A stretch of DNA of 50,533 nt, from assembly GCA_030425425.1 (NCBI GenBank), contig JAUIAO010000045.1, positions 1-50,533 of the forward strand, given 5' to 3'. The position numbers and the translations under genes were made by a program. Below are positions 1-50,533 of the stretch, in pieces (position 1 is the stretch's first letter; each line of letters begins with the position of its first letter). Source of the DNA: Bacteroidia bacterium (GTDB lineage Bacteria > Bacteroidota > Bacteroidia > Cytophagales > Cyclobacteriaceae). The notes beneath the pieces were generated by a model, which did not search any database, was not told the DNA's origin, and worked only from the letters and a program-made list of their open reading frames with translations.

Positions 1-1596
<1,596 letters not shown>

Positions 1597-1635
1597 TAAC
1601 TATACAAAAATGCTGTTAATTATAACTTATTAATT

Positions 1636-3411
1636 ATGAATCAATTACGAAATATACTCGCATGCATAGCCATGCTTTTATCGACCTTGCTGATGGCCTA
1701 TACAGGCGAATCAATTAAGCAAAAGCCTTCAAAGAATGCACCTGTTTTCACACGGGTTGTGTATCAAGGTGATGACCAGATATATAAGGATAATCCATTA
1801 GCTGATGATGAATTCTATAACCCAATTCTTCAGGGTTGTTATCCTGATCCGGCGATTACTAGAAAAGGAGACGATTACTATATGGTCGTTTCTTCATTTG
1901 CCATGTTTCCGGGTGTGCCCATTTTTCATTCAAATGATTTGGTGAATTGGACCCAGATAGGTCATGTATTGGATAGAGAGTCTCAATTGGATGTTCATGA
2001 TACAGGTATCAGTGGTGGGGTCTATGCACCGGGCATAACCTATAATCCTTATAATGATACTTTTTACATGATTACCACAGCGTTTGCAGGAAGTACTGAA
2101 ATACCCGGAGTACTCGGAAATATCATCGTGAAAACGAAAGACCCAATGAAAGGATGGAGCGAAGTGATAAAGCTTGACTTTGCAGGTATCGACCCTTCTA
2201 TCTTTTTTGATGAGGATGGAAAGGCATACGTCGTACATAATGATGCACCGGACGAAGGAAAGGAATTGTACAACGGACATAGAGTCATCAAAGTATGGGA
2301 ATATGATGTAGAAAAAGATCAGGTCATTCAGGGAACTGACAAAATCATTGTGGATGGAGGTGTGGATATCAATGATAAGCCTATCTGGATTGAAGCGCCT
2401 CACTTATATAAGAAGAATGGAAAATACTATTTGATGTGCGCTGAAGGTGGTACTGGTGGCTGGCACAGTGAAGTGATTTTCATCAGCGATAGTCCTACTG
2501 GTCCATTTATCCCTGCGCCAAGTAATCCCATTCTTACTCAACGATATTTTCCCGCTGACAGGCAAAACAAAGTAGATTGGGCGGGTCATGCAGATATCAT
2601 TGAAGGACCAGATGGTAAATATTATGGTGTTTTTCTAGCCATAAGACCAAATTCAAAGGATAGGGTCAATACCGGTCGTGAAACCTTTATTTTACCTGTG
2701 GATTGGTCAGGTACTTTCCCTGTGTTTGAAAATGGACTGGTACCAATGGAACCGAAATTAAAATTGCCGGAAGGTGTGGAAAACAAATCCGGTCAGGAAG
2801 GCTATTTTCCAAACGGAAATTTCACCATCACAGAAGATTTTAGTTCTGAAGACCTTCATCCTAGATGGATCGGGTTGAGAGGCCCAAGAGAAAAATTTAT
2901 TTCTTTCGAGAAAAAAGGAGGTTTGGTAATTGAGCCTTTTGAAGCAAACATCAAGGAATTAAAACCAACCTCTACGCTATTTCATCGTCAGCAGCACGAT
3001 AATTTCACTTTTGAAACAACAATGAAGTATCAGCCACAATCTGAGAAAGATTTGGCGGGTATTACATGCGTTCAAAATGAAGGGTCAAACTACGTTTTTG
3101 GTGTTACCAAAGTTGGTGATGACTATGTTCTTCTGTTGGAAAGGACATCAACGGAAGGTAGATGGAGAGATCGAAAAACTACGTCTGAAGTCATTGCATC
3201 CACCAAAATTGACCTTAAAAAACCCATCCAACTTCAAGTAACAGCTGTAGGAGATGATTATCAATTCAATTATGCTGTAGGCGGAGAGGACTTCAAGAAT
3301 CTTGGTGGAGTAGTTTCTGGTGAGGTGCTTTCAACTAATAAAGCCGGAGGTTTTACCGGTGCTTTGATAGGGCTGTATGCCACTTCAGGTAATAATTCAT
3401 TGCCTAAGTAA
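1636..3411 (+). CDS. GH43 beta-xylosidase/alpha-L-arabinofuranosidase with C-terminal concanavalin-like domain
   Basis: A 591-residue secreted GH43 enzyme that should release xylose or arabinose from xylo-oligosaccharides. After a signal peptide (about 1-22), the five-bladed propeller carries the three family acids: general base Asp71 in CYPDPAI, the modulating Asp186 in GIDPSIFFDEDG, and the proton donor Glu253 in WIEAPHLYKK. From about residue 395 (FTITEDFSSEDLHPRWIGLRG) a beta-sandwich of the GH43 C-terminal (DUF1349-like) type follows. It stops at GLYATSGNNSLPK, where homologues as I recall them usually run on through an ADFDWF-like strand, so the last strand may be missing. The arrangement resembles GH43 subfamilies 11/12. 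Subfamily and exact specificity are inference. Confidence 0.9.
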   Translation: MNQLRNILACIAMLLSTLLMAYTGESIKQKPSKNAPVFTRVVYQGDDQIYKDNPLADDEFYNPILQGCYPDPAITRKGDDYYMVVSSFAMFPGVPIFHSNDLVNWTQIGHVLDRESQLDVHDTGISGGVYAPGITYNPYNDTFYMITTAFAGSTEIPGVLGNIIVKTKDPMKGWSEVIKLDFAGIDPSIFFDEDGKAYVVHNDAPDEGKELYNGHRVIKVWEYDVEKDQVIQGTDKIIVDGGVDINDKPIWIEAPHLYKKNGKYYLMCAEGGTGGWHSEVIFISDSPTGPFIPAPSNPILTQRYFPADRQNKVDWAGHADIIEGPDGKYYGVFLAIRPNSKDRVNTGRETFILPVDWSGTFPVFENGLVPMEPKLKLPEGVENKSGQEGYFPNGNFTITEDFSSEDLHPRWIGLRGPREKFISFEKKGGLVIEPFEANIKELKPTSTLFHRQQHDNFTFETTMKYQPQSEKDLAGITCVQNEGSNYVFGVTKVGDDYVLLLERTSTEGRWRDRKTTSEVIASTKIDLKKPIQLQVTAVGDDYQFNYAVGGEDFKNLGGVVSGEVLSTNKAGGFTGALIGLYATSGNNSLPK

Positions 3412-3450
3412 AAGGGCGATTTTCACATGTCATCATTAATCTTTGATTCT

Positions 3451-4809
3451 ATGAAATACTTCATTGTGTTTTTGCAAATGGTTGTTCTTGTTACTTTTTC
3501 TTCAAGAGCACAAGATAAGCTGCTTGCAGACACAATGAGTATTTCCTTTAAACCGAGAGTGATCATTACAACAGACCTTGGAGCTGACCCTGATGACGAG
3601 CAGTCTATGGTCCGTCAGTTGGTATCTTCCAATGAGTTTGATTTGGAAGGTTTGATTGTCAGCACAGGATGCTGGAAAAAAACACAGCAAAATACGGAAA
3701 TGTTGGATAAGCTGGTGAATGCTTATGGTGCAGTCTATGATAATTTGAAAATACATGCAATTGGTTACCCAATACCTGCTTATCTAAAGTCGATTTCTTT
3801 GATGGGCCAAACCGGTTATGGGATGGCTGATGTAGGAAAAGGAAAAGATAGCCCAGGTTCTGATCTGATCATTACCACAGTGGACAAAGATGATCCACGG
3901 CCAGTTTGGATAATGGGATGGGGTGGCATGAATACATTGGCTCAGGCAATTTGGAGAGTTCGTGACACAAGATCTGCGAAGGAGCTTGAAGCCTTTGTGA
4001 GCAAATTGCGAGTATTTGATATTCTGGGGCAGGATGATGCTGGTGCCTGGATTGCTAAAACGTTTCCTGATGTTTTTTATATCCGAGCTACAGGTGTTTA
4101 TGGTTGGGCGCCTTCTGACGATTACATAGATGAGCACATTCAAAGCCATGGCCCCTTAGGAGCGGTCTATCCCGATCGGAAATGGGCCACAGAAGGTGAT
4201 ACTCCATCATTTATGCATGTTTTTCCAACCGGACTTAATGATCCCAATCAAATTGATCAGGGGGGATGGGGTGGTCGCTTTAGTTTCATAAAACAAGAAA
4301 ATATTCGAAGCATGAGCGAGGTGAAGAAAATCAATGAAAATGCGGAGACTCAGTATGATCCTTACTACATGTATGGTAATACAATAGAGGGCAGTGAAGC
4401 CATCAAAAGATGGAGCGTAAGTTATAATAACGACTTTGCGGCTCGAATGGACTGGAGTGTCAATGCAGATTTTGAAGATGTAAATCATCACCCGAGTGCT
4501 ATTCTGAATGGAGATAGATCGCGGAAAGTTTTGGAAATGCCTGTTCCTGCTGGAAGCTTTTTTGCCCTGAGTGCAGATGGTTCCACTGATCCTGATGGGG
4601 ATGAATTAAACTATAGGTGAATGTTTTATGACGAACCTAGTTCATATAATGGATTCGTCGATATTAATAATAGTACCAGTTCGTCGGCAATAATCGAAAT
4701 TCCGGAAGATGCAGGTGGGAAAACCATACATATTGTATTGCAAGTCAGCGATGATGGGACACCCAATCTTTATGCTTATCGTCGCATCATTCTAACCGTG
4801 TCCCAATAA
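3451..4809 (+). pseudogene. Sde182-like nucleoside-hydrolase-fold protein (DUF1593), interrupted by an in-frame TGA
   Basis: The start is set at ATG 3451 (MKYFIVFLQMVVLV..., a signal peptide ending near SSRAQ) rather than ATG 3427, which adds eight unlikely residues. The body matches the cellulose-binding Sde182/DUF1593 family, which has a nucleoside-hydrolase fold: PRVIITTDLGADPDDEQS near the N-terminus, then IMGWGGMNTLAQAIW and DDAGAWIAKTFPDVFYIRA. The frame is stopped at 4618-4620 by TGA within DPDGDELNYR-stop-MFYDEP. The same frame continues from 4621 to the TAA at 4807-4809 with a family-like C-terminal domain (EIPEDAGGKTIHIVLQVSDDG). The stop sits where a Trp (TGG) would fit, so this looks like a single-base nonsense change. 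It could also be a sequencing error, or the 389-residue product could still work without its C-terminal beta-domain. Confidence 0.75.
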
Positions 4810-4839
4810 ACTATTTTGATTTAGCCATCTTATTGCTTG

Positions 4840-4848
4840 TTTTTTTTA
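4840..4848 (+). terminator. Weak terminator candidate downstream of the Sde182-like gene
   Basis: A run of eight T follows a weak six-base complementarity (CAATAA at 4804-4809 with TTATTG at 4830-4835). The stem is short and AT-only in part, so this is only a possible end for the left operon. Confidence 0.25.
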
Positions 4849-4852
4849 TAAA

Positions 4853-4870
4853 TACGCAATCGATTGCGTA
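4853..4870. promoter_or_regulatory. Operator site 1: perfect 18-bp palindrome TACGCAATCGATTGCGTA
   Basis: The sequence equals its own reverse complement over all 18 bases with a central CG, the symmetry expected for a LacI/GalR-family operator. A near-consensus -7 box (TATCTTTG, 4878-4885) lies 8 bp downstream, so the palindrome covers the -33 to -18 region of that promoter. Three related sites occur at 29962, 46024 and 46065. The regulator family is inferred from symmetry only. Confidence 0.75.
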
Positions 4871-4877
4871 ATTTATT

Positions 4878-4885
4878 TATCTTTG
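4878..4885 (+). promoter_or_regulatory. Bacteroidota -7 box TATCTTTG upstream of the GH5-GH43 gene
   Basis: Exact match to TAnnTTTG. The predicted start of transcription is about 4890, which gives a leader of roughly 120 nt before ATG 5013. No clear TTTG -33 box is seen because operator site 1 occupies that region. Confidence 0.55.
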
Positions 4886-4892
4886 GATTAAT

Positions 4893-4909
4893 AGTGTCAT
4901 TTTGACACT
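4893..4909. repeat. Inverted repeat AGTGTCA-TTT-TGACACT in the leader
   Basis: Two perfect 7-bp arms flank a 3-bp spacer immediately at the predicted transcription start. It could bind a dimeric regulator or form a small hairpin at the 5' end of the transcript. No second full copy was found; AGTGTC alone occurs at 29991-29996 after operator site 2. Confidence 0.5.
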
Positions 4910-5012
4910 TTATAAATATCTGTAGGATGGTTGATTTTAATCGTTTCGTAGGAAAATGCTTCCGTAGATGGTTTTATCATTTTCGTGTCATCTGTTTTTG
5001 AATTTAAATAAT

Positions 5013-8000
5013 ATGAAATACTTTAAGTCGAGTTTGGCGTTGGCCATGCTTTTCCTGGCCGAATTGGCATGGAGTAGCGATGACCCCAACTTGCCAAGAC
5101 TTCATGTGGAGGGTCGGCATTTAAAAGACCCCCATGGAAATACCGTGATTTTACACGGATATGCACAGACTTTTTCGCCATGGTTCAATGAGCGTGGAAC
5201 GAAGTGGAATAATTATGATGTCAATGGATGCCTAAACTACAACAAGGGTATCATTGATCGAGTTTTGGATGCTGGATGGGAAATGAACTTCGTAAGGATG
5301 CACATGGATCCTTATTGGTCCAGTACACCAGGATGTGAAGGAAGATATGAGGGTGAAGAATGCTTCAATGAAACCAGGTTCAGAACGTATCTCGATAAAG
5401 TATTCATTCCTATGGCAGAGTATGCAGTTTCCAAAGGTCTGTACGTAGTGTTACGTCCACCGGGGGTAGCGCCGGATGAAATTGAGGTAGGCGGTGTTTA
5501 TCATGATTATTTATTAAATGTCTGGGATATAGTGGCTAGTCATCCCAAGTTGAAGAATCATCCAAACATTATGTTTGAATTGGCTAATGAACCAATCCAG
5601 ATACTGGGAACGGATGGCACTTATGGCTCCACCTCCCAGGCACATTTTGACAATCTAAAAATTTACTTTCAGGAAATTGTTGACCTTATCCGAGAGAAGG
5701 CCGACAACATTCTTTGGATACCGGGGCTTGGGTGGCAATCTCAATATCAGGGTTTTGCCGTAAACCCAATAGAAGGGAAGAACATAGGCTATGCGGTGCA
5801 CGTGTATCCAGGATGGTTCAATAGCGGACAAGGATATGCAGCTTTCCAAAATGGCTGGAACAATCAGGTTCAACCTGTGGCTGATTTTGCACCTGTTATT
5901 ATAACCGAAATGGATTGGGCACCCGAAAAGTATGAATCCTCTTGGGGCAAGGGTATTACAGGATTAGCTGGAGGTGATGGCTTTGGTGCTAATTTCAAGA
6001 AAATCACTGATGATGCGGGTAATGTAAGTTGGTTGTTATTTACTGAACCTCACCTTTTGGCCAATTTTACCGGGACACCTCCGGCTCAGGGGCAGGATTA
6101 CACTTTTCTGAATGATCCGGAAGCATGTCCCTGGCCCATTTTTAATTGGTATCAGGAATATGCTGAGGTCAATTATCCACGTCCAGATTACGTCAACAAA
6201 TCGCATAGCGACAATGGGGATGGAACTTATACCAATCCGGTTGTTTTCGGTGATTTTCCCGACCCGGATGTCATTCTCGTTGGAGATACTTACTACATGG
6301 TTTCTACCACTATGCACATATTTCCGGGTGCTACGATTCTCAAATCCCACGATTTAGTAAACTGGGAATATTGTAACAATCCCCTTGAAAAGATTGATAA
6401 TGCTGATTGTTATAATTTGAATGGTTGCGATCGATACAGCCACGGTCAGTGGGCCAGTAGTTTAAAGTTTAACAACGGAACTTTCTATCTGCTTTTTAAT
6501 ACACTGGATGAAGGAAGTTTTCTGCTGACTACTACCGATCCGGAGGGATCCTGGGAGATGAAGCAATTGTCTGATAGTTTTTATGACCCGGGTTTGTTTT
6601 TTGATGACGATGAAAAAATATATGTAGTATTCGGGATCAATGAGCTTCGAATATGCGAGTTAGATGAAAATTTCAATAAAATCGACGGTACCGAACAACT
6701 TGTATTTACAGCCACTTTCAGAGATGGCTTGGAAGGGAGTCACCTCTATAAAATTGGCGATTACTATTATATCTATGCGACATATGGCGGATTCCCAGCT
6801 TTTCAGGTAGCGCTACGGTCTTCAGATATCTATGGGCCATATGAGGAGAAGAAATTGCTGGAAGATGATAATATTCATCAGGGTGCACTGATTGAAACGC
6901 AAACTGGGGAGTGGTGGACGATGCTATTTTATGATAAAGGTGCATATGGAAGACTACCCAATTTGCAACCTGTAACCTGGGTAAACGACTGGCCTGAAAT
7001 AGGAGTAGGAGGAAAGGGTGTAACTACATATCAGAAGCCAGATGTGGGTCGGGAGTATCCAATCACTGCCTTACCTACGAATGATAGTTTTAGAGCATAC
7101 AAGTTGGGCTTGCAATGGGGATGGAATCACAACCCTGATAATTCGAAATGGTCGCTGATTGAACGGCCTGATTATTTGCGACTCACTACAGCCAATGTTA
7201 CTTCGGATCTTCGGAGTGCCAGAAACACACTGACCCAAAGAATCTTGGGATACCGCGATGATCCGGATCATTCCTATGGAACCATCAAAATGGAAATCGA
7301 CCACATGACTAATGGTGATGTGGCTGGTTTGGCCTTGTTTCAGGACCCTTATGGATATGTAGGGGTTAAAATGGAGAACGGCGAGAAGAAATTGGTCGCC
7401 ATCAATGACGGTATGGAAGTAGAAGGCCCGGTTGTAACAGCATCGGTCATCTTTCTTAGAGCGGTCGCCAATTACAACACCAGTAAGGCAAGTTTTTATT
7501 ACAGTTTGGACAATGAAGCATACACCAAATTGGGGATGGATTTGTCTATGAGTTTTGATCCGTCCGTTTTCACCGGAAATAAGTTTTGTCTTTTTAATTA
7601 TGCCACCGAACAGACGGGTGGTTTTGTGGATATCGATTGGTTTTCTACTGAAGAGAATTTTAGTGAAGACAAGTTTTACGATGACTCTTTTGTAGGGTAT
7701 AGCGAAGAGGCGTTGACGCTGGTTGACATTGAGATTGATAATCAGGAGTTGTATGTACTTACCGGCAGCCATACCAGCATCAATGTGACTGCCGTCTATC
7801 AGGACGGTCGTCGGGAGGATATCAGTATTGGAGCTACTTACAACAATCCCAATCCGGAAATTATCAGAATTTTTAATGGTCAGATTACTGCCAGTAAAGA
7901 TGGTGCTGTGGATATCAATGTCAGCTTTGAAGGTCCACTTGGGCATAAAATTGACAAAAATGTTCATGTTGTGGCGTCCACCTTTCCTTTGATCGACGGG

Positions 8001-8903
8001 CTTTTTGATCCAACGATTTGGGAAAATGGAACATTTGATGAATCCACAAACACCGTCCAAACGGGCCAATGGGGCTTTGCCGGATGGGAATATGACGGTA
8101 TTGATTTATCCGACTATAATTATGTCATTGCGAAACTTGCCAGTGGTAATAATGCTGATGTTCAGTTCAGGCTATTTGATGAAAGCAGCTACTGGTCTTC
8201 ACCCGTTTCCTATCCATTTCAAACCGGTGAGGTCATTGTTCCCCTTCATAGTGCAGCAAAGGAGGACAACTCTTCCTTCGATCCCAGCCATGTCTATATT
8301 GTTGGGTTTTGGTCCAATGGTAGCAATCCGTTTGTGATTGACACAGTGTATTTGGCCAGTTATCTTGATTCGGATCCTCCAACGCTTCTGGTAAAGGATG
8401 AAAATGGAGGCACAGTAAATGAACTATCAGGATTCAATTATATTAAAGATCAAGGCCCTTCCGATAGTCAATCTTTCAAAATTTACGGATATAGGTTGGC
8501 TGATCAGGTGGAGGTTACTGCGCCAGACGATTTTGAAATTTCTTTGAATCAATCCAGTGGTTATGGAACGAGCCTTTCGCTGAATACAACAGATGGAGAG
8601 CTTGACGAAACGACCATTTATGTTCGCATGAAGGCTGGATTAAATGAGCACTTAATTGCGGGAAGTATCGTGCTCACATCCACAGGTCTTGCTTCAAAAT
8701 CTATACAGCTATCCGGTACCATTAGTGGAACCGTCCTGGGATCAGATGGATTACCAGAGGCAAACTCCAGGATCGTGTTTACACAATGCTACTCACTGTC
8801 TGGGAAGCGAATTCCCAATGTTGACCGTGCGAAAGGCATATTGATTATAAGGGAATTTTATGAGGATGGTACTATAACTGTTCGGAAGATTTTCAAGCCT
8901 TAA
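5013..8903 (+). CDS. Multimodular GH5-GH43 hemicellulase with C-terminal binding/Ig-like modules and T9SS-like tail
   Basis: I start at ATG 5013 (MKYFKSSLALAMLFLAELAWSS, a signal peptide); ATG 4968 adds 15 residues before it. Residues about 25-385 form a GH5 barrel with acid/base Glu193 in ELANEP and nucleophile Glu299 in IITEMDW. Residues about 400-690 form a GH43 propeller of subfamily-12 type, with Asp417 (DFPDPDV), Asp525 (YDPGLFFDDD) and Glu574 (LEGSHLYK). A concanavalin-like sandwich follows to about 890, then a Big_2-like Ig domain (about 900-990), a CBM-like beta domain (about 990-1120), another beta domain and a degenerate sorting tail ending VRKIFKP. One secreted chain thus joins an endo-acting enzyme to a debranching/exo enzyme. 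It is the first gene after operator site 1 and heads the long operon. Confidence 0.9.
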   Translation: MKYFKSSLALAMLFLAELAWSSDDPNLPRLHVEGRHLKDPHGNTVILHGYAQTFSPWFNERGTKWNNYDVNGCLNYNKGIIDRVLDAGWEMNFVRMHMDPYWSSTPGCEGRYEGEECFNETRFRTYLDKVFIPMAEYAVSKGLYVVLRPPGVAPDEIEVGGVYHDYLLNVWDIVASHPKLKNHPNIMFELANEPIQILGTDGTYGSTSQAHFDNLKIYFQEIVDLIREKADNILWIPGLGWQSQYQGFAVNPIEGKNIGYAVHVYPGWFNSGQGYAAFQNGWNNQVQPVADFAPVIITEMDWAPEKYESSWGKGITGLAGGDGFGANFKKITDDAGNVSWLLFTEPHLLANFTGTPPAQGQDYTFLNDPEACPWPIFNWYQEYAEVNYPRPDYVNKSHSDNGDGTYTNPVVFGDFPDPDVILVGDTYYMVSTTMHIFPGATILKSHDLVNWEYCNNPLEKIDNADCYNLNGCDRYSHGQWASSLKFNNGTFYLLFNTLDEGSFLLTTTDPEGSWEMKQLSDSFYDPGLFFDDDEKIYVVFGINELRICELDENFNKIDGTEQLVFTATFRDGLEGSHLYKIGDYYYIYATYGGFPAFQVALRSSDIYGPYEEKKLLEDDNIHQGALIETQTGEWWTMLFYDKGAYGRLPNLQPVTWVNDWPEIGVGGKGVTTYQKPDVGREYPITALPTNDSFRAYKLGLQWGWNHNPDNSKWSLIERPDYLRLTTANVTSDLRSARNTLTQRILGYRDDPDHSYGTIKMEIDHMTNGDVAGLALFQDPYGYVGVKMENGEKKLVAINDGMEVEGPVVTASVIFLRAVANYNTSKASFYYSLDNEAYTKLGMDLSMSFDPSVFTGNKFCLFNYATEQTGGFVDIDWFSTEENFSEDKFYDDSFVGYSEEALTLVDIEIDNQELYVLTGSHTSINVTAVYQDGRREDISIGATYNNPNPEIIRIFNGQITASKDGAVDINVSFEGPLGHKIDKNVHVVASTFPLIDGLFDPTIWENGTFDESTNTVQTGQWGFAGWEYDGIDLSDYNYVIAKLASGNNADVQFRLFDESSYWSSPVSYPFQTGEVIVPLHSAAKEDNSSFDPSHVYIVGFWSNGSNPFVIDTVYLASYLDSDPPTLLVKDENGGTVNELSGFNYIKDQGPSDSQSFKIYGYRLADQVEVTAPDDFEISLNQSSGYGTSLSLNTTDGELDETTIYVRMKAGLNEHLIAGSIVLTSTGLASKSIQLSGTISGTVLGSDGLPEANSRIVFTQCYSLSGKRIPNVDRAKGILIIREFYEDGTITVRKIFKP

Positions 8904-8935
8904 ATGGTTATACAAAAAACAAAAACCCATCAAAC

Positions 8936-11551
8936 ATGATCTCTAATTCTTTGAAACATTCGAAAAGGCACTTCTTCTCAATGATGCTCTTAGTGACGTC
9001 TGCCAGTCTTTTTGGTCAACTGCCTTATCAGAATCCTGACCTGAGCTTCGAAGAGCGGGCGGATGACTTAATCGCTCGGATGACGCTGGAAGAAAAGGCC
9101 GCTTTGATGTGCGATGTTTCTGAGGCGATTCCACGATTAGGGATTAAAAAATTCAATTGGTGGAGTGAGGCATTGCATGGTTACGCCAACAATGATAATG
9201 TGACAGTGTTCCCGGAACCAGTTGGAATGGCCGCATCATTTGATGATGAGCTGGTTTATGAAATTTTCAATGCGGTATCGGATGAAGGCCGGGCTAAATA
9301 CAACGAGTGGATTGCCAATGGAAACGAGAATAAGCGCTTTCTAAGCCTTTCGGTATGGACTCCAAATGTTAATATTTTCAGGGATCCACGCTGGGGAAGA
9401 GGACAAGAAACCTATGGCGAAGATCCTTACCTCACATCCCGAATGGGCGTTCAGGTGGTCAAAGGACTTCAGGGTCCTGAAGATTCGAAGTATCGCAAAT
9501 TGCTGGCTTGCGCTAAGCATTACGCTGTTCACTCCGGACCAGAATGGAGCCGCCATGAATTGAATCTCAACAACATTGACCCACGTGACCTTTGGGAGAC
9601 ATACCTACCTGCTTTTGAATCCTTGGTGAAGGAAGCCAATGTACGACAAGTGATGTGTGCCTATCAGCGGTTGGATGATGAACCTTGTTGCGGAAGTGAT
9701 CGACTGCTTCAGGAAATATTGCGTGAGCAATGGGGATTTGAACATTTGGTAGTATCTGACTGTGGAGCTATTCAGGACTTTTTTACCAGCCACAATGTCT
9801 CATCCGATGCGGTTCATGCGGTGGCAAAAGGAGTTAAAGCCGGAACTGATGTGGAATGCCAGTGGAACAATCATAACTACAGGTTAATCCCTGAAGCAGT
9901 GGAACGAGGACTGTTAAAAGAGGAGGAAGTTGACATCCGATTGAAGAGGGTGCTGATTGGCCGATTCGAACTGGGGGAAATGGATTCGGATGAAATAGTG
10001 CCGTATGCCCAAATTTCGCCATCTATTCTGAACAATGAAAAGCACCGTCAATTAGCTCTGGAAATGGCTCAAAAGTCCATGACCCTGCTCCAGAATAAGG
10101 GCAATGTATTACCATTGAGCAAATCCATTAAGAAATTGGCCGTAATTGGTCCCAATGCTGACAATGAGCCAATGCTTTGGGGAAACTATAATGGTACACC
10201 GGTTCGGACGATTTCTATCTTAAATGGAATTAAATCCAAAGTTTCTGAAGAGAAGATCATCTATGACAAGGCCGTAGATCACGTAGATGATAAAGTAACG
10301 AACAGCTATTTCTCTCAGTTTAGATCAGGTGATAAGCAAGGAATAAAAGCTACCTATTGGAATAATCGGGATAGAAGCGGTGATCCTGTGAACACTACCC
10401 AAATCACCAACCCAATGAAATTAACCACAGCAGGACAGCATGAGTTTGCTTCAGGGGTTATGTTGGAAGGTTTTTCTGCGAAATATGAAACCGAGTTCAT
10501 ACCATCCAAAACGGAGGAACTGGTTTTTAAAATGGGTGCAACAGGTTATTTTGAATTGTTCGTGAATGATTCTTCATTGGTTCGCTACAACAACTGGCGA
10601 ACATTGCCTTCACGCCAGCCTTACATCTTCGAGGCTGGCAAAACATATAAAATTGAGATTCGATATGCACAGCTAAATAACTGGCAGGCCAATATTGAAT
10701 TTGATTTTGGAAAGGAAGTGGATATCGATTTTACTGGTCTGATTAATAGGCTAGAAGGCACTGAGGTGGTGGTTTTTGTAGGGGGGCTTTCCGGTTTGTT
10801 GGAGGGTGAAGAAATGCCTGTCTCGTATCCTGGATTTAAAGGAGGAGACCGTACGAACATCGAATTGCCATCAGTACAGCGAAGATGCTTACAGGCGCTG
10901 AAGGACGCAGGTAAGACCGTCATTTTTGTCAACTGCTCCGGCTCTGCCATTGCATTTACTCCGGAGACCCAAAGCTGTGATGCCATTCTTCAGGCATGGT
11001 ACGGAGGTGAATCAGGCGGACAGGCTGTAGCAGATGTTCTTTTTGGTGATTACAATCCTTCAGGAAAACTGCCGGTAACCTTTTACAAAAGCTCCGATCA
11101 ACTGTGGGATTTTGAAGACTATTCGATGGATGGTAAGACCTATCGGTTTATGGAAGATGCACTCTTCCCGTTTGGTTATGGTCTCAGCTACACACAGTTT
11201 GAAATTGGAAATGCAAAACTCAGTAAGGACAGGATTAACGCGGATGAATCTACCATGTTGACAATCCCTGTTTCCAATAAAGGCAAAATGACAGGGACTG
11301 AGCTTGTGCAGGTTTATGTAAAGAGGGTTGGAGATCAGGATGGGCCTATTAAAACGCTGAGAGGTTTCGAACGTGTGGAGTTGGCTGCTGGAAAACGAGG
11401 CAATGCAGAGATCGTGCTTGGACCGAAGGCTTTTGAATTTTATGATCGTGAGAGTAGAGAGATGAAAGTGTTACCTGGAGATTACGAGATCTACTATGGA
11501 AACAGCTCCAATCGCAGCGACTTAAAGGTTACCCAATTATCAATATTATAA
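8936..11551 (+). CDS. GH3 beta-xylosidase/beta-glucosidase with PA14 insert
   Basis: An 871-residue enzyme that should release xylose from the non-reducing end of xylo-oligosaccharides. A signal peptide ends near SLFGQ. The GH3 barrel begins at about 35 (DLSFEERADDLIARMTLEEK) and carries RDPRWGRGQETYGEDP, the substrate-binding AKHYAVHSGPE and nucleophile Asp275 in VVSDCGAI. The C-terminal GH3 domain is split at about residues 463-600 by a PA14-like domain (GIKATYWNN...FELFVNDS...YKIEIRYAQ), then resumes with VVFVGGLSGLLEGEE and ends in a fibronectin III-like domain (GTELVQVYVK). This layout is common in xylosidases of Bacteroidota. It lies 32 bp after the GH5-GH43 gene and 11 bp before a GH43 gene. 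A beta-glucosidase role cannot be excluded. Confidence 0.93.
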   Translation: MISNSLKHSKRHFFSMMLLVTSASLFGQLPYQNPDLSFEERADDLIARMTLEEKAALMCDVSEAIPRLGIKKFNWWSEALHGYANNDNVTVFPEPVGMAASFDDELVYEIFNAVSDEGRAKYNEWIANGNENKRFLSLSVWTPNVNIFRDPRWGRGQETYGEDPYLTSRMGVQVVKGLQGPEDSKYRKLLACAKHYAVHSGPEWSRHELNLNNIDPRDLWETYLPAFESLVKEANVRQVMCAYQRLDDEPCCGSDRLLQEILREQWGFEHLVVSDCGAIQDFFTSHNVSSDAVHAVAKGVKAGTDVECQWNNHNYRLIPEAVERGLLKEEEVDIRLKRVLIGRFELGEMDSDEIVPYAQISPSILNNEKHRQLALEMAQKSMTLLQNKGNVLPLSKSIKKLAVIGPNADNEPMLWGNYNGTPVRTISILNGIKSKVSEEKIIYDKAVDHVDDKVTNSYFSQFRSGDKQGIKATYWNNRDRSGDPVNTTQITNPMKLTTAGQHEFASGVMLEGFSAKYETEFIPSKTEELVFKMGATGYFELFVNDSSLVRYNNWRTLPSRQPYIFEAGKTYKIEIRYAQLNNWQANIEFDFGKEVDIDFTGLINRLEGTEVVVFVGGLSGLLEGEEMPVSYPGFKGGDRTNIELPSVQRRCLQALKDAGKTVIFVNCSGSAIAFTPETQSCDAILQAWYGGESGGQAVADVLFGDYNPSGKLPVTFYKSSDQLWDFEDYSMDGKTYRFMEDALFPFGYGLSYTQFEIGNAKLSKDRINADESTMLTIPVSNKGKMTGTELVQVYVKRVGDQDGPIKTLRGFERVELAAGKRGNAEIVLGPKAFEFYDRESREMKVLPGDYEIYYGNSSNRSDLKVTQLSIL

Positions 11552-11562
11552 TATTCTAAATC

Positions 11563-12915
11563 ATGACAATCAATAAGATCACGTGTTTATTGCTATGGTT
11601 GCCGTCAACCATATCCCTCATTGCTCAAAACCCGGTTGTTCAAACTTACTATACCGCGGATCCAGCTCCCATGGTCTATGATGACGTGATGTATATGTAC
11701 ACCACCCACGATCATGACACAGCAAAGACGTTTTTCAGGATGTACGACTGGCGGGTTTATTCCACTAGTGACATGGTCAACTGGCGTGATCACGGAACAG
11801 CCCTGGCACTTGCGGATCTTGATTGGGCTGATGATCGTGCCTGGGCGGCTCAGACGGTGTTTCGAAATGGAAAATTTTATTTTTATATCTGTGCACATCA
11901 CCGGGAGTTAAATCAAATGGCCATTGGAGTGGCTGTGTCAGACAAACCTACAGGACCTTTCAAAGATGCACTGGGAAAGCCTTTGATTACACAGGATTGG
12001 GGAGATATTGATCCTACGGTTTTCATCGATGACGATGGGCAAGCTTACATGTATTGGGGCAACCCTCAATTGCAATATGTGAAACTCAATGAGGACATGG
12101 TGTCCTACGATGAAGAGGTTGGTATTGTTAAAGTGCCTGTGACTCCTGCAAGTTTTGGCAATTCCAATCGAAAAAATCCTGAGCGTGGCGGATATGTAGA
12201 GGGTCCCTGGCTGCATAAACAAGATGATTTGTATTACCTGCTTTATCCTGCGGGAGGTATTCCTGAGCACCTAGCTTATTCAACCAGCGAAAATCCTACA
12301 GGTCCATGGACTTATCAGGGTAAAATCATGGAAGTCATTGAGGAAGGAGGTGCTTTTACCAATCATCCGGGATTAATTAATTATAAAGGCCATTCCTATC
12401 TATTTTATCACAATGGAGCCTTGCCAGGAGGGGGTGGTTTTACAAGATCGGTGTGTGTAGACGAATTCCAATTTACGGCTGATGGTAAGATTCCTATGAT
12501 TAGTCCCACTAAAGAGGGTGTGAAACGAGTAGATGTCCTTGACCCTTTGGAATGGGTGGAGGCTGAAACCATAGCTTATTCCAATGGAGTAAAAACGACT
12601 GAATCAGATGGGGAGATTTTTGTAAGCGACATTCATAACGGGGACTATATTAAAGTTCAGGCGGTGGATTTCGGTAAAGGTTGCAAGCAATTTGAAGGTA
12701 AGCTGGCAAGCATCAATGGAGGTCGATTGGAAATTCGCCTTGACTCGGTTGAGGGTGCATTGCTAGGCACAGTGGATGTAACCGGGCCAGGAGCCTGGGA
12801 AACTCTTTCTACTTCATTCAAAAAGACAAAAGGGGTTCACGATATCTACTTTGTGTTTAGGGGTGAGTCTGAAGAGGCGCTCTTCAATTTTGATTCGTGG
12901 AAATTATCAAAATAG
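11563..12915 (+). CDS. GH43 arabinofuranosidase/xylosidase with C-terminal CBM6
   Basis: A 450-residue secreted enzyme likely to cut arabinose side chains from arabinoxylan. The signal peptide ends near SLIAQ. Catalytic acids are Asp33 (YTADPAP), Asp150 (DIDPTVFIDDDGQAYMYWGN) and Glu213 (YVEGPW). From about residue 328 (LEWVEAETIAYSNGVKT) to the end there is a CBM6 beta-sandwich with HNGDYIKVQAVDFG and GRLEIRLDS...GTVDV motifs. It is paralogous to the GH43-CBM6 at 25901-27265, and both share the unusual WGNP turn. It follows GH3 by 11 bp, so the two are surely on one transcript. Arabinoxylan arabinofuranohydrolase is the closest family role I recall; specificity is inferred. Confidence 0.92.
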   Translation: MTINKITCLLLWLPSTISLIAQNPVVQTYYTADPAPMVYDDVMYMYTTHDHDTAKTFFRMYDWRVYSTSDMVNWRDHGTALALADLDWADDRAWAAQTVFRNGKFYFYICAHHRELNQMAIGVAVSDKPTGPFKDALGKPLITQDWGDIDPTVFIDDDGQAYMYWGNPQLQYVKLNEDMVSYDEEVGIVKVPVTPASFGNSNRKNPERGGYVEGPWLHKQDDLYYLLYPAGGIPEHLAYSTSENPTGPWTYQGKIMEVIEEGGAFTNHPGLINYKGHSYLFYHNGALPGGGGFTRSVCVDEFQFTADGKIPMISPTKEGVKRVDVLDPLEWVEAETIAYSNGVKTTESDGEIFVSDIHNGDYIKVQAVDFGKGCKQFEGKLASINGGRLEIRLDSVEGALLGTVDVTGPGAWETLSTSFKKTKGVHDIYFVFRGESEEALFNFDSWKLSK

Positions 12916-12969
12916 CATGAAACTGGTTAGTGAAAAGTCTATAGAAAATATTGCCAAATAACTACTTGA

Positions 12970-14916
<1,947 letters not shown>

Positions 14917-14943
14917 TCAATCTGAAATTGCTGGCTGCACATA

Positions 14944-15183
14944 TTGATGTTCATTTTTCAAGGAAGGACGAGTAAAACATATGTCAATGGATCACAAAAG
15001 GAATTTGATATGAGAAATGATATGTTTTTGAAGGGAATGCTAATGTCTTCATTGAGTATTCAGCGTTTTGCTCACAATGCTACTTCGAAGTATCACACTG
15101 GTAAAATCAACACTGATAAACAGGAGAGGGGTTTGCATAGACGTAGAGGCTTTTTCACCAGTTTGATCCCCATAGTTGACTAA
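14944..15183 (+). CDS. Short open reading frame of doubtful status
   Basis: A 79-codon frame fills most of the 292-bp gap between the CE1 and GH127-type genes. The product is basic and has no signal peptide, membrane segment or motif I recognise. An inner ATG at 15010 (MRNDMFLKGML...) is another possible start. It could be a small unknown protein, a decayed remnant or a chance frame; I lean to chance or remnant. I see no clear promoter or hairpin in the same gap. Confidence 0.2.
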   Translation: MMFIFQGRTSKTYVNGSQKEFDMRNDMFLKGMLMSSLSIQRFAHNATSKYHTGKINTDKQERGLHRRRGFFTSLIPIVD

Positions 15184-15208
15184 TTGAAATAAAAATGATT
15201 CAAAAACA

Positions 15209-17608
15209 ATGAGCGGAGACATCTTACGATCTATAACACTGGCAACATCACTTTTTGGACTACTTCACACTTTTACGCTAAGTGCCCAGGATAAGCTTTA
15301 TTCAAATACATTTCCTATGGGAGACATGACGCTCTCTGAAGGTGTTTTTGAGGATTCCAGGGACTTGAACATTGATGTCCTTCTGCAATATGATGTAGAT
15401 CGGTTATTAGCTCCGTATCGTAAAGAAGCCGGTTTACCAAAGAGAGCCGACAGCTACCCTAACTGGTCAGGTTTGGATGGACATGTTGGTGGACATTATT
15501 TGTCGGCCATGGCCATGAATTATGCTGCGACAGGGAATACAGCGTGCAAAGATCGTATGGAATACATGATCAAGGAACTGATGGAATGTCAGCAGGCAAA
15601 TACGCGAAATAATGCTGAATGGGGTGTAGGCTATGTGGGAGGAGTTCCTAATAGTGCCAAACTGTGGTCTGCATTTAAAGAGGGGGATTTTAGTGTTTAT
15701 CGTTCTGCATGGGTTCCATTCTACAACATACACAAGATGTATGCCGGTCTGCGGGATGCCTGGTTGTATGCTGATAGTCAGGAAGTGAAAGAGATGTTTC
15801 TGAAGTTTTGTGATTGGGGGATCTACATTACTGCAGGTTTATCAGATGAGCAAATGGAAGATGTTCTGAATACAGAGCATGGAGGAATGAACGAAATGTT
15901 TGCTGATGCATATCAGATCACTGGGGATGAAAAGTATCTCACTGCTGCAAAAAGGTATTCTCACAAAAAATTTCTCAAGCCCTTATCCGACGGAATAGAT
16001 AATCTGGACAACCAACATTCGAATACACAAATTCCAAAGTTTATCGGATTTGAACGAATAGCCGAACTCACTGATGATGATACTTACAGGAAGGCTGCCA
16101 GTTTTTCGTGGGAAACCATTACCGAAAATCGTTCTTTGGCCTTCGGTGGGAACAGCCGTAGAGAGCATTTCCCCAGCAAGACGTCCGCTTTTGATTATTT
16201 GATCGTCACTGATGGCCCGGAATCGTGCAATACCTATAACATGTTAAAGCTGACTGAAGACTTGTTTCGGGAGCAGCCGAAAGCTGAGTATATGGACTAT
16301 TATGAAAGGGCTACTTTCAATCATATTCGATCTACACAGCATCCAGAGCATGGTGGATATGTGTATTTTACCTCTGCTCGTCCACGTCAGCACCGCAAAT
16401 ATTCTGCGCCTAACAAGGCCATGTGGTGCTGTGTAGGTACTGGAATGGAGAACCATGGTAAGTACAACCAAATGATCTTTACCCATTCTGAGGACAATTT
16501 GTATTTGAATCTTTTTATTGCTTCTGAGCTGAACTGGAAAGAGAAAGGTATTGAAATTCAGCAGGTAACTGAGTTTCCAACAGAGGAACAAACGAAGCTG
16601 ACCATCACAAAAGGTACTGCAGAATTTAACCTGTTAATTAGGTATCCTGGTTGGGTTAGCGAAGGTGAGTTGAAGATTTTGATCAATGGAAAAGCGTATA
16701 ACCATTCGGCTAAACCTTCTTCTTACGTCAGTATCAAAAGAAAATGGAAAAAAGGAGATAAGGTGGAGGTAATGCTGCCGATGAAAAACACCATTGAGCA
16801 CATGCCAAATGTACCTGATTACATTGCCATTTTGCACGGCCCAATACTCCTTGGAGCACGCGCCGGGACAGCAGACATGGGCGATTTGATTGCTGGTGAT
16901 GGACGTTTCGATCAGTATACTGGTGGCAGAATGCTTCCGATAGATAAAGCCCCGATTCTTATAGACAATGACATTGAGCATATTGGTGATAAGCTGGAGC
17001 CAATAGCAGGAAAACCACTTCATTTTAAGTTGAATGTGAAAATGATCAACCCTGTTGAAAATCTCGTTTTCGAGCCTTTTCATCAAATAAACGATGAGCG
17101 ATATATGATCTACTGGCTGTCCTTGACGGAAAATAGCTATGAAGAATATCTCGATTCACTTTCGGAAGCGGAGGAGAAAAGAATGGTGCTGGAAAGACGA
17201 ACAATTGATAGGGTGAATACAGGCGAACAGCAACCAGAAGCAGATCATAAGCTGCAAAGTGAACATTCTCGCACAGGCAACAACTTTGACGAGATGTACC
17301 GTGAAGCAGGGAGAGAAGGATATTTCAGTTACGATATGGTTACCAAAGCGGAAACTGACCTTAGTCTATTTGTGAGGTATTGGGGTGCCGAATGGGGGAG
17401 CCGAAAATTTGACATTTATGTAGACGATCAAAAACTCATTACGGAAGACAATACGGATAAATGGAATCAGTCTCAGTTTCAAAATGTAGAATATGTCATT
17501 CCAGGGGAAATGATTAAAGATAAGGAACACATTCGTGTAAAATTTCAGGCTCTGCCATATAGTACTGCCGGCGGGGTTTACGATGTGCGATTGGTAAAAA
17601 ACAAATAG
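15209..17608 (+). CDS. GH127/GH146-family beta-L-arabinofuranosidase (DUF1680)
   Basis: A 799-residue secreted enzyme of the alpha/alpha-barrel DUF1680 class, which cleaves beta-L-arabinofuranosides. The signal peptide ends near FTLSAQ. Family signatures include GLDGHVGGHYLSAMA, VPFYNIHKMYAGLRDAW and LNTEHGGMNEMFADAY. The zinc-thiolate site is complete: Glu338 and Cys340 in ESCNTYNMLK, and Cys407/Cys408 in MWCCVGTGMENHGKY, one of which is the family's cysteine nucleophile. Beta-sandwich domains follow to the C-terminus. The full length and the Bacteroidota host resemble GH146 more than GH127, but I cannot separate the two by eye. The next gene's first in-frame ATG directly follows its stop, so the two are tightly linked. 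Confidence 0.9.
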   Translation: MSGDILRSITLATSLFGLLHTFTLSAQDKLYSNTFPMGDMTLSEGVFEDSRDLNIDVLLQYDVDRLLAPYRKEAGLPKRADSYPNWSGLDGHVGGHYLSAMAMNYAATGNTACKDRMEYMIKELMECQQANTRNNAEWGVGYVGGVPNSAKLWSAFKEGDFSVYRSAWVPFYNIHKMYAGLRDAWLYADSQEVKEMFLKFCDWGIYITAGLSDEQMEDVLNTEHGGMNEMFADAYQITGDEKYLTAAKRYSHKKFLKPLSDGIDNLDNQHSNTQIPKFIGFERIAELTDDDTYRKAASFSWETITENRSLAFGGNSRREHFPSKTSAFDYLIVTDGPESCNTYNMLKLTEDLFREQPKAEYMDYYERATFNHIRSTQHPEHGGYVYFTSARPRQHRKYSAPNKAMWCCVGTGMENHGKYNQMIFTHSEDNLYLNLFIASELNWKEKGIEIQQVTEFPTEEQTKLTITKGTAEFNLLIRYPGWVSEGELKILINGKAYNHSAKPSSYVSIKRKWKKGDKVEVMLPMKNTIEHMPNVPDYIAILHGPILLGARAGTADMGDLIAGDGRFDQYTGGRMLPIDKAPILIDNDIEHIGDKLEPIAGKPLHFKLNVKMINPVENLVFEPFHQINDERYMIYWLSLTENSYEEYLDSLSEAEEKRMVLERRTIDRVNTGEQQPEADHKLQSEHSRTGNNFDEMYREAGREGYFSYDMVTKAETDLSLFVRYWGAEWGSRKFDIYVDDQKLITEDNTDKWNQSQFQNVEYVIPGEMIKDKEHIRVKFQALPYSTAGGVYDVRLVKNK

Positions 17609-17647
17609 ATGAATATCAGCTCAGAACTTTTTAAGATAAGAGATCAA

Positions 17648-20600
17648 ATGATGGAAAAGAGATTAATGATGGTGATCATTCTGGTTACCGGATTTTTTAC
17701 GGTGCAGGCGCAGCAGTCATCAGCTACTGTAATGATAAATGATCATAACAGATTCCAAACAGTGACTGGGTATGGAGGTTTCGTTTGCGCGCCTACTTTC
17801 GACTACAACTATATGACTACCGCAGAGATTAGGAAACTATGGGGGAAAAATAGTGAGATGGGGTATAATATCATGCGACTGTACATCCCAATTGGCGAGA
17901 ACAACTGGGCGCAATCGCTTGCTACTGCGCAGCTGGCTCAATCTTTAGGGCTGATCATTTTTGCCAGTCCTTGGTCAATGCCTGCAGAATGGAAAACCAA
18001 TAATAGCATCTCTGGCGTGGTGATCAATGGAAATAATGAGAATGAAGGATTTCTCAAAGAAGAGCACTATGAAGATTATGCCAATTACTTGAATGGATAT
18101 GTGACTTACCTTAAAGAGAATGGTGTGGAGCTAGCCGGAATTTCGCTGCAAAATGAACCAGATTACAAGGTAGAATACGCCGGATGTACGTGGACTCCTC
18201 AGCAAATCATCAATTTCGTCAATGGCTATGGCGACCTCATTGATTGTCCTATCATCGCACCAGAGACAGTAGGTTTTTCTAATAATTACATCAACCCAAT
18301 TTTGGATAGTGAGGCATTTGGCAAAATTGACATATACGCCGGGCACCAATATGGCAATATTCAAAGTGATCTTCAAAAGGTGTATGAAACAGGTAAGGAA
18401 ATCTGGATGACAGAGTTTCTGATTAATTGGAATGCCGGATCGCAAACTTCACGAGATTATAGCTGGGAGCTGGATGCCTTTGACTTTGCTTCGCATTTGA
18501 ATAATGCTATGCTGGCCAATGTAAATGCATGGGTACATTATGCTTCGAAGCGATATTATGCCATGATGGGCGATGGAGTCAATGGGACAACAGCTGGTGA
18601 AATTACCAAAAGAGGATACATTTTATCTCATTATGCTAAATATACCACGGGCACGACTCGGATAGACGCACAGTGGAAAGATGAAACCAGTCAATTGGAA
18701 GGGTCTTCTTATATTTCAATAACGGGCGATAGTGTTATACTTCAGGTCATTAACCCGGCTGATGAAGCTTATAATCTCACTGTGGACCTACCATTTTATA
18801 CCACTTCAGGTACTTCGATAGTCACTACAGATCAGGTGAGCATGTCCGACCATGTTATTAATATCGATGATGAGACATTCCGACCTAAAGTAAATGTTTC
18901 GGCCTCCAGCTTTTCCACATATATTTTTATCAAAAGTAAGGAGCGACAAGCATCTCAAATGGTAGGAGTACCTGTGTACTTCAATAGAATTGAGGAACAA
19001 ACGGTCACCAGCAATGCTTTCGGGACAGGTTTTCAACTCAGTGATAACACGGTCACTTTTGATGTCAACAACCAGTTGATTAGTCCCAATCAAAATACGA
19101 ACAATGGTTATTTACGCTTGGATGAAAAATATACGGAGATGATTTTTCATATCAGAAGCGCTTCCTCTGCCAATCAATACAACTCAGATAATACCACCCT
19201 TTACTACGTCAATGCGGACGGTAACATAAACTCTCATAACTATGGTAAAATAGATATTTTCCCTTCGGGCGAGTTTGATTGGGTATTTGATATTTCATCA
19301 GCGGTGCTCAGTGATGGATGCACGGGAATCATAGGTATCAGCAACTCCAACTATTCTTCTGTATTGACTTTGGAATTTGGTGATGTGTTTTTCCAACGTG
19401 GTAAAGAAAAGTCATTCAAGTTCTCTGGAATTTACAGTGAAGATGATAGTAATCTGCTCGATTGCCTGGAAGATATCCGTTACACCTCATTGGATTTTAT
19501 GGAAGTAGAAGGTACTACAGGAGATCAGGATTGGCATGCGGATGCAGTCAATAAAAACTGTGTCTGTTATGTTGGTGAAGAGGTCCAAAATATCAATCTA
19601 AACGTAATTGCTGGAACCTCTTGCAGCCAATTGAGCCTGACTCAATCCGGTGGAGAGTTTTATGTTCCTAAGAACTTTTCTGCTGAATCAGCCACCTATA
19701 CCTACACCTTGGATACTTATGAAATGATGGTGCTCCCATTTGGTGCAAAGGTGCCTACAGACGTCAAAGTTTTTTCTCTTGATCCATCTGCTACGGCAAT
19801 TAACTGCACATTAATGACCGATGATAATATCCCTGCGAACACACCGATCCTTGTTGTTGGTAATGGAAATATGGCGTTCGAGGGAAGCGGGTCAGTGTCT
19901 TCAGCTCAGCCGTTAGTTGAGGGTTTGGCTGGTGTATATAGCTATAAGAAGATACCTGCCGGAGGATATTACCTTGGTACTAAGAATGGAACCGTAGGTT
20001 TTCATCTCGTAGATAATAACGATGTGGTGGTCGAGCCATTCAGGGTTTATTATTCTGAAGACCATTCAACCGCAGCTGCTTCACTACCATTGATATTCCC
20101 TGAAGAACCAGATGTAACTGTGACTTTTGAAGTGAATGAGGGCAGTGCCGTGCAAGCAATGAGTGCGGAATTCTTAAGGAAGATCACGAAACCCACCAAC
20201 CCTACAAGGGATAATCATGCTTTTAGTGGCTGGTACAAAGACCAGGAACTGTCTAGTCCCTGGGACTTTGAAAATGACCTGGCTATAGAAGATATGACGC
20301 TATTTGCTAAATGGGAACTGGCCAATCATACGGTCAGTTTTGAGACAAATGGCGGAAGTGCCATTGAAGCTATTGGGGCAATTTACCAGTCAACCATAGA
20401 GCCCCCGGAAGTGCCTTCTAAACTGGGTTATTCATTTGTCGGATGGTTTGAAGACGAGGAGCTCACAGATCCATGGGATTTTGAAAATGACGTGGTTACT
20501 GCTGACTTGACCTTATATGCAAAATGGGAGTTGATCATGGCTTTGCATCCCGAAACCACACTTGAAGTATACCCAACGCTAGTAACTGACGTGCTTTATA

Positions 20601-20782
20601 TAGGGCATGAGTCGATGAAAGGTTTGTGTTTTGTATACAATATGCAGGGGGCTCAGGTGATGAAAAAATTCCCTGTTTCGGGTGCAACCTCTTTGGACGT
20701 TTCAGCACTTAGCCAAGGCTTATATCTGATCAAAGTAGTCAACAAGAATCGAACAGTCATTGGAAAATTTATCAAGGAATAG
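17648..20782 (+). CDS. GH30 xylanase with binding domains, two InlB-type B-repeats and T9SS tail
   Basis: The start is placed at ATG 17648 (or 17651), where MMEKRLMMVIILVTGFFTVQAQ makes a signal peptide; the upstream ATG 17609 adds 13 residues. The GH30 barrel and side domain span about 25-430, with acid/base Glu170 in LQNEPD and nucleophile Glu256 in IWMTEFL. This fits the endoxylanase/glucuronoxylanase branch. A CBM-like sandwich (MVGVPVYFNRIEEQTV...) follows, then a beta-rich region (about 590-815), two Listeria-Bacteroides (InlB B) repeats ending FAKWE and YAKWE, and a T9SS sorting domain (LEVYPTLVTDVLYIG...LYLIKVV...KFIKE). The repeats probably act as a rigid surface spacer. Subfamily (GH30_8 or another) is not resolved. 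Confidence 0.88.
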   Translation: MMEKRLMMVIILVTGFFTVQAQQSSATVMINDHNRFQTVTGYGGFVCAPTFDYNYMTTAEIRKLWGKNSEMGYNIMRLYIPIGENNWAQSLATAQLAQSLGLIIFASPWSMPAEWKTNNSISGVVINGNNENEGFLKEEHYEDYANYLNGYVTYLKENGVELAGISLQNEPDYKVEYAGCTWTPQQIINFVNGYGDLIDCPIIAPETVGFSNNYINPILDSEAFGKIDIYAGHQYGNIQSDLQKVYETGKEIWMTEFLINWNAGSQTSRDYSWELDAFDFASHLNNAMLANVNAWVHYASKRYYAMMGDGVNGTTAGEITKRGYILSHYAKYTTGTTRIDAQWKDETSQLEGSSYISITGDSVILQVINPADEAYNLTVDLPFYTTSGTSIVTTDQVSMSDHVINIDDETFRPKVNVSASSFSTYIFIKSKERQASQMVGVPVYFNRIEEQTVTSNAFGTGFQLSDNTVTFDVNNQLISPNQNTNNGYLRLDEKYTEMIFHIRSASSANQYNSDNTTLYYVNADGNINSHNYGKIDIFPSGEFDWVFDISSAVLSDGCTGIIGISNSNYSSVLTLEFGDVFFQRGKEKSFKFSGIYSEDDSNLLDCLEDIRYTSLDFMEVEGTTGDQDWHADAVNKNCVCYVGEEVQNINLNVIAGTSCSQLSLTQSGGEFYVPKNFSAESATYTYTLDTYEMMVLPFGAKVPTDVKVFSLDPSATAINCTLMTDDNIPANTPILVVGNGNMAFEGSGSVSSAQPLVEGLAGVYSYKKIPAGGYYLGTKNGTVGFHLVDNNDVVVEPFRVYYSEDHSTAAASLPLIFPEEPDVTVTFEVNEGSAVQAMSAEFLRKITKPTNPTRDNHAFSGWYKDQELSSPWDFENDLAIEDMTLFAKWELANHTVSFETNGGSAIEAIGAIYQSTIEPPEVPSKLGYSFVGWFEDEELTDPWDFENDVVTADLTLYAKWELIMALHPETTLEVYPTLVTDVLYIGHESMKGLCFVYNMQGAQVMKKFPVSGATSLDVSALSQGLYLIKVVNKNRTVIGKFIKE
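20113..20531 (+). repeat. Two InlB B-type (Listeria-Bacteroides) repeats inside the GH30 protein
   Basis: Each copy is about 70 residues and shows VSFETNGGSAIEA, then P(S/T) ...GYSFVGW and DPWDFENDVVTADLTLYAKWE (or near variants). The first copy runs to about 20320 and the second from about 20327. They are coded in tandem between the binding region and the sorting tail. Confidence 0.8.
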
Positions 20783-20860
20783 TAAATGAGATCCGCTTGT
20801 AAGCCCAATATATCGAGTCAAAAGTCTGGCTCTAATGTTTTATAATAAATACCTCAGCAG

Positions 20861-23350
20861 ATGAATCAAAGTAAACCTTCATTTTTAAGTAAAATGCTCA
20901 TTCTCTTGATCTTTTTGAGTTTGTTTTCATGCTCGGAAAAGAAAGCAAATACAGCGATCAAGTTGAATGACAAAGAATATTTTGATAGTCAAGGTTTTGA
21001 TGTGTTTGTTTTCTCAAATCTCTATGGACTATTTGGGGATGAAAAGAAAAGTAGTGTAGAATTCATTCATCACGATATGCGTACTGCTACGAATGGTGAC
21101 GTAAGGCTTGGCCCTACACCTGAGCAATGGGACGCCATCCCAAAATTCATTGAACGAAATGTAGATCAAGAAAGTGGTTCAGTTGAAGCCTTTCTGGAAT
21201 ACCCGGATTATGATTTCAAGTATAGTGTGAAGGTAATTGCAATAGATGATAACATTCACATCTCCGTGAATATGGAAGAACCTTTACCACAGGCTTTGGA
21301 AGGAAAAGCGGGGTTTAATCTGGAGTTTTTACCACCTGCGTATTTTGAGAAGAGCTACATCATGGATGATCAGACTGGGCTGTTTCCCCTTCACCCAAGC
21401 AGCGAAATGAAGGTTGCCAATGGTGTTGTGAATCCTTTACCATTGGCTACTGGTCAGGAGATTACCTTATCGCCGGAGGATCCCTATTCCCGACTGACAA
21501 TCACCTCCAAAGATTTGCCAATTTCATTATATGATGGCAGAAATAAAGCACAAAATGGTTGGTTTGTTGTCCGAACCTTGATCCCTTCAGGGAAAAGTGG
21601 AACCGTGATGGAATGGATAGTAGACGCTCATACCATTCCAGAATGGGTAAGAGAACCAGTCATCAGTCATTCCCAGCAAGGGTATCACCCTGACCAACCT
21701 AAACGAGCAGTTGTAGAGTTGGACATGCAGGATTCGGAGACAAAACACTTGCAGTTGATCAGAATAGGTGCCGATGGAGAGGAAGTGATCAAAACTACTC
21801 CGATTGAAGATTGGGGAGAATACTTGCGCTATAGGTATGGTACGTTTGATTTTTCTGAAATTCAAGCGGAAGGAGTTTACAAATTGAGATCGGGAAAAGT
21901 ACAAACAGAGTCCTTCAGAATTGCCTCCGATGTGTACAATACCGCTTGGCAGCCGACACTTGATATTTACCTGCCAGTGCAGATGGATCACATTTTAGTC
22001 AATGAAGCTTATCGAGTCTGGCACGGCAAGTCACACATGGATGATGCTTTGCAGGCACCTACCAATCATGTACATTTTGATCTCTATGCGATGGGAGAGA
22101 CAACCGATACCCCTTTCAAGGCTGGAGAACATATTCCGGGGTTGAATTATGGTGGTTGGTATGATGCTGGAGATTTTGACATTCGAACACAGACGCAGTG
22201 TTATGTAGTGCAAAACCTGGTAAATGCCTGGGAAGATTTTGGCGTCACCAGAGATCAGACATTGGTCGATTATGAAGCTGGCTATGTAGACATGCATGTG
22301 CCTGATGGCAAGCCGGATATCTTGCAGCAGATTGAGCATGGAGCGCTGGGTTTAATTGCACAACATCGAGCAGTTGGACATGCCATTCATGGGATAGTCG
22401 CGGCACATATTTCTCAGTATACCCATCTGGGAGACGGTTCGACCAAAACTGACAACCTGATCTATTCCCCAAAAATTGATAGTTTCAAAACGGATGGTTT
22501 TAGAAGTGGTCTTTTCGACGATCGATGGGCCTTTACCACCAGAAGCACTCCACTCAATTACTATTCTGCTGCCGCTTTAGCTGCTGCCAGTCGAGCACTG
22601 AGAGGTTTCAATGATGAGCTAGCTGATGAATGTCTCAAAACCGCAATTGGCGTTTGGGAGGAAGAAAGCGCCAAAGAGCCAGATTTATTTCATCATGGAA
22701 ATACAACGGGAGGATCTCTTGAGGATGAACAGCTCAAGGCGGCTATCCAGCTATTGATAACTACAGGTGATCAGAAATATGCGGCATTTATTGAAGCCGG
22801 TTGGGAACGAATTGACCGACGGTTCAATCAACATGCTTCTGCGGTTGCAAGTGTGCTTGATCATCTAAGTGAAGCTTTTCAAGAGGACTTTAAAGAGCGT
22901 GTTGTTGATCACAAGATATGGATGGATTCCTTGTTGTTTGAAAATCCATATGGTGTGCCTATTACCAGAGGAGGATGGGCAGGATCAGGTTCTGTGACAG
23001 GTTTTGGGTTGACTGCCTATCACTTGCATAAAGCCTTCCCTGACTTGATTGGTAAAGAATATGCTTTGCGTGCTTTAGAATATTTATTTGGAAATCACCC
23101 AGGATCAGATATTTCACTGGTGTCTGGAGTTGGGACCAAATCTAAAAAAGTAGCCTATGGGAATAATCGCGCTGACTATTCATTTATTGCTGGGGGAGTA
23201 GTTCCAGGGGTATTGATCATAGCTCCTGATTTTCCCGAAAATAAGGAAAACTGGCCCTTCCTCTGGGGCGAAAATGAATATGTGGTATCTGGCGCTTCAT
23301 CCTATCTCTACCTGACATTGGCAGCCCATGAAATGATGAATGGGAAGTAA
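20861..23350 (+). CDS. GH9 lipoprotein glycoside hydrolase with extended N-terminus
   Basis: An 829-residue GH9 enzyme that should act on beta-1,4-glucan or a related backbone. The lipobox LFSC puts the lipid-anchored Cys at residue 24, so it is membrane-attached rather than T9SS-released. Residues about 30-265 form a beta-rich extension that I do not recognise as a named domain. Residues about 270-365 match the CelD-type Ig domain found before many GH9 barrels. The GH9 alpha-barrel follows, with the catalytic base motif GGWYDAGDFD (Asp435, Asp438), the GNHPGSDIS segment near the C-terminus, and the proton donor Glu806 in WGENEYV. A GH9 within an otherwise xylan-directed set may open cellulose- or glucan-bound material. 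It starts 78 bp after GH30. Confidence 0.88.
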   Translation: MNQSKPSFLSKMLILLIFLSLFSCSEKKANTAIKLNDKEYFDSQGFDVFVFSNLYGLFGDEKKSSVEFIHHDMRTATNGDVRLGPTPEQWDAIPKFIERNVDQESGSVEAFLEYPDYDFKYSVKVIAIDDNIHISVNMEEPLPQALEGKAGFNLEFLPPAYFEKSYIMDDQTGLFPLHPSSEMKVANGVVNPLPLATGQEITLSPEDPYSRLTITSKDLPISLYDGRNKAQNGWFVVRTLIPSGKSGTVMEWIVDAHTIPEWVREPVISHSQQGYHPDQPKRAVVELDMQDSETKHLQLIRIGADGEEVIKTTPIEDWGEYLRYRYGTFDFSEIQAEGVYKLRSGKVQTESFRIASDVYNTAWQPTLDIYLPVQMDHILVNEAYRVWHGKSHMDDALQAPTNHVHFDLYAMGETTDTPFKAGEHIPGLNYGGWYDAGDFDIRTQTQCYVVQNLVNAWEDFGVTRDQTLVDYEAGYVDMHVPDGKPDILQQIEHGALGLIAQHRAVGHAIHGIVAAHISQYTHLGDGSTKTDNLIYSPKIDSFKTDGFRSGLFDDRWAFTTRSTPLNYYSAAALAAASRALRGFNDELADECLKTAIGVWEEESAKEPDLFHHGNTTGGSLEDEQLKAAIQLLITTGDQKYAAFIEAGWERIDRRFNQHASAVASVLDHLSEAFQEDFKERVVDHKIWMDSLLFENPYGVPITRGGWAGSGSVTGFGLTAYHLHKAFPDLIGKEYALRALEYLFGNHPGSDISLVSGVGTKSKKVAYGNNRADYSFIAGGVVPGVLIIAPDFPENKENWPFLWGENEYVVSGASSYLYLTLAAHEMMNGK

Positions 23351-23367
23351 TTGAATAATTATCTGTG

Positions 23368-23404
23368 TTGAAAAGGTACTTTAATGAGAGATGTACCCTT
23401 TCAA
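23368..23404 (+). terminator. Hairpin between GH9 and GH31 genes
   Basis: Twelve-base arms (TTGAAAAGGTAC and GTACCCTTTCAA) pair with one mismatch around a 13-nt loop. No T-run follows, so it may be a processing or mRNA-stability hairpin, or a partial terminator, rather than a full stop. Confidence 0.4.
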
Positions 23405-23430
23405 TCTAAAAAGCCTAAATGCATATGACC

Positions 23431-25884
23431 ATGAAATACCCAATTTCCCTTTTTATTCTTGTTTCGATTCTTTTCGGATGTACACCTAATTCGTACGAAC
23501 CGACTGAAAATGGTATTTCCACGACCGTTGATTCGCTAAGGATCGAAATCCAGTTTTTTTCATCTTCCATAGTTAGGGTTCTCAAATATCCTCTTGGTGA
23601 GACTTTTCAGAAAGAAAGTCTTTCTGTGATTAAAGAAGCTCAAGAAGTATCCTTTGATTTTGAGGAATCAGATGGTACAATCACTTTGAAGACAGCTGAT
23701 TTGATTGTGAATTTGGATAAAAAGACTGGTAAAGTAAACTTCAATAAGCCAAATGGTGAAGCACTACTGGAGGAGCAGGAAGGTGGATCTACCTTCGAGC
23801 CTTTTGATGACAATGGTGATGCTACCTATACCATAAAACAAAGCTGGACCCTGGATGCCGATGAAGCTATTTATGGTTTAGGAATTTTACAAAACGGCAA
23901 AATGTCTCAGCGAAACCAGGAAGTGAGAATGGTGCAGAACAACACCTGGGATTTTGTTACTTTTTTCCAGTCTGTGAAAGGCTATGGACTCTTTTGGGAT
24001 AATTATTCTCCTACCACTTTTAAAGATGATGAATCGGGTACGCAATTCACTTCTGAGGTGGGTGATGGCATAGATTACTATGTCATGGTAAGCGAAAATG
24101 CTGATGGTGTAGTAGCAGAGATGCGAGATCTGACAGGGCAGGTACCGATGTTTCCCCTTTGGACTTATGGCTTCTGGCAAAGCAGAGAGCGATACAAAAG
24201 TCAGAATGAAACAGTTGGTGTTGTGGAGAAATACCGTGAGTTAGGAGTGCCATTGGATGGAATCATACAGGACTGGCAATACTGGGGAGACAATTACCAC
24301 TGGAATGCCATGGAGTTTTTAAACCCCAATTTCCCCGATCCACAGCAGATGGTGGATAAGGTACATGAGCTAAATGCTCACATGATCATTTCTATCTGGT
24401 CTTCTTTTGGGCCGGAAACAGAGCAGTTTGCCAAGCTGAAAGAAAAGGATATGCTCATGGATTTCCAAACCTGGCCGCAATCTGGAAAAGAAGGTTGGCC
24501 TCCAAATATGGACTATCCTTCAGGTGTACAGGTGTACGATCCTTATCATCCGGAAGCCAGAGATATTTATTGGAATCACCTGAAAGACGGTTTGTTTTCG
24601 CTAGGAATTGATGGGTGGTGGATGGATTCTACAGAGCCGGATCATTTGGATATAAAACCTGAAGATTTTGATAATGAAACCTATCTGGGCTCATTCCGAA
24701 AGGTGCGTAACGCATTTCCTTTGGTTACAGTTGGTGGCGTGTATGATCATCAAAGAGCAGTCTCTTCTGACAAAAGGGTATTTATTTTGACCCGATCTGG
24801 CTTTGCTGGTCAGCAGCGTTATGGTAATACCGTGTGGTCTGGTGATCTGGGCTCATCATGGGAGTCCTTGCGCAACCAGATTCCTGCAGGATTGAATTTC
24901 ACCCTGACTGGAAATCCAAATTTCAATACGGATATTGGAGGATTCTTTGCTGGACGATACAATAAAACATGGTTTGATGGCACGGCTTCTATCAATCCAC
25001 TTTTCCAGGAACTCTATGTGCGATGGATGCAGTTTGGTGCATTTACTCCTATGATGCGCTCTCACGGAACAGATCTCAAAAGGGAGATTTATTATTTTGG
25101 TGAAAAGGGCGAGCCCATCTATGATGCGATAGCTCAGGCTATCAATCTTCGCTATTCGATGCTGCCTTATATCTACACCACTTCCTGGCAGGTCACCAAT
25201 GCGCAATCGAGTTTTATGCGCGCTTTGGTGATGGATTTTCCTGAGGACAAAAGTGTATGGGATCTCAAAGATGAATTTATGTTTGGTAACTCCATTCTCG
25301 TAGCGCCAGTTCTAGATGCGCAATACACTCCGGAGAAAGTGATCAAAGTAGATGAAGAAACTGGCTGGAATAAAGGTAAACCAAGAAATGACGAAGGTTA
25401 TCCTATTGTCGATTTTGAAGAAGAGAAATCCACAGATGTCTACCTGCCGAAAGGTGCCGACTGGTATGACTACTGGACCAATGAAAAGCACAATGGTGGG
25501 CAGGAAATCTCCCGTGAAACAACCATCTATACCGTTCCGCTTTTTGTTAAATCGGGAAGCATCCTGCCTATTGGGCCGGAAGTTCAGTACGCCACAGAGA
25601 AGGACTGGTCAAATCTCGAAATCAGGGTTTATGCCGGAGCTGATGCCACATTCGAGCTGTATGAGGATGAGTTTGATAATTACAATTATGAAAATGGGGC
25701 TTATTCTCTGATCCGATTTGAATGGAATGATGCCAGTGGAGAGTTGACCATCCAGGCTCCTGAAGGATCATTTGAAGGAATGCTTAAAGAACGTGATTTT
25801 AATGTGGTGGTCATTGATGAAAAAGGTGCTTCTGCACCTAAAAAAGTAACTTATAGAGGAGAGCGAATTGTTGTCGCCAAGTAA
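23431..25884 (+). CDS. GH31 alpha-xylosidase-like lipoprotein
   Basis: The start is placed at ATG 23431 (MKYPISLFILVSILFGC), giving a lipobox with Cys17; ATG 23419 lies 12 bases upstream in frame. An N-terminal galactose-mutarotase-like domain (about 25-200) precedes the GH31 barrel. The nucleophile is Asp399 in GWWMDSTEPD and the acid/base is Asp472 in WSGDLGSSW. The C-terminal beta domains include a DUF5110-like segment (EIRVYAGADATFELYEDE). GH31 members in hemicellulose loci commonly release alpha-linked xylose from xyloglucan or substituted xylan oligosaccharides; alpha-glucosidase activity is the main alternative. The lipid anchor suggests action on oligosaccharides at a membrane surface. 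It is followed 16 bp later by a GH43-CBM6 gene. Confidence 0.9.
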   Translation: MKYPISLFILVSILFGCTPNSYEPTENGISTTVDSLRIEIQFFSSSIVRVLKYPLGETFQKESLSVIKEAQEVSFDFEESDGTITLKTADLIVNLDKKTGKVNFNKPNGEALLEEQEGGSTFEPFDDNGDATYTIKQSWTLDADEAIYGLGILQNGKMSQRNQEVRMVQNNTWDFVTFFQSVKGYGLFWDNYSPTTFKDDESGTQFTSEVGDGIDYYVMVSENADGVVAEMRDLTGQVPMFPLWTYGFWQSRERYKSQNETVGVVEKYRELGVPLDGIIQDWQYWGDNYHWNAMEFLNPNFPDPQQMVDKVHELNAHMIISIWSSFGPETEQFAKLKEKDMLMDFQTWPQSGKEGWPPNMDYPSGVQVYDPYHPEARDIYWNHLKDGLFSLGIDGWWMDSTEPDHLDIKPEDFDNETYLGSFRKVRNAFPLVTVGGVYDHQRAVSSDKRVFILTRSGFAGQQRYGNTVWSGDLGSSWESLRNQIPAGLNFTLTGNPNFNTDIGGFFAGRYNKTWFDGTASINPLFQELYVRWMQFGAFTPMMRSHGTDLKREIYYFGEKGEPIYDAIAQAINLRYSMLPYIYTTSWQVTNAQSSFMRALVMDFPEDKSVWDLKDEFMFGNSILVAPVLDAQYTPEKVIKVDEETGWNKGKPRNDEGYPIVDFEEEKSTDVYLPKGADWYDYWTNEKHNGGQEISRETTIYTVPLFVKSGSILPIGPEVQYATEKDWSNLEIRVYAGADATFELYEDEFDNYNYENGAYSLIRFEWNDASGELTIQAPEGSFEGMLKERDFNVVVIDEKGASAPKKVTYRGERIVVAK

Positions 25885-25900
25885 TATTTCAAAACCAAAA

Positions 25901-27265
25901 ATGAGTGAAATGAAATCAATATTATACACTCTTTGCATATTGGGTGTAGTGGTGGTCAGTTGGGCTCAGCAGCCCATCATTTCAACGAAATACACCGCTG
26001 ACCCAGCTCCTTTGGTCTATAATGATACGGTGTTTTTATACACTAGTCATGATGAAGATGATGCGATGGGTTTTAAAATGCATGATTGGTTGCTTTATTC
26101 TTCCACTGATATGGTCAATTGGACGGAGCATGGAGTGGTGGCATCATTAAAGGATTTTGATTGGGTACCCTATGACAATGGTGCATGGGCGGTGCAATGC
26201 ATTGAGCGGAATGGGAAATTCTATCTCTATTGCCCCATGCCCGGTGGAGTGGGCATTGGCGTTTTGGTGGCCGATAGTCCATACGGGCCATTCAAAGATC
26301 CTATCGGAAAACCACTGGTAAGGAACAGTAACCACGATATTGACCCGACCATATTGATTGATGATGATGGTCAGGCTTATATGTATTGGGGAAACCCCAA
26401 GGTGTATTACGTCAAGTTGAACGAGGATATGATTTCATATTCGGGGGAGATCATGCAGGAACCAACAACACCCGATAATTATCAGGAAGGACCATGGGTT
26501 TGGAAACGCAACAATCAATACTATATGGCATATGCCTCGACATGTTGTCCTGAAGGTATAGGATATGCCATGAGCGACTCGCCCACAGGTCCCTGGGAAT
26601 ACAAAGGCATGATTGTCGACGCATCGGAAAAAACCAGAGGCAATCACCCGGGCATCATCGAATACAAAGGCAAATCGTATGTTTTCGGGCATAGTTACGA
26701 TCTGTTGAAGCACACCACGCCAAAATTCTATGAGCGTCGCTCTGTAGACATGGACGAAATGGTTTATAATACTGATGGCACCATCCAAAACTGGAAATAT
26801 TGGTCAAATGAAGGACCTGAGCAAGTCGGTACCCTGAATCCCTTCAATCGTGTAGAAGCCGAAACCATGGCCTGGAGTGAAGGAGTCAAAACTCGTTTTG
26901 AAACAGAGTGGGAAGGTGATTTTGATTGGGCGAGGGGCAAAAGAATCGCCGATCGTTTATTCGTCACAGCCATCAATCATGGGGATTATATAGAAGTTCG
27001 AGGTGTTGATTTTGCTAAAGGTGCGGAATCAGTAGAAGTAAGTCTTTCTCCCATTTATGGTGGTCAGATCGAAATACGAGCTGATAAGATTGATGGGCCT
27101 GTCATTGCAACAGTGGATGTAAACTCCAGACAGAAAGAGGGCATCTGGAGTACTTTTAAGGCACCAGTGACTAGTAACATCAAAGGGGTACATGATGTAT
27201 TCTTTGTCTTTAAAGGAGAAAAGGATTTGTTCTATTTTGACTGGTGGCAATTACAGGGTAAATGA
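25901..27265 (+). CDS. Second GH43-CBM6 arabinofuranosidase/xylosidase
   Basis: The start is placed at ATG 25901 or 25910 (MKSILYTLCILGVVVVSWAQ, a signal peptide); the upstream TTG lies inside the preceding gene. Catalytic acids are Asp34 (YTADPAP), Asp148 (DIDPTILIDDDGQAYMYWGN) and Glu196 (YQEGPW). From about residue 322 (FNRVEAETMAWSEGVKT) a CBM6 module follows, ending in FVFKGEKDLFYFDWW. It is a diverged paralogue of the gene at 11563-12915, with a Cys pair in the STCCPEGIGYA strand and an extra segment (WEGDFDWARGKRIADR) inside the CBM6. Two such paralogues in one operon suggest different linkage preferences on arabinoxylan, which is inference. Confidence 0.92.
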   Translation: MSEMKSILYTLCILGVVVVSWAQQPIISTKYTADPAPLVYNDTVFLYTSHDEDDAMGFKMHDWLLYSSTDMVNWTEHGVVASLKDFDWVPYDNGAWAVQCIERNGKFYLYCPMPGGVGIGVLVADSPYGPFKDPIGKPLVRNSNHDIDPTILIDDDGQAYMYWGNPKVYYVKLNEDMISYSGEIMQEPTTPDNYQEGPWVWKRNNQYYMAYASTCCPEGIGYAMSDSPTGPWEYKGMIVDASEKTRGNHPGIIEYKGKSYVFGHSYDLLKHTTPKFYERRSVDMDEMVYNTDGTIQNWKYWSNEGPEQVGTLNPFNRVEAETMAWSEGVKTRFETEWEGDFDWARGKRIADRLFVTAINHGDYIEVRGVDFAKGAESVEVSLSPIYGGQIEIRADKIDGPVIATVDVNSRQKEGIWSTFKAPVTSNIKGVHDVFFVFKGEKDLFYFDWWQLQGK

Positions 27266-27370
27266 TCTTTGCAAGTCTTTGATTCAGTATTCTTTCAGAT
27301 TCAATCAATAGCGGTTTGAATAGACCATTACCTTAGAAAAATTTGATATTAGATAATAAACGCTAACACT

Positions 27371-28297
27371 ATGAAAAGATTCTTAAACTCAATGATCAGA
27401 TTAAGTCTATTGGGCTTTCTGCTTACAATTTCATTTTGCTCCATGGCTCAGGATGGAACCATTTATCCTTTGGAAGCACCAGATGAACCGAACGCCATTC
27501 CCTTGAATACCGGAGGGGTAGAAGATCAGCCTGCCTCAGAGTCATGGTTTCGTCAGTGGGGTGATCCTATGGCAAGGAACATTACCAAAGCCACGCTGAC
27601 ACCTTTCTTGCCAGAACCCGATAAGGCTAATGGCGCGGCAGTGATAGTGGCGCCCGGTGGTGGGTTCCGATGGTTGTCGATGGGCAATGAAGGTTGGGAA
27701 GTAGCTGAAGCGCTGGCTGAGCAGGGTATAGCTGCTTTTGTGCTGAAATACAGATTACATCCTACTCCGGACAAACTAGAGGACTTTACTGCCTGGATGA
27801 ATCGTCCGAGAGGTCCGGCAGCTGCTAATGCGAAATCATCAGTTCCAGAGTTACCTCGCCGCGATCTATCTGACCAGCTGGAAGATGCGGAGGCTGCTTA
27901 TGCGATGATTGTCGATCGTGCTGATGAGTGGGGTGTAGATGTAAATAAAATTGGGATGATCGGCTTCTCAGCGGGTGCGGGATTGACCATGCATTCTACA
28001 ATGAATTCCAAGACGATGAAACTGGCTTTTATAGGCCCAATATACGGAGGGATGGGAGAAGTGGAGGTTCCAGAAAATGCACCCCCCATGTTCAATGCTA
28101 TTGCAACTGACGACTTTTTATTCAGAGGCCAGTTTGGTGTAGTCAAATCATGGTATGAAGCTGGAGTGCCTGTGGAATTCCATCTATATCAGAATGGCGG
28201 ACATGGTTTTGGGCTTGGAAACCCTGACCGAACTAGCAATAAATGGTTTGATGCATTTATACACTGGTTAACAGTTAATGACTTCCTTTCAGAGTAA
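27371..28297 (+). CDS. Secreted alpha/beta-hydrolase, probable acetyl xylan esterase
   Basis: A 308-residue alpha/beta-hydrolase of the dienelactone-hydrolase/BD-FAE-like group often found beside xylanases. After a signal peptide (ending CSMAQ), the oxyanion segment VAPGGGFRWLSM precedes the nucleophile elbow GMIGFSAGAG (Ser200). The catalytic His278 lies in NGGHGFGLGN, and an Asp near IATDD is a candidate third member. Homologues are sometimes labelled as xylanases in databases, but the sequence is plainly an esterase fold. It is the last gene before the terminator at 28302-28320. The acyl group removed is not evident; acetyl is the simplest reading. Confidence 0.8.
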   Translation: MKRFLNSMIRLSLLGFLLTISFCSMAQDGTIYPLEAPDEPNAIPLNTGGVEDQPASESWFRQWGDPMARNITKATLTPFLPEPDKANGAAVIVAPGGGFRWLSMGNEGWEVAEALAEQGIAAFVLKYRLHPTPDKLEDFTAWMNRPRGPAAANAKSSVPELPRRDLSDQLEDAEAAYAMIVDRADEWGVDVNKIGMIGFSAGAGLTMHSTMNSKTMKLAFIGPIYGGMGEVEVPENAPPMFNAIATDDFLFRGQFGVVKSWYEAGVPVEFHLYQNGGHGFGLGNPDRTSNKWFDAFIHWLTVNDFLSE

Positions 28298-28301
28298 GAC
28301 T

Positions 28302-28320
28302 TTAGCGGGGAACCCGCTAA
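28302..28320 (+). terminator. Intrinsic terminator-like hairpin ending the long debranching operon
   Basis: Perfect 8-bp arms TTAGCGGG and CCCGCTAA surround a GAA loop, directly after the esterase stop codon and followed by TTTG. The stem is GC-rich; the T-run is short. Confidence 0.65.
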
Positions 28321-28453
28321 TTTGAAAGTGCGGAGAAAGGCGTCTAAAACCAGTGATTGAAGAATTTTGTCGGTTGATTAATATTCGGATATTGAATCTT
28401 AAAAAAACAAAAATCATGTACTAAAGTTCTATTATTTCAAATCTCTAAACCGT

Positions 28454-29695
28454 ATGAAAATCTCTAGACTCCTAACCTTTTGTGTGATATCCTTGGTACT
28501 GATTTCATGCGAAAATGACGACATTCTGAATAAAACAACACCTGTTTTTATTGAGAAAATCGAAGGGACAGTACAAAAAGGCCCTTTTCTTAACGGTACT
28601 TCGATCACTGTGTCTGAATTAAGTGCGGATTTTGTACAAACAGGTAAAGTATTCAATACCCAAATAGCAGACAGTAAAGGAAATTTTCAATTTGACCGTT
28701 TGGATCTTTCGACTCAATATGTGGAGTTGAAAGCAGCAGGTTATTATTTCAATGAGATTACCGGGAAGAATTCACGTTCTCAGTTGACACTATATGCATT
28801 GTCCGATCTTAGTGATAAAAGCAGCCTGAACATCAACTTGTTGTCACATTTGGAAAGAGACCGAATGATTCACCTGTTGTCGAGTGGAGTGCGTTTCAAT
28901 GATGCTAAAAAACAAGCCCAAAAAGAGATTCTAAACATCTTTTCGTTTGAAATGCAAGATATGTTGGAGTCAGAGTTATTGGATATTTCTAAAGAAGGTG
29001 AAGATAATGCTGTACTCCTTGCCATTTCATCCATTATCCAGGGATATAGAACTGACGCTGAATTGTCAGAATTATTAGCGAATATCAGCACGGATATCCG
29101 TGAAGATGGTGTTTTGGATAACCCTAAATTGGGCTCTGAGTTGCTTAATCATGCAAAGGAATTGAACACAAACAGGGTTAGAGTAAATTTGATCTCAAAG
29201 TATAGTGAAATGGGAGTAGAAGCTAGTATCCCTGATTTTCAGAAATATGTTTCATTTTTTAGTGATAATTCAACCTTTGAATATACTGGCCTGGTACGTT
29301 TTCCAGTGGAAAGTGACTATGGGAATAATATATTAAACCTGGATGTTGCCACTCTCAAAGCATATACATGGTATAGCCTGGCAGCAGATTTGCCAGATGG
29401 TACGGAATTGAAAGTTGTCATGAAGGGAGGAATTTGGCACAATGAGATTCTTCCGAACGGTCCCATAAACTGGAACTTTTCTCTTTATGATGAAACAGGT
29501 GAAGTGCAAACTTTCACGTCCAGAGAACCGGGTAAAGCATGCGACATGAGAATTAAATTTATTTTACCAGATGGTGTGCCTCAAGAGCCATTTGAATGGC
29601 CTGAACTGATCGACAGTGATACGGTTACTTTGGAGTATTATGTAAACATGTCGGATATTCCGTCTCAGGAAAAAACAATCATCATAGAAAGGTAG
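28454..29695 (+). CDS. Lipoprotein of unknown function, likely surface-associated
   Basis: A 413-residue protein with a lipobox (SLVLISC, Cys19). Residues about 36-115 form a carboxypeptidase-regulatory or Ig-like beta domain (KIEGTVQKGPFLNGTSITVSELS...GNFQFDRLDL). A mainly helical stretch (about 120-245; SSLNINLLSHLERDRMIHLLSSG, DAKKQAQKEILNIF) follows, and a C-terminal beta domain ends in VNMSDIPSQEKTIIIER. I do not recognise a catalytic motif. It stands alone between the hairpins at 28302-28320 and 29728-29752, so it is likely its own transcription unit. Its place inside the locus suggests polysaccharide binding or regulation of surface contact, but that is only inference. Helical composition argues against a glycoside hydrolase. 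Confidence 0.75.
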   Translation: MKISRLLTFCVISLVLISCENDDILNKTTPVFIEKIEGTVQKGPFLNGTSITVSELSADFVQTGKVFNTQIADSKGNFQFDRLDLSTQYVELKAAGYYFNEITGKNSRSQLTLYALSDLSDKSSLNINLLSHLERDRMIHLLSSGVRFNDAKKQAQKEILNIFSFEMQDMLESELLDISKEGEDNAVLLAISSIIQGYRTDAELSELLANISTDIREDGVLDNPKLGSELLNHAKELNTNRVRVNLISKYSEMGVEASIPDFQKYVSFFSDNSTFEYTGLVRFPVESDYGNNILNLDVATLKAYTWYSLAADLPDGTELKVVMKGGIWHNEILPNGPINWNFSLYDETGEVQTFTSREPGKACDMRIKFILPDGVPQEPFEWPELIDSDTVTLEYYVNMSDIPSQEKTIIIER

Positions 29696-29727
29696 AAGTA
29701 AAACAGAGCAATAAACTTTGAAGGAGG

Positions 29728-29752
29728 ATAACTGAAACCCATTTTCAGTTAT
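29728..29752 (+). terminator. Hairpin after the lone lipoprotein gene
   Basis: Perfect 10-bp arms ATAACTGAAA and TTTCAGTTAT with a CCCAT loop lie 32 bp after the stop codon. No strong T-run follows, so the strength is uncertain. The rest of 29753-29961 is AT-rich and shows no gene. Confidence 0.5.
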
Positions 29753-29775
29753 ATTAATAATCATGAGGGCTCTTC

Positions 29776-29962
29776 GGTTCTGTTTCTGAATTCCCAACTT
29801 ATCCAAAATGAACCGCTCAATCTTGAAATTTGTGGCTCATTGTTTTCAAGTCAATTTAAAGACGTAGTACTCAATATTAAATCGTGTTTTAGATGAATCG
29901 AGTTCTATTCTAGTTCCTTCTTATGGTTATTTTTTGTAAAGATCAGGTTCTGTTCTTGAATT
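29776..29962 (+). repeat. Imperfect 17-bp direct repeat in the GH10 upstream region
   Basis: GGTTCTGTTTCTGAATT (29776-29792) recurs as GGTTCTGTTCTTGAATT (29946-29962), 15 of 17 identical. The second copy carries the putative -33 TTG of the GH10 promoter. It may be a decayed promoter duplication or chance. Confidence 0.35.
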
Positions 29963-29979
29963 ACACAATCGATTGCGTA
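29962..29979. promoter_or_regulatory. Operator site 2: TACACAATCGATTGCGTA
   Basis: Matches the perfect palindrome of site 1 at 17 of 18 bases. Its last TA (29978-29979) is also the first two bases of the -7 box, so a bound protein would cover the promoter. Confidence 0.75.
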
Positions 29980-29985
29980 TATTTG
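29978..29985 (+). promoter_or_regulatory. -7 box TATATTTG of the GH10/receptor operon
   Basis: Exact TAnnTTTG match. A CTTG at 29955-29958 lies 19 bp upstream and fits a Bacteroidota -33 element. Transcription should begin about 29990, giving a leader of about 28 nt before ATG 30018. Confidence 0.65.
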
Positions 29986-30017
29986 TAATAAGTGTCTGTT
30001 TTAACCAATTGTGTAGT

Positions 30018-32153
30018 ATGAAAAATGTATTTAGGAGTATGTTGATGATTGCCGGTTCGCTGGTCTTTCTGGGAGTCAATGCGCAATCAGCTCAGCAATG
30101 GTACAACGATGCTCAAAATAGAATAGAAACCATTCGGAAGGGTGACTTTCAATTAACCATTTTAGATAAGGATGGAAATCCATATGATGGACCCGTAAAC
30201 GTGCGAATGATGAAGCATGAATTCTCCTTTGGTGTTGGTTTTGATTTTTATGAGGGAGAGATAATAGTGGATATTCCTACCGAAACGCAGTGGGCTAAGG
30301 CTGCTATGTACAAATATTTTAATTCCGGAGTGACGGGAAACTCATTTAAGTGGAGTGGAATAGATCCGAATGGTACCGGTCCTAATTATGAAAACTTCGA
30401 GAATGCCGTAGAATGGACACAAAAGGTGGGATGGGATCTCAGAGGACATACATTACTTTGGGGAGGTTCTGAAGGTGATAATCATGCCATGCCACTCTGG
30501 GTGACCGAAAGCGGAAACGCAACAGCCACTGAGGTATATGACCGATGTGAGACTAGAGTTCGTCGTGAGGTTCGACGCTATAAAGGGATAATTAATGAAT
30601 TCGACGTGATTAATGAGCCCCTCCATGCCACATACACACAAGATAATTTTGGTGATTCTTTGAACTGGAAATCCTTTATTTGGGCTCACGAGGAGAACCC
30701 GGATGCTAAATTGTATGTCAATGATTACAATGTAGAGTTCGGGTGGGGAGATGCAGATGAATACAAGGTACTAATCCAAGACATGATCAATAAAGGTGCC
30801 CCAGTTTCCGGTATTGGGATGCAGGCGCACTTTTGGGACTGTTGTCGGCCTGATGTAACTGATTTCGTTACACAAATCAACAAACTGGCTGATTTGGGTC
30901 TGCCTATGAAGCTTACAGAATTCGATTATGGTACTGATCTGTCAGAGGCAGAGCAGGCAGAAGACTTTATTAAGGTCATGACAATTGCCTTTTCCCATCC
31001 ATCTTTCGAAGGGGTTCTTTATTGGAATTTGTCAGATAATTGGACTTGGCGCGATAACTCAGGGCTTTTCCGCTCAGACCTTACACCCAAGCTGGCTGCA
31101 GATACCTTACTTTATCTGACTAAAGAACTTTGGGCTACCAATTTTCAATCTGCCATGGACGGTGTAAATCCATTGAATTTCAATGCATATTATGGTGATT
31201 ATTTAATAGAAGCTGTATTCGATGGTGTGAAGAAAGAATTTACGGTTTCGCTGGACAGAGAAACTACCTCATTGACCCTCAATGAAAATGATGCAGACCC
31301 TAATGGACTGGATATTGAACTTGTGAGGTATGGACTGGCTCCAGATGTAGTCGAATTGGTTTTTGATCAGGATATAGATGCATCGACTCTGAATAAGTAT
31401 GATTACAGAGTGTTTACTCAAAACAATGCAATTATCTCCGATGTACAAGTAAAAGAGGGGCAGTCCAATGTATTGGTTTTACAGATGGACAAAGACCTGA
31501 TTCAGTCAGATTATAATACAGCCTCCTATTTTCCGGGATCCTTAAAATCTGTAAGTGGGGTGAGTGCTCGTGCATTTGGAACGGAAGAAATAGAGGAAAA
31601 TCAGGAATTGAACCAGGTACCATTTGCGTCTAATAAAACGTTTGGCGTTTATCCCGGATCAAAAGCAGGTACTGTAGTTGGAGTCATTGGGGGTATGGAT
31701 CCAGAAGGGGTTAATTTACGTTACAAGATAGTATCTGGCGATCAGATTGGAGTGTTCGGTTTCAAACCAAATACAGATCAATTAATATTAGTCAATCCAT
31801 TTTATCTGGATTTTGAAAATAATCCGACCTATGAATTAACCGTTGAGGTCTCAGATGGTGTTCATCCGGTTTTAATTACGGTGACTATCACTCCGATGGA
31901 TATATTGGGAATTGATCGCGAGAATATTAGTATATCTCCTAACCCTTCTAACGGTCAATTTACCGTTATTCATCCTCCAGGAGTTGTAGAGCTTAGGGTA
32001 TTAGGGCTCGATGGTAAGCAAATATTCCAACAAAGTATTGGGAGTCATTCTACGCGTCAATTAATCAATGAAGAATTTAACAGTGGTATTTACATAATCC
32101 ATCTGGTAAAAGCCGATGGAGGCAAGAAGAGTTTTATCCACGTAATTCAATAA
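30018..32153 (+). CDS. GH10 endo-1,4-beta-xylanase with cadherin-like module and T9SS tail
   Basis: The start is placed at ATG 30018 (MKNVFRSMLMIAGSLVFLGVNAQ, a signal peptide); the upstream frame runs back through the promoter and is rejected. The GH10 barrel spans about 45-385, with the KWSG segment, HTLLWGG, acid/base Glu200 in FDVINEP, the GIGMQAHFW strand and nucleophile Glu301 in LTEFDYG. It is preceded by a short beta segment (DFQLTILDKDGNPYDG). After the barrel are Ig-like and cadherin-like domains (FASNKTFGVYPGSKAGTVVG...FENNPTYELTVEVSDG) and a T9SS sorting domain (ISISPNPSNGQFTVIHP...GIYIIHLVK). It is the key backbone-cutting enzyme. The next gene starts 7 bp after its stop, so it heads the receptor operon. 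Confidence 0.95.
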   Translation: MKNVFRSMLMIAGSLVFLGVNAQSAQQWYNDAQNRIETIRKGDFQLTILDKDGNPYDGPVNVRMMKHEFSFGVGFDFYEGEIIVDIPTETQWAKAAMYKYFNSGVTGNSFKWSGIDPNGTGPNYENFENAVEWTQKVGWDLRGHTLLWGGSEGDNHAMPLWVTESGNATATEVYDRCETRVRREVRRYKGIINEFDVINEPLHATYTQDNFGDSLNWKSFIWAHEENPDAKLYVNDYNVEFGWGDADEYKVLIQDMINKGAPVSGIGMQAHFWDCCRPDVTDFVTQINKLADLGLPMKLTEFDYGTDLSEAEQAEDFIKVMTIAFSHPSFEGVLYWNLSDNWTWRDNSGLFRSDLTPKLAADTLLYLTKELWATNFQSAMDGVNPLNFNAYYGDYLIEAVFDGVKKEFTVSLDRETTSLTLNENDADPNGLDIELVRYGLAPDVVELVFDQDIDASTLNKYDYRVFTQNNAIISDVQVKEGQSNVLVLQMDKDLIQSDYNTASYFPGSLKSVSGVSARAFGTEEIEENQELNQVPFASNKTFGVYPGSKAGTVVGVIGGMDPEGVNLRYKIVSGDQIGVFGFKPNTDQLILVNPFYLDFENNPTYELTVEVSDGVHPVLITVTITPMDILGIDRENISISPNPSNGQFTVIHPPGVVELRVLGLDGKQIFQQSIGSHSTRQLINEEFNSGIYIIHLVKADGGKKSFIHVIQ

Positions 32154-32160
32154 GTGAAAA

Positions 32161-32892
32161 TTGAGTAACAAAATAACTTATACGAGTCTTGTTCTCCTTT
32201 TCATTACGCTCTTTGAACTGAAGGCACAATACAGTCTTCATGATTTTTCATTGGACCAAAATTTGTCAATATGGTACGATGAGCAGATTGGGTTAGAAAA
32301 CACGATATTACTAAATGGTGAGAAGTACACTTTTTCCAAAAAGTCCCCGAATTCTCACGAATATTTCAAGGACAATTCATGGCGGAAGGCTCATATAGTT
32401 TACTTCGACCAGCAGTTTGAAAGTATTCCTGCGATCTATAATATCGAAAATGATGAATTGGTTATTCAACACCCGATTTTGCCTGCCTATGCTATTAAAC
32501 TTATCAGGGAGCAGGTTTCTTCATTTTCTTTTGAGAATGATAATTTTAGGTTCATCGAAGAATCAATCAATTTTCATCCTCCAGGCTACTATAAGGTATT
32601 CTTTCAGGGTCGCAAGATCGAACTGATCTGTAAAGTCTCTAAAGAACTTGTAATCAAATCCGGTATTCTGACCTATAAATTGAAATACAAACCTTTCATT
32701 AAACTGGCTTCAGAAACGAAGTACAAATCAGTCAGGCGTGTTTCTGATGTGATAAAAATGTTTCCGGAAGAAAAAGAAGAACTGAAACTGTTTAGGAAAA
32801 AACACAAGATCAAGCGGAAACTCAATAACCCAGACAACCTTCAACGGCTCAACCAATTACTAATTCATTGCGAAAAGATCATGGAGGAATGA
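32161..32892 (+). CDS. Secreted protein of unknown function preceding the TonB-dependent receptor
   Basis: A 243-residue product read from a TTG codon 7 bp after the GH10 stop; no ATG serves better without losing the signal peptide (YTSLVLLFITLFELKAQ). The mature part has alternating beta-strand segments (SIWYDEQIGLENTILLNGEKYTF, YFKDNSWRKAHIVYF) and a basic C-terminus (LFRKKHKIKRKLNNP). I recognise no named domain. Its final codons overlap the start of the receptor gene by ATGA (32889-32892), a strong sign of translational coupling, so it likely works with the receptor. A periplasmic or surface accessory role is inference. Confidence 0.75.
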   Translation: MSNKITYTSLVLLFITLFELKAQYSLHDFSLDQNLSIWYDEQIGLENTILLNGEKYTFSKKSPNSHEYFKDNSWRKAHIVYFDQQFESIPAIYNIENDELVIQHPILPAYAIKLIREQVSSFSFENDNFRFIEESINFHPPGYYKVFFQGRKIELICKVSKELVIKSGILTYKLKYKPFIKLASETKYKSVRRVSDVIKMFPEEKEELKLFRKKHKIKRKLNNPDNLQRLNQLLIHCEKIMEE

Positions 32893-35660
32893 AGTTACTT
32901 GGGGTCATATTGTTGATTACTTGGGGGATTATTGCATCGGCTCAGGAATTGCCACTTGTGAATCTTTCGCTGGAAAGATCAAGCTTTACGGAACTTGTAG
33001 AGCAACTAGAAACCCAAACTGAATATGCTTATTTCTTTAGAAGGGAATGGGTAAAGGATATTGAGGTAAGTATTCAGGTTGAAAACGAGCCTTTGGGTAA
33101 GGTGCTTCATGAGGTCCTGCTTGATACTGATCTTCATTTTTTCATTGATTCCAACAAGGTTTATTTCACCGATGACATTAAGATCATAGATAAGCCCAAA
33201 CTTTCTGAGCATCACAAAAGTAAGCCCGCAGATCAGGGTGAAATTGCGAAAGGGTTGATGTTCAAAAGAGAATACCTAACCTCCACAATCCAAAAAGATG
33301 ATTTAGCAGACCGAACGATTCAAATAGGTAAGAGGAGTCTCATGGCGCCTGGAAAAATGCCCGCGATTGCTGGTTATATAAAAAATGAAGCTACCGGAGA
33401 AGCACTTCCGGGGGTATTAATTTACTCAGGAAACCCACCTTTTACGGCTATGAGTGATGATTCTGGATTCTATACGATCAGCTTACCTCCGGGAAATAGA
33501 GTCATCAATTTCCAGTTTATGGGCAGTAAGCCATTGCAGAGAAAAATTCTGTTGTTTTCCGATGGACAATTTAATATTGGCATGCAAGAAGACATTATTG
33601 CGTTGAATGAAGTGGTCTTAGAATCCACGAGAGATGCCAACATAGAGAGTATTCACGTGGGCAAGACCAGTGTGAATATTGTAGAGGCCAAAAATGTGCC
33701 GATAGTAATGGGTGAGCGGGATGTGATGAAAATAGCGACCACACTTCCCGGGGTACAATCTGTTGGCGAGGGAGCTGCGGGCTTCAATGTACGTGGTGGA
33801 AAAGCCGACCAAAATCTTATTTTACTTGATGGATATCCGCTTTTTAACACCTCTCATTTCTTTGGCTTCTTTTCGGTGTTTAATTCAGAGGCCATTAGTG
33901 ATATGCAAATTTATAAAAGCAGCATTCCGGCCTCTTTGGGCGGGAGGTTGTCATCTGTGATGGATATTAAGTCAAAACGTGCGAATCGGGACACAATTTC
34001 GGGATCAGGCGGGATCTCTCCGATCACAGCGAAACTCACTGCGGAAATACCCTTGTTTTCGAAGAAAGCAGGGCTTATGGCTGCTGTAAGAACTACGTAT
34101 TCCGATTGGGTTTTGAATCAGGTAGGTAATTCTGAATTTGCTGAAAACGACGTTGCTTTTTCGGATGTCATGATCAAATATGATCACGATTTTAGCGAAA
34201 ATGATAGAGTTGAATTGAGCGGATATTTGAGTTTTGACAAGTTCAAAATTGCTTCAGACACGTTATTCACATTTTCCGATTTCAAATATGATAATCGAGC
34301 CATGTCTGCTAAATATACCCATGCTTTTTCTCGGGAGCTTTCTGCCACATTAAGTGCGGCTTATTCTGAGTATGGATACGATTTGGAGTATAATGCTAAT
34401 CCAGAGGGAGCATTTTTACAGAATTTCAATATTCAACAACAGATTTTAAAAGGCGAATTCAATCATACGCAGTTGGAATTTCACGATCTCACGGGCGGAT
34501 TTGAAATAAAGAAAACCAGAGTGAATCCCGGAAGTCAGTTGCCATTGGGCAGTTCTTCTTTGGTTAAACCAAATAGGATCAATCATGAGTATGGGACAGA
34601 GCTTTTCGCTTATATCTCTGATCAGTATCATGTAACAGATAAACTGAGCTTTTATGGAGGCCTCAGATTTTCTCTTTTTATGAATCTTGGACCTGGAACA
34701 GTACTCGACTATAATCAGGATGCCCCGAAGAATGCATTTACGGTACAGGGGGAAAAGCAATATGGAAAAAATGACGTGGTTGCTTCATACATTGGTTTAG
34801 AGCCACGCTTCTCTTTCAGGTTAAAACTGGATAAATGGTCTTCAATCAAAGCTGCTTACAACCGTTCTCGGCAGAACATTCATACGCTCACCAACAGCGC
34901 ATCTGTTTCGCCAACAGACATTTGGCGACTGTCCAGTGCACATCTAAAACCGCAAATATCGGATCAATATACTATGGGTTATTTTAGGAATTTTCTGGGA
35001 AAGACCTTTGAAACTTCTGTGGAGGTTTATTATAAAAACATAAAAAACCTGCTTGATTTCAAAGTTGGATCTGATTTCTTAATGAATCATTACCCTGAAC
35101 AGGTAGTACTGCAGGGACCCGGAAAATCATACGGAATTGAATTTTCATTGAAAAAAGATGGGAAGCTGAATGGTTGGTTGAACTACACCTTCGCAAGGAC
35201 ATTCATCCAGTTGGACAGTGAACACCCCGAGGAAAGGATAAATAACGGGACTTATTATCCTGCGAATTACGACATTCCCCATACCATTAACCTCGTGGCT
35301 AATTATAAGCTGACTCATCGAATTAGTGCCTCTTATAATTTTGTTTATAAGTCAGGAAGGCCCATGACTTACCCGGTGGGGATTTATGATTTTTACAGGT
35401 CAGCCTCTATTTTCTATTCCGACAGGAATAAGTACAGGATTCCTGACTATATGCGCATGGATGTTGGACTTAATCTTGAGGCTGGTCATCGACTTAATAA
35501 ATTGACTTATTCCTATTGGTCATTTTCAATTTACAATTTACTGGGACGAGATAACCCTTATTCAATCTTCTTTGCAACGGAAGGAAAAAAGATCAAAGGA
35601 TATAAATTGGTTGTTTTCGGTAGCCCTATTCCAACCATTAGTTACAATTTCAAGTTCTAG
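32889..35660 (+). CDS. TonB-dependent outer-membrane receptor with STN and carboxypeptidase-regulatory domains
   Basis: The start is placed at ATG 32889, which overlaps the previous stop as ATGA and begins a clean signal peptide (MKLLGVILLITWGIIASAQ); ATG 32868 in the same frame lies inside the preceding gene. Residues about 20-100 form an STN domain (LSLERSSFTELVEQLETQTEYAYFF), then about 160-235 a carboxypeptidase-regulatory-like domain (GYIKNEATGEALPGVLIYSG). The plug includes LPGVQSVGEGAAGFNVRGGKADQNLILLDG, and a beta-barrel runs to the C-terminal Phe. An STN domain is typical of receptors that signal through a FecR/sigma pair, but no such pair is in the window. It is not followed by SusD; its partner is the DUF4249 gene 17 bp downstream. 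Confidence 0.92.
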   Translation: MKLLGVILLITWGIIASAQELPLVNLSLERSSFTELVEQLETQTEYAYFFRREWVKDIEVSIQVENEPLGKVLHEVLLDTDLHFFIDSNKVYFTDDIKIIDKPKLSEHHKSKPADQGEIAKGLMFKREYLTSTIQKDDLADRTIQIGKRSLMAPGKMPAIAGYIKNEATGEALPGVLIYSGNPPFTAMSDDSGFYTISLPPGNRVINFQFMGSKPLQRKILLFSDGQFNIGMQEDIIALNEVVLESTRDANIESIHVGKTSVNIVEAKNVPIVMGERDVMKIATTLPGVQSVGEGAAGFNVRGGKADQNLILLDGYPLFNTSHFFGFFSVFNSEAISDMQIYKSSIPASLGGRLSSVMDIKSKRANRDTISGSGGISPITAKLTAEIPLFSKKAGLMAAVRTTYSDWVLNQVGNSEFAENDVAFSDVMIKYDHDFSENDRVELSGYLSFDKFKIASDTLFTFSDFKYDNRAMSAKYTHAFSRELSATLSAAYSEYGYDLEYNANPEGAFLQNFNIQQQILKGEFNHTQLEFHDLTGGFEIKKTRVNPGSQLPLGSSSLVKPNRINHEYGTELFAYISDQYHVTDKLSFYGGLRFSLFMNLGPGTVLDYNQDAPKNAFTVQGEKQYGKNDVVASYIGLEPRFSFRLKLDKWSSIKAAYNRSRQNIHTLTNSASVSPTDIWRLSSAHLKPQISDQYTMGYFRNFLGKTFETSVEVYYKNIKNLLDFKVGSDFLMNHYPEQVVLQGPGKSYGIEFSLKKDGKLNGWLNYTFARTFIQLDSEHPEERINNGTYYPANYDIPHTINLVANYKLTHRISASYNFVYKSGRPMTYPVGIYDFYRSASIFYSDRNKYRIPDYMRMDVGLNLEAGHRLNKLTYSYWSFSIYNLLGRDNPYSIFFATEGKKIKGYKLVVFGSPIPTISYNFKF

Positions 35661-35677
35661 AGCGATATAAACAAAGA

Positions 35678-36946
35678 ATGAATTTGCTAAGAAAAACCAT
35701 TAATACTGTACAAATCTCTCGCTTCCATAGAGGTGGTTCAATTGCGATAGGACTTTTGTTTTTAGCACTTTTTTCATGTGTAGAGGAGTTTCCGTTTGAA
35801 TCCCGTGACTACAAAAAGGTTCTTGTCATTGAAGGAAGATTCACTGATGAAGTAGGCACGCATCAGGTCAAGATTGGATATACAAGGCGCCTGGATGAAC
35901 AGCAACAGGAAGTTGTAAGCGGCGCAGAGGTATGGGTAGAGGGCTCCGATGGTTCTGTATTTAATTATAATGAAACAGAACCTGGTGTGTATGAAACTGA
36001 TCCCTTAGTGTCAGGTACTGCCGGAATTAGCTACCAATTGCATGTTTCCATAGACGATAAAGTGTACCAATCAACCAAGCAGAAATTAATCCCATCACCC
36101 CCTATAGAGGAACTTTATCATGAATATAAGGAATTGGTAGTGGAGTCGACAAAAGAAGTGAGACCGGGTATTCAGTTTTTTATAGACACTCAGGATTTAA
36201 CAAACCAAGCCTTGCATTACAGGTATGAGTGGGAGGAAACTTATGAAGTGAGACCACCCTGGCCTTCACAATACGAGTATCTGGCGGATCTTGATACGCT
36301 AGTTCCACGTTTACCACCTTTGCAGATCTGTTATCGAACAGCTCAATCTTCAGATATTTTATTGGGCAGTACAGCCGGGTTTACTGAAAATAAGCTTTCA
36401 GCCATGCCAGTGAGATACATCACCACGGCTACTGATCAATTGAAATATGCTTATTCGATTTTAGTCCATCAATACGCCATAAGCAGCCAAGCCTACAATT
36501 ATTACCGTGAACTTAACGAAGGTAATTCGGGAGGATCTTTGTTCGATTCTCAGTTGGGAACACTTCAGGGTAACCTGACGTCTTTGAATGATGCTTCAGA
36601 AGTGGTACTTGGTTTTTTTGAAGTCTCCGGAAAGAGTTCGCGCAGAGAGTTCGTTAGATATGAATGGTTAGACAAGAGATTTCCCCCACCAGATCAGTAT
36701 TATAATTGCAGTATTTCCCAGGTAAAGCTCATTGTGGAGCCAGGTCCGCCCTATGAAATTTCTGATAGCCTGAGGTATTATGTTGTTGGTAAAGGTTTGG
36801 AAGTCATTGAAGCTGTATATTGTGATGATACCGGGTCTCAGAATGAGGAATGTCCATATTACCTAGAAGCACTACTGGCTCCAAAATATTGCACGGATTG
36901 CCGGTTCAGAGGGACACTCCAAAAACCGGATTATTGGATATTCTGA
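35678..36946 (+). CDS. DUF4249 lipoprotein paired with the TonB-dependent receptor
   Basis: A 422-residue lipoprotein (lipobox LALFSC, Cys34, after a somewhat long N-region). The body has the beta-sandwich start YKKVLVIEGRFTDEVGTHQVKIGYTRRLDE, the GAEVWVEGSDGS strand and the family's C-terminal Cys-rich signature (YCTDCRFRGTLQKPDYW). DUF4249 genes commonly sit directly after TonB-dependent receptors with carboxypeptidase-regulatory domains in Bacteroidota. The function is not established; by position it occupies the place of SusD and may be a surface ligand-binding lid or lipoprotein. It is spaced 17 bp from the receptor and 1 bp from the next gene, so one transcript is nearly certain. Confidence 0.85.
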   Translation: MNLLRKTINTVQISRFHRGGSIAIGLLFLALFSCVEEFPFESRDYKKVLVIEGRFTDEVGTHQVKIGYTRRLDEQQQEVVSGAEVWVEGSDGSVFNYNETEPGVYETDPLVSGTAGISYQLHVSIDDKVYQSTKQKLIPSPPIEELYHEYKELVVESTKEVRPGIQFFIDTQDLTNQALHYRYEWEETYEVRPPWPSQYEYLADLDTLVPRLPPLQICYRTAQSSDILLGSTAGFTENKLSAMPVRYITTATDQLKYAYSILVHQYAISSQAYNYYRELNEGNSGGSLFDSQLGTLQGNLTSLNDASEVVLGFFEVSGKSSRREFVRYEWLDKRFPPPDQYYNCSISQVKLIVEPGPPYEISDSLRYYVVGKGLEVIEAVYCDDTGSQNEECPYYLEALLAPKYCTDCRFRGTLQKPDYWIF

Positions 36947-36947
36947 A

Positions 36948-39137
36948 ATGAGAAATCTATACAACTATATCGTTGTTTTTCTGATAGGGATTCAGGTAAT
37001 GGCTCAGCCAAATGTACATGAGCAGGTCTATGTCCACATGAATAGCCAAACACTAATTGCCGGTGAAACTTTACAGTTTTCTGCTTTTTGTAATAGCAGG
37101 CTTTCCCAAAAACCATCACCTCTCAGTAAAATCTTGTATGTGGAAATAATTGGCAAAAATGGGGCCATTCATCAACAAAAAATCTCTTTGATGAACGGAC
37201 GTGGGAGTGGAGACTTCTTTATTTCTTCCAAGGTTCCGACGGGTCAATACTATTTGATTTCTTATACCCGATGGATGAAAAATTTTGGCGATTATTTTCA
37301 AACCCCACTTTTAATCATAAACCCATTCGAAGAATATCCTGAAGTGGAGCCAATTGAAAAACCTTCAATTGATTGGTATACGGTTGATGATAAATTGATA
37401 GTTGGAGTTGAAAACACGATGGCCTTTAAAATAAATGCCGGGGAAGTTTTGCAGTTTAAGGGTAGGATTATTGATGACAAAGGGGAGATTTTAGCGTCTT
37501 TCAAACCTGATCGATTTGGGCTGGGTAAAATTGATATCACACCAAAGGCAGGTGTTTCTTACCAGGCCATTCTTGAGGATGGGGCCGGCAACTTGAGTTT
37601 TCACCCTTTACCTGAGTTTCAGAATAAGGGAACATTTTTATGGTACAATAGGAACGAGGATCATCTGACTATTAAGGTCAACGCGCAAACACGGTTTTCA
37701 GAACCACTCGATCTGTCGGTGTATTTATATGGCGAGCTCTTGCATAGGGCAAAGTTTAATGCTGAGAATGAATATGAACTGGAACTCGGAGATATTGCCC
37801 ATGGTTTACTGGAAATTGAGATTACCAGCCAAAGCGGTGAGAAGCTGGCCAGACGAAAGGTTTTGCACGGTCAAAAGGATGCAGGCAAAGAAACAAATGT
37901 TGGAACTTTTGGGACTCGTCAAAAAGTTGAAATACCGATCAGCTTGCCTGATGGCAGCTATTCAGTATCTGTAAGGAAATTGATAGATACGGATTTAGAT
38001 GCACATGCACATGCTCAAATATTTCAATGGTTAAATGAATCCGTTAAATCTCCGGTTGCTCTAATCTCCTATTTGGATCAGATGGATGGCGATTTGGAAA
38101 TTGCTGCTTTAATCAGTAATGAGAAAAGAAAGGACGAGATCGATTTGTTAATAAAATGGCTGCCAGAAATCAGGGAAGAAATACTCACCGGTTTCATTTG
38201 TGACAGCCTGGGAAAACCAATTACTTCGAAGCAAATAGCTCTTGCATTCCCCGGAGATCCTTATCACCTGAGAATTGGAGAAAGCGATGAAAATGGATCT
38301 TTTGTTATTCCTTTCAACAGCTCTCGACAGGACCATGAATCTATACTTACCACTTTGGATTTTGATGAAAGCGTTAGTATTAAGGTTGATAATCCATTCC
38401 TTGATGAGTACCCTGATTTTGATTATTCACTGCCTGATCTTGACAGTACACAGATAACCAGATTGGTCAAAAGGAGCGTGAGAAACCAACTATTAAATGC
38501 CTATTACATACCAAAGGTGACAGAGCCGATTGCTAATACCTGGTCGATGGAATTTCCATATACTGATGAATATTATTTGGATGAGTATACTAGATTCAAA
38601 ACCCTGAAAGAAACTTTTACTGAATATGTGGTGCAGGCGAATGTGCGCAGCAAACGCGACCCTGTAATCAAGACCACTTATTTCCCGGGACTGGGTGTTA
38701 AGGCAAACGCACCTCTGGTACTTCTGGATGGTGTGCCTGTAGAAGGGTCGAGAGTCATCGATTACAATCCATATGAAATCGAATCCATTAAGGTTATTAA
38801 CAACCAGTATTATCTGGGTTCATTGATAGTGGATGGAGTGATTGATCTTTCGACGAAAAACAAAAAACTCGAAAACTTCCGATTGGGAGAACACTATCAT
38901 ATGCACTTAATTACTGCATTAAATCAACCTAAGCAATATTCTTTCCCGGATTACTCGCGAGTAAATGACAAGTATATTCCTGATCAAAGAGATCAGCTAT
39001 ACTGGAATCCGGCTTTCAAAGATGAATGTTTGTTATTTTATACCAGTGATGTTACCGGAAGGTTTGAAATCGTGATAGAGGGATTCACTGAAAAAGGAGA
39101 ACCTGTTTCGAGGAGTATGGACTTTGATGTGAAATGA
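36948..39137 (+). CDS. MG2-like/TonB plug-like secreted protein of the receptor module
   Basis: A 729-residue protein with a signal peptide (ending VMAQ). Residues about 25-115 resemble an alpha-2-macroglobulin MG2 domain (VYVHMNSQTLIAGETLQFSAFCNS...GQYYLISYTRWM). The middle contains more sandwich domains. Near residues 575-630 the sequence LVLLDGVPVEG...NPYEIESIKVINNQYYLGSL resembles the plug of a TonB-dependent receptor but has no barrel after it. Such proteins occur with receptor/DUF4249 pairs. It starts 1 bp after the DUF4249 stop. A periplasmic or surface factor that docks on the receptor is plausible, but this is inference. Confidence 0.8.
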   Translation: MRNLYNYIVVFLIGIQVMAQPNVHEQVYVHMNSQTLIAGETLQFSAFCNSRLSQKPSPLSKILYVEIIGKNGAIHQQKISLMNGRGSGDFFISSKVPTGQYYLISYTRWMKNFGDYFQTPLLIINPFEEYPEVEPIEKPSIDWYTVDDKLIVGVENTMAFKINAGEVLQFKGRIIDDKGEILASFKPDRFGLGKIDITPKAGVSYQAILEDGAGNLSFHPLPEFQNKGTFLWYNRNEDHLTIKVNAQTRFSEPLDLSVYLYGELLHRAKFNAENEYELELGDIAHGLLEIEITSQSGEKLARRKVLHGQKDAGKETNVGTFGTRQKVEIPISLPDGSYSVSVRKLIDTDLDAHAHAQIFQWLNESVKSPVALISYLDQMDGDLEIAALISNEKRKDEIDLLIKWLPEIREEILTGFICDSLGKPITSKQIALAFPGDPYHLRIGESDENGSFVIPFNSSRQDHESILTTLDFDESVSIKVDNPFLDEYPDFDYSLPDLDSTQITRLVKRSVRNQLLNAYYIPKVTEPIANTWSMEFPYTDEYYLDEYTRFKTLKETFTEYVVQANVRSKRDPVIKTTYFPGLGVKANAPLVLLDGVPVEGSRVIDYNPYEIESIKVINNQYYLGSLIVDGVIDLSTKNKKLENFRLGEHYHMHLITALNQPKQYSFPDYSRVNDKYIPDQRDQLYWNPAFKDECLLFYTSDVTGRFEIVIEGFTEKGEPVSRSMDFDVK

Positions 39138-39236
39138 ATTTCAAGATATGTATTTAGCCTTTAAACGAAAGCACCGAAGGATAACATGTTAATTGAATAT
39201 TGAAAGTTTTCTGAATAATAAAAATATCACCGAGCA

Positions 39237-41165
39237 ATGACTAAAGTAACGCGTTTATTATTGTTTTTAATTGCGATCAATTGTCAGCCGCTGCTCGCAC
39301 GGAAACTCACCTTAACTTCTCCGGATAATCAGATTCAAGTGAATCTGCTGGAGAGTAAGACACAAGGGCAGTGGTACCTTCAGATCAACCGATCCATTGG
39401 TGAATATGCTACAACTGTGATTCCCAGAATTGATTTGGGACTGAAGCTGAGCGATGAGGATTTGTCACAAGAGCTGTCTTTCGTTAAATCAAGCAGGCCT
39501 AAACCGATCCGGGAGGAATATGACGCCCTTCAAGGTAAACGATCCCACCGGGTGAATTCAGCGAATGAGGTGATAGTTACTCTGGAGTCAAACAGTAAGA
39601 GACGAATTAACCTGATCATTAGGGCATATGAAGATGGCGTGGCTTTCCGCTACAGGTTATTGGGCAAAGAAGAGACTTTTGTGGTGACGGATGAGTTGAC
39701 GAGCTATACTATTCCAGATAGTACCAGAAGGTGGTTACAAAAGTTTAACCCTGCCAATGAAGGGTATTACCGAGAGACCATAACCGGGAACGACCAAAAA
39801 GATTGGGCTTATCCAGCACTCTTTCTTACCCGCGACAGTTCTACCTGGTATTTACTACATGAGGCGGACCTGGGAAGATCCTATTGTGGAACCAAACTCA
39901 CCAACTATAGCGATAAGAATCAATACAAACTCACTTTTCCGGATGACTGGAATGGTCGCCATCAGGGGGAGGTTCAGCCGACCATTACCACTCCGTGGGC
40001 TTCACCCTGGAGGGTTATTATTCTGGGAAGTCTGGCAGACATAGTGGAGTCTACTTTAGTCGATGACCTGAGTAAACCTTCTGCCGTAGAAGATACCGAT
40101 TGGATCAAACCAGGGTTGGTTTCCTGGAATTATTGGTCAAACAATCACGGGACTAAGGACTTTCAGGTGGTCAAAGCATTTACAGATCTGGCTGTAAAAA
40201 TGGATTGGCCCTACACCTTACTGGATTGGGAATGGGATGCCATGACCAATGGGGGGAATTTGGATGATGCTTTGGAGTACATCCATTCCAAAGGAATCCA
40301 GCCGCTGATTTGGTACAATTCCGGTGGAGATCACACTTGGGTAGGTGCTACACCAAAAGACAGAATGCTGACACACGAAAATCGAGTGGCTGAATTTAAA
40401 AAATTAAAAGAAAGAGGAATAGTAGGAGTGAAGGTGGATTTCTTTGAAAGCGAGAAGCAGGACATGATCAATTATTATCTGGATATCATTGAAGATGCAG
40501 CTGACTATGAAATCATGGTGTATTTTCATGGATGTCTGGTGCCCAGAGGATGGCAGAGGACTTACCCTCATCTAATGACGTATGAAGGTGTAAGAGGAGC
40601 CGAATGGTACAACAACGTTCCTGACTTTACTTATGAAGCACCGGTTCATAACACGATATTGCCTTTCACCCGAAATGTGGTGGGATCAATGGACTATACT
40701 CCTGTCACATTCACCAATTCGCAGCATCCGCACATTACCTCTTACGGTCATGAGGTGGCACTCGGTGTGTTGTTCGAATCTTCGTTGCAACACCTGGCAG
40801 ACAGACCTTATGGGTACAACCAACTCCCATTTGAAGTGCAGTCTTTTCTCAAGGATATCCCCACGGTTTGGGATGATACCAAACTTTTGAGTGGCTACCC
40901 TGGGAAAGAAGTATTAATGGCCCGAAGAAGTGATCAAACTTGGTTCCTCTCCGGAATAAATGGTGAGGATAAGGAAAAACGAAGGACAATTTCTCTTGGT
41001 TTTTTACCTGTAAACCAGCAGTACAAGCTCTTGCTGATTGCAGATGGGGAACATGATACGGTTTTTTCAATCAATCATCAAGTTGTGGATAGCACTGACA
41101 CTGTGGAGGTAAAAATGCTTAGACGAGGAGGCTTTACCGCTTCTTTAATTCCTATATTTGATTAG
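39237..41165 (+). CDS. GH97 retaining alpha-galactosidase-type enzyme
   Basis: A 642-residue secreted GH97 enzyme. After the signal peptide (ending PLLA) comes the family's N-terminal beta-supersandwich (LTSPDNQIQVNLL...), then the barrel from about residue 280 (WIKPGLVSWNYWSNNHG). The nucleophile position is Asp401 in GVKVDFF and the acid/base is Glu450 in TYEGVRGAEW, as in the retaining branch; the inverting SusB branch uses Glu residues instead. Retaining GH97 enzymes are alpha-galactosidases or beta-L-arabinopyranosidases, which would trim terminal galactose or arabinopyranose from complex arabinoxylan. It lies 99 bp after the receptor module and ends that strand's genes. Confidence 0.93.
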   Translation: MTKVTRLLLFLIAINCQPLLARKLTLTSPDNQIQVNLLESKTQGQWYLQINRSIGEYATTVIPRIDLGLKLSDEDLSQELSFVKSSRPKPIREEYDALQGKRSHRVNSANEVIVTLESNSKRRINLIIRAYEDGVAFRYRLLGKEETFVVTDELTSYTIPDSTRRWLQKFNPANEGYYRETITGNDQKDWAYPALFLTRDSSTWYLLHEADLGRSYCGTKLTNYSDKNQYKLTFPDDWNGRHQGEVQPTITTPWASPWRVIILGSLADIVESTLVDDLSKPSAVEDTDWIKPGLVSWNYWSNNHGTKDFQVVKAFTDLAVKMDWPYTLLDWEWDAMTNGGNLDDALEYIHSKGIQPLIWYNSGGDHTWVGATPKDRMLTHENRVAEFKKLKERGIVGVKVDFFESEKQDMINYYLDIIEDAADYEIMVYFHGCLVPRGWQRTYPHLMTYEGVRGAEWYNNVPDFTYEAPVHNTILPFTRNVVGSMDYTPVTFTNSQHPHITSYGHEVALGVLFESSLQHLADRPYGYNQLPFEVQSFLKDIPTVWDDTKLLSGYPGKEVLMARRSDQTWFLSGINGEDKEKRRTISLGFLPVNQQYKLLLIADGEHDTVFSINHQVVDSTDTVEVKMLRRGGFTASLIPIFD

Positions 41166-41199
41166 CTGATATTTGGATATTAAATCCCACCAGTAAGTT

Positions 41200-41596
41200 T
41201 TATTCTCCGACCTTTTGGGTAGAGAGACGTTTTGTTTGCAGAGTAAAGCCCATCAAATACCTCAATGGCTCTGACTCATGGTAGTTTATTACACCTGAAT
41301 AAATCAGGAAATCAGAAAGTTTAGCCTCTTTAGGTTCAATAGTTTTTTGTTCGACAGATGAGCTGTCAATCTTCCTATAATCCTGCCACTACCTTATAAG
41401 TGTTGAAAACGGATTCCATGGAAAACGAAGTGTAGTTTTGTTCGTAAACAGTAGCACGTGTTATTTCCGTGGATAACCTTTTTTCTAAAGACACAATGAT
41501 CGGGACACTACCACGTGTTAAGAAATAACCGGTAGCAGATACGTAACCAGAATACAGTTTGTTTGTCGCCAACAATTGCAGGATGTTGTTATACAA
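41200..41596 (-). pseudogene. Possible frameshifted gene remnant of unknown family
   Basis: In the 481-bp gap between convergent genes, the minus strand has an open frame from 41596 to 41375 (YNNILQLLATNKLYSGY...VFNTYKVVAGL) and a second, one base out of step, from 41388 to 41200 (DYRKIDSSSVEQKTIEP...HESEPLRYLMGFTLQ). Joined within 41375-41388 they would make about 130 residues of plausible protein. No ATG is seen, and a terminator lies just upstream. It could be a decayed gene end or a chance pair of open frames. I do not recognise a family. Confidence 0.25.
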
Positions 41597-41627
41597 AAAA
41601 AAGAGTGCTTTTTGAGCACTCTTTTTT
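41595..41627. terminator. Bidirectional intrinsic terminator
   Basis: An A-run, the 8-bp stem AGAGTGCT / AGCACTCT (41602-41609 with 41615-41622) and a T-run give a textbook hairpin readable on either strand. It lies 20 bp past the stop of the minus-strand CBM protein, where it serves that gene, and could also stop transcription from the GH97 side. Confidence 0.85.
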
Positions 41628-41646
41628 GATATGAGAAGGATTCTGA

Positions 41647-44600
41647 TTACTTCTTGATGAATCTGAGAGTTTCTTTGTTGTCTATGATGAAATAGTATAC
41701 ACCTGGCTCAACTGAAGAAACATCTATTTGCTGGTTTTTCAGGTTATTGAATTGCTGAATTACTTTTCCTGAAACATTCACAATCTTAGCAGAGGCAGGT
41801 TTTTCCAGACCACTGATATTTAGAATATTACTTGTAGGATTAGGATACAACTGGATATGTTCAGTTTTTGGTGTACTTAATACATTCACAGTAAAGTAGA
41901 GACTGTACGTTTTGAAAGTAGCACCATCTTCGGCAGTTACTAATACCTGAGTTCTTCCTGGTATGCTGGTCGCCGGTGTAATCTCTACTGTAGCCCCACC
42001 GTTTGTTGCTGTTGCGCTTACGGTAGGAATGGTTGTTGTACCAATCGGTAGCTCAATATCATACCATGTTATTCCCGCAGAGAAGCCCGAAACTGTAGTT
42101 CCATCCATTGTAAGGTCTGATAGCGTGGCATCATCTGACAATACACTGAAATCAATACTGTAAGTGGCCTGTGTTGTACCATCCTCAGCAGTTACGGTAA
42201 CCGTTGTTGTGCCCGGTAAACTGGCTGCAGGATCAACCGAGAACGTAGCGTTTGGATCGGTGGTGGTTGCTGAAACGTCTGGGACCTCTGTGCTTCCGAC
42301 TGGTAATTTAATTGCATAGCTTAAGGTCCCAGAATTAAAGCCAGATACTGTACTACCATCTACAGTAAGATCAGACAAGCTTGCGTCTGTTGCAGGATCC
42401 GCAACTGTAAAATTGATGCTGTATGTTTTTAGAGTTGTACCATCTTCAGCAGTTACAACAACTTCTGTGGTTCCTGGCAGACCTGCTGCCGGGGTAACTG
42501 AGTATGATGCGTTCGAGTCAGTAGTAGTAGCATCAACTGTAGGCACAGCATCTGTTCCGTAAGGTAATACAACGTCATAGCTCACAGTTTCTGAAGAGAA
42601 ACTTCCCACGGTACTTCCATCTACCGTAAGATCTGATAATGTCGCATCAGTTGACGGGTCAGCTACTGTGAAGTTCAGACTGTAAGTTTTTATCGTGGTA
42701 CCATCCTCTGCAGTTACGGCAACTGTAGTAGTTCCAGGAAGAGTAGTCGCTGCTGTAATGATATAAGTAGCACCATCATCTGTTGTTGTGGCCTCAACAG
42801 TTGGGACTGTATCAGTTCCAAACGGCAACACAACATCATAACTTTCTATGTCAGAAGTAAAACCTTCTACGGTACTTCCATTTACGGTGAGATCTGATAA
42901 AGTGGCATCATCAGAAGGGCCGATTGGTTTTTCTGTAATACTCACATTATCGATGTAGTATGTTCCAGCAACTTCACCCAAATCGAAATTGAGGCCCGTT
43001 TCCAGACCATGCGCCACGATTTCCCAAGAGACCATTTGCCAGTCCGTAGTTGTTACAGCATCGGGCTGATAATGAGCTGAAGGGCCGGAGGTTGAACATC
43101 TTACAGATCCTTCTGAATCTGAACGGATATAATAGCTCACAACATAAGTAACATCTTTATCGAGAGAACGAGTTAAATCTGCATGGATTTGTACATTCCA
43201 CTGCTCTCCAGGAGTACTGGTCTCATTCACCACTTTCATCGCACCCATTCCTTCGTATGCAGAACCGCCATAAGTTGATTCCTGTGTGATTTCTATTCCT
43301 GCTCCAGGGTTTTTAGCGATGTAGTTATCAATATTTCCTGATTCAAAGTCACCAAAAAACACGTCAGTTGAGGCCGTTAAATCTGTTACTTTGATGTTAT
43401 CTATATAATAGGTCATGTCAGCAATAGTACCCATGTCGAAGTTTAATTCAACATTGTCTAATAGAGCCTCAAGATCAGCTCCATAAATTTCCGTGTAGGT
43501 TATTGTTTGCCATTCATTACTCGTTGTGAAGTTTGGCCAATATTGGTTGGCGAAGGAATTGGCACCGAGAGAAATACGACCCGTACCGTCTCCCGTCGAA
43601 CGAACATCGAAAGACACTTCATATAAATTACCAACCGTGAGCGGAATGGATGGAGTGGCAAGTTGTAAATCCCAATCATTAGCAGAAGCACTACTCGCAG
43701 TTAGTTTGACCGCATATGCACTTCCTGATGCAAGAGAAAGGGCATTGTCACCGCCGTTCCATTTAGCCCAACCATCAAGACCGGATTCGAAGGTGCCGTT
43801 AGCAATGTATGCCAATGGCGGAGCTTCTGCATCCAGGTCAACAATTGACACGTTATCCAGATAATAAACCATGTCAGCGATGTATCCTAAATCGAAGTTG
43901 AGTTCTACATTGTCTAAAAGTGCTACCAAATCTTCTCCATAGATGGCTGTGTAACTAATTGTTTGCCATTCATCACTTGTTGTAAAGTCAGGCCAATACT
44001 GCTGAGAAAATGAAGCACCGCCTAAAGAAATTCGGCCTTGTCCAGCGCCCACAGAGCGTATGTCAAAAGACACCTCATATTTATGTCCTACTATCAACGG
44101 AACTGATGCAGTTGCTAATTGCAAATCCCACGCATTAGTACCAGAGCCAGCAGTTAATTTGGCAGCATAATCACCTCCATTTGTTGATTCCTGAGTGATT
44201 TCTATTCCTGCTCCAGCATTCTTTATGTTAAAGCTGCTAAGATCCCCTGATTCAAAATCTCCAGCAGTGAAAATATTTGGTGCCTGAAAGGCCTGAGAAA
44301 AGTTAATCACATAAGTTTTTGTGCTAGCATCTTCAGCGGTCACTAGCACATGAGCAATTCCAGGAATACCAGGAGCTGGCGTAACACTTACAGTGGCGGC
44401 TCCATTAGTAGCAGTAGCTTCAACAGTCGGAACAGTTGTGGTTCCAGCCGCTAATACAACATTGTAGGAAGTCACATCTGGATCAAAATCCGTTATTGTG
44501 GCACCATCCACTGTGAGATCTGATAAGGTGGCATCATTTGAAACCACAGCCACTTTCTCCGTGGTGCTTACATTATCAATGTAATAAGTGCCCGCAACTT

Positions 44601-45963
44601 CACCCAGGTCAAAATTCAAACCTGTTTCTGTGCCATTTCCTGTGATATCCCAAGTGACAAGCTGCCATTCTGTAGTGGTTGCCTGATCTCCTTGATAATG
44701 AGCGGTTGTACCTGTTGTAGAACAGCGTACCGATCCGGCTGATTCTGAACGGATGTAATAGCTTACCGTATAATCCACTCCCTCGGTTAGCGTCGCGGTG
44801 AAATCTGTATGAATCTGAACATTCCATTGTTGACCCGGAGTACTGGTTTCATTGATGACTTTCATCGCACCACCACCTTCATATACATTGGGACTATTAG
44901 TGGATTCCTGCGTGATTACAATTCCTGCACCAGGGTTCTTGGCGTTGAAATTATCAATGTTACCTGCCTCGAAATCACCGACAAAAACGTCAGATTGTGC
45001 AGTCAAGTCAGTTACTTTTATATTGTCTATATAGTAAACCATGTTGGCTATATAACCTATGTCGAAGTTCAGCTCCACATTATCCAAAAGTGCCTCCAGA
45101 TCTGCTCCATATATAGCAGTGTATGAGACTGTTTGCCATTCTTCAGAGGTTGTGAAATCAGGCCAATATTGATGTGTGAAAGATGTTGCGCCAAGCGAAA
45201 TTCTTCCTTGACCTGCTCCAGTCGAACGTATGTCGAATGATACTTCATATAGGTTACCAACCGTAAGCGGTATAGAGGGAGTAGCCAGCTGTAAATCCCA
45301 TGCGTTGGTACCTGTTCCAGCAGTTAACTTGACCGCATATTCACTAGCTGTTGCATGAGAAAGTGCATTGTCACTACCATTCCATTTTGCCCATCCCTCT
45401 ATTCCGGATTCGAACGTACCATTTGTGATATAATCTGTAACAGGAGGTTCTGCATCCAGATCTACAACCTTGATATTGTCCAGATAGTAGACCATGTCAG
45501 CTATGTATCCCAAATCGAAATTAATTTCGACATTGTCTAATAGAGCTTCAAGATCAGCTCCATAAATGGCCGTATAGGTAATCGTCTGCCATTCGTCTGT
45601 TGTGTTGAAATCAGGCCAGTATTGATGGGTAAATGAACTTGCTCCTAGAGAAATTCGTCCCTGTCCAGCCCCCACTGAGCGGATGTCAAAGGACACCTCA
45701 TATTTGTTTCCAATCGTAAGTGGTATAGAAGGAGTTGCGAGTTGTAAGTCCCAGGCATTGGTGCCGCTACCAGCCGTTAGTTTTACGGCATAGTCTCCAC
45801 CATTAGTGGATTCTTGTGTGATTTCAATCCCTGCACCTGGATTTTTTAAACTATAATCAGTCAGATCTCCTGTCTCAAAATCACCAGAGAATATAGTGGA
45901 TTGAGCAAAAACATTGAAAGCTGCAATAACAGCCATTACAAATAATAGGTATCGGTTTTTCAT
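41647..45963 (-). CDS. Giant non-catalytic multi-CBM/cadherin-like surface protein with T9SS tail
   Basis: A 1438-residue secreted protein with no hydrolase motif. The signal peptide (1-21, ending NVFAQ) is followed by modules A1 (22-170), A2 (171-322), B1 (323-474), cadherin-like sandwich C1 (475-562), A3 (563-718), A4 (719-866), B2 (867-1016), C2-C5 (1017-1362) and a T9SS sorting domain (1363-1438; IQLYPNPTSNILNISGL...GVYYFIIDNK...RFIKK). The A and B modules resemble CBM4/9/22-type jelly rolls (NGTFESGIEGWAKWNG, YEVSFDIRS, YYIDNIKV). The C modules are cadherin-like beta-sandwiches (DATLSDLTVDGSTV...TVTAEDGTTKTYSINF). The A-A-B-C unit is duplicated, each copy about 541 residues. It shares a divergent, operator-bearing promoter region with the CE20-CE4 gene. 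A role in capturing xylan at the cell surface or acting as a binding scaffold is inferred. Confidence 0.9.
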   Translation of the reverse strand: MKNRYLLFVMAVIAAFNVFAQSTIFSGDFETGDLTDYSLKNPGAGIEITQESTNGGDYAVKLTAGSGTNAWDLQLATPSIPLTIGNKYEVSFDIRSVGAGQGRISLGASSFTHQYWPDFNTTDEWQTITYTAIYGADLEALLDNVEINFDLGYIADMVYYLDNIKVVDLDAEPPVTDYITNGTFESGIEGWAKWNGSDNALSHATASEYAVKLTAGTGTNAWDLQLATPSIPLTVGNLYEVSFDIRSTGAGQGRISLGATSFTHQYWPDFTTSEEWQTVSYTAIYGADLEALLDNVELNFDIGYIANMVYYIDNIKVTDLTAQSDVFVGDFEAGNIDNFNAKNPGAGIVITQESTNSPNVYEGGGAMKVINETSTPGQQWNVQIHTDFTATLTEGVDYTVSYYIRSESAGSVRCSTTGTTAHYQGDQATTTEWQLVTWDITGNGTETGLNFDLGEVAGTYYIDNVSTTEKVAVVSNDATLSDLTVDGATITDFDPDVTSYNVVLAAGTTTVPTVEATATNGAATVSVTPAPGIPGIAHVLVTAEDASTKTYVINFSQAFQAPNIFTAGDFESGDLSSFNIKNAGAGIEITQESTNGGDYAAKLTAGSGTNAWDLQLATASVPLIVGHKYEVSFDIRSVGAGQGRISLGGASFSQQYWPDFTTSDEWQTISYTAIYGEDLVALLDNVELNFDLGYIADMVYYLDNVSIVDLDAEAPPLAYIANGTFESGLDGWAKWNGGDNALSLASGSAYAVKLTASSASANDWDLQLATPSIPLTVGNLYEVSFDVRSTGDGTGRISLGANSFANQYWPNFTTSNEWQTITYTEIYGADLEALLDNVELNFDMGTIADMTYYIDNIKVTDLTASTDVFFGDFESGNIDNYIAKNPGAGIEITQESTYGGSAYEGMGAMKVVNETSTPGEQWNVQIHADLTRSLDKDVTYVVSYYIRSDSEGSVRCSTSGPSAHYQPDAVTTTDWQMVSWEIVAHGLETGLNFDLGEVAGTYYIDNVSITEKPIGPSDDATLSDLTVNGSTVEGFTSDIESYDVVLPFGTDTVPTVEATTTDDGATYIITAATTLPGTTTVAVTAEDGTTIKTYSLNFTVADPSTDATLSDLTVDGSTVGSFSSETVSYDVVLPYGTDAVPTVDATTTDSNASYSVTPAAGLPGTTEVVVTAEDGTTLKTYSINFTVADPATDASLSDLTVDGSTVSGFNSGTLSYAIKLPVGSTEVPDVSATTTDPNATFSVDPAASLPGTTTVTVTAEDGTTQATYSIDFSVLSDDATLSDLTMDGTTVSGFSAGITWYDIELPIGTTTIPTVSATATNGGATVEITPATSIPGRTQVLVTAEDGATFKTYSLYFTVNVLSTPKTEHIQLYPNPTSNILNISGLEKPASAKIVNVSGKVIQQFNNLKNQQIDVSSVEPGVYYFIIDNKETLRFIKK
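41878..42915 (-). repeat. Four tandem cadherin-like beta-sandwich repeats (C2-C5)
   Basis: Four 85-87-residue units each begin with (S/A)(T/D)DA(T/S)LSDLT and contain LPGTT-type and TAEDGTT turns. A fifth copy (C1) lies earlier, between the duplicated halves. They match the cadherin-like beta-sandwich family often used as spacers. Confidence 0.85.
42655..45900 (-). repeat. Internal tandem duplication of a 541-residue module set
   Basis: Residues 22-562 (45900-44278) and 563-1103 (44277-42655) have the same order A-A'-B-C, and matching modules are highly alike (for example GSGTNAWDLQLAT and GAGQGRISLG occur in both A1 and A3). Module boundaries were set by eye, so the equal length is approximate. 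Confidence 0.8.
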
Positions 45964-46017
45964 TGGTCAAATGTTTGAAAATAAATTAATAGAACTTGGC
46001 AAAGAAGCTCAGCACTT

Positions 46018-46025
46018 CAAATCTA
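46018..46025 (-). promoter_or_regulatory. -7 box TAGATTTG of the multi-CBM gene
   Basis: Read on the minus strand this matches TAnnTTTG exactly; its TA coincides with the end of operator site 3. Transcription would begin near 46012, about 50 nt before the start codon. Confidence 0.6.
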
Positions 46026-46041
46026 CACAATCGTTTGCGTA
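46024..46041. promoter_or_regulatory. Operator site 3: TACACAATCGTTTGCGTA
   Basis: Matches the palindrome at 16 of 18 bases. On the minus strand it overlaps the -7 box of the multi-CBM gene in the same way site 2 overlaps that of GH10. Its centre is 41 bp from that of site 4, about four helical turns. Confidence 0.7.
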
Positions 46042-46064
46042 AATTATCATATCATTTTAAAAAT

Positions 46065-46082
46065 TACGCAATCGATTGTTTA
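46065..46082. promoter_or_regulatory. Operator site 4: TACGCAATCGATTGTTTA
   Basis: Matches the palindrome at 16 of 18 bases. Its terminal TA begins a weak -7-like TAAATTGC (46081-46088) facing the CE20-CE4 gene, about 50 bp before ATG 46132. Confidence 0.7.
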
Positions 46083-46131
46083 AATTGCTGAATTAATAAT
46101 AAAATCAGCATATTTTAATAGACTTCAAGTA

Positions 46132-48840
46132 ATGATTTTGAAAAAACACAGGGTAAATGACGGATGTAAAAGGGTCAATTATGTGATTGTTCTGGTTGCA
46201 CTCGTGCTGTCTCATTCCTCAATAGGTCAAATCAGATTGCCGAAACATGTTTCGGATGGCATGGTGATTCAACGCAATGAGCGTGTCAAAATATGGGGTT
46301 GGTCTGGAGCCAGAGAAAAAGTCACTATAAGGTTTAAGGGAAAGAAGTATTCAACGGAATCAGATGAAGAAGGCAAATGGGAAGCATGGATACTACCGTC
46401 TAAAGCTGGAGGACCATATGATCTGAGGATCACTACATCTAATGATGAGGCTACAGTACGTAATATTCTGATTGGAGATGTGTGGTTTTGTTCTGGACAA
46501 TCAAACATGCAGCACAATTTTGGTCGTCATCAAGACAGATATGAAAGGGAAATAGCAGAAGCAGACTTTCCTGAAATTCGCCAGTTCTTGGTGTCACCAA
46601 ATCCGAAGTTGACCGGCCCCCAGGAAGATGTTGCCGAAGGAAGTTGGAAGGAAGCTTCACCTGAGAACATACTTGAATTCTCCTTGATCGGGTACTTTTT
46701 TTCCAAAACACTATATGATCAATATAAAGTGCCGATTGGTTTTATCAATTCCAGTGTAGGTGGTACGCCTATCCGATCCTGGATTAGTGAAAACGGACTG
46801 AAAGAATTCCCTAAACTGACAGAACAGATCAATCAAAACAAGGATACTGCGTTTGTGAATGAGATCAACCGAAGCGCATGGAGTCAACGAATGAATAGCA
46901 ATAAAAAGCCAAACCCTGATAAAGGGCTCAGTGGTGAATTGAAATGGTATGAACCTACATACCAGACTAGTGATTGGAAAAGTATGGTGATCCCGGGGTA
47001 TTGGGAGGATCAGGGAATTCGGGATTTGAATGGTACGGTTTGGTTTCGCAAAGAAATCAATATACCTCAATCCATGGTAGGTAAGCCAGGCAGGATTCAT
47101 ATGGGAAGAATTGTTGATGCCGATCAGGTGTACATTAATGGAAAACAAGTAGGAGGGATCACTTATCAATATCCACAACGTCGCTATGATTTTGATTCCG
47201 GCATATTGACAAATGGAAAGAATGTGATTACCATCCGAGTGACCAATTACGGAGGAAAGGGAGGTTTTGTACCGGACAAACCATATTACCTGGCAGCCGG
47301 AATAGACACAATCAATCTTATTGGAACTTGGAAATATCAGGTAGGTGAGGTTTTTAGTCCCAGACAGGAATGGAGCAGACCGGTGAGAAGTATCAATGCT
47401 CAAAATGAACCTACTTCTTTGTTCAATGGAATGGTAGCACCATTTGAAGACTTTCCGATTAAAGGAGCAGTTTGGTACCAGGGTGAGTCGGATGTCTGGC
47501 GGGCGAAGGAATATGACCAGCTACTCACAGCATTGGTCAATGATTGGAGAGATCATTGGAAAAAGCCTCAATTACCAGTCCTGGTAGCTCAACTACCTAA
47601 TTTTTTGGAGGTAAATTATTTGCCAGAAGAAAGTAGTTGGGCGGAGCTTAGAAATGCCCAGCTAAAAGTTTTGGATCTACCAAACACCGCACTAGCAGTT
47701 AGTTTGAATCTTGGAGAGTGGAATGATATACATCCGGGTAATAAAAAACCAATTGGAGAAAGGCTGGCACTTGGGGCGAGGAGTATCGCCTATCGAGAGG
47801 ATCTGGTGTATTCCGGGCCGATTTACAAATCAGCTGTAGTCGAGGAGAACAAAGCTATTTTGTCATTTGATCATGTAGGTAGTGGACTAACCTCGTCAGA
47901 CGGAGAAGAGCTTCGTTGGTTTGCCATAGCAGGAATGGACAAAAAGTTTGTTTGGGCGGAGACAGAGATGAAAGGAGATCAATTGGTCGTCTGGAGCGAA
48001 GAGGTTAAAAATCCAGCGTATGTCCGATATGCCTGGATGGATAATCCCGACCGAGCCAATTTCTTTAATAAAGAAGGCTTACCAGCATCTCCTTTTGAGG
48101 CCGTGCTGTTTGATGAAAATGCGCTGTGGAAAGGAAAGAAAGCGGCAGTAGTTCTTACTTACGATGATGCCTTGGAAGTTCAACTAGACAATGTCATTCC
48201 CGTCTTGGAGGAAAATGGATTTAAAGGGACGTTCTATCTGTCGGGATCCTTTCCTGGCCTTCAAAATCGATTGGAAGACTGGAAAAGAGCAGCAAAGTCA
48301 GGACATGAGTTAGGCAACCACACACTCTATCATCCTTGTCGGGCGGACGGCAGGGATTGGGTTACAGAGACGAACGACCTGGGAAAGTACACGACCGATC
48401 AATTGATCAAGGAAGTGGATATGATGAACATTTTCCTGAAATCCCTTGACGGAAAAGAAGAACGAACGTTTGCCTATACCTGCGGAGATACCGAGACTGG
48501 AGAAGGGCCTTTTATAGACTCGATCAAGGATAAATTCGTAGCAATGAGAGGTGTAAATGGGGAGGTGAACAATATCGAAACATTGAACCTTTCTAACCTA
48601 AACGCCTTCATTGCAGATGGTCAGAATGCCAATCAATTGATTGAATGGGCGGAAGAAGCTAGAGAGAAAAACGCGATGATGATTATTCTGTTTCACGGAG
48701 TAGGTGGAGGACATAATGGTAATGTGGAATTGGAAGAGCACACCAAATTCATTGAATACCTTAAGGCCAACGAAAAGGACTACTGGGTAACAACCATGAT
48801 TGATGCCGCACAACATTGCATTGATCAGAAACAGCGATGA
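46132..48840 (+). CDS. Two-headed deacetylase: CE20-like SGNH acetylesterase fused to CE4 polysaccharide deacetylase
   Basis: A 902-residue secreted protein. A signal peptide (about 1-32) is followed by a sialate-O-acetylesterase-type region with nucleophile Ser124 in WFCSGQSNMQ, SSVGGTPIRSW, WYQGESD and the Asp532/His534 pair in NDIHPG. A jelly-roll sugar-binding domain (about 280-405; GTVWFRKEINIP...VDADQVYINGKQVGG) is inserted in it, as in CE20-type enzymes. From about 665 a NodB/CE4 domain follows: TYDDAL (Asp678/679), the metal-binding H-T-x-x-H (His730, His734) in GNHTLYHP, and LFHGVGGG (His855). CE20 and CE4 members both remove acetyl groups, so one chain could strip acetates in different positions of xylan. 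It overlaps the next gene by ATGA. Confidence 0.9.
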   Translation: MILKKHRVNDGCKRVNYVIVLVALVLSHSSIGQIRLPKHVSDGMVIQRNERVKIWGWSGAREKVTIRFKGKKYSTESDEEGKWEAWILPSKAGGPYDLRITTSNDEATVRNILIGDVWFCSGQSNMQHNFGRHQDRYEREIAEADFPEIRQFLVSPNPKLTGPQEDVAEGSWKEASPENILEFSLIGYFFSKTLYDQYKVPIGFINSSVGGTPIRSWISENGLKEFPKLTEQINQNKDTAFVNEINRSAWSQRMNSNKKPNPDKGLSGELKWYEPTYQTSDWKSMVIPGYWEDQGIRDLNGTVWFRKEINIPQSMVGKPGRIHMGRIVDADQVYINGKQVGGITYQYPQRRYDFDSGILTNGKNVITIRVTNYGGKGGFVPDKPYYLAAGIDTINLIGTWKYQVGEVFSPRQEWSRPVRSINAQNEPTSLFNGMVAPFEDFPIKGAVWYQGESDVWRAKEYDQLLTALVNDWRDHWKKPQLPVLVAQLPNFLEVNYLPEESSWAELRNAQLKVLDLPNTALAVSLNLGEWNDIHPGNKKPIGERLALGARSIAYREDLVYSGPIYKSAVVEENKAILSFDHVGSGLTSSDGEELRWFAIAGMDKKFVWAETEMKGDQLVVWSEEVKNPAYVRYAWMDNPDRANFFNKEGLPASPFEAVLFDENALWKGKKAAVVLTYDDALEVQLDNVIPVLEENGFKGTFYLSGSFPGLQNRLEDWKRAAKSGHELGNHTLYHPCRADGRDWVTETNDLGKYTTDQLIKEVDMMNIFLKSLDGKEERTFAYTCGDTETGEGPFIDSIKDKFVAMRGVNGEVNNIETLNLSNLNAFIADGQNANQLIEWAEEAREKNAMMIILFHGVGGGHNGNVELEEHTKFIEYLKANEKDYWVTTMIDAAQHCIDQKQR

Positions 48841-50465
48841 ATAAATACTTTTTCGTAATCGGGATTTCAGTTTTTCATTTGACCGTACGGGCTCAGATAA
48901 ATGCGGAAATAACACTCAACAGTGAGGTCAAGTATCAGACAGTCGAGGGTTTTGGTGCCGCACTGGCATATTACGAGAATTGGCTGATTGCGCATCCAAA
49001 TAAGGCGGATATTTATGAAGCCATATTCGAAGAACTGAGTTTAGATATACTCAGGGTTCGAAATGCCTATGATTATGATGAGACCATGATCGATAGGGTT
49101 GCTGAGTTTTATCATGCAGCAGAAAACTCTTTGGGATACCCAATAAAGATCATGTCCACATCCTGGGGACCTCCGGAGTATTTGAAGTCAAATAACGATC
49201 GTAAGAATGGTGGTACATTAAAGTATCAAGTCAACGGAAACGATGTTGCTTTTGACTATTCCGGCTTTGCTGATTGGTGGAGGGCGGCATTGGATGAATA
49301 CAATGAAAATGGCATTTATCCGGATTATATCAGTCTCCAGAACGAACCCGATTATGAGGCTACCTGGGAATCTTGCCTGTTTAAACCTGAAGAGCAAATA
49401 ACTTCGAGGGACACGATCGCTGGCTATAACAAGGCTCTGGAAGCAGTCTTTGAAATGGTGGAGCAGCGTAATGAAAAACCTTTGATTCTTGGTCCTGAAA
49501 CGATCGGAATTGGGTATAACAGCGTTCAGAATTATGTCAATGCCCTGGATGTGAGTAAGATGGATGGAATTGCACATCACCTCTATCATGGAGTGGATGA
49601 AAACGACCCTTGGGAAAGCGCAAATTTTACTTCAGTTGGAAACCTACACCCAGAAATTCCTCATTATCAAACGGAGTACAGCCGTGGAGACTGGTTTTCT
49701 CTTGCAGGGTTATTATACAAATCTTTTGCTGAAGAGCATGTGGTAGCCTATTTGTACTGGGATTTAATCTGGGATGGGGGAGGATTGGTTAATCTTGAAT
49801 TTCCCTGGGATGCGAGTCGATGGACAACCAACGATGGATATATCAAGACAAAAGAGTTTTATGCTTTCAAGCAGTTTTCTGCGTTCATACATCCTGGTTG
49901 GGAGAGGATAAATGTAATTGGTAATTACCCTGATTTAAAAACCCTGGCCTTTATGAATTCAGGGCAAGATACCGTTACGGTGGTGATGGTGAATAAATCG
50001 GAATCTACCGACATTGAGGTGAATCTGAATGCAAATGATCTGCCATTTACCGCTTACGACGTTTACAGGACTTCTGAGCATGAAAACTGCGAATATGTCA
50101 GTTCAATAAGTAGTCCAAATTTCAATTTGCCTGCTAAATCTATCACGACCGCTCGACTGACTGTAAAAGAATCGGAGAAAGCTCCTTTAGGTTTCTCGAA
50201 TTCATCTCTGACTGAAGACTACATTGTCTATCCAAATCCTGTATCGCAGTTAGTCAAAATCAGATTACCTGAGGACAGAGACTTTCAAACAATCATTATC
50301 TCTGATTTACATGGTAGAGTTCAGAAGGAGTTTCTCATCGATCACGTGAACAATTCCGAACACGAGATTACCATCGATTTAGAGGGATTACCCAGTGGAA
50401 TGTTTTTTTACAAAATTAAATCTACTTCCGGGACAGATGTCATCGGAAGAATTCTGATCGAATAG
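48837..50465 (+). CDS. GH30 endoxylanase with T9SS tail
   Basis: A 542-residue secreted GH30 enzyme, starting at ATG 48837 within the previous stop (ATGA overlap), so the two are translationally coupled. The signal peptide ends near LTVRAQ. The barrel carries EGFGAALAYYENW, STSWGPPEYLKS, acid/base Glu170 in LQNEPD and nucleophile Glu280 in YQTEYSRGDW. The side beta-sandwich runs to about 450. A T9SS sorting domain follows (YIVYPNPVSQLVKIRLP...GMFFYKIKS...GRILIE). It is distinct from the GH30 at 17648-20782, being shorter and without binding repeats. The xylan branch of GH30 is likely from context; glucuronoxylan dependence is not decided. Confidence 0.9.
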   Translation: MNKYFFVIGISVFHLTVRAQINAEITLNSEVKYQTVEGFGAALAYYENWLIAHPNKADIYEAIFEELSLDILRVRNAYDYDETMIDRVAEFYHAAENSLGYPIKIMSTSWGPPEYLKSNNDRKNGGTLKYQVNGNDVAFDYSGFADWWRAALDEYNENGIYPDYISLQNEPDYEATWESCLFKPEEQITSRDTIAGYNKALEAVFEMVEQRNEKPLILGPETIGIGYNSVQNYVNALDVSKMDGIAHHLYHGVDENDPWESANFTSVGNLHPEIPHYQTEYSRGDWFSLAGLLYKSFAEEHVVAYLYWDLIWDGGGLVNLEFPWDASRWTTNDGYIKTKEFYAFKQFSAFIHPGWERINVIGNYPDLKTLAFMNSGQDTVTVVMVNKSESTDIEVNLNANDLPFTAYDVYRTSEHENCEYVSSISSPNFNLPAKSITTARLTVKESEKAPLGFSNSSLTEDYIVYPNPVSQLVKIRLPEDRDFQTIIISDLHGRVQKEFLIDHVNNSEHEITIDLEGLPSGMFFYKIKSTSGTDVIGRILIE

Positions 50466-50484
50466 ATTTCTAAGTACATGTTAC

Positions 50485-50533
50485 ATGAACCACCGACTAA
50501 GAAATATGATAAAACTTACTAGCCTAATCCTGA
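50485..50533 (+). CDS. Start of a further gene, cut by the right edge
   Basis: ATG 50485 opens a frame MNHRLRNMIKLTSLIL that runs off the window and looks like the beginning of a signal peptide; an inner ATG at 50506 is an alternative start. It lies 19 bp after the GH30 stop. Nothing can be said of its function. Confidence 0.5.
   Translation, partial: MNHRLRNMIKLTSLIL

What the first reader, a model, noticed from the sequence alone, without database searches (positions are those of the whole stretch)
4853..46082. A shared 18-bp palindromic operator at three promoter regions (four sites)
TACGCAATCGATTGCGTA is perfect at 4853-4870, 17/18 at 29962-29979, and 16/18 at 46024-46041 and 46065-46082. 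At sites 2, 3 and 4 the terminal TA is also the TA of a TAnnTTTG or near-TAnnTTTG -7 box, on the strand of the downstream gene. This repeated geometry points to a single repressor, probably LacI/GalR-type given the central CG symmetry, that controls the debranching operon, the GH10/receptor operon and the CBM-protein/CE20-CE4 pair. Bacteroidota xylan loci are more often known for hybrid two-component regulation, so this would be a different mode.
Basis: partly seen in the sequence, partly recalled or inferred. Interest (0 to 1): 0.75.

Follow-up and report, generated by a model that had tools for sequence, protein, structure and literature searches.

The report
LacI-type operators of a xylan regulon
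The four matching DNA palindromes are real and belong to a set of eight in this marine bacterium, one of them beside a LacI-type regulator gene, which most likely uses them to control scattered xylan-digestion genes together.

Summary
All four 18-bp palindromes are where stated (0.01 expected). The 5.85-Mb draft genome has eight such sites at up to 3 mismatches, the reversed pattern none. The other four lie on two contigs: two before a SusC/SusD pair; one between GH67-UxuA-GH51 and GH3-GH10-transporter-GH43; one between a LacI-family gene and a mannonate oxidoreductase-GH115 pair. The pairing recurs in relatives: 9 of 14 related LacI copies have a site within 400 nt upstream. In 12 genomes 49 of 57 sites lie outside ORFs, against 4 of 14 control sites. 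Targets are largely xylan and glucuronate genes. The -7 overlap is exact only at sites 2 and 3. Similar sites also occur in genomes without a close copy, where other LacI groups use a related core. Best reading: a cytoplasmic LacI repressor of a multi-locus glucuronoxylan regulon. Binding, repression and inducer are untested. A new member of a known kind.

The parts
4853..4870 (.). operator 1, TACGCAATCGATTGCGTA, upstream of the GH5-GH43 gene and the debranching cluster
   Evidence: (0 mismatches)
4878..4885 (+). candidate -7 box TATCTTTG, 7 nt beyond operator 1
   Evidence: consensus match only
5013..8903 (+). GH5-GH43 fusion (Pfam), first gene after operator 1; the ORF list starts it at ATG 4968, but ATG 5013 is followed by a signal-peptide-like stretch
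   Evidence: start choice is inference
8936..29695 (+). same-strand cluster downstream of operator 1: GH3, GH43-CBM6, esterase, GH127, GH30-like, GH9, GH31, GH43-CBM6, alpha/beta hydrolase, one ORF without Pfam match; co-transcription not shown (about 290-nt gap before 15209)
29962..29979 (.). operator 2, TACACAATCGATTGCGTA, upstream of the GH10 gene
   Evidence: (1 mismatch)
29978..29985 (+). candidate -7 box TATATTTG sharing the terminal TA of operator 2
30020..32153 (+). GH10 protein with sorting domain; the TTG start at 29973 in the ORF list lies inside the operator and is unlikely
   Evidence: start choice is inference
32868..36946 (+). TonB-dependent receptor (32868-35660) and DUF4249 protein (35678-36946) downstream of GH10
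41647..45963 (-). protein with repeated CBM4_9 domains and a sorting domain, divergent gene faced by operator 3
46018..46025 (-). candidate -7 box TAGATTTG sharing the terminal TA of operator 3, toward the CBM gene
46024..46041 (.). operator 3, TACACAATCGTTTGCGTA
   Evidence: (2 mismatches)
46065..46082 (.). operator 4, TACGCAATCGATTGTTTA, 41 bp from operator 3
   Evidence: (2 mismatches)
46132..48840 (+).
48837..50465 (+). GH30-like protein with sorting domain, downstream of the CE gene

Best explanation
The palindromes are operators of one LacI-family regulator, encoded outside the window at C3:15153-16223 (protein P0001). Its dimer would read the core CAATCGATTG, with its hinge leucine (Leu57) at the central CG. 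Without xylan it sits just upstream of, or across, the promoters and blocks RNA polymerase at eight sites in six intergenic regions: three in the window (GH5-GH43 cluster; GH10/receptor; CBM protein and CE pair), two on C3 (GH67-UxuA-GH51 with GH3-GH10-GPH symporter-GH43; the LacI gene with mannonate oxidoreductase-GH115), and one on C70 (SusCD). When xylan fragments enter the cytoplasm, a small molecule, most likely from the glucuronate side-chain pathway or a xylo-/aldouronic oligosaccharide, releases it and the loci come on together. Shown by computation: the sites, their rarity, their places, the LacI gene, recurrence in relatives. Inferred: binding, repression, operon extents, inducer.
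For: 8 sites genome-wide against 0 for the reversed pattern; each of the 8 lies 24-133 nt from the listed ORF start of its nearest facing gene (142 instead of 97 nt for site 1 if ATG 5013 is used). P0001 is a LacI-family protein (PF00356 40.6 bits, cut-off 27) with a site 78 nt upstream of its ORF. Of five LacI HTH genes in the genome the other four have no strong site in the fetched surroundings (best 9.9 bits at the C12 gene, against 23.5-32.1 for the eight). In 12 genomes 9 of 14 LacI copies have a site of up to 4 mismatches within 400 nt upstream; in two more the LacI gene stands in a same-strand run headed by a site. 49 of 57 sites lie outside ORFs against 4 of 14 control sites. GH67, UxuA, UxuB-type SDR, GH115, GH10, GH2, GH43 and SusC-like genes recur beside sites; further ones include GH11-CBM60 and GH62. 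P0001 lies in a supported branch of 10 of 40 tree rows (98/96); members with a site have the TAC type, while several members of the sister branch have ATGCAA-type sites. The HTH residues T20-R23 and the hinge L57 are invariant in 10 aligned copies.
Against: The closest relative, Marinoscillum pacificum (74% identical), has no site directly upstream of that LacI gene, though five sites front other loci on the same contig. G050 and the C10 copy of G001 have no site there either. The motif is not confined to genomes with a close copy: 89 of 118 genomes have at least one match at up to 3 mismatches, and some without a copy of about 45% have as many as 7-9 (G051 9, G019 7, G038 7, G115 7; reversed control 0, 0, 0, 1). 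Other LacI groups share a core GCAAYCGATTGC, so cross-binding is possible; the C12 paralogue of this genome has AGTGCAACCGATTGCATG upstream. One intact-core site lies inside an ORF (G001:C30). No binding or expression data. Activation instead of repression is not excluded.
Confidence: 0.85

Rival explanations
1. Another LacI paralogue of the same genome (C12, C1, C98 or C89) binds the window sites, and P0001 controls only its own locus.
For: Other LacI groups in relatives have a similar core, GCAAYCGATTGC, and genomes without a close P0001 copy can hold several matches; the C12 paralogue has AGTGCAACCGATTGCATG upstream.
Against: The same full 18-mer type stands beside P0001 and its relatives. 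The four paralogues differ in the recognition helix (SSATVSR twice, SVSTVSR, STSTVSR against SPSTVSR) and have no strong site nearby. The C89 gene stands among what look by eye like galactose-pathway genes.
Confidence: 0.06
2. P0001 acts as an activator, or as a dual regulator, rather than as a repressor.
Against: Sites 2 and 3 overlap the candidate -7 box; autoregulatory and divergent placements fit repression; most LacI-family members repress (recalled).
Confidence: 0.1
3. The inducer is xylose or a xylo-oligosaccharide, and the glucuronate genes are merely carried along.
For: Many targets act on the xylan backbone or its arabinose branches (GH10, GH3, GH43); GH11 and GH62 genes face sites in G040.
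Against: xylA and the kinase-like gene beside it have no site of up to 3 mismatches and diverge from an NrtR-type regulator gene, while UxuA, UxuB-type SDR, GH67 and GH115 recur at sites and beside the LacI gene.
Confidence: 0.35
4. The palindromes are chance or a repeat element.
For: One distant relative, G107, has 17 matches, nearly all copies of a repeated sequence of another kind.
Against: 0.01 expected in the window; 0 reversed-pattern matches in the genome; intergenic placement and conservation.
Confidence: 0.01

Closest known systems
LacI-family uronate regulators of Bacteroides thetaiotaomicron (UxuR BT1434, UxaR BT0824, KdgR BT0487, UxmR BT3613), predicted in PMC3878776 (passages seen)
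   Same: LacI family, Bacteroidota, control of uronate catabolism inferred by comparative genomics
   Different: There they are listed for monosaccharide pathways; here the sites also front xylanase, debranching, carbohydrate-binding and SusC/SusD genes on three contigs. Orthology and motif were not compared.
LacI gene labelled in the xylan PUL of Gramella flava JLT2011 (PMC5306329, passages seen)
   Same: A LacI-type gene within a marine Bacteroidota xylan locus
   Different: The passages seen give only the gene label in a figure legend, no operator and no regulon.
Hybrid two-component systems of Bacteroides (arabino)xylan loci (PMC10766802, passages seen)
   Same: Switch on xylan-degrading loci
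   Different: Membrane sensor system of another family; none was found by Pfam among the 24 window proteins scanned.
NrtR-family XylR (BT0791) of Bacteroides, xylose (PMC3878776, passages seen)
   Same: Sugar regulator for xylose in Bacteroidota; this genome has an NrtR-type gene divergent from xylA
   Different: Different protein family; the xylA region lacks the LacI operator here.
LacI-family XylR of Proteobacteria such as Xanthomonas and Caulobacter (recalled; the review calls XylR a LacI-family repressor without naming these in the passages seen)
   Same: Repressor with palindromic operators at xylan and xylose genes (recalled)
   Different: Other phylum; no motif or protein comparison was made here.

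Membership tests
LacI/GalR family | N-terminal LacI HTH plus periplasmic-binding-protein-like sensor domain | tested here: met
   PF00356 40.6 bits (cut-off 27), PF13377 107.9 (26.5), PF00532 104.4 (22.2)
LacI/GalR family | palindromic operator with central CG, and a hinge leucine | tested here: met
   central CG in all 8 own sites; L57 invariant in 10 aligned copies. That the hinge leucine meets the CG is recalled.
LacI/GalR family | binds the operator and is released by an effector | not testable with these tools
   needs purified protein
CcpA | curated equivalog score | tested here: not met
   TIGR01481 186.1 bits, cut-off 442.35, although CcpA is the best PDB sequence match
RbsR, CytR, PurR, GalR and other NCBIfam LacI models | curated score | tested here: not met
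   best model (RbsR, NF047341) 198.3 bits, cut-off 382; none of the 22 models listed reached its cut-off
Bacteroides UxuR (BT1434) | orthologous protein and same motif | not tested
   sequence and motif were not at hand; regulon content overlaps in kind only
Hybrid two-component regulation of a xylan PUL | HTCS gene in or beside the locus | tested here: not met
   no such domain in the 24 window proteins scanned nor in the 12 C3 and 7 C70 proteins scanned; genes further off, and an HTCS elsewhere, were not looked for
   2 of 69 gene-facing flanks exact (shuffle mean 0.34, p 0.06); up to one mismatch 14 of 69 (shuffle mean 4.9) against 0 of 28 flanks facing no gene

The most novel reading that the evidence does not exclude
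A single cytoplasmic LacI repressor, sensing a metabolite of the glucuronate side chain rather than xylose or a periplasmic oligosaccharide, coordinates the dispersed glucuronoxylan system of a Bacteroidota group, outer-membrane SusCD uptake included, in place of local hybrid two-component sensors. In one relative (G070) the regulon has also taken in a corrinoid O-demethylation cluster, which could remove the 4-O-methyl group of methylglucuronate.
Probability: 0.4. Interest if true: 0.6.

Novelty: new member of a known kind. Interest (0 to 1): 0.5.

Why it matters
It gives a testable one-regulator explanation for three promoter regions in the window and three more elsewhere, names the regulator gene, and offers an operator motif by which xylan and glucuronate genes, including unannotated ones, can be sought in marine bacteria related to Marinoscillum. 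It would be a LacI-type alternative to the hybrid two-component control best known for Bacteroidota xylan loci.

Tried and rejected
Chance or repeat origin: rejected. A looser pattern, TNNNCAATCGATTGNNNA with up to 2 mismatches, gave 525 places against 122 for the reversed control, too loose to use. At no mismatch it added only C11:22508 and C120:28859. C11:22508 lies at the 3' end of one ORF just before the next on the same strand. C120:28859 is 98 nt upstream of an alpha-amylase-type gene with CBM48 (branching-enzyme-like by eye), has 4 mismatches and scores 19.5 bits against 23.5 for the weakest of the eight; it is left out of the regulon but not excluded.

The -7 overlap as a general rule: not upheld as exact matches, weakly supported at one mismatch. 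CcpA- or RbsR-type identity for the regulator: not met by curated scores. The Flavobacteriaceae proteins at 37-39% identity fall outside the P0001 group in the tree, and no such site was seen upstream of those examined.

Counting choices. The 12 genomes are those whose best LacI copy is about 45% or more identical. G010 (46%, gene at a contig edge) was left out of the 57; its LacI ORF has TACGCAATCGATTGTTTA upstream. Of the 57 sites, 49 were fetched first, together with two sites of 4 mismatches, and the other 8 later. Of the first 49, 2 lie inside ORFs, one with a broken core (G016) and one with an intact core (G001:C30). Of the later 8, 6 lie inside ORFs and none of these six keeps the CAAYCGRTTG core. 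The reference set for target genes comes from the own genome, so the own 8 of 8 is circular. The matrix was built from 47 sites chosen by similarity to the consensus, so its information content is inflated. In the tree, the G013, G016 and G004 copies dropped out through my removal of duplicates; motif labels were set by me, and each motif type needs two changes on the tree, not one.
Full report
Observation. The window is one whole contig (C102) of a draft genome of 5,848,220 bases in 121 contigs. In that genome the 18-mer occurs eight times at up to three mismatches, and the reversed control zero times.

The four sites outside the window. C3:9155 lies between GH67-UxuA-GH51 (reverse) and GH3-GH10-GPH symporter-GH43 (forward). 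C3:16302 lies between a LacI-family gene (C3:15153-16223, reverse) and an SDR-GH115 pair (forward). C70:59385 and C70:59407 lie in tandem in front of a SusC/SusD pair that is followed by a second one. The SDR passes NCBI's curated cut-off for the D-mannonate oxidoreductase subfamily, UxuA for mannonate dehydratase, and the transporter for the GPH symporter family. So C3 reads as a glucuronoxylan locus: alpha-glucuronidase families GH67 and GH115, the UxuA/UxuB steps, xylanase and xylosidase-type families (functions by family, recalled).

Window genes. Pfam gives, after site 1, GH5-GH43, GH3, GH43-CBM6, an esterase, GH127, a GH30-like protein, GH9, GH31, another GH43-CBM6 and an alpha/beta hydrolase. 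After site 2 come GH10, a TonB-dependent receptor and a DUF4249 protein, then GH97. Around sites 3 and 4 stand a CBM4_9-repeat protein on the reverse strand and a SASA-polysaccharide deacetylase protein followed by a GH30-like protein on the forward strand. I scanned 24 of the 48 listed ORFs, the non-overlapping large ones; no credible regulator domain was found (a ToxS match on the CBM protein had no stretch of its own), and three had no Pfam match. That each site controls the whole run of genes behind it is inference; there is a gap of about 290 nt before the GH127 gene.

The regulator. P0001 (356 aa) matches PF00356 with 40.6 bits, above the cut-off of 27, and the LacI sensor-domain families. 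It reaches none of the 22 NCBIfam cut-offs listed (best, RbsR, 198.3 against 382; CcpA 186.1 against 442.35); the best PDB sequence match is CcpA. The genome has five LacI HTH genes. The other four have different recognition helices and no strong site in their fetched surroundings; the best is 9.9 bits at the C12 gene, against 23.5 to 32.1 bits for the eight sites (the matrix includes the eight).

Relatives. The nearest named relative is Marinoscillum pacificum, LacI 74% identical, order Cytophagales, family Reichenbachiellaceae. A search of 118 genomes with P0001 hit 83. I took 12 genomes whose best copy is about 45% identical or more, the own genome included; G010, also 46%, was left out. 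They hold 57 sites at up to three mismatches, against 14 for the reversed pattern. Of the 57, 49 lie outside ORFs of 120 aa or more; of the 14 control sites, 4. Of the eight inside ORFs, one keeps the CAAYCGRTTG core and seven do not.

A result against strict specificity. In the same 118 genomes 89 have at least one match, and some without a close copy of P0001 have many: G051 9, G019 7, G038 7, G115 7, with reversed-control counts 0, 0, 0 and 1. Many of the listed ones read TGCGCAATCGATTGCGCA or TATGCAATCGATTGC, and LacI copies at 40-43% identity have ATGCAA-type sites upstream. So the core is common to several LacI groups, and the outer bases carry the difference. A match alone in a distant genome does not name the regulator.

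Autoregulatory placement. Of 14 LacI copies in the 12 genomes, 9 have a site of up to four mismatches within 400 nt upstream: G000, G005, G002-C5, G048, G013, G029, G016, G040 and G001-C1. Five do not: G002-C26, G004, G050, G001-C10 and G070. In G004 and G070 the LacI gene lies on the same strand behind genes that a site precedes. The missing site at G002-C26, the closest relative, counts against a strict autoregulation rule; five other sites lie about 9 to 31 kb away on that contig, at GH43, SusC-like, TIG-protein, GH30/CE and GH67-UxuA/GH10 genes.

Targets in relatives. Of 47 first-batch sites of up to three mismatches outside ORFs, 8 are the own ones and 39 are from relatives. Of the 39, 21 face an ORF at least 34% identical to a protein of the own xylan set; the set includes the LacI protein, and 5 of the 21 count through a LacI gene alone. 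11 more face a SusC-like ORF, or in one case a GH10-like ORF, at 25-29% identity, and 7 face something else. Pfam on five surroundings of those seven sites gave GH11-CBM60, GH62, a TIG-CBM4_9 protein, a TIG protein, and a URO-D gene divergent from a homocysteine S-methyltransferase gene with two of the sites between them. The seventh site has a 110-aa ORF in front of a GH10-like gene on one side and GH67-UxuA on the other. Of the two later sites outside ORFs, one faces a GPH symporter 65% identical to the own one and one a LacI paralogue at 39%. In G040 a site also precedes a three-gene TRAP transporter.

Motif and protein. Over 47 sites the matrix holds 27.3 bits, with C5, A6, A7 and C9 of each half invariant; the sites were chosen by similarity, so this is an upper figure. 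In a tree of 40 LacI proteins P0001 falls in a supported branch of ten (98/96) next to a branch of 12 (100/100). The motif types cluster on the tree (3 of 500 shuffles as low) but each needs two changes, not one. In ten aligned copies T20, V21, S22, R23 and the hinge leucine L57 are invariant. That the LacI hinge leucine meets a central CG step is recalled knowledge of the family.

Promoter geometry. Exact TAnnTTTG boxes that use the operator's terminal TA occur at site 2 toward GH10 and site 3 toward the CBM gene; site 1 has one 7 nt further on; site 4 has only a 4-of-6 match. Over 69 gene-facing flanks of 51 sites the exact register is seen in 2, both in this window (shuffle mean 0.34, p 0.06). 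At one mismatch it is seen in 14 (shuffle mean 4.9), and in 0 of 28 flanks that face no gene. Exact boxes anywhere from offset 16 to 44 occur in 9 of 69 (shuffle mean 2.2). Several ranges were tried, so these p values are rough. The sites do lie at promoters, and an overlap with the -7 box is plausible in part of them, but not a fixed rule. Steric block of RNA polymerase is the simplest reading.

What it senses. xylA and the kinase-like gene beside it carry no site and diverge from an NrtR-type gene, the family of the xylose regulator predicted in Bacteroides. uxaC also has no site at three mismatches; two weak cores of six mismatches lie between uxaC and a divergent mannitol-dehydrogenase-family gene. 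Because UxuA, the UxuB-type SDR, GH67 and GH115 recur at the sites and next to the LacI gene, a glucuronate-pathway metabolite is my first choice of inducer, at roughly even odds against xylo- or aldouronic oligosaccharides.

Literature. Bacteroides UxuR, UxaR, KdgR and UxmR are predicted LacI regulators of uronate pathways (PMC3878776, and the first three also PMC4052901; passages seen). Gramella flava has a LacI gene labelled in its xylan PUL (PMC5306329, passages seen). [quoted passage not shown] thetaiotaomicron (PMC10766802, passages seen). A beta-1,3-xylan paper describes XylRA, with a LacI-type ligand domain and an AraC DNA-binding domain, in Vibrio and other Gammaproteobacteria (PMC12125979, passages seen). 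My ten paper searches, in a library that lacks most subscription journals, listed no title or abstract start that describes this operator or a LacI regulon over Bacteroidota xylan loci; that is weak evidence of absence.

Verdict. It is a new member of a known kind, a LacI-type sugar regulon, with an unusual reach for a Bacteroidota xylan system.

Noticed in passing
L146:6393-12195 (G070:C4, about 318392-324194): Two operators (319441, 319507) between a homocysteine S-methyltransferase-like gene and a run of URO-D-type methyltransferase, B12-binding, MTHFR-like and pterin-binding genes: it looks like a corrinoid O-demethylation cluster under the xylan regulator, perhaps for 4-O-methylglucuronate. 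The URO-D protein has a match (E up to 1e-20) in only 2 of 118 genomes, the other one at 35% identity.
   Followed up: partly
L174:352-3949 (G000:C65): xylA and a kinase-like gene (xylB-like by eye) diverge from an NrtR/NUDIX-type regulator gene, with no LacI operator.
   Followed up: partly
L175:1720-2013 (G000:C112): Two weak LacI-like cores, TGTGCAATCGGTTACGCT and TGAGTAATCGATTGCAAT, between uxaC and a divergent mannitol-dehydrogenase-family gene.
   Followed up: no
L124:6711-7317 and L125:1464-2495 (G000:C12, C1): Two LacI genes with nearly identical N-termini on different contigs; the C12 copy runs off the contig end and has AGTGCAACCGATTGCATG upstream.
   Followed up: no
L121:5613-8363 (G040:C1): A three-gene TRAP transporter (DctP, DctQ, DctM) beside an operator and next to the UxuB-type SDR gene, a possible uronate importer.
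   Followed up: partly
window:29973: The longest GH10 ORF starts with a TTG inside operator 2; the ATG at 30020 is the likelier start.
   Followed up: yes
G107:C1 (several places): A 1.2-Mb genome of the same order has 17 matches, of which all but one of those listed are copies of AAGGCAATAGATTGCGTA, a repeat of another kind.
   Followed up: no
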